A stretch of 64,000 nt of DNA from Deuterostichococcus epilithicus. Taxonomy: Eukaryota; Chlorophyta; Trebouxiophyceae; Prasiolales; Stichococcaceae. Shown piece after piece: positions 1-64,000 of the stretch (positions are counted from its first letter, which is position 1; each line of letters starts with the position of its first letter). A model generated the notes under the pieces. That model saw only the letters and a list, made by a program, of their open reading frames with translations, did not search any database and was not told the DNA's origin. The position numbers and the translations under genes were made by a program. The DNA lies in contig JAVTLE010000015.1 of assembly GCA_033439295.1 (NCBI GenBank), positions 1,116,001 to 1,180,000 on the forward strand, read 5' to 3'.

Positions 1-659
1 GCCACGGAGATGGTGGATGCCGCCGCTGCCTCCTTGTACACTGTTGCTGCTGCCGCCGGCCCCGCCGCTGCTACCGTGCCCGGCAGAGGCCTCGTGCCCG
101 AAGCTGCTGCGAGCGTTCTCGGCCGCCACGATGTCGTCGAACTGCGGAGACTTCTTCAGCGTCACACTCATCTTCGGCTTGTGTCGCGTCCTGTGAGCAA
201 CGCACAGAATGACGATCAGCGCGAGACATACCCACGGCGTCCAGAAGAAGGCTGGCGGGTCACAGAGCAGTACAACGGCAGCACAGGTTGTTTCTGAGAT
301 CCATCTCGACGCAAGCTCATATCGCCCACCTGGAGTCGGAGCTGATCTCTTCCAAGGAGGTGACCACCCGTGACTCCGTGGCCAGCTGCTTGTTTTTGAG
401 GATCTCCGCGAGCGTGACCATGGACGACATGGCGACGCCCAGCGCCGACAGCTGCACCTCGCCATGCTCCTGGAGGAACCTCTGCGGTGGGGAAGAAGGA
501 TGTGGTTGGCGTCAGTGGTCTGCTGGAGCAGGCCGTCTGAACACCGCGACGGCGATGGCACCCTGGCAACTGCGATGCCTCTGATGGCAGGCCTGAACGT
601 GCCCCACCTTTGCAAGGTTGATATAGGAGACCGGCTTCCGGCTGGAGCTGATGAGCAGC
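1..659 (-). CDS. Alba-domain DNA/RNA-binding protein (partial)
   Basis: Exons on the minus strand are 608-659, 330-481 and 1-190, the last running off the window. Together they encode a complete Alba fold: ISSSRKPVSYINLAK (beta 1, helix 1), then GEVQLSALGVAMSSMVTLAE (the conserved helix that ends in the A-E-I-L signature), then TRHKPKMSVTLKKSPQ, which matches the final strand of plant Alba proteins. The C-terminal part after the domain is Gly/Ser-rich. Alba proteins bind RNA and DNA and act in mRNA storage, RNase P/MRP and chromatin. Which of these applies here cannot be told. Introns are GT-AG and phases agree. The exon carrying the start codon lies above position 660 and I could not place it; the Alba domain itself begins in exon 608-659. 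The family call is firm, the 5 prime end is not. Confidence 0.85.
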
Positions 660-1803
660 CTGCGCAGGAAGACACGAGGCCTGTCAGATTTCCTTGTTGA
701 TCCTTCGTCGACAGCCTCAGAAAGCCTGCCGCCTGCCCGTGCCGCCTGCGCTGTGTTGAGTGGGTGCGGCATGAGCCGGCTCAGGGCGCAGAGCCACGAG
801 GAGGCGTCATTGCTGGCCTGTTGTGTGCAGCTCTGCACTCCCTCGGCAGCTGACGCAGAGGAGCCTTGGCGACAGGGAGACGAGACGATCAAGCGAAGCG
901 TGTCTCAGGCTCGATGAGCTGCTGCATCCATGCTCTTGACGTGCCCGTGGTCATTCGCCGCCTTGTCACGCACTCAGCATCGCGTTTGAGCGCGGTGTGT
1001 GCGAGCAGGTAGACCCCCGGCGTGGGCAGTCTCCAGCATTGAATGGCATCAGCGCTGCAAGGTGATGCAAGCAGCCGGCAGCTCTGCGCCGTCGCCAGCC
1101 GCGTGCTGGTGCGCCCTTTTTGTGTCCTCCAAAAGTGTAAAAGCGCAGTGGGCGTGATCGACGGAGTAGAGCCTGCCAATGTCACCCTTCAGCTCCTCCT
1201 TGCCTGATGGTTTTCAATCGACCGCAGTGCGACAGAGACGGCGCCTCGATACGCACCGGGCAGGGTGCGCCTCGTCCTCGTTCATAGCTCCAACCTAGTC
1301 CGCGACTGCCGGGAGGCCACCCCTCTGAGGCCTCCCGACAACGCTTCTGCACATTGTCCGTACCCGGCAGATCACGACGCGCGACGCTGCGTGTTTGTGG
1401 TGCACTGATCTTTCCCTGCTTATTCTTGGCCACTAGGCAATGCGGGAATGCTGAAATTCAGACCATATCATTGTAGTTTCCCATCCTTAAACCCTGAAAT
1501 CAGAGTAGAATCGCAATATGTCCGCTTGATTTCAGGGTTTAACCCAGTGTCCTAATGCCGACCTACGCAGCATAACGCGGCACCAGTTTTGCCGTTGCCT
1601 GCACGCTCGGCGTTTCCTCTGAGCATTTGAACATCGAGCAGTTTTTACGACCTGTGCACATTCCTTGCTGGTCTGCAACGCTGCTGTTGTCCTCGTCATT
1701 TGCTCAAATTGGGTGATTGCGACCCGCAGATCTCTCACCCATCGCTGGCCCTCGCCTTACTTTGTTTGGATACATCTTGAAAGGCAGTGCACCGTTACCG
1801 GCC
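660..1803. other. Divergent intergenic region
   Basis: This stretch separates the minus-strand Alba gene from the plus-strand DUF1640 gene, so it should hold both promoters and the unplaced first exon of Alba (probably between 660 and 960). It includes a perfect 16-base inverted repeat at 1487-1542. No further coding sequence was recognised in it. Confidence 0.5.
1487..1542. repeat. Perfect 16-base inverted repeat, 24-base loop
   Basis: Left arm ttaaaccctgaaatca at 1487-1502 is the exact reverse complement of 1527-1542. The 24 bases between can form the loop. The arms are AT-rich in a GC-rich genome and stand about 260 bases before the start of the DUF1640 gene. It may be the remnant of a small inverted-repeat element or a hairpin in the promoter region. 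Target-site duplications were not evident. Confidence 0.75.
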
Positions 1804-3420
1804 ATGCTGGGCCGGACGTCTGCGCTGTGCCGGCGACCAGGCGTCTGGCGCGCCTCTTTAGCGCAGCCCCACTTATTAGCAGCAGCGCAGAGCGCGTGCA
1901 GCGAACAATGGATTGAATTGGCAGCGGCGCAGTGCAGCGTGCGGCTCGCCAGCGGCGGCAGCGGTGCCCTGACGCCGTATCAGGGCAGGTCCAGCCTGAC
2001 CGCAGCGGCGAGGTCGCTGCTCGTTGACACCCTCGACATGGCACGCCCTTTCTGCGATGTGCAATGCCGAAGACGCGTGCTGCATGCACACCTGTGTGAC
2101 TGGATGATGCCAGATGTCACAGCCAACATTCAGCTCGAGGACGCTTTTCTTGCACCTCAGGTGCGGAACTTCGAAAAGGTGGGCATGACGCGGGACCAGG
2201 CGGAGAAGCTCACGGAGCATCTCACCGAGGTGCTGTGCTCCCACAAGGAGAAGCTGTCGGAGGCGTACGTCACGAAGGCACACCTGGAAAGGGTAGGGCG
2301 GACTGTTGTGCTGCAGGAATCATGAAATCCTGGTGCCAGACGCACCATCCTGTGGCGGCATGTCCCGGGACGTAGATCTGGGCGAGGTTTGGGGTGAGCG
2401 CACGTGCTGCGTTAGAGGAGCCGACCAGTCCTAGCATCACCCACAAGCATGCGCGACAGGATTGCCAGTCCATGTGCTCTGTGTGGGCCTGACAATGTGC
2501 CGACTTCACATTGACCCGCAGACGGTGCTGGAGCAAATCTCACGGGACGCAGGCTTCAAGAGCGAGGTGCTCAAGGCGCAGGACATGCACCACACCACGC
2601 TCAACAGGGAAAGCGAGCGGCTGGCCAATGACGTGGCCAAAGTGCGATCAGAGATCAGGTGCGGCGCTGCTGACTTTGACATAGTCGCATCGGCATCGAT
2701 GCACTGTTCTCTTGTGCATGTGAAGGCGGTCTGCCGCGGCGCACGGTTTCTGGGTCTGATCCGTCTTCCGGAATGATCTGGTCCAGGTACGAGGTCGAAA
2801 AGCTGACGGCGAGCCAGCGGCTGGACCTCAACCTCGAGAAGGGTCGCATGCGCGACGAGCTGCAGGTATGCACATGCATTCATGTGCAACTGGGCCCAGC
2901 ACGGAGCAGGAGCGGCAGTGTCCCAGCAAGCAGCACCGACTTGCGATCAACACCGACCGGGGTGACCGTCTACGCTGCAGGATGCTTGCTCGCTGCTGCA
3001 GGAGGTGCTTGCTGTCGAACGCACTCTCGAGGCAGCACTACAGGTCCCATGTGGCATTGCACACCGGCCACGTCGCGCTTGCACCTGGCTGCAGGCATTG
3101 CGAGACAAGAGCAACGAGCTGGAGATCAAGATCGACAAGGAGATCAACGCCCTCAAGGCCGCGGTGGAGCTGACGAAGAACGAGACCATCAAGTGCGTTT
3201 TGTGTGACCCTCATTCGACCATGTGGTTCGTTGCACTGCCTCCAAACGCTGTGGGCTGTGCGAGATGCAGCAATGCCCCCTTCTTTCCCTCCTACTGACT
3301 GCACCCGTGATGATCACGGCCTTCTCAAAGAGCGCCGTCTTTGATGCCTACAGGTACAGCCTAGGTATGATGTTTGCTCTGCTGACGGTGGGGCTGGGTG
3401 TCGTCCGCCTCATTCGATGA
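1804..3420 (+). CDS. MCUR1/CCDC90-type mitochondrial protein (DUF1640)
   Basis: Six exons: 1804-2040, 2161-2292, 2522-2658, 2787-2865, 3095-3192 and 3354-3420, 750 nt, 249 residues. The N-terminus (MLGRTSALCRRPGVW) is Arg/Ala-rich and fits a mitochondrial presequence. Residues about 76-125 give the DUF1640 head VDTLDMVRNFEKVGM with TRDQAEKL. A long coiled coil follows, with SQRLDLNLEKGRMRDEL and KIDKEINALKA, both hallmarks of the family. The last exon is a single membrane helix (SLGMMFALLTVGLGVVRLIR). Human members bind the mitochondrial calcium uniporter or act in inner-membrane assembly; the role in algae is inferred. Intron 1 (2041-2160) starts with GC: only splicing there joins VDTLDM to VRNFEK as in the family. 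The start codon is the first ATG of the frame. A leftward-facing PPR gene follows. Confidence 0.85.
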
Positions 3421-3930
3421 CTGCTGTGGCAGTCGGCGTCCACCCCGTGCAGGCCTTACAGGTGGTGCAACCCGGCTGCAGTGCGAGACAGTTTTGGTGC
3501 CCGCTACATGCGGGTGACGTTACTTTGAGGCATGTATGTGTAGGTATATACCTAGGCGGGACCATGAGCTTGAATTGCAGCAGAAACGTGTGGCTTTGCG
3601 AGAACGTCAACACATCTGGCACAGCAGATCTGGCTGCGAATTGTTCACGAAAACAGGTGGCATGTAGGTCTGTCCCATATCTTCGCACTAGGCTATCCTG
3701 TGAAGAGCTGTATGAATTTTGGGGGCCGCCAGTTAGCAGGGCACTCTGCCAGGTGCCGCCCCACAGTCGACCAGCGCACAGCCACCATTGATCCATGCAT
3801 GAGGGCTGCTTCGTCCATGCATGAGGGCTGCTGCCGGAAGGCAGTCGCTGCACAGCCTCGGAAAGCACCATCCTCAGGCTGCCCGCCCACCGCGACCGCG
3901 GCCGCCAGTCTCGTGCCGAACCCTCCCGCC
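3421..3930. other. Convergent intergenic region
   Basis: 3 prime flanks of the DUF1640 gene (+) and the PPR gene (-). It contains a 19-base direct repeat (3792-3810 and 3814-3832). I see no coding sequence and no clear polyadenylation signal. Confidence 0.5.
3792..3832. repeat. Two direct copies of a 19-base unit
   Basis: The unit tccatgcatgagggctgct occurs at 3792-3810 and again at 3814-3832, separated by three bases. It contains the palindrome atgcat. It lies about 100 bases past the PPR stop codon, probably in its 3 prime UTR. Confidence 0.8.
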
Positions 3931-6240
3931 TCATCGCAGCCCGTTGTTGGCCGCCACTATCCGCAGCCCCTCGCGCCGGAAGCGCTCCGCGAGCTGCGCC
4001 GCCTTGGCAGCCTGGCCGCCCTTGCGCAGCGCCGCCAGCAGCGAGCTGCCGGCTGAGGCATCCGGCTTGACGCCGGCCGCGCTCATGGCGCCGTGAATCC
4101 GCTCTGCATTGCGAGCGTCGCCGGCGGCCGCTGCCGCCCGCAGCGCCGCGCTGTACAGCTCCAGGTCCGGGGTGTTGCCCGCACGTGCCATCTCCTCCAG
4201 CAGCTGCCGTGCCTGCAGTCGTGGCAGGGGAGCAGGTTGGGAGGAGGATGCCATCGGGACAGCGGGTGGGGGCGCAGGGCGTCGTCAAGCAAGCAGGAAC
4301 ATGAAAAGGAGGCTGGCTGGGATCGGGGGTGACACGGGGGGTTTCTGGGCACACGACATGCCAGCAGAAATGCCAAGTGTGCTGAGGGAAGCACGGTGCA
4401 GGAGCTGCTGGCTGTCCAGGGCAGGCCCTCGATGGGGGAGGCACCTGCGTGCACAGGTAGAGCCGCCCACCTGCTTGGCGAGGCCGCCATTCTCGAAGAC
4501 GAGCATGAGGGCATTGATGACGCTGCGGGAGGGCTCCAGCTCTGCCATCTGCATTTCCAGCCACACCTCCACTGCCCGCTGCCAATCGCCCCGCTTGCCC
4601 AGCTGCACAGGGGCGACAGGGTGCTGCGGCATCACCGCCAGTCCGCACACAGCTGTCACGCTCCTGACCCTGGCCAAGCCGTCGGCAGTCCGTGTGGCAG
4701 CACTTGCGGCGCTGTGGCAGCGGACACGCCGCCAATGCGTGTGCGCGAAGGCGACACCAAGACACTTGGAAAAACGACGTCAGCACCCCCGGGGGGGGGG
4801 CAGTCTGCCCGGCAGCAGGACCCCCCGCACCACAGGGCACACACCATGCGGGTGTGGGAGGCGCAGCACCTGCTGGATGATGGAGCTGTAGTTTGCAAAG
4901 GACGCTGCAAAGCCGGCGCTGTGCATGCAGTCCAGCAGGTCCAGCGCCTTCTCCGTTTCATTGTGCCTCTCGCACGCTGCAAGGCGGGTGGGGACAACAC
5001 ACCTCGGGCAGCTGCTCTCCGAAGCTCTCCGGTGCTGGACGTGCACAATGGCAGAGTCTTTTCCCCTCGCCCGGTCTAGCAGGCAATGTGCTAGTGCACA
5101 GCGGGTCTCGCCTGTGAGGAGGTTGCTGAAGGTGATCATGTCTGCCTCCCTGCCTGCTGCCTTCATCTCCTCATACACCTGCGCAGGCGCTAGGAGCGAT
5201 GGGAGAGAGGTACGAAACCCGGCGACTCGGCAAGGTACTCTGTTCGTGTAAGAAAGGAAGTGAAGACACCTGTTCGCGGAACTGTTCTTGAATACCCGTG
5301 CTGCAAAGCATGTGATGCCGCACACCTGCAACGCCTTGTCCAGGCGGCCGCCCTTCTCACACGATGATATCAACGCCTGCGCAGAGGAAAAACATGTCAT
5401 CAGCACTCTCTGCATGAAGCGTTACACCCAAGCTAGAGAACCTGTCGAGTCGCACAACCCGGATCACTGCCTGCTGGGAGACCCGTTGCCCGATGATGTG
5501 GATGCGTCGAGGAGGGCAGTCGGCGCACCGAGTAGGTGATGGTGTTGGGCACGCACTCCGGGTCATGCTGCGCAGCTTCCTCCTGTTCCCTGAACACCTC
5601 GATCGCCTTCTCCCACTGGCTGCCCAGTGCCGAAATGAGTGCCTGCAGCACAGGCAGCAGCGTTGCATCATAGAGCGTGGCCGGTAGGCTAATTGGAGAA
5701 TTGGAGTTGCGTCGTTAATACACAGCGAACCTCCGTCAGGCATATTCCTTTTGCGTTGCAGGGACTGCCTACCGAGTATGTGATAGTGTTGGGGTGTAGG
5801 TCTGCGCGCTCCCGCAGCGCCTGCCGCACCTCCATGGCCTGCACGAGAGTGAGACGTCCCTGACACCTGAGGCCCGCCTGACAAAAGCCGCCCGCGCCCG
5901 GCAGCTGCTGGCTCGTACAGGTCATCGAGGCGCGCACCTTTTGCCAAGCCTTCGGCGTCCTGTCGCGGCTGCACAGCTGCAGGAGGGATGTGAAGCCGCG
6001 CACGCCCGGCCTGAATGGCGCCTCTGAGATGATCCGCTGCACCTCGCCTGTGCCGGCTGGGGCGTGCCACACGGCGGCCTTCAGCCCTTCCTGCAAGCGC
6101 ATGTCAGAACAGAATCATTGGGCTGGCGAGCCACACTAGGGCGCAACTTGCACTGTGCAAGCACTTGATGGGGAAGCTGCTCTCGACACGACACGACACC
6201 TGGGTGCATCCCCAGCGCGTGATGCATGAAGACGTACCAT
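3931..6240 (-). CDS. Pentatricopeptide repeat (PPR) protein, P class
   Basis: Minus-strand exons: 5938-6090, 5773-5838, 5529-5642, 5326-5376, 5112-5178, 4870-4976, 4471-4602 and 3931-4212 (stop at 3931), 324 codons in phase. They form about eight helical PPR units, recognisable as ALISALGSQWEKAIEVF, HPNTITYS, ALISSCEKGGRLDKALQ, VYEEMKAAGREADMITFSNL, SNYSS-like ends and LYSAALRAAAAAGDARNAER. PPR proteins bind single-stranded organelle RNA, one base per repeat, and guide processing, stability or translation in chloroplast or mitochondrion. No DYW or SMR tail is seen. The intron 4977-5111 has a GC donor. The 5 prime end is unsettled: an ATG at 6238-6240 stands directly against a strong GTACGT donor and would splice to 6090, but then the protein would lack a transit peptide, so a further exon up to about 6578 is likely. 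Confidence 0.8.
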
Positions 6241-6879
6241 TGTGGACGGCGCCTGGCCGGCTGGTAGCGGCTGCGGAGGGGACCACGCTCCAGAGCCTGC
6301 ACTCAGAAGGTTTCGGAACCAGGTTGCAATCCGGATCAAGCTGGGAAAACGTCACCGTATCCCGTGACTGTGTGCTCCGCGACCGACAGTCAGGAGTGCG
6401 GAGCAAGGATCGCATTTGTATGCCGAACAAGCTGATCGCGGCCCTCGCCTGATCGATAGGGCCGGTCCCCTGATGCTGCCCTGCTGCCCTGCTCTGCCCT
6501 GCTGCGGGGCCCTGCCCCAGAGGAGGATCCGCGGCGGCTGTCCGGTATGCTACCACCATCTCTGCCACCCGACGCCATGTCCAGTACCGACAGCTCTGGT
6601 GGCCGGCACTGTCAGGCGACTTTGCTACTTATTCACCGATCCGTCTTGTCGACAGCGAGGCGCCCACCGGCCGCAGTCTCCAATCTTGACCGGTGAGGGT
6701 TTGAGTTGCCGTTACTGCTGGCGCTGGCTGTGCACTTTGCACTGCCGCTTGGTTTCCACGGCATTTGCATGCACGTTCAGCGGAGCATGAGCAAATAGTA
6801 GGGTTTAGCAATCACTGTCCCCACGACCGTGGAGACGGACGAATTCCAAAGCAAAGGCGGATTGGGTGCCTCCTGTTTC
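6241..6879. other. PPR upstream region
   Basis: It lies between the last placed PPR exon and the repeat array. It may hold one more PPR 5 prime exon (an ATG at 6576-6578 opens a frame rich in Gly, Arg and Ser) and the promoter. I could not support a definite exon. The segment 6470-6520 is a short run of ccctgct repeats. Confidence 0.35.
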
Positions 6880-8830
6880 GGTGTCGGAAGACACCGAGTG
6901 CCGGGCCTGTCCTTTCTCGCCTTCTTTTCAAAGTGGGGAGCGGGGCGGCTGCTGTTTCGTTGTCAAAAGAAACCGAGCGCCGGCCCTATGCTTCCTTGTT
7001 TTTTTGTCTTAAGGGGAGCGTGGCGCCGGCTGTTTCGTCGTCAGAAGAAACCGAGCGCCGGCCCTATCCTTTCTTGTTTTTTTGTTAAACAAGACGCCGG
7101 CCCTGTACTTTCTTGCTTTCTTTTTAAAACAAGACGGCGTGCCCTATCCTTTCTCGTTTTCTTTTGAAAACAAGACGGCGAGAACTATCCTTTCTCGCTC
7201 TCTTTTAAAAACAAGACGCCGGCCCTGTACTTTCTTGCTTTCTTTTAAAAACAAGACGGCGTGCCCTATCCTTTCTCGTTTTCTTTTGAAAACAAGACGG
7301 CGAGAACTATCCTTTCTCGCTCTCTTTTAAAAACAAGACGGCGTGCCCTATCCTTTCTTGCTTTCTTTTAAAAACAAGACGGCGTGCCCTATCCTTTCTC
7401 GCTATCTTTAAAAACAAGACGCCGGCCCTGTACTTTCTTGCTTTCTTTTAAAAACAACAAGACGGCGTGCCCTATCCTTTCTCGCTTTCTTTAAAAACAA
7501 GACGCCGGCCCTGTACTTTCTTGCTTTCTTTTAAAAACAAGACGGCGTGCCCTATATTTTCTTGCTTTCTTTGTAAAAACAGGACTGCTGGCCCTATACT
7601 TTCTCGATTTCTTGCACGCCGTCTTGCTTTCTTTTAAAAACAAGACGCCGGCCCTATCGTTTCTCGCTTTTCTTTAACAAGAAAGCAAGAACCGTGTAGG
7701 GCACGGGCTTGTTTTAACAAGAAAACAAGAAGTATAGGTCACGGGCTCGCTTTACCAAGAAAGCAAGAACGTGTAGGGCACGGGCTCGTTTTACAAAGAA
7801 GACCCGCAATGCACAACGCGCTGCTTGCCCTATCCTTTCTCGCTTTCTTTTAAAAACAAGCTGCTGGCCCTATACTTTCTTGCTTTCTTTTAACAACAAG
7901 AAAGTGTGGCCCTATCCTTTCTCGCTTTCTTTCAAAAACAAGACCCCGGCCCTACACTTTCTTGCTTTCCTTTAAAAACAAGACGCCTCGGTTTATCTTT
8001 AACAAGAAATCAAGAAAGTGTAGGGCCAGCGTCTTTTTTTTCAAGAAAGCAAGAGAGTTCAGGGCTAGCAGCGTGTTGTGCGTTGCGGGTCTTCTTTGTA
8101 AAACGAGCCCGTGCCCTATACTTTCTTGCTTTCTTTTCAAAATAAGACGCCGGCCCTATCCTTTCTCGTTTTATCTTCAACAAGAAAGCAAGAACGTGTA
8201 GGGCCGGCGTCTTGTTTTAAAAAGAAAGCGAGAAAGGATAGGGCACGCCGTCCTGTTTTTTAAGAAAGCAAGAAAGTGTAGGGCCAGCAGCGTGTTGTGC
8301 ATTGCGGAGCGCCGGCCCTATCCTTTCTTGTTTTCTTTTCAAAAGGGGAGCGGGGAGCCTACTGTTTTGTTGTCAAAAGACACCGAGCGCCGGCCCTATC
8401 CTTGCTTGTTTTTTTATTAAAAAGGGAGCGGGCAAATGGCGAAAACTATCTTTTCTCGCTTTCTTTTAAAAAAGAAAGTGCACGGGCTCGTTTCAACAAG
8501 AAAGCAAGAACGTATAGGACACGGGCTCGTTTTACAAAGAAGACCCGCAATACACAACACGCTGCCGGCCCTATCCTTTCTCGGTTTCTTTCAAAAACAA
8601 GATGGCGTGCCCTATCCTTTCTCGTTTTCTTTTGAAATTGAAAACGAAGTCTTCTTTGTAAAACGAGTCCGTGCCCTATCCTTTCTCGTTTTCTTTTGAA
8701 AACAAGACGGCGAGAACTATCCTCTCTCGTGCTATTTTCAGCAAGAAATTAAGAACGTGTGGGGCACGGGCTTGTTTTACAAAGAAAGCAAGACAGGATA
8801 GGGCCGGCAGTGCATCACTCGGTTTCTTTG
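6880..8830. repeat. Satellite-like array of about 40-base units in both orientations
   Basis: The core unit, about 40-41 bases, reads roughly acaagacggcgtgccctatc followed by ctttctcgctttcttttaaa. From 7088 to about 7680 some 14 units run head to tail; three unit variants (ending gccggccctgtac, ggcgtgccctatcc and ggcgagaactatcc) repeat as a higher-order block of about 123 bases at 7090-7335. From about 7680 units appear in the opposite orientation (aagaaagcaagaacgtgtag, gggcacgggctcgttttaca) and then alternate, so long hairpins are possible. A second motif, gaagacccgcaatgcacaac, is present near 7798 and 8539 and inverted near 8073 and 8287. A longer unit with accgagcgccggccctat occurs at the left edge (6881-7080) and again near 8370. 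It sits between the PPR 5 prime end and the CDC50 3 prime end. All open frames inside are repeat translations. Confidence 0.9.
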
Positions 8831-9091
8831 GAAGCCCATAAGCGGGGGCGGTCAGGCACGACACGACTAGTCAAACCAAGGGCGGGCTGTAGAAACCACA
8901 GTTAGCGAGTCAGTCTTAGGAGCACGTTGAACAAAAATCATACGATGAATCCTGTGCCAAGAGTCGGCCACGCACCGCTCATCAAGAATGCAGCCACCTT
9001 CACACCGTGCCAGCATGCGCAACCATGTTGGCGCACAGTGCTTCTGTCTGCGAAAAGTTGAGTGGTCGCTGTGCATTTACTTCAGAGCCTT

Positions 9092-10893
9092 TCAATTGAG
9101 CTTAGCACGGTTCCAGGACAGCAACTTGGGGTCTCCCAACTTGCGCGGCCACCGCCACAGGGCGAATGCGAACAGCAGCGCGCAGGCGAAGCTGGCGGAG
9201 CCCACGACCAGGTACGCGATGCCCAGAAAGTCGTTGCGGCCGCCCAGCCAAGAGGCCGTGCTGAGCACCACCTGCAGGCACGACCCGAAAGCGACCTTCC
9301 AGCTGTAGCGCTGCCTTCGCAGCACCTTCCTGCCTCACGCTGGCAGAACTCCCGCCTGCTCTGTCGCCACAGACAATCAGAAGGTGAAGTAGCAAAGGGT
9401 CGTGCACCTTCTTCTTGCCGCCATAGCGGTAGCTGTTATACCGGTTGGCAATGTCGATGCGAATGGTTGTACCTGCCGCAATGTCCGTCTCAATGCGGCC
9501 CCACAATTTCCGGAATGCCGGAAGCGCTGCCGTCCGCATCCACACGATGAAATGCTCATCGTGCTTCACAGGTCCTGCGGATGTCCAAGGGCTCTGTCGT
9601 GTCGTGTGTTTGTACATGCTCACCCTGCTGGAGTGGGACGGTTGCCATTGAATCATTGCGCATCTGATGCCGTCAGTGCCGAAGGTGTCTCAACACAGGC
9701 CCACCTGCGATAGTGCCGCCGCCACGCGTGTCAGGATCCGCGTTGAAGTTTTCAACCAAGTACGAGCCGAACTTTTTGGTCCTGTCGCTCTTCCATGCAA
9801 TGTCGCTCTCATTGACCGGCAGCGCCACAGGCGGTGATGCCACGTCGGCTACAGTCGACACCTGCAGACGAACAGCCATGCATCATGAGCGAGCGCACCG
9901 AACTGTACCTCGTCGAGCAGTTCAAAACATCAGTCGCATCCCCCCGCACCGCAAAGGTGTCGTTGAAGTATGACCAGGCGACAAGGCCGCAAGGATTGAC
10001 TTCTGCCGAGGTGTCACCGTCCACATAGCGCTCAGGCGCGCAATCTGAAAGCGACTTGGCCTTCGCCCCTCGCAGCTGTGCGTCACTGCGGCTTTTGACA
10101 TACCTGCGGGGGTGGTTTGCAATGGCAACTTGGTGAGGCGGCAGACCGCACATGGAAACTGCCCCCCCTGCACTGCTGGCCTCTGAAGCCGCTTGCCTGC
10201 GATGGTTCTGATAGAAGTTTTCGAGCTCGTAGTAGAAGAAGATTGGCGCCTTCAGGTTCCTGGGCGCCAGAAGCTGCACCGAACAGTTGACGCCGGCGCC
10301 CCTCCGCTGCAGAAGGGCAGCATCCCTCTGTGCATCCGAAGGCCCCGCTGCCGTTGGGCCTATGCATGTGTCATCGTACCGAACAGACAGCTCCACCACC
10401 TGTGCGTGCATCGGAAGCCGCAGATATCAACTGGCTCTTCTTGGATGAAGAAGGCCGACAACTTCATGCCGCACGCAGCACAGGCGCATTTGCCGACAAC
10501 GCACCGATCTTGATGCTGTGAGGCACACCACGCCGATAGGAATGAAGACCAGGCCCACTGCGAAAAGTATTATCAGGACCTGCAGGTCCGACGTCAGCAT
10601 CAGGAGGGTCTGAAAGAGTGGGAAGTTGCTGTGCACATCATGCGTTGAGCGCACCACCGGCCGAGCTCACCCAGTTGGGCGTGAGCAGCGGACGGAACGC
10701 CGGGAGCTCCTGCTGAGTGAGCTTCGAGTCTGCAGACAATCGATGTCAGTTTTAGCATCAGTCCGGGTTTCCGTGCACCGTTGTCGCTCACACAACTCAC
10801 AGCTTGCGAACGAGACTCAGTCGCACATTTCGGCTCCCGCGTCTGCGCGTTTGCGGGTGACCGGGCGAGTTGAGGCACTCCAGTGTCTTCCAT
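9092..10893 (-). CDS. CDC50/LEM3 (ALIS-type) P4-ATPase flippase subunit
   Basis: Eight exons: 10794-10893, 10671-10729, 10505-10579, 10197-10399, 9950-10103, 9705-9861, 9408-9574 and 9092-9271; 1095 nt, 364 residues, the usual family size. Landmarks in order: [20 protein letters not shown]; first membrane helix ending [13 protein letters not shown]; lumenal [83 protein letters not shown] leading into the second helix; [18 protein letters not shown]50 proteins pair with P4-ATPases, let them leave the ER and are needed for phospholipid flipping. Conserved lumenal Cys residues and N-glycosylation-type sites (NCS, NDT) are present. The intron 10104-10196 (93 bases) begins GC and has no in-frame stop; removing it restores NHRRYV exactly. 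Exon 1 and its donor are the least certain part. Confidence 0.92.
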
Positions 10894-11420
10894 CTGGATC
10901 AACGAGTATCAAATTGCCAACCGCTGGGACTTGCCTCGCAATTGCAAAGGGTGTTAGCACCGGTTGGTTGACTTGACAAGGGCGTCACGACAGAATCTAC
11001 CACGTCTTTCACAAAGCCCGAGTTGATATGAGAGCTTGTTTCGACCCGCATCGACATAACAGCACCGTCGAGAGCATCTGACATTTGGTCAATTCCAGAC
11101 AGATGAGCACCCAGATTTCTAGGATCTGCCGACAGTCTTCCGAGCACCTGATGCCCAGCACGCAGCACCCGTACATGTCAACGGCTCGATGAATCTCAAG
11201 CTTGAGCAGTTTTCTTGACGCAGCTTCTGTAGCGCGCACGTCTCACACTGTCTGATTAGTCATTACTGTTGATCACCCTTACAATGCGTGTCATGGCGAT
11301 GCTGGCTCGAACCTACCTGAAACAACGAGCACATGTCACCACTCGCACATGTCACCACACCAAACCTGACACTGCCGCCGCTCCCAAGTCACCCCAGACG
11401 GCCAGCTCGTCCGCCGAGCG
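10894..11420. other. Intergenic region between two minus-strand genes
   Basis: It separates the CDC50 start from the GNAT stop. It should contain the CDC50 promoter and 5 prime UTR and the GNAT 3 prime UTR with a TGTAA signal. Small open frames here match nothing I know. Confidence 0.4.
11279..11283 (-). terminator. Candidate TGTAA polyadenylation signal for GNAT
   Basis: TGTAA on the minus strand about 140 bases past the GNAT stop codon. TGTAA is the usual green-algal polyadenylation signal; five bases alone are weak evidence. Confidence 0.35.
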
Positions 11421-12695
11421 TCACCGCTTGACTATGGGCTTGGCCATGAGGATGCGCCCGCGGCCCATGAAGGGCTGCTTCCTGTCCAGCTGCCGGAATC
11501 CGGAGCGCAGGTACAGGCTGAGCGCTGGCGTGTTGTCGTCGTGCAGGTGCAGCGCCAGGTATGGCTGCTTCCAGGTGGCTGCAGTAGGAGGCAGCAGGCC
11601 ATGCTTGACGGGAGATTGAGCCACAAAGTCATCAAGGTCAATGGATACCCCCAGGTGCTAGCATGCCATCGAGGACATGCGGGATTGGGTGGTGCTGCAT
11701 GCTGTGATCATGCCTCAAGGGCCACTGTCAGGAATTTGCCCCGGCGCTGTTTTCAGTGCAGCAGCAGCCCGAGATCGTCACATCAACAGCAGGACACCCA
11801 CAATCATCTCCGTGAAGACCTGCTACCAGAGGAATTGCAGTCGCCATGAGAGAGTCGCATGGCGGCCAGAGAATGGCGCACCTGCCATGCGCTCTGCGGC
11901 TGCAAGGAGCGCTTGCGCGGCACCCTGCCGCCGCAGAGAGCGATCCACTGCCATGGAGCTTAGGTAGGCATACTGCTCCACGGGCTCTGGCAGCTTGTGC
12001 AGCACCTCCTGCGCTGCCCACGCATTCGGTTGCTTGGCTTCAAGTCGGCAGTTGGAAGAGGCATCAAGGAGTGAGGGAACCATGGCTGGGTACCTATTTG
12101 AACCAGCCGTGGAAAGGGACCAAGCATATGAGCCAGCGCAGGGATTTTGGCACGGCTGCACCTTATCGCTCTGGAGGGACACGTCGGCCACGCCCACCGT
12201 GGCCCTGTCGCCCTGGCAACTCTCCGCAACCAGGCAGGCGAAGCTGCAGGCAGCAAGTTGACAGTTGCAGCAAAGAATGGCCGAGTTGATGCGTGAGCGA
12301 GCTGCGAGCACCTGGAGGGCTGTGGTCTGGAGGCACCGACCTGTCGGGGGTGTTGTACTGCAGCTTCTGTTTCAGCGTGGACACCACCTCCGCCCTGTGG
12401 AAAACCAGTGAACTGCGTCAGCGGCCTGATGCCTCAGCAACTGGTTCCAGGGAGACCTGTCTGATGATCAGTACCATCAGATCTGCAACTGACTCGGGTG
12501 GGCTGCACCATCCTGCAGGCTGGCGTCGAGCTGGTTGCAGGTCTACCTGAATGTCATGCGCGCCAGCGCGTCCAGCGGCTGAAACTTCTGCGGCCGGTGG
12601 AAGCCCTCAAATTGAATTTGTGCGGCCTGCAGCAGCTCCGCCTCTGCCAGCGGTCGGACCCGCCACTTTGTGCCGAGCGCTGAAGCCCGCACCAT
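11421..12695 (-). CDS. GNAT-family N-acetyltransferase, plastid type
   Basis: Five exons: 12547-12695, 12341-12394, 12162-12243, 11882-12008 and 11421-11578; 570 nt, 189 residues, all phases closing. The order of blocks follows plant plastid GNATs: VRPLAEAELLQAAQIQFEGF, then RAEVVSTLKQKLQYN, a beta strand pair with VGVADVSLQSDK, then YAYLSSMAVDRSLRRQGAAQ. The RRQGAA segment is the acetyl-CoA pyrophosphate-binding loop (Q/R-x-x-G-x-A), and YLALHLHDDNTPALSLYLRS is the typical C-terminal motif B. These enzymes acetylate N-termini or lysines of plastid proteins, or small amines; the substrate is not readable. The start ATG at 12693-12695 gives only a short leader (MVRASALGTKW). A transit peptide encoded by an exon further upstream, within 12696-13547, is possible. 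Confidence 0.82.
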
Positions 12696-13547
12696 GCAGT
12701 GCAGACCATGGTGCGCATGACGTGCCTGGCCCCAAGCCCCAGCCTGAAGCTGCCGCGAGAGGTGCTGGCGGCTGATGGCCCTGCAGCATCACCGTGACCA
12801 TGCAATGGACTGTCTGCAACAGAGTGGCAGCATGTAATCCGCGTGCATGATGACCGTCGAGCGGCGCAATTGTGCACGTACGTGGGAATTGCTGAGAGGG
12901 CACCGTGGTGGTTTCGACAGTGTGTCCAATGGCAGCTCGCAAACGCTGAAGGACGAGGCTGCCTGCCACTGACCGTACGGCTGTGCGGCAGCGGCCCTAT
13001 GCCGAGCAACATGACACACAAGCAAGCTGGTCGCCAATCCTACTACTGACTGGATTACTTTCAAGCTCTGGCGACTTTGTGATGAGCTCGTACAGATGGC
13101 AGAACCAGAGGATGAGCGAGCATGTGCAGCGCTGCACAACAATTGTCAGAAATGGCCTATCGGAAACTTGCGTGCAGGTTCCCGTCGCTGTGTCGAGGTT
13201 GAGCGGGCGTGCAACAAGGGCGTTGAGCTCCACAAAGCGGTTCTGTGTTGGGATGCGCAAAATGGCACCGAGCTCACATTGAAGCACGTGCATGCCCATG
13301 TTTGCCGTGCATGTTTGTTCCGCAATCACAGAGCAGTTTCACCCAAATGCGCGATTGAGGGTGTGCGTCGCAGAGCTCAGTGTTGTTATTGTCAGTGTTG
13401 TTCGTCGTGAAGCCCGGGATGGAATGCTCCATCCTGTGCGCCCATCAGCTCTAAACACGCTGCCTTGCCCAGAGGCTTGAGCGAAAAGCTGCTCGAAATT
13501 GTAGCAAAACAAATTCTGGAGGCCTTGCAGCGGGTTGAGCAGTCACC
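12696..13547. other. Divergent intergenic region GNAT / TCF25
   Basis: Shared upstream region of the minus-strand GNAT and plus-strand TCF25 genes. It may hide an additional 5 prime GNAT exon. No feature inside could be supported. Confidence 0.4.
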
Positions 13548-16500
13548 ATGTCGACGAAGCACCTTGCGCGCCTGCGGGCGCAGGCGCAGGAGCAGCCAGC
13601 GGCTAGCGCATCTGAAGACGACACCGACAGCGAGGAGTCTCAGCCGCAGCTGAAGTTCAATCCGTTCGACCTGATCCAGGACGAGGAGGGCAGCAATGCT
13701 GAGAGCGAAGCTGCTGGCAGCCAGCCAAGCTCTCCCCGGCAGGCCGAGGCCGCATCGCCTGCAGAGGTAGCGCCGCAGCGGCAGCCTGCCGCCAGCCGCA
13801 AAGCGGCAGGCAAGCAGGCAAAGCAAAAAGGGGGCAAACCTGGCGGCAAGGCGGCAGGCGGGAAGGGCGGTGGCAAGGGAGGCGGCAAATCTGCCGGCAA
13901 GGTCGCGGCAAAGGCCGTGGCACAGCGTGGCGATGATGCCGACATCGACCAGCTGCTGCAGGACCTCGACATGGCATCCGGAAAGGTGGGACGTGTTTGG
14001 ACCTAGCTATACACCGGATCACAAGACTTCTGCACAATGATCCTGGTTGGGACAATGGCCAGCGGCGTCCATGCCACTGAAGAATGTCTGACCTCCGAGG
14101 CGGCTTGCCGATGCGCAGGCGGCGCTGGCATCGATTGCGACCGGTGCCGCAGCGGCAGACCAGAAGCCGCCGCTGCTTGGAGTGAATCCCAAGCTGCTGA
14201 AGGCCGATGAGGAGCTGAGGCGCATCTTCGGCTCCGCTGTCATTGCAGAGGAGGCTCGAGAAGCGCGGCAAGGTGAATGGAGAGAACTTACTTACAGGTT
14301 CGGGCTGTGCATGATGTGGTCAAAGGGCAACGCCTTGCTACCACATTTGCGGGGTTCAAACAGCAGGCTGGCAGCTCCTGATGCACGGACCATTGCACGA
14401 TCGTAGAGGCCCAGCGGCGGGGGCAGCGGCACGGGCGCGCGGCTCTGAAGCGTGGCCTGCTGATCAGCCCCAGGCCGCACTGGCCGCCGCTGCTTGGCGG
14501 CCTGTCCATGGAAATCGCAGGTGAGTTTTCAGAACGTCTGTTATGCCGCACGTTTGATAGTCCCGTGGCACTGTCCAGTCTGTTTTGAATTTGGTGTTTC
14601 AGATTTGGCCAACAACCTATGCCGGCTGCGACACTCGATATGCCCTGAGTCCTCAGGCGTCAGGTGAGTTTGCGTGTGTGCAATTCAAGCAAATGACGCA
14701 GGCAGGCCCGTCTTGACACCCTTTCGTCCTGTTGGTGCGACTCTGCGCACTGCTGGCGCATAGGTGTCACGCAGGACGGGCGGCAGCTGTTCTCGTACGT
14801 GTACTCGTCTGCGTATGCGGCGGCGCAAGCCGTCTTCGAGGAGGCGCAGGTGCGGCGGCGCTGTCTGAGGGCCGTCCTTGTCAGCAAGCGAGAGCATCGA
14901 ACAGTCAGCTGCAAGCGTGCAATGTCGTAGACACTGGCGATCTCACCATTCGAAGACCAGGGAGGATATTGCACCACCGCAGGCGTCGCACGACCCCAAC
15001 GCCATTGCAGAGTTGCTGCACCAGACGCCCTACCACACGGACGCCCTGCTGGCCATGTGCCAGCTGTACCGGGTGAGCAGCTGTCTTGTCGGCGACTGCC
15101 TGTCGGTTCCTAGTGACACCAGGCAGTCGAAACGTCATGCCACTGCCTGCCCAGCCAAGTGATGGATGTCGCATGCGCAGCCAGGGGCCTTGTGGCGGCT
15201 GGTGTTCGATTGAGGAACCGCAGACCACGCCACTGGTGCGTGAGGCTTGAGTCTCACGCCAGCGTCCGCTGTGCAGGCAACGGGCGAGCACTCGACGGCA
15301 GACGACATGTTGGAACGGGCGCTGTACGCCTTTGAGATGGCGTGGCACCACAGCTTCAACATAGCCGCCGGCAACTGCTCCCTGATTGTCGAGGCCGAAA
15401 ACAACAAGGGCTTCTTCGAGGCGCTGTTTTGGCACCTGCAGGCGCGCACCGCTCGCATCTTTTGCTTTTCTTGTCGCCATTGGCATGCGCCATAAGCTCC
15501 TGCCGCGGAGCAGTGACCGATCGTCACACAGCGCCCACACAGGACTCGAGGAGCTCTCAGCCTCACAGACACCGCCGGTACGACAGCATCATGTACTACA
15601 GCCAGTCCAGCGGCAACGACGCTGTTGGTCTGTCACATGGACAGCTCCTGTCTGCAGTGGGCGCCCTGTTGCAGCGGCCCTCAATGCCCTGAACACTGGT
15701 CCTTGCACGCCGCACCGGCCTGCTGCAACTGAGACACCCTACCCGCGCAACCCTGTGGTGCCAGCCCTGTGGTGTTGGTGCGGCAGGGCCTGAGCCGGCG
15801 GGGCCTGCACCGCCCGGCGCTCGAGGTCGCCAAGTTGCTGCTGGCACTGGATGAGCGAGACCCCATGGGTGCGTTCTGCCTGGCCAGATCTGCCGATGCG
15901 TGCCTCCTGCATGGATCTCGCGCTGCTGGCATGCTCCTGCCGCCGTTGCCCGGCCGACTGCGCGCACCTCCTGCTGGCATGTTGTTGCTGCCGCTTGCCA
16001 CGCTGGCAGTCCGACATGTGCTGACAGCCCCCGCTGGCGCCGCGCAGGCATGCTGTTCTACATGTCGTACCTGGCCCTGTGCTCCCAAGACTACAGCTTT
16101 CTCCGGCGCTTTGTTGCGGAATGGGACGAGGGCAGCGTGCTGCTGCTGCCCAACTGGGCCTTCTCCGTGGCGCTCGCCGGCTTCCAGGAGCGGCGGCTCC
16201 CAGGTGTGTGATCAACAACTTGCATGGTAAACAACTTTCACTCTGCAATCTGCAGACCAGATTGGTTCGGCGATGCCTCTCGAATCTTCAAGAGCGCTAA
16301 TTACAAATCTTCACTCCACACACTACACGGTGCTTCGGCTTGGTGGCTATAGCATCCCAGCCGACAATGTCGTCCCTGAATCTGAGCGGCACAAGTTTAG
16401 AATGACTCTCATCATCGCTGATCAGGCTTATTGTCTCCTCCCGCAGACAAACTCAAGGACGAGGCCGCACGGGAGCAGCAGCAGCAGCGCGCAGACGAGG

Positions 16501-18633
16501 ACTTATCGCGAGCGGTGGCGGTGTTCCCTCTGGCGGTGAAGCGTCTGATGGAGCGCCTCAACGACCAGGGCGTGGGTGCGAGCTGTCAGTCGCGGGGACC
16601 TGCCTGCTTGCAGGCGCTCTTCGTTACCTGTGCCGTTAAATACGAACAGGGCACAGAGCATGCCAGCTCTCGTGGCGGTCCTGGGCGCTGACTGCTGGCG
16701 ATCTTGCGATCTGGGACCCATGGTGGGCTCTGGTGGACCGGCACAACAACCGCTTCAAGCGCTACTACCGTTGTGCGACCGTGCTGTCAAGCTCATGGTC
16801 CTGGCTACGCCACTCAAGCGGCGCATCGCAAGCCCTGCTTTGCGGACTGCAGGGCGCGGCCTGGAGTGGCAGGCGATCTTGGCGGAGCCGCTGTTTGCGG
16901 GTGCCACCGACCGCGGCAGCGCCACCTACAGCCACGTCACCGACCTGTTCGTCGAGCGTCACCACGCGCTGTGGAAGGTCCGCCTCTCGTGCTCCTGTCC
17001 CCACTCCTGTTACTTTGTGTGCCTTTCTTCTGAGAACCATCGCAGCAGGCTCAAGAGAGGGGAGCTTGGAGAAGGGACAGACATGGTCCTCGCATGAAAC
17101 GAGCTACTTCCTCCGTTGAGTGCAGATAGGCAGCATGTCCATCAGGCCATGCAGTTGCTCTCATCCGCCCACTTGTCCCGACTGCGAGCTTACACAGCCC
17201 CCAGTGCAGCCGGTCGCGAACGAGGGCTGGCCGAACACTGCTGGCGCATCTTCTGATGTTGGCAGTGTTTGCGGGTCTTGATGGCAGCAGCAGTCCTCAT
17301 TTGATGGCTGCACGTCTGCTTGTCCTGACTGTGCATCCTGTCCCTTGGCGCACAGCCGCAGGAGGTGCAGGACTGGCTGCGGGAGACCTGCAAGCGCGTG
17401 AGCGCCAGCGGCATGCACAATGGCGTGTCGGTCGAGGAGTGGGCGGGCGTCGTGGACGACGCCTTTCCGCCGTCCGAGGAGGATCGCACCCGCCACCTGC
17501 GGGTGCAGGACTTTTCCGACAGCACCGCGGTGACGGTGCCGCCGGAGGTGCGACACAGTCGTCTGCTTTCTCCCTCCATCCCTCCGTCATCGTTCCGTCC
17601 CTCCTTCACCCCTCACTACCCCTCGCTGCTTTTGTCATTGGCTGTGGTGATCTGGAGCTCGCAGTCTGAATCTTTGGCGGGTGTTGCTCTTAAAACTGAG
17701 TGTGCAGCATGCACAACACTGAACGTGCAGTGTGCACGCCTGCGTGCAGGAGGTGCAGGCACAGATGCAGGCGGCGCAGCAGGGGCAGCAGGCGGCGCAG
17801 CTGCAGCAGCACATCCAGGCGCAGCTGCAGGCGCTAGAGGCGGGCGGCCACGGCGAGCGGGCGGCGGCCCTGGCGGCCGGTGCGGNNGCNGCCGCCGCGG
17901 CCGATGGCGGCCGCGGCCTCGAGGACATGTCCACCATCGAGGCGCTGCTGCGCTCGCTGGTGCGCCTGATTGCCACCTGCAGGCTAGGATTGCGTTGTCA
18001 CAACCCAGAATCAATGTGGCTGCTGCTGCACCCTCATTTCTGGTACCCTCAGCAACACACACCACCCACCACGGCACTTCCAGACGATTCCCCTGTTCTG
18101 GCAGCGCATTGACCAGAAGTTCGCGCTGAAGCAGGGGGAAACAAGTCCATTTAGGACCTTTTCCCCCTTCCCCGCGCTTACACCAAAGAACAACAGGTTC
18201 TTTAAAAGACTTGTTGCGCGGGCGATCAATTCTTCGCGGAGTGCACCCGAAAACGGTTGGCTGATCGGACTTCCGATCACTCGAGGTGCAACGTCGATAT
18301 GCTGCTCAATTGCTTACAGTGTGCTGCTCAACACGTCTGTCTCAGACTTCCGCCGGCTGCCCGATGCGGCTTGCTTTAGCTCGATCACTCATTTTTGTCG
18401 TAGCAACTGGGCATGGAGCTGGCAGCATGGCAGCAGCGTTTGCAGCTACTGAAGCCCTCATCGAGGGGGCAATCCCAATGGCTGCTTTTCGGGTGCTCCG
18501 ACTGTGCTTCGGCGACGGAATAGTGACTTCAAGCCTCTGGACCCAGGTGCCCTGGTTCAATGCCGGCGAAGGTCCCCCGCTGGAGGGAGATGAAGGGCAA
18601 CAGCAGCAGCAGCCCTACGGCGGTGGCGGGTGA
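13548..18633 (+). CDS. TCF25: TCF25/Rqc1 homologue, ribosome quality control
   Basis: Thirteen exons: 13548-13985, 14119-14272, 14407-14520, 14764-14849, 14983-15072, 15277-15441, 15787-15868, 16048-16203, 16447-16575, 16853-16977, 17362-17547, 17750-17959 and 18547-18633; 2022 nt, 673 residues (human about 676). The N-terminus is the family type: MSTKHLARLR, an acidic stretch with FNPFDLIQDEEG, then a Lys/Gly-rich basic tract. The Tcf25 domain follows: NPKLLKADEELRRIFG, GLSMEIAGVTQDGRQLFSYV, LLHQTPYHTDALLAMCQLYR, ERALYAFEMAWHHSFN, GLHRPALEVAKLLLALDERD, LPNWAFSVALAGFQ. The C-terminus ends EALLRSLVPWFN plus a Gln/Gly tail. Rqc1/TCF25 works with the Ltn1/Listerin ligase on stalled 60S ribosomes and directs K48 ubiquitin chains. 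The intron 15442-15786 has a GC donor; only that joins FWHLQ to GLSRRG without a gap. Undetermined bases at 17886-17890 fall in exon 12. Confidence 0.93.
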
Positions 18634-19052
18634 CAAGACGTGGTCAAATTATTTCTGTGGCTTGCCTATGCCGCTCTGTTCATATCGGATTGAGGCAGGG
18701 TATGGCACACAATTATCATGTGGCGTCTGAGGCGTGCAGGGAACTTTCAGGGCTGTTTAAGCGCGTGGCAGCGGCATGACCTCCGTCTGCAGCACGTTTG
18801 TGTTCCACATGTCGAAGCGGGCTCCACAACATCTGCGAAGGTGTTTTGCGCTGAGTGTCAGCAATCTTGCCCGTACAGGCATAAAGAATTAGCCCATTAT
18901 CAACCCTGCGCTGAATCGAGATCAGATAAGAGCCAGGTGCAGCGCGACAAGCGCGTGATGTGTGCTTATCAGGCGCAGGCGACGCCCTGGAAGCTCGGCC
19001 GGAACATAGATAAATCAGCAGCCATCGCTGTACCCATCTACGGCCTGCTGAC
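18634..19052. other. Intergenic region TCF25 to Rossmann protein
   Basis: Head-to-tail gap between two plus-strand genes: the 3 prime UTR of TCF25 and the promoter of the next gene. No TGTAA signal and no other structure was seen. Confidence 0.4.
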
Positions 19053-22000
19053 ATGGCCACGGCCCTTGGAGCAGGCATCAGCCTGCTGAAACCGACGTTG
19101 CACAGCAGTTGGCGAGCGTTCCCCGGTGGCAGAGCGCTGTCGGTATCGAAACACGCACAAAGATGCTCGAGGTAGCGTTCCATTGCGTTGGGTCCTTGAA
19201 AATTGGAGCGAGTTGATCAAGTCATCAGATATCAGTTTCTCTGTGCCACCTGCAGGCGTGGAAACCCGCAGCAGACGGTGCATGCCCTGTGGGGAAAGCG
19301 GCAGAAGCCTGAGGTAGACGAGGACGAGGATAATTACGAGGAGCCTGCGCCTGCTGGGTTCAACCTTCGCAACCTTTTCAGTGCGCCGCCAAGCCAGATG
19401 CACAAGCCGCTCCTCTCCTGCAGTTCTCCGTTTGCGAGAATCCCCCTTGATTCTGGTCCTGAACCGAGAGTGAAATGTTTGACAACCCTCTCACACGCTC
19501 AGGCGGCGGCGGGCGCGCGACGGAATCGGGCACCCGCACTCGCAGCGGCAGGGAGGCAGGCGCGCGCATTCGCGCCGGCAAGGCAGCCGGCGGCACAGAC
19601 CGCATCGGCGGCGCCAAGCGGAAGGGCACTGGAAAGATCGGAGTGCAGAAGGCGCAGATCGGCACGCAGCGCGTCGGCAGACGCAAGCCCCGCCTCGGCG
19701 GCGGCACCACGCGCATCGGCGGCCGGCGGGGTGGCACCACCGTTATTGGCGGCGGCCGCAAGAAGGACACGGGGCCGCGCGGCCTGTTCGGCGGCCGCAG
19801 CGGGCGCAAGGACACCGGGCTGGTGAGCAAATCTGGCGCTTGGCGCCCGGCAGAGCAAGCAATCACGGGAGCCACGGCCAGAGACAGGGGAAAGCACCTG
19901 TTGGCAGCACCTGCTGGCAGAGTCTCGACACGGCAATCAATACCCAGGCCTCACCGTGGTCGCGGTCATTCCAGTGTCCTTGTTGCAGCTTTTTGACGTA
20001 TTTACTGCCGTGTCAATGCCGCAGGTGTTTGTCGCCGGCGGCACCGGACGGCTGGGCTCGCGCATCGTGCGGCAGCTGCTGCTGCAGGGCCTCAAGTGCG
20101 CGTCCACTCCCTCACGGTCTAGCTGCTGTGCGAGGGCAGACTAGGGCCACATTGTCGCTTCCGGAGCATCCCATTGCGTGCAGATATGGCCCCCATGCAG
20201 ACTTGCCTTACGACAGGCGGAAGCATGGTGCAGATAAGTTGGGGTTGGCTTAATTTGGCGTCCTGAAGGGCGAGGACGGCACAGCACGGCGCAAGGAACG
20301 CATGAACCTGAGCGCAAGAGCCTCATGCGTGCCCACGCTGCGCAGGGTGCGCGTGGGCGTGCGCAACGTGGAGAAGGCACAGGGGTACCTCGACACGGCG
20401 GTCGCATACGGCCTGCTGCCGCGCGGCGCCGAGCGCCGTGTGCAGATCGTGCAGTACGACATCACGGACCCAGAGTCCATCCCGCCCGCCATCGGCAACG
20501 CCGCTAAGGTGGGGGGGCGGCCATGACGCTCGCAGCTGAGCCCGTGCCAGCGGCACGAGCGCCCTGCACGATTGCAGCTACAATTGTGATTGATTTGCCA
20601 ACACTTGCATGCTCGGGTGGAGACTTACTGGGAAGCACTCTTGAGAAACCCCATCTGGTAAAGGTGACTGACGAATCGGGCATCAGGTGGAGTCGTGGTG
20701 CCTTTACGTCAAACTGTCTGGGAAGAAAGGGGACTGGCAAACCTGGTGGCATGTGGCGACATCGCAGCGCCTTCATGCCAATGCAGGTGGTGAGCGCCAT
20801 CGGCGCGGCAGAGGCGCTGGACTTTGGCGCGCCCAAGAAGGTGGACGGAGAGGGCGGCATCAATCTGGTCAATGCCGCCAGGGCCGCCGGCGTGCAGCAC
20901 TTCATCATGGTCACTTCGTTGGGCACAGGGAAGCTCGGCTGGCCAGCGGGTGCGCTCGTGCTCCAAGAGCCGCTGCCCTTTTGGGCGATGGTGAACACAC
21001 AGTTCGTGTCGGTCCCATGTCAGGGCGCAGGAACGGCGTCGGCCTGTTGTTTGCTGCAGAATGCCAGCAGCCGTATATGCCACGAGTTGCACCCATGAAT
21101 CTTGTAAGGCAAAAATCTTCACCGCCGCTCCACTCGCGCGCAGGCATTCTGAACCTTTTCGGCGGGGTTTTGATTTTCAAGAAGAAGGCAGAAGAGGCGC
21201 TGGAGAACAGCGGCATGCGCTACACCATTGTGCGGTGCGCCGCTGCGGGCGCTTGCTTCGGTGTCTGCAAACTCGCTGGGTTCATGGCCGCTTGCTGCGC
21301 CTGCCGCTTGCACAACCAGGACCTGCACCATGACCAGCGGCTGCCTGCTGCCGTTGCGTCTGAGGAACCCCTGCCGCTGTTGTGCGCCCCTCTAGAAAGG
21401 CTCTAGCAGCGCAACAGCATACGTGTTGCACCGGAGACACCAGGTCGACTGGAGAGATGTCATATGCATGTGTATGAGAGCTCTCACGACAATTCGTCGT
21501 CCAATGCCGCAGTCCGGGCGGCATGGAGCGGCCGTCGGACGACTTCAAGGAGACGCACAATGTGACCGTGGCACCGCGTGACACGCTGTTTGGCGGCCAG
21601 GTGTCGCGGCTGCAGGTGGCTGAGGTCGTCGGCACCGCCATCGCGCGCACCGAGCTTGCCGAGAACAAGGCGCGTGATGTGAAGAGGCGACCTACAGCTT
21701 TGACGGATTCTCAGCATGCTCCTGTGCAGCTCTCAGGCGGTCCGTTGGGGTAATGGCAGGATCCGGGTGTATTTCGGGATGGCATAATGAGGGCGAGTGT
21801 GGGCAGTTGCTCTTCACCTTTGCGCCCCCGTGAGGCACCCTCATGCGCGCCATGCGATCAGAATAGGGATGCTGAGGCTGAACCTTGATTACACGGTTGC
21901 CTAACCACGATTACACGAACACGCAACCCTCCATGGCCTGCTGCCAGAGTCAGCACAGTCCCGGGCAAAAGCAACGGCTGGCTGCACAGGTGCTGGAGCT

Positions 22001-25000
22001 GGTGGCGGAGACAAGCGCGCCGCGGCGCGAGATTGAGCTGTTGCTGGCGGACGCGCCGCAGGAGGCAGCGCAAGAGGACCGCGCCACCACCGCCGCCGCC
22101 ATCGACGATGCCGAGGCCATGGTGAGACGCCCCGCCTCTGAGCCTGCCTGTGCCTGGATTGCTGCTTCTTCCGGCAAATGCTTTGCCGGTCGCAGTGCCA
22201 GCATCGACACTGGGAGCCGCGGTGTGGCAGCTAGGGGGGAGATGCAGGGGGCTGCATGGCTTCCCACAGGGGACATGGCAGTTTTCCTGCCGGGGACAGA
22301 CGAGTCTTGCACCATTTCCCGGGCATTCTCACTCTGCTGCCGGTGAGTGAGGGCAGCTTTCGCGCATCATGTTGGCATGCCTGTACGACCAGCGACACAT
22401 TTGACGGCTGCGCTCGTCCGCGGTCCGACCTGACCCCGGGCCCCCCTCATGCTGCCCTCAGCTGGAGGGCGCGCGCGAGGAGCAGCAGTTCCTGCGCGAT
22501 GAGACGGCGGACCTGCAGTCCCGCTTCTCGGAGCTGTACGCTGAGGTGGAGGACGCGCCCAACGCGCGTGCTGAGCAGCGGGCGCAGCGCTCAGTGGAGG
22601 AGGCCGAGCGTCAGGTGGGCCGCCGCACAGTGTCGCGAACGCTCGCCAAGCCGCAGCCTGCAGTGCTTGTTGCGGGGATGCTGGGAGGACGGCGCCCAGC
22701 CGCAGCGCTCAAGCCGTGCAGTCGGGCTCCTCAGCGCCTTGCCCCTCTGCTGCCTGATGCGTGCGGAGCTGGAGCTCACAGGGCCCCATGGCCAGGGCAG
22801 CACATGGCATCCCCGCTTGCTGCAGTTCGAGCTGAGGGAAGCGCAGGCTGAGAACACCTCGGCACTGCGGGAGAAGCGCAGGCGCTGACACACTGGCACG
22901 AGCGCTGACGCTTTGCTAATGGGCCATCATCACCTGCCGCCGCAGGTGGAAAGGCTCAGCTGACACTCTGCCGACAAGCCCTGCGCTGCCACGCAACTGA
23001 CACTGACCGTCATCTTGACACCTGCGCCCGCAGCTGGAGATGCTGCAGGAAGCGGCGGAGCAGGCCAAACGGCAGGAGGCGGCCGCCAAGGCGGTGCTGT
23101 CGGCGGCGCAGTCGGCCGCCAAGGCACGCGCGGCGCTCAGCCCGGCAGAGGTGGACGCCATACAGAACGACATCCTGTTCCCGCCGACGGCCGAGGAGCT
23201 GCAGCAGCGGCGCGAGGCCGAGCAGCAGGTGCGGCGACTGCGTCGGTGACTGTGGTGGCTGTGGTGCCAGATGCCAGGCTAGGTCCCTGTTGGGGGCTGG
23301 GCGTGGCCAGCGATCGCAGAGACCATCTGCATCACGTGGGCTCTTCGCAGGCATGTTTCCCAACATTGAGCTGATGGGAGACGGCGAAACGCTTGCTGTG
23401 GCGCCAGGCGAAGGAGGAAGCAGCGGCAGCAGAGCGCGCCGAGCGCGAGCGCAAGGCAGACGAGGCGCGCCAGGTGCGCTTCCCCCGGACCTCCTGGCGG
23501 CCGCTGTTTGTGGCCGTCAGTATTGCAGTGTTTGGATGCTCGATCTGCGCCCTGCTGAATTCGCCGCTTGTCCTTGATATCAGGCACAAGGCAGCGTGCG
23601 AGGCCGCGCAGACCTGGGCTGACCACAGATACCTTGGTGATCTTCGAGTGTGTCGCAATGCAGGCGCGAGAGGCGGCGGTCGCTGAGCAGCGGCGTACCG
23701 CGGAGGAGAAGGCAGCCAAGGTGCGACGCGGCGCCGGCGCAGCAGGTCCCTTTCGAGATATGTCCTGCCAGCGTCGCGCTGGGGCATGCTGCCCGGAGCT
23801 CTCGAGAGGGCATGCTGCGCCGCTCGATGTCACTGCCAGTACAGCTGCCTGTCTTGCTCGTGGTCACAGGCACACACGGCTGGCGCCTCTGCTGTCCCGA
23901 ACTCTGCCCCTGGCCAACAGATGTGCCGGAAGCTCATCAGCATGCCCCCGTCGCCGACCCTGCAGGCCAAGGCGGACGCGGAGGCGCGGCAGAAGGCGGA
24001 GCAGGAGCGGCGGCAGGCGGAAGCAGACGCGCGCGCGCAGGCGCAGGCCGATGCCAAGGCCGAACGCGAGGCCCAGGCCCAGGCTCGCGCCCAGGAGAAG
24101 GTGCGATTCGTCGCAGACGGACATGTCCCCCTTCGTACTCTTTGCGCAGTTGTGCTTGCAGGCAGACGCGCCTGAACAGCTCCTCGTGCAGCGCGCCAGA
24201 GTGATGTGTCGGGGCAGCCGGAGGGGAGGAGGGCAATGCCCCACCGCTGCCCACGCTGGGAGCGCTGCGCCTCGCCCGTGCCCCTGGTTGCGGGGCCATT
24301 TGTGCGGGCTGCCCTGCAGGTCCAGATGTGGCGCGCTGATGCGTCTGCGAAGGACGTCTGCAATGCACTCGCTTCGGTCGGCAGAGGGTTGCCTCCGCTC
24401 CCAGGTGTCTGAACTCGCCAGGAAACTTGCTGTCTGCAGCTGAGCTCCGCCGCTCCCCCCGCCTGTGCAGGCCAAGGCGGAGGCGGAGGCAAAGGCCAAG
24501 CGCGAGGCGGAAGCCAAGGCTCAGGAGGAGGCACGCGACAAGCAGCAGGCAGAGGCTCAGGTGTGCGCCGCCTTGTGTCTTCTGTCCCTGCTGCATTGGT
24601 GCGCATCGGCGCCATGCAGCAGCCTGAGCATGTCAGGCCCAGCGGCTGCAGTCAGTCTGGCAGCAGCAGCGCAATCGGGCTGCAAAATGCAGTTGAAGCT
24701 CGTTCTCGGCACTTTGCTGAAGTCTGCGCTCCAGTTTGCGGTGCTATGCATGCAACCATCGACTGCCAAGCAACAGGTCGTGCAATAAGGACGACATCCG
24801 ACAGTGGGAACCGCAAGGGTCATCAGCCAGGCCAGCTAACGACGCCTCAGCGACAGCGTGGCACCAGTCTGTGGAGCATGCTATTTGACCAGGGTGTGAC
24901 GGCGCATGGTGACGGGTCCGCAGGCCAAGCGGCAGGCGGAGGAGAAGGCGCAGCAGGAGGCGGCCAAGGCCAAGAAGAAGCAGGACGAAGAGGCGGCGAA

Positions 25001-26930
25001 GGCCAAGAAGCAGCAGGAGGCAGAGGCGGCGGCAAAGAAGGAGCAGGAGGAGGCTGACGCAAAGGCCAAGGCGGGAGCTGACGCTAAGGCGAACGCCAAG
25101 GCGGATTCCGAGGCGAAAGCAAAGGCAGATGCTGATGCCAAGGGCAAGGCGGATGCTGATGCCAAGGTGCGTAAACTGCCGCCATGCTTCCAGACGTCAG
25201 CCTGATGTGACTGTGGTTCACAGTGCCTGCGGAACAGTGCGTGAGGACAGTGCGATGAAAGGACACTCGCCTGCTCGAGAAGGTTTCCAGGGATGTTGTC
25301 CCGTGTGACCGTGCAGGCTGGCGCCTCACAGGGTGAGGCCGACAGCGCAGCAGCGGCAGCCGAGCAGGTGAGTGCAGGTCCTTGCAGCTATTATGTGTCT
25401 CCTTGTGTTTGCTTTGTCGAGGACATTCCTGTCACATGCTGCTGAACGATATTGCCTGGAGGAGTGCATTCCAAGTGACCGTGAAGCTGAGATACATCCT
25501 TCCATCAGAGCTGCTGGTACGAACCCTGCAGGCGAAGGCCAATGCCACAGAGGCACGCAAGTGGATCGACGACTGGCGCAGCGGCGGCAGCTCGGCTGCG
25601 GGTGGTGCTGCAGAGATGGCCGAGGAGGCTGCAGAGCAAGCTGGCGGCTTCCTCTCAGGTGGGTGCAGACGTGACTGAGTGAGGTAAAGTCCCTGCGCTG
25701 GCGGCCGTGCAAAGATCGCATCATGGACAAATTGTGTGAAGGTTGTCAGAGGTTCGAAGTCCTTGCAGCGCCGCTGACCACCATTGCGTGCGGTGCAGCC
25801 TTCAAGTGGCCATGGAAGCAGCAGCAGGGAGAGCAGCAGCAGCAGCGGCAGCAGCAGCAGCAGCTGGCGGCAAAGAGAGAGCAGGAGGAGGCTGCAAAGG
25901 CCAAGACGGATGCTGACGCTAAGGCGAAGGCCAAGGCGGATTCCGAGGCGAAGGCGAAGGCCGATGCTGATGCTAAGGCCAAGGCAGATGCTGACGCCAA
26001 GGTCAAGGCGGATGCTGATGCCAAGGTGTGTGCTGCCCTGCTTCTGGACGTCAGCCTTATCTCCCTCCTCTCCATTGTGTGCGGACGTCGCACGAAAGGA
26101 CACTCAAGCTCAAAAAGGATTCGAGTGATGATGTCCCGTGTGACCGCGCAGGCTGCTGCCCCACAGGGCGAGGCCGACAGCGCAGCAGCAGCAGCCGAGC
26201 AGGTGAGTGCAGGTCCTTGCAACTATGTGTCTCCTTGTGGTTTGCTTTGTCGAGGACATTCCTGTGACATGCTGCTGAGACAATACAGCCTGGAGGTGTG
26301 CCTGCCCAGCGACTTTGAAGCTGAGATGCATCCTTCCATCAGAGCTGCTGGTACGAACCCTGCAGGCGAAGGCCAATGCCACAGAGGCACGCAAGTGGAT
26401 CGACGACTGGCGCAGCGGCGGCAGCTCGGCTGCGGGTGGTGCTGCAGAGGTGGCCGACGAGGCCGCAGACGTGGCCGAGGAGGCTGCCGAGCAAGCTGGC
26501 GGCTTCCTCGCAGGTGGGTGCAGACGTGACTGAGTAAGGTGAAGTCATTGCGCTGGCGGCCAGGCAAAGATCCTACAAGGGGGAAATGTCAGAGTTCCTA
26601 AATCAGTTGCAGCGCCGCTGACCACCATTGGTGCGGCGCAGGCTTCAAGTGGCCATGGAAGCAGGAGCAGGAGCAGGGAGAGCAGGAGCAGCAGCAGCCG
26701 CCGGCGGCTGAGCAGCCACAGCAGAAGCAGCAGCAGGTTTGTGTTGCTGTGTCTACCTGCGGGAATGCAGCAGCTGTTGCCGGGACTCACTATCAGCACT
26801 TGTTGGAGAAGCACATATGCATCTGCATCGAGCCTGCTTGCTGACCGAATGATTTCTTATGGTGCAGGCGCCGTCACCGCCGAGCGGCGACGCTGGCATG
26901 GAGGCAGATGTCGAGGGGGCGCGCGAGTGA
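19053..26930 (+). CDS. Tic62-like NAD(P)-binding Rossmann protein with long coiled-coil tail
   Basis: About 23 exons. Well-placed ones: 20025-20095, 20346-20508, 20787-20949, 21144-21234, 21513-21669, 21990-22121, 22462-22614, 23034-23228, 23381-23473, 23664-23720, 23966-24100, 24471-24560, 24924-25166, 25317-25367, 25532-25658, 25799-26025, 26152-26202, 26366-26513, 26642-26736 and 26868-26930; these sum to 835 codons. N-terminal exons (19053 to about 19140, 19256 to about 19395, about 19472-19822) have uncertain joins; they encode a leader, an acidic part and a Gly/Arg repeat region. The Rossmann domain shows VFVAGGTGRLGSRIVRQLL (GxxGxxG), VRVGVRNVEKAQ, IVQYDITDPESI, GVQHFIMVTSLG, KKKAEEALENSGMRYTIVRP and AENK/VLELVAE, as in atypical SDRs such as Tic62. 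The tail is Ala/Lys/Glu/Gln coiled coil. Near the end the pair RKWIDDWR and FKWPWKQ occurs twice. A plastid location and FNR- or membrane-linked redox role are inferences. Total about 1,000 residues. Confidence 0.7.
25050..26720 (+). repeat. 835-base tandem duplication inside the Rossmann/coiled-coil gene
   Basis: Two adjacent copies, about 25050-25884 and 25885-26720. Matching landmarks keep an offset of 834-835: gctgacgctaaggcga at 25077 and 25912, gaggccgacagcgcagcag at 25335 and 26170, gcgaaggccaatgccacaga at 25532 and 26366. The exon ending at 26513 has a 21-base in-frame gain over its partner (extra VADEAAD-like residues), after which the offset is about 855. Introns as well as exons are conserved, so the event is recent. 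Each copy carries the same three-exon module. Confidence 0.9.
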
Positions 26931-27559
26931 GCACTGCAATTCAAGTGACAATGCACTCTGGGCAGTGTGGCTGTGCACCTGCAATCATCATTGCCTGCAG
27001 ATGCATTCTGACCTGTGCCGTGCGTGCGGATTCGCATTTGGCTGACGAGATGTGGCGTTGGCGTCCAGGTGGATCAATGCATGGAGAGCAAAGAACCTGG
27101 AGCGGAAGCTGCCGAAGGACAAGGTGAATGCCAACTGATGGCTGCACGGACGGGCACATTAATGCCGCCTGAGCAAAGATTTTGTTGGACGACGAAAATG
27201 GGACGAGGGTTTTCAACGAGGGCGGCACAGGTTCACAACAACTGTGGAACACAGCGTTGACCCTTCTTGGAAAGGCAACTTCGTTAAGGCAATTTTGTAT
27301 CATCTGGGCAATGCAATTCTGTTGGCGATGCACAACCGGTGTTGAGGAGTGGACTGACTACAGGTGATGGGCCGTCTTACATGTGCCAGCATTGCTCAGG
27401 GTCGAGATGTTTGCACAGCTTTGTTCGACACTGCATCCTGTCCTGTCCATTGCAGAATGACTACAATGGTGCAAAGAGCCAGGTGGTGTAGATAGTCCCA
27501 GCGAGTGCTTCACGTCCGCCGCGCAGCGCGGCAGCTGGTGCGCGCCCTCCTCTCCAAGC
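26931..27559. other. Convergent intergenic region
   Basis: 3 prime flanks of the Rossmann protein gene (+) and the TTC13 gene (-). A TGTAA on the minus strand lies at 27377-27381. Nothing else recognisable. Confidence 0.4.
27377..27381 (-). terminator. Candidate TGTAA polyadenylation signal for TTC13
   Basis: TGTAA on the minus strand about 180 bases past the TTC13 stop codon. Supported only by sequence and distance. Confidence 0.3.
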
Positions 27560-30500
27560 TCAGACGGTGCCGGCGTCGTTGTGGATGCGGTCCAGCTGCG
27601 GTCCATTCAGCGCCTCCAGCCGCGCCCGCATCGTGCCCAGAAAGTCCTGCGGCGCAGGATCAGGGACCAGTTGGTCCCATTGCCGCAGCAGCGGTTCGCA
27701 GGCATGACAGCATCATTAAGGCGCGCCGACACGCATGCCGGTGCAGGTGTGCTTCCCATCCGACGCCAGCACCTCGACCCGATTGTCGGCCTCGAAACTT
27801 GCCACTGCGGCCCGACACGCTGTGCGCCACATAGGTAGGTATGCATCCAGGACCAGGCAGGGACACTTGCACGACAGCGTGCATGGAGCGGGAGCGCGGT
27901 GTGCCGCGCCTTGATGGGCGGCAGGTCCTTCAGGGGGCCGAAGGGGCCAGGGGAGGTGTCCCCCTCCTGGCCGCGCGCCGCCGGTGGGTACATCCAGGCG
28001 GACACCGACTCGATGAAGGGGTCCGCCGACTGCGACAGTATGGCCTCCCAGTCCGTCTGGTAGCCCTGCGTCAAACATACAACCCTTAATAAATATTTGC
28101 GCGCCGGCAGCAGGCCGATGTCAGCTCCGCACTCCTCTGGGATGAGCGCAGCCGGCAGGGTCGCTTCCACGTAGCAAGTGCCGCGCCTCCACCCGGGCAC
28201 GGTCATCCTTCCCTGCCCTGGCTGAGTGCTTGTGCTGGCAGCTGGACGTCATTGACGCGAGCACACAGACGCGAGGTCGAGGCATGACTGCAGTCCGGAC
28301 TGCCAGCGACAGCGCCGACATGAGCAGGCTGCCGGAGCACACCTCTGGGATGCTGGCGGTGATGGGCATGCCGGCGGCCAGGAAGACGGACAGCAGCGTC
28401 ATAGCGCCGACCACTGCGGTGCCCCGCGCCAGCGGCATGAAGTTGTACCTGCGGCCGCACACAATGAAACCCTTGTTGGATCATCAGCGTCTTCATTCAG
28501 TCGATGGAACACAGCGCCACCAGAGCCGGGCAAGCGTCAGGACACCAGCAATGCCATGCTTTGCCGATGCCATGCTGTCCGCGCAAGCGCACGAGGGCCG
28601 CAGCTTCGCTGAGAATGCTGCTCACGGCTTCCCCCTGGAACGAGCTGTCGGGGTGCGCACCAGTAGTAGGCGTAGTGCAGGGCGCGGCGCGCGATCTCCG
28701 GCCGGTCGTTGGCTGCCAGCGCCTCCATCAGCGCGCCCCACGCCGCCGTCAGCTCCTGCGTCCCAGGGCAGGAGCAGTCAACGTTCGTGGGGTGGTGCAG
28801 TCGAGTCAGTCGAGATGGCTTGGATCGAGTGTCAGGCCGGCGGCACTGCAAGGTCCGGCTCGGTGGACGAGGTGACGTGCCAGTCATCGATGTGCAGTGC
28901 AGGTCGCGCACCTCGTCGAAATCCTGCCAGCGGGGAGGCGTGACGGGCGTGCGGATCGACATCTCGTGGCCGTTGGGCATGTCGCCCATGCGCACCACCT
29001 GCGCAGCGCCAGGGTTCAGGCTCACGAGTGTGACACCCACGGCTGGGCAGGAAGCAGAGAGCTGCGCGTTTGATGTGCTGCAGCCGCGCCGACGCGTCAA
29101 CAAGAGAATGCCTGCGCCTGCCTGCCTGCCTGCGCCTAGCACAGGGTCCGAGTGCACCCTTGGGTTGCAGGCGCATCTGGACGGCGCTGCTGGAACCCTG
29201 GTGCACTGTGGCGGGGGGCCAGCCAGCGGCCCACACATCGGTGACAACTCAAATCAAAGACAGGCGGCAGACATCCGTAAACGGTTCACAAAAGGTGAAG
29301 AAACGTTGCCAAAAAAGAGGACAGCGCACCGTGAGGCGGGTGCCCTCCAGGTTGTGGCCCGGGCGCGACTGCGAGGCGATGGGGACCACCGCCCAGCAGT
29401 CCACGCCCAGCGCCTTCCACAGCTCCTCTGCGCTTGTCGCCGCCGCCACCGCCGCAGCCTTCTTGGATCCCTTGTCCACCGGCACTGCGGGTTGGGATGT
29501 GTGCAAGGGGTTAATGCCGGTCTCCTTTGAGAGAGCATGAAGACTCGCCCAAACCTTGCTGATTACGCTCTCAGGCGGTCTCTTGCTGCTGCTCTGTGCC
29601 CTGCTTTCGACTGTCAACTCGGACGACTCGAGGTGCTCGTGGCGCAGAAAGGCGCTGGAGCAGCTGGCAAAGCTCAGGAATTTGCGTATGTCCATGTGTG
29701 CAGATGCACAGGCCTTCGTGCCTGCTGCAAACGCTGGTGCAGCCTGCATCACAGCAGCTGATGCTGTGCCCATGATGCAGCAATAAACCGGCGAGAGAGA
29801 GAGAGCAGGGACAGAGGACATGACAGCACTCACCGGCAATGTTGTGGGCGTCAAAGCCGTGGCCATCGCGCAGCAGCACCTCCTTGAAGACGCCCAGCGC
29901 GCGGTCAAAGTTCATGTAGTAGCGCACGCACTTGGTCTGGCCGCTGAAGATGGGCGTGTGCGAGCCAAAGCCCGCCTCGAATTCCGCCTTGGTCAGCAGG
30001 TCCACCCACAGCACCTGCGGCGGCAGCGCATCAGCAGCATGTTGTTGGCCATGTCCTGGACAGGCTTGGAGCCAGCAAGCAGCACGACTGCAGGTGTACA
30101 GCGGCAGAGGCAACCGCCGGTGCCGGTTGAGCAGTGGCTGCAGGGGTGGACTGGGCAGGGGTGGACTGGCGTGTGGCACACTTGTGCTGTTCCGCTGCGT
30201 TGATCCTCTGCTCTGGACCGAGCTGTCCCTTCATCATCCTCACCTGGTCGTTGGGCTCGGACAGCTGGCGCCATCGCACGAGGATGTCCATGGCGTCGCG
30301 CCAGCCGAACAGGTGGGTGCCCGACGCCGAGGTCTCGCCGCTGGCGCCGTCATTTGTCACCCGCAGCGGCCGGCTCGCCCGCTGGGACGCCAGCTGCGGG
30401 GGCGAGGGATCACCACGGGAGTTCGACAACCCATGGGCATTCAAGAGGTCCGGCAAGACAGCACCCAAGCTCACGCGCGGCAGCAAGGCCGCGGTGCCTC

Positions 30501-33500
30501 ATCGTCTGCTCGAGGGGCAGCTGCCTGGTGCAAGCTGCAACACAGGAGAAGACCACCCACTGTGGCAGCTGTCTCCCCGGCGACTGCCACTCGCTCAAAC
30601 TCACACTTCGGAAGGCCTTGCTTCACAAAGCAGCCGAGCAGCAGGGGAGGTGCACCGCGTTCTGCAGCGTCTGGGCGAGCTCGATGGCGGCGAGGCCGCC
30701 CATGCGCAGCTGGCGCTTGTTGGCCAGGAAGCCCTGGTGCCTGTACCGCAGCCGCTCGCCTATTGCGTCCGCCTCCCGAAGCAGCTTCGCCATCTGTGCG
30801 GGTCGGGAGGGAGGATGAGTGCTTCACGTCATCAACAATGCCCGTGCATTTCCTCTCGTGACAGAAAGGTCCGAGCAGGCCTGCCACGTGGCAACCTCAG
30901 TGCTGCCTGCTGATGGCAGGCGAAACTAGAGTTCTGAGTTGGCACAGGCACAAGTGTCGTCACCAAAACAGCGGCGCACCTTGGCGGCGTCGGGCGGCGG
31001 CGGCGGGGCCGGCTCATTGGGGGGGAAGTGCGGCTGCCGCGCATACATCAGCTGCGGCGGCGGCGGCCCCTTCTTGCACCATGACTCTGAGCAGCGGAAC
31101 GTGTCGATTAGCGGCTCAACCGGCTTGCATGTGAGCTGGGATAAAAACTCTGCAGCTGGAAAGGCGTGCTCGGCCCGTTTAGGGTCCTGCTCGGCCTGTT
31201 CAAGGTGCTGTGGGTGCACGCACTGGTCAAAGGGAGCGGCACGCTCCCAGAACACATGGCCCCCATTGCGGGACGGCTCCCCTGAGTGTGCTGTTCCCAA
31301 CCAAGAGGGTTTACTTTGCTCTCCACTGTCGATCGGGGGTTGGTGGTGCAGTCGTACCCTTGAAGACGGGGGAGATGTCCTTGTCCAGGAAGTAGGAAGT
31401 AAGCGGCCGGTCCAGGTTGCGGTACACATACATCGCCAGCTCGCTCTGCGTGCATGTTTGTGACGACGCACTCTCAGCGCGGGGTTGAGAGTCATGGCGA
31501 GACGCAGTACCGAGAGAAGCAGAGCCATGGCGGTAACACAGAGGGTGCTGGCACCGCCTGCATCGAGGAGGCGGTGCACCTGGCGCCCAATCATGCGGTG
31601 CAGGACTCGACAAGGAGGACAAGGAGGACAAGAGGGAGGCAGCAGCAGGGACTCGCCTGGTAGAAGGCCAGGAACTGCTGCATTTTGACCTCGGCGCTGG
31701 CTTCGGGCTGCTGTGTGGTGAAGGCGGCATGGTAGTCGCGCGCCGCCGAGCGGTGGAACCCCAGCGCGTGGTAGCACGCCCCTGCACAGACGAGAGTAAT
31801 ACAACACATCAGTGAGACCCCAGCACCGTTGATTGTGATGGGAACACCTCGGCCAGAATGGCAGCCCATGAGCATTATCGAGTCGCTCTGATGCAAGCAG
31901 GAACACAATTGCTGGCGCTTGCCAACCTGCTGGCGCTTGCCAACCTGCTGGCACTTATCAGTTTCCATTGGTTTATGCTTCATGGGCACTTGAATCCGCA
32001 GGGAAAGCACATGTGTACAAGAGACCCGCACCGCGCAGAAAGAGCAGCTCGATGCGGTGGTGCGGCGGCGCCGAAGCTAGTGCGCGGTCCAGCATGGCGA
32101 TGGCGGCCACGTGGTCGCCGCACCCCCGGCGCAGCTCCGCCACCATGCGCATCGCAACCGCAGAGTCTGCATCGCCCCGCAGCTTGATGCAGCGGGCGTA
32201 CGCCTGCTCCGCCTCCTTGACGTGCCCGATCTGTGTGGGCAGAGACAGTGTATGAGTGAAGCGCAGTCCATCACCGCGCATGTCTGCCGGGCTTTGTCGT
32301 GTCTGCGGGGCTCGGCATGTCAAACCCGAGGGTGCTGCCCCCGGTGCCGTGCACTGAAGCCTGCAGCTTGCCATGAGACCCAGGCATGTACACACGAGCC
32401 CATGTTGTCCAGACTGACGTGGTGCAGTACAGCATTTTACCTCCTTGTGCGCGGTGGCCAGGTTGGACCAGGCGTCCTTGAGGCCCGGGTCCAGCTTGAG
32501 CGCCTTTTTGTAGGTGTCGATGGCGCGGTCCAGGTCGCCCTGGCTGGTGTAGCAAAGCCCCAGCATGTTGACCGCCTGCACATTGCGCGAGTCCAGCCGC
32601 GTCGCCGCCTGCGCGTGCGGGCAGGGGCTGTCAGCATAGGTCGTCCTCATTGCTGGCTCGCTGATAAACTAGTGAAAATCGCTCTGCTAGACAGTGTGTC
32701 ACAGAGGCAACCACAGTTGCAGCCGTGACCAATATGATGGTGACAGACAAGAGGGGAGCACGTGGGGATGACATGGATTGAACTTGCCAATCTGCCATCA
32801 CCTCTCAAAGTAAGAAAGAAGAATACCTCGAAGGCAGTCGTGGCGGCGCGGTAGTCCTTCTGCTTCTGCAGGATCATGCCGCACTCCAGGTGGCAGTCAG
32901 CCTTGCCGGTGCGCTCCGCCGTCAGCTCTGCCGCCCGCCGCAGGTCCTGCGGCGGCACAGGGAATCTGCATCATTCCCACATGACTCACTTCCCGTAAGA
33001 ACAGCGGTGTCCGACCAGAGACGAACACCACTTACGGCGGTGTGATGAGGTCACGCCAGCGGGTAGCTGGTCGCCCTGCGTCGGCCGCTCCAAAGCTCAA
33101 GGCTTTCCAGTACGTGACATGTAATCAAGAGGCACAACAGCCCGCAGGACGTGCCTGCAGGGCGGCCTCGTGCTCGCCGAGCGCGGAGCGGGCCTGGCCG
33201 CGGCGCTTCCAGCAGTCGGCGTAGTTCGGCTGCAGCTCTACCGCCTTGGAAAAGTCGTCCACCGCGGCTGCAAAATTGCACATGGGAGCCTGTCAGTTTG
33301 TCGTCGGACTGCAAGTAAGAACCAGCTCTCTGCTGGTCTGGGACAAGGCGACCCTCCAGGCGACATGACCAGTCGAACTCCAGCCACAAAGCGAGCTGCC
33401 ATGGGCATGTTTCAGCGAAGCCTTAGATGCCGCAATCCTTTCTCGTGCGATTCAAGTATGCAGGCGGCAGTCACCCTGCAGGTCGCGCGCGAGGGCGCGG

Positions 33501-34801
33501 GCGGTGCCACGGGCGACATACGCGCCCAGATTGGGTCGCGACCCGCTCTTTTCCAGAACGCGGTCCAGCAATCCCTCCGCCTCCAGCAGCTTGCCCTCGT
33601 TGATCTGCAGTGACATGGCAGGTTGGCTCAGCATGCAAGATGAACTCAGAAACTTGTCGGCACCAATCTATGCAGTGCCGAAGTGCTGTATAGGTCGCTG
33701 GATGGAGGGCATGTTGCACGACAGCACCTGCGGCACTTTGCAGGCAGGAGTGCCAATCAGGAAACGAAGGTACCTGGTTGACGGCATGGCCGACGGCGGC
33801 GTTGAGGTCGCGCTCCAGCAGGAGCAGCACGTCGGGCGGCAGCTGGTACCTGGCCTTGGTCTTGGCCTTGGCCCGCGCGGCGCTCTTGGGGGTGGCGTGT
33901 CCGTTGCTCGCAGCCAGGTGCGCCGCCTGCGTGGTTGACCTTGACTGTCAACTTGACTGCCATCACTGAACAGCATAGCACGGGATGAATCAAGGCTTCG
34001 AAAGCAAAATGAAGCATGCAGCAGCCACGGTTGTTGACCTGCAGCTCGGTGGCCGAGGATGCCGTCGGCTGGCTCGGCGCAGGCGCGGCGGCCGCTGGCT
34101 CCGGGGCCGCGGCTGCGGTCGCGGCGGACGCCGCGGCCTTGGGCTGCGACGTCGCTGCCGCAGCTGCGACGGCCTGGGCCTCGACGTCCGGGTTCTTCAG
34201 CAGCGCCTGGGCCTCCAGCACCAACGTGATGTCGCTGGCCAGCAGGTCCGCTGCTGCCGCCTTTTCCCACAGCTGCTTCGCTTCCTGCGAGAGATCCGAT
34301 GCCAGGTTCATCGCGTCCTGTGACGGACGTGAAATGTATATACGGAGGGCACACAGGGCGGCACGCGGGTGCATACACCATGCATGTGTATCCAATATGC
34401 CCTTACCTGGGTGCGCTTCAGGGCATGCAGCACCTTGCCCTGCCGCACCAGCGCCTGCAGGTTGGCCGGGTCCTTCTCCAATGCCGCCTCGTATTCCTGC
34501 AGGGGCCATTGCGGGCGGTCGGCACCTGGCCCTCCCAGGATCATATTTGTGCGTGCATGTTCGTGCATGCCGAGGCAGCAGCCTCGGATGTGGCGGGACC
34601 GACCTTGAGCGCCTTGCGCTTCAGCTGCAGCTTCTCGTAGCAGAAGGCGCGATTGCAGAGCAGCTGGGGAGTTGCCGAGCCGACTTCCTGGATGAGCCGC
34701 TCCAAAGCCTTCAACGCTTGCGCGTAATTGCCCGACTGGAGGTGGTCGCCGAGTTCCTGCTGCAGCGCTATTGCAGTGGATGCGCCATTGGCCGATGCCA
34801 T
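27560..34801 (-). CDS. TTC13: TTC13-like tetratricopeptide repeat protein
   Basis: Twenty-one exons: 34604-34801, 34407-34496, 34039-34317, 33774-33926, 33475-33604, 33155-33267, 32827-32946, 32441-32608, 32032-32230, 31657-31781, 31358-31445, 30980-31086, 30656-30793, 30244-30393, 29834-30014, 29330-29484, 28912-28998, 28661-28755, 28343-28448, 27910-28065 and 27560-27646; 2925 nt, 974 residues. The N-terminal TPR pair is followed by an Ala-rich linker. The central TPR array contains AVDDFSKAVELQPNYADCWK, AIDTYKKALKLDPGLKDAWS and ACYHALGFHRSAARDYH. The C-terminal half is the TTC13 signature: LDKDISPVFKESWCKKGPPP, GWRDAMDILVRWRQLSEPND, EMSIRTPVTPPRWQDFD, WYNFMPLARGTAVVGAMTLL, ASIPEGYQTDWEAILSQ and LGTMRARLEALN. 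The molecular function is unknown in any organism I know of. Introns starting at 33154, 31656 and 27909 have GC donors. The start is the first ATG in frame. Confidence 0.92.
31911..31961. repeat. 18-base tandem repeat in a TTC13 intron
   Basis: The unit gctggcgcttgccaacct occurs at 31911-31928 and 31929-31946, then a diverged partial third copy. It lies in the intron between exons 32032-32230 and 31657-31781. Confidence 0.8.
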
Positions 34802-35173
34802 AATGTCAACAAGTGCAGCCTGGTCAGCCCGCCCAGACGAGTGCTGCACACAGGCGTCCAAGGGGCCCGCTTGTGAGAACCACCACAGCTTGAACCACTC
34901 TCTAAAAAATTTAGCTGACCGTGGTGCACGGAATGTGAGAGAGGCTGGCGAACGGCACAGGCTTGGACAGTGTGCAATGGATCTCTACTTTGTTTCGAAG
35001 GATGACGCAATGACAGCCTACAGCCCTGCACCAAGTGTTTTCAAGGCCGAGAGCATGCGTCACAATACGCGCGTCAACAAGACCGTTCCCGTCAGAAATT
35101 GCATATGGTGTAAGTTCGCGGGAGTACTGGCAGCCTCTGGGGGACCTGCACTGATAGGCCACCCAAACGCAGT
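34802..35173. promoter_or_regulatory. Divergent intergenic region TTC13 / FHA-AAA ATPase
   Basis: Only 372 bases separate the two start codons, so both promoters must lie here or overlap. The AT-rich stretch near 34900-34912 (ctctaaaaaatttagc) is the only notable composition change. No defined motif is supported. Confidence 0.4.
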
Positions 35174-45027
<9,854 letters not shown>

Positions 45028-45870
45028 CACTTCTGGGCAGTGCTTTTACTAGACCACGTTGCATGACGCCGTGGTTTTGTGTGCTTTACGGATGTTATGC
45101 TGCACTGACTGGCATACCGCACTGACTTGCATGCCGCACTGACTGACCCGTGGTGCTTGTTTCGTGCAGTGCCCACCTATTTTATGTGAATGCTGGGCCC
45201 GTGGATGTCTTCCTTGGTTGAAAGCGGCCGGTCCGCGTGTCAGCTGATCATACTGCCGACGCTCAGCTCAACTACGTCTTGCCAAGCAGTAGGCCGGTGA
45301 CAGCTCGGACCTTCAGCGCGCAGCGGGCTGCTGTGCGATTTTCACATGTAGGGTCAACCTCTTGGATGACAGCAAGCCGCTGCTGTTGTATTTGTCAGCC
45401 ACCAACAGGTTGCATCTTTGTTGGTATACGTTTGAACATTCTTTGAGGCTCGTGGGCCAGATGTTGATACCTGCTTGCATGTTCTGTGCCCTGCATCTCG
45501 CTGTGCATGCGCATCTGCTCGAGCAACACTGATTTTCTGTCAGTTCTGTCCAGTGCAAGTTCACCAGCCCGCCACAATTCAAAGCCATACTTCTATGACT
45601 TTTGCAAATTGGTAGCCACATGCTCCCCAGACCAAGGACGTACATCTGCAGCTGCGGAGTATGGGTGCTTGTCCTACAACTTCAAAGAATTCTGGAGCAT
45701 GCGCATAGGTGTATATTCCCAACTCGAAGCAACTGTTATGACATGAAAGCTGTGGCCAATGAAACAGCACCGGCACGGAGCCCATCTCATCTAGGCTTTT
45801 GACCAGAACCCGCCACTCAGGAGAGGCCAGCTGCCGTGCGAACCTTGCGCAACCGATGAGCAGTCAGCGG
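45028..45870. other. Convergent intergenic region with a short tandem repeat
   Basis: 3 prime flanks of the FHA-AAA gene (+) and the apyrase gene (-). It holds three imperfect copies of about 17 bases (gcactgactggcatacc type) at 45101-45150. No gene recognised. Confidence 0.5.
45101..45150. repeat. Three imperfect 17-base tandem copies
   Basis: Copies begin tgcactgactggcatacc, gcactgacttgcatgcc and gcactgactgacccg. About 75 bases past the FHA-AAA stop codon, probably in its 3 prime UTR. Confidence 0.7.
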
Positions 45871-48800
45871 TCAGCTCATGGAGGATAGCACGTTGATGGC
45901 GGCGCCGAGTGGCCATGCTGCCTCGATCTCCTCCGCTTTGTACTTGACCTTCTTCACAATCGTGATCTCCGCCTCCTCGGGCACCTGCGGCCGCGGCCGA
46001 GCGCAACGAGCTTAGTGCACGTCGGAGTCGAAAGGGCAGGAGAGGCGACATGGACGCTGGGACGAAACCCCAAAAGACAGGCCCGACAGCGTATTTGGTG
46101 CTGCGGGGCGCACTGCACTGTCCCGAACAATGCTTCTGTGTGACAGCGGCATCCGCGACTTCAAAGGGCAAGTCGGCTTCAGTGGGCGCGGGCGGGTGCA
46201 AGGCGGCACCTTGAAGCCCTTGGTGAGCAACGTGTGCAGGAAGGAGAGGTCCATGCACAGGTACGGCTGCTGCGCCTCCTCCACCTGAGCGCGCAGATCA
46301 CACACAGAACATGCCTCACTAGGCGGGTCACACGCGCACAGCAGAGTCCAACATCCGCAGACCGACATGTCAAATGTATCATCAGTATCGCTGGGTCACT
46401 TTTGGCGGATCAATGCTGACGCCAGGTCGCAGTGAAGCAGAAACGTCGGAGGGGGCGGCGCAGGCGCGTCCCTGAGAGCCCGCTGCCGCTGCAGCGCAGG
46501 GGCACCATCGTGGCAGCGAAAAGGAGGGAAAGGGGATGTGGGAATGGGAGGCTTGTGTTTGGTGGTGCTTGTGTTTCCAGCAGCGCACCGAGGGAAACTC
46601 GGCGGGAAGGTTCTGCATGGGCGTCCTGCACGCGCGGTCGCCGTGGGTGCGGAACACTGCCGGCCTGATGACAACGGATATGGTCTTGTCGTCGGGGATG
46701 AGCCCCACGTCCTGCGCCCGGTCCCAGAAGTAGCTGGAGATGTAGAACACCGCCGGCACCTTGGTGCCGCCCCACGCGCCCGCAAAGGTGCATTCTGACT
46801 GCGGCGAGCGGGCGTGGCCAGAGAGTAGTCAGCATTGGAGATATGTCCGTGGGAGGACGGATCTGAGGCAGCCGCCAACCTGAGGCAATACGCCCTTGCG
46901 ACAGTGGCAGGGTTACAGACGACAACGCTGTAATGTGTATGCAAGCATATGTCTGCGTATGCTGGGTGAATGAAGCGTGAGCTGGTGCAAGTTGCTTCAG
47001 AAGCTGAGGTCGGCGCACCAGCTGGGCTTTGGGCACGCCACAACTGCCGCCGATGGTCATGACCTGCGACACCAGCTTCGTGCACGTCCCAAACTCCGCC
47101 CTGCACAGCGTTTCCATGCCAGTGGCACTGCTGATCATCTCAACCCCCATAAAACCATCATCACCATGGCCTGCTGTGCGACCTGATCTTGCGTGCAGTC
47201 CTCTGTAAAACTCCAGAATCGTTTCTAAGGACAGGTCCAGAACAACAGGCGCCCAGAAGTTGCTGTTGAATCTGCTCCTTGGCAAGAAAATCGCTGTGTG
47301 CGCATCTGTCAAACGATTGGACAGTCCTCCCTCGTCGCGCACCCGGTCTTGGCAGCAACTAGGTTGTGCTGCTTGCCGCCATACTCGAAGATGCCGGTGT
47401 GGTCCAGCGGCACGCACGGATTGGAGGCCGCGGTGTCCGCCCAGTCTAGCGTCGCCGCCCGCGCCGCCATCAGTCCAAAGCCCAGGTAGCTGTGGAAGCA
47501 GGAGCAGAATTTTGGACCAGTTTTCCAGTCAGAGGAGGCATCACCACGTTTGTACCGACGCAAGAGAGCCACTGCATTTGATTTGACATGCCTGCTGCCA
47601 GCAGCGGCTGCCAGCCAGCACTACCAGCTCTTCGGTACGCTCCAGCACCACCATGTAAATGTAGATGTGAATTCAAAGCAGCAGGGCTCTGCTGTCCAGG
47701 AGAAAGACTAATTCCGCCAAGGAACGGAGCGCACCTGTGCACATACACATGGTACTCCTCGCCGCCCCCGGACAAGTTGCTTATGTAGCCGTCGGGCGCC
47801 TTCTTGGCCTCCTCCTCGCTCATTGCAAATGCCATCTGGACCGAGCCGCCGCCCTGCGGGATGGGAGCGCAACTTCAGCGTTGCAGGTGCTGCGGCGCTC
47901 CAGAAGAGTCCCGCTTCAGTGGCGCCTCATAGTGCGGCAGCGCAAGGCTTGTCGCTGCCATGAAGCAGCTGCAAGGCCCTGCTGCACCGTTTCAAGCAGA
48001 CATGGCATGACATTCATGTGGTCAGCTTCAATACAAAGCGCCACACGGCGCAAGGTGGGTGCACAGAGGCTGCTGAACAGGCCGTTGGCAGCGACAAGCA
48101 GAAGTGTTTCCTATGGATCTGTTGCAGCCAGGTCTCACCAGGTCGATGGCGGCGACGGTGTCGCCTTCCTTGCGGCCCAGGTGGCCCAGCAGGTAGTTCA
48201 GCGTCAGCCATGCAAAGCCGCCCTCCTCCGTGCCTGCACAGCGACACCGTGGCGGTCGGATGGAAGTTACTACATGACCTGAAGCACCAAGGCCCAACCT
48301 GTCACACCCGCCTCTGGCTGTCAAATGTCCCGAACGCTGGCTGCAGGCGCTGCACTCCAAAAGCGGAGGCGGCGCAGAGCACAAGACAGCGATGTGAACG
48401 TGCCGCCGCACCGCCGGTCATGGAGACCTGCTTCAGTTGGTAGGGGAATGTCCATTACCAGGTGTTGCAAAGCCTAGGCTGCTGGCCGGAGAGGGTGCGC
48501 CAGGGTGGGGAAACCGGCGAGAAGGATGCAACAGCAGTTGCGGGCTCGCAGCGCACCGTCGATGATGGAGACCTGTTCCAGCTGGAAAGGGTAGTCCTTC
48601 GTCAGATGCTGCTTGACGGCGGCCAGAATGTCGTCCGCCTTGCTGCCGGGCAGCAGCCGCAGCCCCGCGGTCGCGCCCACCTTGATTGGCGTCTTTGCCT
48701 GCGCAGAGACTGGAGGCGCACCGTTCAGGTGCACCGCTTGTGATGGGCGTGGCTGCATGTGCACCTGGCTGACGCTGAGTGTCGCTCGCAAGATCCACAA

Positions 48801-50044
48801 GCATACTCCCGCTCCACCCTACCGGGCGCCCCGGGGGGGGACCTCTGGTCTCCTACCCCTTCCCAAGCGCGTGCAGAGAGGGCTATGCTGCAAGATGCCT
48901 GGGGCGGGCCATTCGAGGGCTGCGGGGCGGCAGCCGCCAGTGAATGCCAGCAGTCAGAGCGATCCACAACCTTTAAACCCTCAGCCCTACCTGAAGCTCT
49001 TCAGGGACCGTCTTAAGGGCAGTCGCCAGGAGCTGATCCAGCGAGGCCGCCGCGGCGCCCGGGTCGCTGTCGTAGGAGCTCAGCCCCGGCTTCAGCTGCT
49101 CGAAGGTGTCCGTGTCCAGGTCCAAACGGCCGTCCACGACCTGCATGCAGCGGACGCTGCGCTCCAGTCCCCGAGGCCACCTTGTTTGCGGTGGCTGTCT
49201 GGCCGCGGCACACTGTTGTGTCCGGTAGCTGACCTGACATGCAGCAAGCGTTGGCTCGTCAGCCAAAGCCCCGACTGCAGCGTCGACATCAGATGTTGGG
49301 CCACCCACCAGGAACTTGTACACGTGCACGCGGCTCCCGGTACTCCCGGCATCTATGATCACGGCATACTGCAACGCGCCCTTTTCTGCGCTGTTCAGCT
49401 TCGACGTGTCTGTCGTGTCGACGCCCTCCTTCACCTGCAGCACCACAGGACAGCGAGATCGCCAGCGGACAGCCTGCCACCCTGGAGCATGTAGCAGTGG
49501 AGTCAGGGCAGAGTCGGCCGCATGCTTGGCGCGGCGATCGCATCTTTTGCTGACTGGCTGGCGTGCTCGCATCCCGATCTGCAGGTGGGATGCCGGAAGC
49601 TCGCCTTCTTCAGGGTGGGCAGCTCCTCGTTGCTCTCGGAGGTGCTCAGCACCCGGTAGGTTTCCGGTCCTGACCGCGGCATAATCATCAGCACTGCTAG
49701 TATGAGCAGCACCTGTGCGTTGAGCGCGCACAGATTCAGGAAGGTGCACTTGAAGTGACACTGTCCGCTGCAGTGTGATACTGCTGTTGTGTCTCCAGAT
49801 TCATGTGCAGCGTCGAAGGCATGCCGCAGCATGCACTTCTCCAGCCTGACTGCCAAGTACAGCAGCTCACCGGCACAGAGATCAGAATGACGACGCCGCG
49901 GTACCTGCGCGCAAGAGGTTTGCGTGTCAAATGCAGGCTGCGCACTGACACTGGTGATCGCCGCCGCCACCAGCACAGACTGCAGGCAAGTGCCGCAGCT
50001 CACCTCAGGTACATGTCCGACAGGCTGGACGGTCGATGCCGCAT
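45871..50044 (-). CDS. GDA1/CD39 nucleoside phosphatase (apyrase)
   Basis: Thirteen exons: 50004-50044, 49871-49904, 49605-49712, 49309-49434, 48991-49140, 48557-48698, 48139-48233, 47735-47853, 47343-47489, 47064-47100, 46589-46798, 46210-46284 and 45871-45984; 1398 nt, 465 residues. A short cytosolic tail (MRHRPSSLSDMYLR) precedes one signal-anchor helix (GVVILISVPVLLILAVLMIM), assembled from three exons. All apyrase conserved regions are present: ACR1 IIDAGSTGSRVHVYKF, ACR2 GATAGLRLLPG, ACR3 IIDGTEEGGFAWLTLNYLLG, ACR4 IDLGGGSVQMAF and ACR5 EAAWPLGAAIN. Late motifs are CTFAGAWGG, SYFWDRAQDVG and YLCMDLSFLHTLL. The enzyme hydrolyses nucleoside di- or triphosphates; with one N-terminal anchor, a Golgi or cell-surface location is expected. 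The intron after 49605 has a GC donor. The 37-base exon 47064-47100 is the shortest of this gene after exon 2 and is supported by phase and by its Cys pattern. Confidence 0.92.
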
Positions 50045-50474
50045 CTTGGAGAAGCTGCCGGTCGAGAAGGATCTCGGACTGGCAGCTCCCGGCAAACCCC
50101 TCGACCTGGAGGGCCCCAGTCTGCTCTGCTCTACGCCTCCTCGCGAGGGTCTTTGCGCAAAATGCAGCGCCACTTTGTCGACGTCACTCCGTCAGTTCAC
50201 TACGGATCGTCTATCTGCCCCTAGGCAGAAGATAGAGGCACCAGAGGGGCCTGCAATCGACCAATACCTCCGACCAACACCCGATCAACTGCTCAGATCA
50301 GGTTGCTGCCCGTCGGTCCACGAGGAGCCTATGTGTCCAGCGATGTGAGGTGGTCCCAGGAGAATTTGCAATGACTGCTGTCACCGCCATTGCTCCTTTG
50401 GCGCTGCGAGCATGGGAGTTGCACCCGCGGTACACCGCCACTGAGTCGCCACAGCCCTGGCGACAGCATCACGC
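50045..50474. promoter_or_regulatory. Divergent intergenic region apyrase / IPMS
   Basis: 430 bases between divergent start codons; both promoters should lie here. No leucine-linked or other defined regulatory motif could be identified. Confidence 0.4.
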
Positions 50475-53400
50475 ATGCACGAAAAGGAGCCCGCAGGCTG
50501 CCTTTTCTCGAAACGTTCGGCAAACATGTTGGCCCAAGGGCGTATCGTCTCGCCTGTGGCGAGCACCAGCGGCCGCCAGTCGCCGGCGCAGCCTTGCCCG
50601 ACGCGGCAGGGATGGCTGCAGACGCCGCGCCTCAGGCATCAGCGGCGACGACAGCGGCAGCAGCAGCAGGCGCACCGAAATATCTGCATCAGCATACAAG
50701 CTGCAGCAGGCAATGGCGCGCTCACAGTACCGCGGCAGCGGCCTCCGTACGTCCCGCACAGGATTGATGACCCGAACTACGTCCGCATCTTCGACACCAC
50801 GCTGCGCGACGGCGAGCAGTCTCCAGGCGCCACGCTCACGGCGAAAGAGAAGCTGGACATCGCGCGGCAGCTGGTGAAGATGGGCATCGACATCATTGAG
50901 GCGGGCTTCCCGCAGGCGTCGCCCGGCGATTTTGCGGCAGTGCGCAGCATCGCGGAGACAGTGGGCCGGGAGGTGGACGCCGACGGCTACGTCCCCGTCA
51001 TCTGCGGCCTCGCGCGCTGCGTGCAGCAGGACGCCGAGGTGCACTGTTGGCCCTCTGACCATGTTGGCCGCTGCGGCGGCGCCTTCCCGCCACATGGCAG
51101 CTATGGGGCGGACTCAGACAGACGGCAGACGCCAACCGCTGCTGTGCCCTTCGGCGATGCAGCGCCTTCGGCAGAGGCCCTGGGTATGCCCCCGCAGTCA
51201 CACAGGCCGCACGTGCTGATCGGCTTTGATGCGCGCCGCACAGGCAGCCTGGAACGCGGTGCGGCCGGCGGTGCGACCGCGGGTGCACGTCTTTCTGGCC
51301 ACGTCGCCCATCCACATGCAGTTCAAGCTGAAGATGACGGAGGACCAGGTGGTCGCCAACGCTGTGAAGACAGTCAAGCACCTGCGGTCCCTCGGCTGCG
51401 AGGACATTGAGTTCTCGCCTGAGGACGCCACCCGGTGAGCTTCGTTGCTTTCGACAGTCTTGCTCTTCTTGCCACTCTCCAAATTTGCGTCGCTGTGATG
51501 TGCCTCTGAGGGCTAGGTTTTGGTGGCATTGCTTGCAAGCAAATGGCGCATCACTGCCAAACCGGGTGTTACGTCACTGCCAAGACAGCAAGCGGCCTCA
51601 TTGGCCCCAGCGAACGCATCCGCCGGGGTCTGGGCAGAATGGGGAAAATGGGGCAATTCATGACCACAGATGGCGCAGGTCCACAGTGCAGATCGTGCTC
51701 CTTTTCACTGTCACACTTCCTGGCACACATCAGGTCGGAACCCAAGTTCCTGTACCGGGTATTGGCCGCGGTCATTGAGGCTGGCGCAACGACCGTCAAC
51801 ATCCCGGACACCACTGGGTGGGCGCTGCCGCACGAGTTTGGAGCCCTGATTGCGGACCTCAAAGCCAACACGCCCGGCATCGACAACGTGGTCATCTCCA
51901 CGCACTGCCAGAACGACCTGGGCCTGTCCACGGCCAACAGCCTCGCCGGCGCGCAGAACGGCGCTCGGCAGGTGACTCTCTGCCGCCCATTGGCGCTCTG
52001 CGTGTGTGCCGGGCCATGCCGCTGTCTCTTCGGTGCCCACCAGCTACAACTAGCAGGGCAAGGGAAGGCATTTGCAGAGGAAATGTGACCTGCTGCTGGT
52101 GTACAGAAGTCTCAGATTCCGTTTGTGATTCTGCAATCCTTCCTTGACACAGGTTGAGTGCACGATCAACGGCATCGGCGAGCGGGCTGGCAATGCCTCC
52201 CTGGAGGAGGTGGCACTTGCCATCTACCTGCGAGGGTGAAGCTCCTGGGAAACTCTCTTGTCATTTCGTCGCATCAACATGTACGGCTTGCATGATGGTT
52301 GGCACGACATTGATGGAACGGCCTCTCACAACGCGTGATCGTGCGCGTCATGCAGGCAGAGTCAGATGGGGGGCCTGTGGACAGGCATCCGGCCAGAGGC
52401 GACCAGCGCCACCAGCAAAATGGTGTCAGATTACTCTGGCATGCTCATACAGCCACACAAGGTGATAATCTCGTCTGTTGCCTGCCCTCATTCGAGCGGC
52501 TCCTGTGCCTTCCGCGCCTGTGCTCCCTGGTGTGTTTGTGCCGTGGGTGCTGCCTGCCGGCCGCCACCCTGTTGGCCGCAGGAGCCAAGCTGGCTGGGCA
52601 TCTGAACAGGATGTCAGGCTGTGTGCTCACCGCGCAGGCCATTGTGGGTGCCAACGCCTTTGCGCACGAGTCAGGCATCCACCAGGACGGCATGCTGAAA
52701 AGCCCGGACACCTACGAGATCATGCGGCCGGAGCTCATTGGGCGCACCCGCAATGACGCTGCTGGTGCGGCGCCTGCTACGGGGGTGCATGACGATAGAG
52801 CGGGCGGTGCCAAGCACATAAGCGGCAGAGTCTGTGCTGGCCCTTGTAGAGGCTTTTGCATTTCGGTTTGACCGGCCTCGCCCTCCTCGAATCCTCATCG
52901 GATCCTCCAGTCCAATAGTGTGAACCAGCAGCCCTTCATGCCACCCGCAGGCCTGGTGATGGGCAAGCACAGCGGCCGGGCGGCACTGACCAAGCGCCTT
53001 GCGGACCTGGGCTTCAAGCTGGACGACGCGCAGCTCAACGACGTCTTTGCCCGCTTCAAGAAGGTCAACATGCATAGCTGTGTGTCTGGGTTTTGAAAGG
53101 CGGCGCGGGGGATGCGGGCTGCTAGGACAGTGCAGCCACCAGTGCTACGAAGGCGTTGGTCCCATGGGATAATCAGCGGCTAGACGAGAGAGTGGCGGCT
53201 GAACCTTCTGTCCTCGTTCTTTGCCGTCACCTGCCGATCCAACACAAAGTCTACCCGCCGCCTGCCTGTGGCTGACTCATTTCGAGACTGCACCTGGTGC
53301 AGCTGGCGGACGTCAAGAAGGGCATCACAGACGATGACATCAGCGCGCTGGCCACTGACGAGGCCAACCAGCCCGTCGTTGTGTGGGATCTCGCCGACCT

Positions 53401-54582
53401 GCAGGTGCCTCATGCTTGACAGAGAAGGAGCGCAAGGAGCCATTCCACTGCATGCCCCATGATGCCTTGAAGAGGGGGATGCCTTGAAGAGGGGGCTTCG
53501 GCCTTCTGGCACGTCGCTTTGCTGATCGAGGCGCCCGCAGGCACACGTCAGGTGCCTGACTTGCCGTGCTCGGTGGTTCAAACAGGTGACGAGCGGAACC
53601 CTGGGCCTGAACACCGCAACAGTCAAGATGAAGGGTCCCGATGGCATCCTGCGCATCTCCACCGGCACCGGCACAGGCGCGCTGTCGTCCCTCGGCTGAG
53701 ACAGTTCCTCACCATGCGGCACCACCGCGTCATCCGCCTGGCTGGCTCCTGAGGGGGCGAGGTGCCGCTGCACCAGGGTGGCTGGAGCCGCCAGAGCTGC
53801 CGATGGGAGAGGGCGGAGGCAGGAAGCCTGCAGTCGAAGGCTGTGAAATCAGGTGCCATGGGGAACCGCGCTGTGCCGCAGGGCCGGTGGACGCGGCGTA
53901 CAAGGCCATTGACGCGCTGGTGGGCGTGGAGGTGGTGCTGGACGACTACGCCATGAACAGCGTGACGGAGGGCATCGAGGCGCTCGCCGTGACGCGCGTC
54001 ATCGTGCGCCCCACGGGCTCCCTCGCCGCCCAGGGGGTCGTCAAGAGCGCGCAGGTGGGGCGGACCGTGAAAGGCGCAGGCTGTCGCTCATGTCGGCATC
54101 CCCTCACCCCGCTGCCCGGGTCCTGCAGAGCAAGCCCGGCGCGCAGGGTGGCTGGCTGGCTGGTGTTGACCAACCAAAGTAGGGGCTGTGTCAGACCTCG
54201 GTTCTGCCGTCTGGCAGCGCTGCTGGGCACTGGTGGCTGCAGCATGTGAAACAGTGTGTGTCGCCAGCGCGAGACCAATGCGCCCCAGCACATGAGGTGA
54301 TGTCGGGCGCCAGCGTGCGGCCAAGTCACCCTCGCAGGACAGTCGGAAAGCAGCAGCATGCTGAGGAACGTTCCCTGCGCGGCACAGGGCCGGCGCTACC
54401 AGCGCACGTTCTCGGGCACTGCGTCGCACGAGGACATTGTGGTGGGCTCCGCCCGCGCCTACGTGACCGCCCTGAACAAGCTCATCAACTACATCAAGTC
54501 GCAACAGGCGGCAGCGCTGGACCCCGCCGTTGAGGAGCAGACGGACTCGGTGGCCACCGAGCCGGTGGCCACCCCCGTTTGA
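50475..54582 (+). CDS. IPMS: 2-isopropylmalate synthase, plastid leucine pathway
   Basis: Eleven exons: 50475-51038, 51244-51434, 51734-51971, 52153-52235, 52362-52461, 52638-52764, 52951-53063, 53303-53404, 53586-53670, 53882-54054 and 54388-54582; 656 residues from this ATG, 639 from the in-frame ATG at 50526. The Arg/Gln/Ser-rich N-terminus fits a plastid transit peptide. The TIM barrel begins [20 protein letters not shown] (metal and 2-oxoacid site) and continues [52 protein letters not shown] and [27 protein letters not shown] and [14 protein letters not shown] give the linker subdomains. The C-terminus is the leucine-binding regulatory domain ([40 protein letters not shown]). It condenses acetyl-CoA with 2-oxoisovalerate, the first committed leucine step, and should be feedback-inhibited by leucine. 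The intron after 53670 has a GC donor. Confidence 0.95.
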
Positions 54583-55416
54583 TCGTGTGTCCAGAAGGTC
54601 ACAAGGTCTTTGCATGCCCAGGCCAGGTGCAGGCTGTGGGTGGGAGCATCGAGGGGTGCTTGCCGCTCGGTTGGTGTAACAAACTGTGGCTTGCGGCACA
54701 CACGCTTCTGGCTATCAAGCTGTTCTCCCGTCTGCATGCAGCAGAGTACTTGAACAGATGCTGGGTGACTGGACCAGCAAGCAGCATGGCGGCGCACATG
54801 TGGTCGATCCGAAGGCAGGTTGTTTGTTATGAACCTGGAACCAGTTGTGTTTTGACAACAAAATCTTCGTTGCGGTTGGCATTTCCCCAGGCTGCACGCC
54901 GGAGGCGACAAATTTTCCATTGCACTGTATTTCCCTGATGGGAGTGCCACCTTACAATTGCGCGATCCATCAACAACAAGCCATTTCGTAGCCCAAGCTC
55001 TCACTGCGACTCTTGCATATTAAAACGACAAGCCATAATGTACAAGTTGTGGCGAATGACCACAATGTACATAGTGCATCCTGCTCCCTCCTGGCCAAGA
55101 CTTGCTACACAGGTGCCTGAGCAACAAAGCCATTCTCCCTCCTCTTCACAAGCTTGACGCCCTCCCCGTCCCGTAGTTGCAGATTGCAGATCTGCCAATG
55201 TTTACGCCGCATTAGGTAGGCAAGCCTGCCCAATGACCACCCACGAGCAGCGATTTGCAGCGCCATCACTTCCGCAAAACTGGCGGAAGATGGGCAGCAG
55301 CCACGTTCCACCAATACTGCGATGTCCACCGCTGCTGCCAGAACGACAGTTTCTGCTCTGAAGTGCGCCTCACGCCTGTGTGCGCGGACACCAATGCCGC
55401 GGCGCCAACATTTCCT
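54583..55416. other. Convergent intergenic region
   Basis: 3 prime flanks of IPMS (+) and the DUF3110-like gene (-). It holds a TGTAA signal for IPMS at 54675-54679. No coding sequence recognised. Confidence 0.45.
54675..54679 (+). terminator. Candidate TGTAA polyadenylation signal for IPMS
   Basis: TGTAA about 93 bases past the IPMS stop codon, in the expected algal position. Short motif, so only suggestive. Confidence 0.4.
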
Positions 55417-56921
55417 TCAGTCCAGGATGTTTTGCCGCTGCCGCCGCAGAGACACCTCCAGCTCCCCCGGCGTCAGCGGCTCGGCCCCCTGGAAACAGCA
55501 ATCGCAAGAGTCGGAGGACAGCATGCGGACACCACCATGTGCAGGCAATATTGCCCTGTTTCGCAAGTTTGGTGCACACCAGAAACATTACTCACGTACC
55601 ATGACCACAAGGCTCTCCACAACATGGCGCACCTGCTTAATCAGCACGACGACCGCGGCGGAGGACGTTGACAGCCGGAACAGCTCGTGCGAGTCGCAGG
55701 TGGCGAGGCCCACATCCTGGTGGCCTTCCGCCTCCAGGGCATGGCCAAAAGCCTCGGCAGCCGTCTCTTCCTCGAAGCACACGATGCCCTCCACCAGGCT
55801 ATCCACGCTCAGCAGGGGGCCGCCGTCGGCCCGCCGCCGCCCCAGCACCTGGAACGAGTTCCAGAGTGAGACTGTCACACCTACTGCTTGGAAAGGGCTG
55901 TCGAGAGCAGCGCCCGCCCTACACCGTCCTGGAGGCTGAAAGTCATTAACAAAGAAACATGCGGGCTGCATTTCAGACGGCAATGAGAAAGCCAGCGAGA
56001 ACAAGCAGCACCTTGCTGAGCTCGCTCTCAATCTGGGCGTGCGAGACGCGCGTCTGCAGTGTGAACATGGCTGCGTGCGGCGCTGACGGTCGCGCCACCG
56101 CCAGCCCGTGCAGCGGCTTTGGCACGACCCACGGGCAGCCGTCCAGGATCTGCAGCAGTGAGAGGGTTGCGTTGCTTTTGGGCTCAGTGGCGCATGTCAT
56201 GGGAGCACGCAACACAACACTGTCTCCTGGCACACCTGATAGGAGCTGCTGATACGTTCCCGGTACTGCCGCTGCGCTTCTTTGTAGTCGCTGCTGGTCA
56301 GCTGATCGAAGATGTCCAGTGAATCCTCGGCCTCCTGCTCAGCAGGTGGGCCGTCATGAGCATTAGGGCTTTCGGCGTAAGATCGGGGACAGGGCGGCAA
56401 TATTTCTTGAAAGCAAAACGTCCAGTACATACCTGCTGCTGTGGCTCCAGAATGGGTGGCGCTCCTGCCGCAGCAGAGCTCGCTGCGCTGGCTGTGGGCT
56501 CGTCAAAAAGGCCGCTCCAGAGGTCTGAGATGTCCTGCGCACGTATGCGGCGGAGCGTGGAGATATGAACGGTGACCATTCAACCACTCGCATTATGAAC
56601 CGACGTCGCGAAAGAGAGCGAAAGATCACTGGCAAATTTCACCTCTGGGCCCCATCGGTCGGGCTGACACTCCTCTGCAAAGCTGCGGTATGGGTCGCTG
56701 AGAGATAGGAAATTGTCGTCCTCGGCGTCGCTGCTAGGGTATCTGATGCGCCGCTCCTGACCGCCCGGATACCGCAACACTCGCTCGGAATAGCGGTGCT
56801 GGTCTCGCTGACTGTATGCCACGGCTACGCTGGGGCTTCTTGCCGGACGCCTGTGATGGCAACGCCCCCGAAGCTTGTGCATACGCAAGCATCGCATCGA
56901 GCTCAGACGAGCCGCCAGCAT
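55417..56921 (-). CDS. DUF3110-like plastid protein of unknown function
   Basis: Six exons: 56643-56921, 56433-56534, 56236-56334, 56012-56149, 55633-55848 and 55417-55488; 906 nt, 301 residues. The first 45 residues (MLAARLSSMRCLRMHKLRGR onward) are basic and lack acidic residues, as in plastid transit peptides. The middle is acidic and Ser/Ala-rich (DAEDDNFLSLSDPYRSF, EDSLDIFDQLTSSDYKEAQR). The C-terminal part resembles DUF3110: GIVCFEEETAAEAFGHALEA, then a strand and AVVVLIKQ, ending LTPGELEVSLRRQ. In that family a strand described as VVLAFEDEDDAxRFAxxLEA is the hallmark; the match here is recognisable but partial. All introns are GT-AG in phase 0, which supports the model. No catalytic residues can be named. 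Family assignment is tentative, the gene itself is solid. Confidence 0.6.
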
Positions 56922-57797
56922 GCTGCCTGCGATTTGCAGCGAGCTGCGAGGTCGCTGGATGCTGGATATTTCGAAACGTCCAGTGACGTCAGGTTGCAGC
57001 TGCAAGTGTTTCTTACAAGTACTGCAAAGTTCGGCGTGATTTGCTCCCGATGATGGTCTCAGAACGCAATCGAGCCAGTTGCAGGCACCGCAGCAGCTGA
57101 AGCTCAAAGGCTCAGTTGGGCTGCACGTGACCTTCAGTGACCTTGCGTCATCTCGAGAATCTAGACGATGTACGCATGTGTTGTTTCCCTGACCAAGCCA
57201 GAACGAGCAAAGCGTAGCTTAGCTTAGCGCACGCACGCAGCACCCCACAGACACATCCTCAGGCTGTAGCTGGCCAGTTTGCAGCGCGCCGGCAGCGCTC
57301 CCGGAACTACGGATCACGTCACTGCCTCGCTCCACGCTGCGCAACTCAGCGCTGGTCCGATATTGGTGACTTGCAGCAGGTGGGTCCCTTAAAGATGAGA
57401 CCAGCATCGTAGCTCAGACATTGACAGCAGGCATTCGCTGCAGCCACAGCATATAGGTTGCGGATACTCGCCCAACGACCCAACGCTCCTCCCATGCCGA
57501 TGTTTCGGGCCCGGACGCCTCCCAGTTGCATGATGCTGACATGCAACCGACCTACCGGGCGTCATCTTCTCCTTGGCCTGCGGGTTGCACGGTCAGTGGC
57601 TTAAGCACATTAATTGCTGTGAGTGGTGCTGACTGGGCAAAACAGTTGAGGGTGCTGAATGCTTGACTCACATTTCCGATGTGCCTGCAGGCCGCAGGTC
57701 GCACAATCCGAGGGCGCCAGCATGCTGACACAACCCTCCAGGTGACCGCTTGCCGAGTCGTCAGCAGCGCACGGCGAGGCAGCCCAAACCGCCGGGC
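56922..57797. other. Divergent intergenic region
   Basis: Upstream region shared by the DUF3110-like gene (-) and the RING gene (+). It includes a small agcttagcttagc repeat near 57215. No gene or motif could be supported. Confidence 0.4.
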
Positions 57798-60700
57798 ATG
57801 GCGGCCGGCGGGCACCCCGCGCTGGCAGCGGCTCTGCTCGCCTCTGGCGTCGGCAGCCTGGTGCTGACGAACGCCGCGCCGCTCAGCTGGGCGGTCGCGT
57901 CGCTGTCCGTCTGGAGCACCTTTGTGCTGGCGAGCTCCAAGGACGGACTGCGGCAGAGCTGGCTGCATGTGCTGTGGGCCTACACCGCGGCGGCGGCCTT
58001 TGTGTTTTACCTCTCTACTGACACCAGCTTCCAGGTGGGTACTCTGATACATGTTGTGCACTGCCAAGCGCGGTGGCCAGCATGCTGTGCAGGGAGACAA
58101 TTGCATCTTCGGTATTCACAGCGCAAGCCCTGCATTGTGCTGCTTTGCACGCGAGGGCAACCCTCCAGATCAGTTTTTGGTCTGACGTGCTGCTGCAGTC
58201 ATGGTCGGACATCTACTACTTTTGTGCCAACCCGCGGTACTGCACCTGCGACTTTCGGTGGACTTGGTGGGGGTACCTCAAGTTTCTGGTGAGACTATCA
58301 GTTGGTTGGGATAACCAGACCTGACAGTGAGCCAGTCTGAAATTTTAGACCGTAGTTGATGGGGCATTGCCTTGCCGTGTGCTGGCACCAGCGTCCTGCT
58401 CCAGCTGTTGAGCAAATTTGTGCACAACGTATGGTGCAAACTCACAATGTGTGTCATACTTGCAGACGCTGTGGAACTTTATTCTGTCAGCGGCGCTGGG
58501 TGTGCAGAAGCTCATTGTTGACTTTTGCCTGGATGGCCTCCTCCCAGGTGTGCGTGAGGCTGTTCACTCATCGCTGCAGCTCAAGCACCGTTCCAGCTTG
58601 CGATTACTGTTACTACATGACCTGAAGCGGACAAGACAAGATGCAAAAGCTCAGCGCTGGCGCCGATGCAGGCGAGGAAGTGGTCACGAAGGAGAGCTTC
58701 GTCAGCATTTGTTGGCGGCTCATACCCTACTGGCTGAACAGCTGGGAGCAGGTACAGTGTTGTGCTGTTCCCAGTGGCATCATGGCCGCCAAGATGCCAC
58801 TGGCCGCCATGTATGTGGCACTTTTAGCTTCACCAGCGTATTTGTAAGGCTGAGACTACCATGGGTCGCTTGACGGGGACGCAATCCCACTCGGTGAATG
58901 TAGGAGTGGGGCGCGGAGTGCAGCTCGGCGCTGTTCGAGCTGCCGCACTTTGCAGTGGAGCTGCTCATCGTGCTGCCGACGGTGCAGATCATCTGCTCCC
59001 GGCTGCGAATCCTGGCGCTGCCGCAGCTCAGAGTCGTGGTGAGATGTCAGGAGTTGGGCCCAGGCTTTGGATCCAGCCACCTGCAGCCCACACAGCAAAG
59101 CAGCATGTGTAGAGCGCTTCATCTCGGTGTGCACATGTCAGAGTATTTACAAGTTGCAAGGAAGCGCTGCAAGATGTTATAGGTTGTAGGTTTTGGGAGG
59201 CATGCCTGTCCCGGAGTGAATCGTGCTGCGCTGTCCTTCACAGCAGGTTGAGGACACACAGCTGTTGGCTTGTGACGGCTACTCAGCCTGATGTTGCATT
59301 TGGGCCTAACGTCACAAGCGGTGCCTTGTGTGACAGTATGCAGAGGCCGAGTGTGCAAGTTTTCGCCAAGTGCCGCTGACGGCGATCCTGGAGGACATCT
59401 GCGCGGTCTATGCAGGTGCCAGACTTGGAACCAATCACTTACCTTGCAGCCAGCTTGTTTTCCGTTTGATTCCCATTAGGTGCCGCTGGAGGCGGCGGAC
59501 CAGGAGGACATACCGCGGGAGGACCTGGCGCCAGACATCATGCGCGGCCACTGGCGGTTGGACCAGCAGCAGCGCTCCCTGCTGGCGCGCCTCAGGTGGG
59601 GGACGCCACCGCGCAGGAGAGCCTGCGGGGCCGGACCGGGGTGGAAGGGCGGCAGCTGCTGGCTGTCACATGCCCACACAGACACATGAGCATCAGTATG
59701 CGCTGCCATGTGGGGCGTGCGCCATCAAAGACATGCGTGCAGAATGCACGTGCACGCGGCAACCGCATGGTGCTCAACGATTGTCCCCTGCTGCTGCTGC
59801 AGCGCCAACAAGCGGGTCATGCTGGTGATGGTGGGCGTCGCGCTGCTGGCGGCCGCCAACGCCATCCTGGTCCCTGTCTCCATGGAGGCCGCTGTGCAGG
59901 TGCCCCTGCCACACGACTGGCCCTGGTTGAGGGTCCATGTGCAGGGATGCTGTTGCACTGTTTTGAGCCCGAGCGAATCAAGATGCAGGAACAATCATGC
60001 TTGCACGAGCTGCTATGGCTCCTGACGCAGGCTTCATCCCACACCATGCCGAGCTCGTCAGTTGCTTGCATGTGTTGCACAGGCGCACCCCAGGAGCCGG
60101 CTGCTGCAGGCGATGCCAGTGGGAGAGGGGCCGCTGACAGAGGCGCTGGCGGGCATGCAAGCGGCCTACCTGCGGCGCACCTGCCCCCGCGTGCAGCCCG
60201 TGCACAGGTGCAGCGCACCTGCTCGTGGTCCCTTTTCTGCCTGGCCTCGCCCTCTTGCATACTTTGCTGCAGGGATGGTGGCGATGTGTACATGTATGTG
60301 GAGGCAATGTTGGCAGGCCGCTGGCGGACTTGTCAGCGCAGCGGGGTGTCGCGTCGGCGTGTCCGGGGCCTGGACTTGAGAAGTCAGACTGGGAAAGTCG
60401 AGCCCGTCTTACATATGTCCTGCCGCTCTGCTCCCCGCAGCGTGATGCAGAAGCACGCGCTGGAGCTGCGGAAAATGGGCGACCCAGAGCATGTGCGCCT
60501 GGTGCCGCTCATCGAGGCGGCACTCGCCATCATGCGCCTCAGCTGCGAGAAGGTGGGCCCAATAAAAGTAGCTTGTGGCTTTGGCATGGCAGTACTCAAA
60601 TCACTTGCTGCGTGGACTGGTCCTCGTTCCAGTGATGCTTAGGCACCCTGACTGCTCTCGATATCTGGTGGATTGTCTACGCAATATGTCGCTGGCTGTG

Positions 60701-62925
60701 CGGTCGTTGAATAACGTGCCACACCTTTTGTTTCTGGGCAGTTCTTCGTGCTGGCGTCCGTCTTTGCAGCATACCTGCTTTTCCGGGAGCCGCCGCTGGC
60801 GGTGCGTCATGTCATCCAGCTCAATGCGCGCCTGTCGGACGCCTTCCAGAAGGTGGGGCCGCCTACTTTCGGGGCGATCTGACGTTGAAAAGCTTCGAGC
60901 AGCGACCCCTTCGGTGCCCATAATCCGACGAAGCCGACGCTGTTGGACATGGTGTCATTGGATAGGCAGTGGCTGCCAATCCTAGGAGGGGATCGGCAAC
61001 TCGCCGGCTCGCATGTTGTCCCCGCAACAGAGTCCGAGACGACAGCGTGATCGGGCATCCCCTCGCGCCGCAGGTCATCCTGTACACCTTCCCAGCCATC
61101 TGCTGGGCATACGGCGCCGGCTTCGTGTTCAGTGCCTTTGTGTCGGTCGTATTCTGGGGCGGCCCGGCGCTGCGGCTGCTGGAGACCGTCCGGCTGCACT
61201 CCGCCACCGTGCGGCCGGCGTCTCTGACGCCCGCAAACGAGGTGCAAGGCTGCACGGAGCGGTCGACTCTGTCCACATGCTAACTGTCCGCCTTGCATCC
61301 TAGCTGCCTGTCATGGGCTGATCGTTCAATGACTGCCGACGTGCAGCATTGTCAAGCGTGCTCACAGACTGCGCATGCGCAACATGCCTCTGCACACCTC
61401 TGCTGCAGGAAGATGTGGAGCGGATGGATGGCAATTGCGCCATCTGCTGGAGCAGCATGACAATGGGCAGCTTGCAGCCAGCCGAGCCTGGCGGCACCGG
61501 GCGGCCCGCGCAGGCAGTGGGCGCCTGGGGCGGCGGCACCGGCCGCCCGGGCGTGACGCTGCCATGCAAGCACGCCTTCCACGAGGCCTGCATCGTGCAG
61601 TGGCTGCGCCAGTGCCACGGGTGAGTAGACTCGGGCAGCCATGCAATCTACTTCAGTAGCTGTGGTGTCATGCGTCCTCCATGCCACGATCCTGTTTGCT
61701 CGTGGCGGGACGACGTCAGTTCGTGTATAGCCGACTGCAGCCTGGCAGAATACCCTGATCTCTTCTGACGTCACTGACGACAGCTGTGCCCGCCGCCGCT
61801 TCGCAGGCAGGGCCGCACGGCCAGTTGCCCCATGTGTGCCGCGACGGTGGAGCTGCGCGTGCAGTGGCGCCTGCCCTTCCGCCCGGCAGCGGACGCTGCG
61901 CTGGAGGCTCCAGGGGACGAGGAGGGCGATGAGGAGGGCGAAATTGCGGCCTTTGCGCCGCGTGCCGGCATGCCCGGCAACCTGTTCCCGGAGCTCCAGG
62001 TTGGTTTTCCCCTTCGAAAGCGTGCCGGCTCTGATCCTGCTTGTACAGGGTTTGCGCACGGTGCTCTGCCCAGCTGGGCGACGGTCGAAAGGAGTGGGCG
62101 ACGGCCGGAGTTGTTGAAGCCTGCTGGCGGTCTGTGCCGATTCGCTCGCGTGAGCAAGGCACGGCCGGCCAAAGCGTGGCGGGGCATGCGCTGAGTGCGG
62201 ACGCCTTCCACTTTGGTAGCACCTGGATGCGTGGATTCAAATTGCAGGCACTCATCGAGGACATGGAGGACATCAGGGCGCCGCACGCGGACATGGCCCC
62301 CCAGCAGCAGCCAGCGCCACCGCCAGCCCAGCTGCAGCGGGCGCCGCAGCGCCGCCGCCGCGCGCCGCCGCCGCCGCCGCCGCNGCGACTGCCGGCGACG
62401 CCCTCGTTGCGGAGCCACAGCACGGCGCTGGCGCAGCTGCCGTCCGGCTCGGCGCTGTCGCACGAGGCCGAGCCTGCGGAGACGGACAGCGCCTCCTCTG
62501 TACTGCAGCCGGCGCAGCCACTGCCGCTGCCGCGCCATCAGCCCGCGGCGTGGCAGCGGCAGCTGTCCAGCGGCATCAGCTTTGGCAGCGGCGGCGCCGG
62601 CGGCCCCGCGCGCAGCGGCATCAGCACCCGCGCGCAGGCTGCTGCGCTCCCGCGTGGCGAGCAGTCTGCAGGCCAAGGCCTGCCAGCGGCAAGCGCAGCA
62701 GCTCAGATGCCAGGCAGAAGTGCCGGCGGCCGCCCGGTGCCCTTCACTGGGCGCGGCTTCCGGCTGGGCGGCGGCAGCGCAGGCGGCAGCGCGGGCGGCG
62801 ACAGCGCGGGAGGACCAGCGGCCGATGGCGACGAGGCCACCTCGGGTCAGCACCTCGCACTGCGCCAGCGGCTCCCGGGGCGCTGGGTGGGCCGCTCTGC
62901 CAGCGGCAACGAGCCCACGGGGTGA
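57798..62925 (+). CDS. Multi-pass membrane RING-H2 protein, probable E3 ubiquitin ligase
   Basis: Fifteen exons: 57798-58034, 58199-58288, 58466-58547, 58672-58751, 58904-59038, 59337-59405, 59480-59595, 59803-59899, 60083-60207, 60441-60552, 60742-60852, 61074-61241, 61409-61620, 61807-61999 and 62248-62925; 834 residues. About seven or eight hydrophobic helices precede the RING, for example LSWAVASLSVWSTFVLA, LLIVLPTVQIICSRL, VMLVMVGVALLAAANAIL, FFVLASVFAAYLLF and ICWAYGAGFVFSAFVSVVFW. RING ligands are C484, C487, C527, H529, H532, C535, C552 and C555 (CAIC, LPCKHAFHEAC, CPMC); 39 residues, Gly/Pro-rich, separate the second and third ligand. The sequence before the RING (ERMDGNCAIC) recalls Hrd1/gp78, but the membrane part does not. 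A 226-residue Gly/Ser/Ala/Gln tail follows, with one undetermined base at 62384. Exon 59337-59405 and its donor are least certain. An ER or other endomembrane ubiquitin ligase is inferred. Confidence 0.8.
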
Positions 62926-63624
62926 GCTGCGGGGGGTCTGGATGGGGCTGGCTCCTCGTTGCGGGGGAAGTGGCCTGCAGCGCGATTTTCACACGGACGC
63001 TCGCTGGCGTCCGTGGTGGTGTTGCATAGGTGTGCAACGACAAGTCTGGCAGCCTCAATTCTGGAAGGGTGTGTTGCGCTCCCCCAAGGAGCCACCTTAG
63101 GGTTGCTCTCCTGAAGGGAGACAGGTGACACGCCATGCTGGGCTCTGGTTTCTGGTTGAAAGCCGTCGTTGTGCGCAGCTGATGACAAGGGTTTAGGACT
63201 AGAAACACGCCTCCGTCTATTGGACAGCTTCTTGAAGGTTTCTTTGACCGATGATTCCCTAGGTGTCTCTACCCACCAAAACACATGAACATGACAGCAC
63301 CAGCACAGGGCATGTACACCATGTTTGCGTGAGGCGGCTGAACCTGAATGGCTATATGCTAGTGACTGTCAGCCTCGACGAGTCAGCCTTCAGTGCAGTA
63401 TCAAAATTCCTACCACTGCAGTATGTATAGACAATTTGCTGGTTGTGCACCGCCGTTCACTCAAATTAGCTCAGCAAGGTACCGTCAGGTGACAGGCAGC
63501 TGCGGTCAGCAATTAACTCCGAGGCGCGTCGGCTCCAAGGCGTCAATGACGAGCAGCTCTTCGGGCAGCAGGCAGCACAATTCCTCGAGCAGCTTCGCTC
63601 GCCTGTGGCAGCAGAGTTGTCCTA
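62926..63624. other. Convergent intergenic region
   Basis: 3 prime flanks of the RING gene (+) and the HIT gene (-). No gene, repeat or TGTAA signal identified. Confidence 0.4.

Positions 63625-64000
<376 letters not shown>

Follow-up and report, generated by a model that had tools for sequence, protein, structure and literature searches.

Gene models suggest frequent GC-AG introns, nearly all in strong donor contexts, in the green alga Deuterostichococcus epilithicus

About 9% of the introns in the sampled genome of Deuterostichococcus epilithicus appear to be genuine U2-type GC-AG introns, a share that, as judged from gene models, is several times the usual 1% of plants and animals. GC donors accounted for 30 of the 329 confident introns (9.1%, CI 6.2-12.8) that a gene HMM placed in the window, by which we mean the whole 64,000-nucleotide stretch of DNA analyzed here, and in 16 shorter stretches outside it.

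GC donors in and beyond the window

The genome comprises 46.8 Mb in 21 contigs, of which 224 kb were analyzed, namely the window, with a GC content of 61.6%, and 16 ten-kilobase stretches (160 kb), with GC contents of 57.9-63.6%. Gene models were obtained with a two-strand gene HMM of 157 states, self-trained by EM, with a generic codon model as the starting point and without annotation or homology, while the base at donor position +2 was left free in the later EM rounds. Only introns with G at +1 and an AG acceptor were allowed by the HMM, and all shares given here are therefore shares within such introns. A donor was considered confident at an HMM posterior of at least 0.9, and GT-only gene models were produced by the HMM with a GC probability of 1e-7. 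The consensus of the trained HMM was CAG/GTGCG at the donor (the slash marking the exon-intron boundary) and YGCAG at the acceptor.

At the confident level, the window contained 12 GC and 112 GT donors (12/124), while the 16 stretches outside it contained 18 GC and 187 GT donors (18/205). The Viterbi path in the window held 138 introns, 17 of them with GC donors, and the Viterbi paths outside gave GC in 31/264 introns, together with five GA donors, all below 0.9. An earlier sequence-only reading of the window had counted about 13 GC donors among about 145 introns, near 9%, which agrees well with these figures, and the HMM gene models extend its high share to DNA beyond the window. In cross-validation, a model trained outside the window returned 12/108 confident GC donors within it, and these were the identical 12 donors, whereas the window-trained model returned 20/183 in the outside stretches, along with five GA and four GG donors below 0.9.

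These shares were calibrated by simulation. Genomes simulated with GT donors only gave GC in 2/393 and 3/360 confident calls (0.5 and 0.8%), and simulated true GC shares of 1.8, 6.3, 10.4, 9.3, and 13.0% were measured as 2.6, 7.2, 11.2, 8.3, and 14.6%, all seven simulations containing plus-strand genes only and giving GC donors the strong context seen in the data. When GC donors were simulated in an ordinary context, 26 of 85 true GC introns were recovered, and the 31 confident GC calls included 5 false ones; because of such false and missed calls, single GC calls are not all certain. The free EM counts at +2 were 437.7 for T, 81.2 for C, 14.7 for A, and 7.3 for G, and the C counts in three simulated GT-only genomes under similar training were 3.9, 8.5, and 7.5. 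We discarded the corresponding free-EM GC share of 15% as too high, since in simulations 57 and 48 true GC donors were overestimated at 75.6 and 63.5, and true shares of 9.7 and 8.3% at 12.8 and 10.9%.

The sequence-only reading had listed 13 GC donors, and a GC dinucleotide indeed stands at all 13 coordinates. Ten of them were recovered exactly at a posterior of at least 0.9 (5111, 15442, 21670, 27909, 31656, 33154, 40935, 42156, 43829, and 49604), while 2041 and 10196 lean on homology and 53671 was displaced by 53677. The following 14 introns of the window have GC as their first two bases and AG as their last two (donor sequences with the exon in lower case).

2041..2160, plus strand: GC-AG intron in the DUF1640/CCDC90-like gene, atg/GCACGC, posterior 0.75
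4977..5111, minus strand: GC-AG intron in the PPR gene, cag/GCGAGA, posterior 0.998
6271..6448, minus strand: GC-AG intron in the 5' part of the PPR gene, cag/GCGAGG, posterior 0.98, from the HMM only and absent from the earlier list
10104..10196, minus strand: GC-AG intron in the CDC50 gene, cag/GCAAGC, posterior 0.26, donor joined by hand to the acceptor at 10104
15442..15786, plus strand: GC-AG intron in the TCF25/Rqc1-like gene, cag/GCGCGC, posterior 0.999
21670..21989, plus strand: GC-AG intron in the Rossmann-fold gene, aag/GCGCGT, posterior 0.98
27647..27909, minus strand: GC-AG intron in the TTC13-like TPR gene, aag/GCGCGG, posterior 0.97; the GT-only model adds 7 residues
31446..31656, minus strand: GC-AG intron in the TTC13-like TPR gene, cag/GCGAGT, posterior 1.0; the GT-only model drops 11 residues
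32947..33154, minus strand: GC-AG intron in the TTC13-like TPR gene, cag/GCACGT, posterior 0.998
40935..41196, plus strand: GC-AG intron in the FHA-AAA gene, aag/GCGAGT, posterior 0.999; the GT-only model adds a long in-frame stretch
42156..42291, plus strand: GC-AG intron in the FHA-AAA gene, gag/GCAAGC, posterior 0.97
43829..44204, plus strand: GC-AG intron in the FHA-AAA gene, aag/GCGCGC, posterior 0.998; the GT-only model adds ARALLLS
49435..49604, minus strand: GC-AG intron in the apyrase gene, aag/GCGAGC, posterior 1.0
53677..53881, plus strand: GC-AG intron in the isopropylmalate synthase gene, cag/GCGCGC, posterior 0.997

The donor at 53671 was rejected, with a posterior of 0.0006 against 0.997 for 53677, which lies six bases downstream and is also GC; the listed position is thus probably to be corrected to 53677. 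Both 10196 and 53671 were absent from the Viterbi path, on which 53677 was present. Apart from 53671, the donor at 2041 is the least well supported of those listed, and the outside-trained model picked another GC donor there, at 2008 (0.56). The HMM split the isopropylmalate synthase into two adjoining models at 50526-54582 of the window, which are likely a single gene. The Rossmann-fold gene model (window 19475-26930) has a long Lys/Ala/Asp-rich tail with two near-identical WIDDWRSGG ... FKWPWK modules. Between gene models, an inverted repeat, TTAAACCCTGAAATCA ... TGATTTCAGGGTTTAA, was spotted by eye at 1487-1542 of the window.

Donor context of the GC introns

All 30 confident GC donors carried A at -2 and G at -1, and 29 carried G at +5. 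The three bases occurred together in 29/30 GC donors compared with 136/299 GT donors (Fisher p 1.6e-8), in line with the strong exon-side context described earlier for the window, and outside +2 the GC donors matched the donor consensus more closely than the GT donors did. Detection bias was simulated as a cause of this context and found insufficient: in the ordinary-context simulation, only half of the 26 recovered GC donors had -2A, -1G, and +5G, so that detection bias alone falls short of the observed 97%. The excess of phase 0 among GC donors (25/30, compared with 179/299 GT donors, p 0.011) would follow from exons whose last codon is a complete CAG, AAG, or GAG.

The ratio of C to T at +2 was 29:136 in strong contexts and 1:163 in weak ones, while the C:T ratio of introns was 1.38. 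From these ratios, a rough mutation-selection estimate would put scaled selection at +2 near 1.9 in strong and near 5.4 in weak contexts. The local GC content around GC donors was not significantly higher than around GT donors (0.638 vs 0.627, p 0.19, a comparison of low power), and a compositional cause is therefore not evident locally. GT donors were also shifted toward G and C, with G at +3 in 86%, C at +4 in 49%, and C at +6 in 38% (n = 299 confident). C is the commonest base at +4 of these donors, in the window and stretches L011-L026; canonical U1 prefers A at this position.

The sequence-only reading had explained its GC donors by a relaxed recognition of position +2. Tolerance of C at +2 agrees with our data, but a general relaxation is too broad a description, as GA and GG were found at none of the 329 confident donors in the window and the 16 stretches, and GC was nearly confined to strong contexts.

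Splicing machinery and the origin of the GC share

We consider it very probable that these U2-type GC-AG introns reflect GC drift, which a spliceosome of ordinary appearance tolerates as long as the donor context is strong. Where a genome is rich in GC, T at +2 would be converted to C by mutation or by biased gene conversion; the C would persist in donors whose other bases (-2A, -1G, and +5G) pair well with U1, and canonical U1 would pair around the resulting C-A mismatch. The sites, their share, their link to context, and the U1 5' ends of canonical sequence come from computation; we infer splicing at the modelled junctions and, as the cause, GC drift under context-dependent purifying selection.

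U1 and U1C had been proposed for comparison, and the U1 5' ends and the readable U1C-like pieces looked ordinary. There are at least 10 U1 candidates, found with 41 of 864 first-look candidates scored. Their 5' end was ATACTTACCTG in 8 of the 10, and thus canonical, ATGCTTACCTG in one, and ATACGTACCTG in one, and 8 of the 10 scored above the Rfam cut-off. The GC donors match this canonical 5' end. Position 7 of U1, which faces donor +2, was A in 10/10 candidates, and a U1 compensating for C at +2 was rejected, given that no candidate of the 10 had G at this position. The U6 ACAGAGA box was intact in both copies found. The U1C-like pieces MPRYYCDY and VRKQHNSGFKHK, located in L039/L040, were ordinary-looking and, as we take them, resemble plant U1C. 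A first zf-U1 match (L029) was discarded as U1C, its translation being presumably WBP4-like from its appearance. LUC7 was matched in two places, and one Methyltransf_10 gene, of what we take to be the family holding METTL16, was present.

The U1 candidate with the 5' end ATACGTACCTG, at G000:C10:224723-224884 (L009), lies under the Rfam cut-off and has U changed to G at position 5. It shares an upstream AACCCAT element and a C-rich 3' flank with the other copies, and its Sm-like site differs. The G at position 5 could pair with C at +4.

Abundant GC-AG introns are a known phenomenon in GC-rich algae and are not new in kind. GC donors are likewise common in Emiliania huxleyi, a lineage distant from the present alga. 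There they reach about 55%, and they are described as a challenge to most gene predictors in the accessible part of the PhycoCosm paper (PMC7779022). The portion of Iwata and Gotoh (2011, PMC3033335) available to us gives GC-AG shares of 39.6% in Aureococcus anophagefferens, 22.2% in Micromonas pusilla, 7.7% in Chlorella sp., and 2.7% in Micromonas RCC299, describes the U1 5' ends of Aureococcus and of the two Micromonas as canonical, and calls the origin an enigma. As here, a canonical U1 5' end goes together with a high GC-AG share in Micromonas pusilla and Aureococcus, though the shares there are larger. Chlorella sp. is, like the present alga, a GC-rich green alga with a share far above 1%, although its 7.7% comes from transcript alignments and our value near 9% from gene models. 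GC-AG introns of the same class average 1.2% in plants (Pucker and Brockington 2018, PMC6310983) and make up less than 1% in mammals (Churbanov et al. 2008, PMC2490688), going by the accessible text of both papers; the latter also discusses how GC sites might become fixed neutrally where the context is strong. A full-text literature search on GC-AG non-canonical splice sites in Coccomyxa found no paper. What is new here is one more genome, with a share near 9%, on the short list of GC-rich algae, and an annotation-free, calibrated method that indicates an excess restricted to C at +2 and to donors of strong context.

GC content alone is insufficient as the sole cause, given that Micromonas RCC299 has 64.1% GC, compared with 61.6% in the window, yet a GC-AG share of 2.7% in the available part of PMC3033335. 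Here, a splicing machinery altered in this lineage (through a variant U1, an RNA modification, or a protein associated with U1) so that C at +2 is read more easily would make the share mechanistic and not mainly a product of drift, an explanation that we regard as unlikely though not negligible. The widely differing shares of the two Micromonas at similar GC content, the word enigma for the cause in the text seen of Iwata and Gotoh, and the one sub-threshold U1 candidate that differs at position 5 are consistent with such a change. Against it stand the lack of G at position 7 in the 10 U1 candidates, the ordinary U6 box and readable U1C-like pieces, the presence of LUC7 and Methyltransf_10 (proteins at which we only glanced), and the dependence of GC on a strong context while GA and GG go unused at confidence.

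Retention of GC donors for the regulation of alternative splicing, as proposed in mammals and nematodes, is improbable: recruitment of GC donors for this purpose is put forward in the consulted part of Churbanov et al. (2008, PMC2490688), whereas the GC donors here lie in strong contexts, and many of them belong to housekeeping genes, which are expected to be spliced constitutively. It is very improbable that the machinery is tuned to GC-shifted donors, for example through the position-5 G U1 candidate ATACGTACCTG pairing with C at +4; if it were, a U1 of this kind would make the duplex strong enough for C at +2 to be tolerated, and about half of the donors do have C at +4.

Protein families across the junctions and gene prediction

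Protein families were used to compare, in most cases, the GC model with the HMM's own GT-only model, and where a family spans the junction the GC models seem mostly to score higher. At 2041, the CCDC90-like family PF07798 gave 110.5 bits for the GC model and 105.6 for the GT-only model (+4.9). The CDC50 family PF03381 gave 258.7 bits with the hand-joined GC intron at 10196, compared with 240.1, and the Tcf25 family PF04910 gave 189.2 compared with 171.8 at 15442, where the junction is ungapped in the alignment to Rqc1 of 9ofv. LeuA_dimer (PF08502) scored 102.6 bits with the donor at 53677, 97.1 with 53671, and 79.8 in the GT-only model, which puts 53677 ahead by a modest margin. For the PPR gene, with its donor at 5111, the GC model led in PF01535 (93.7 vs 83.5), PF13812 (81.8 vs 67.9), and PF13041 (97.7 vs 96.4), whereas PPR_long reversed the order (58.0 vs 65.0).

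In the FHA-AAA gene, human VCP chains gave 318.1 bits with the GC junctions at 42156 and 43829 taken jointly and 297.3 without them, and the best archaeal-type chain gave 324.9 with the GC junctions compared with 318.4 without; PF00004 did not discriminate (131.2 vs 131.1 bits). The junction at 43829 is ungapped in the alignment of the VCP-like domain 2. NAD_binding_10 gave 120.7 bits in both models at 21670 and thus did not discriminate either. The apyrase junction at 49604 falls at residue 26, upstream of the aligned stretch, which begins only at residue 48. For the donors at 27909, 31656, 33154, and 40935, the support comes from the HMM; the junction at 33154 was kept in the protein even with the GC probability at 1e-7. 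The earlier claim that homology forces a GC donor at each listed site is therefore too strong: the comparisons bore on 7 of the 13 (2041, 5111, 10196, 15442, 53671/53677, and 42156 with 43829), with a mixed outcome at 5111, and the rest are undecided by homology.

Outside the window, TIP49/RuvBL2 gave 156.4 bits in the GC model and 132.0 in the GT-only model, and thymidylate kinase 86.9 and 73.0, although these two comparisons are not like for like, because only for the GC version was an acceptor picked by hand so as to restore the family block. The HMM modelled some acceptors outside the window wrongly. Junctions were ungapped in the RuvBL2 alignment and at the importin-beta donor 2046, also outside the window. 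Another importin-beta donor, L025:948, was set aside as not cleanly supported, with gaps nearby in the alignment and little difference in HEAT score (56.0 vs 52.4).

When GT was forced, 9 of the 14 window proteins longer than 100 aa were altered, through in-frame insertions and deletions and changed ends, and the GT-only proteins contained no internal stops. The expectation that GT-requiring gene finders would break nearly every long gene here is thus overstated. That most GC sites are modelling artefacts, with true splicing at GT donors a few codons away, deserves hardly any credence: the stop-free forced-GT models mean that in-frame alternatives usually exist, and PPR_long favors the GT-only model, but GT-only models add or drop residues within conserved domains and, at sites where the main family discriminates, score 4.9 to 24.4 bits lower for it, and GT-only simulations give less than 1% confident GC calls. 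Gene predictors for such algae must admit GC donors, as forcing GT alters proteins silently.

A PsaD gene is also present, which together with the plant-like genes is in keeping with a green alga, and its modelled protein matches photosystem I chains, with 6igz and 6ijj, which we take to be green-algal photosystem I, among the best.
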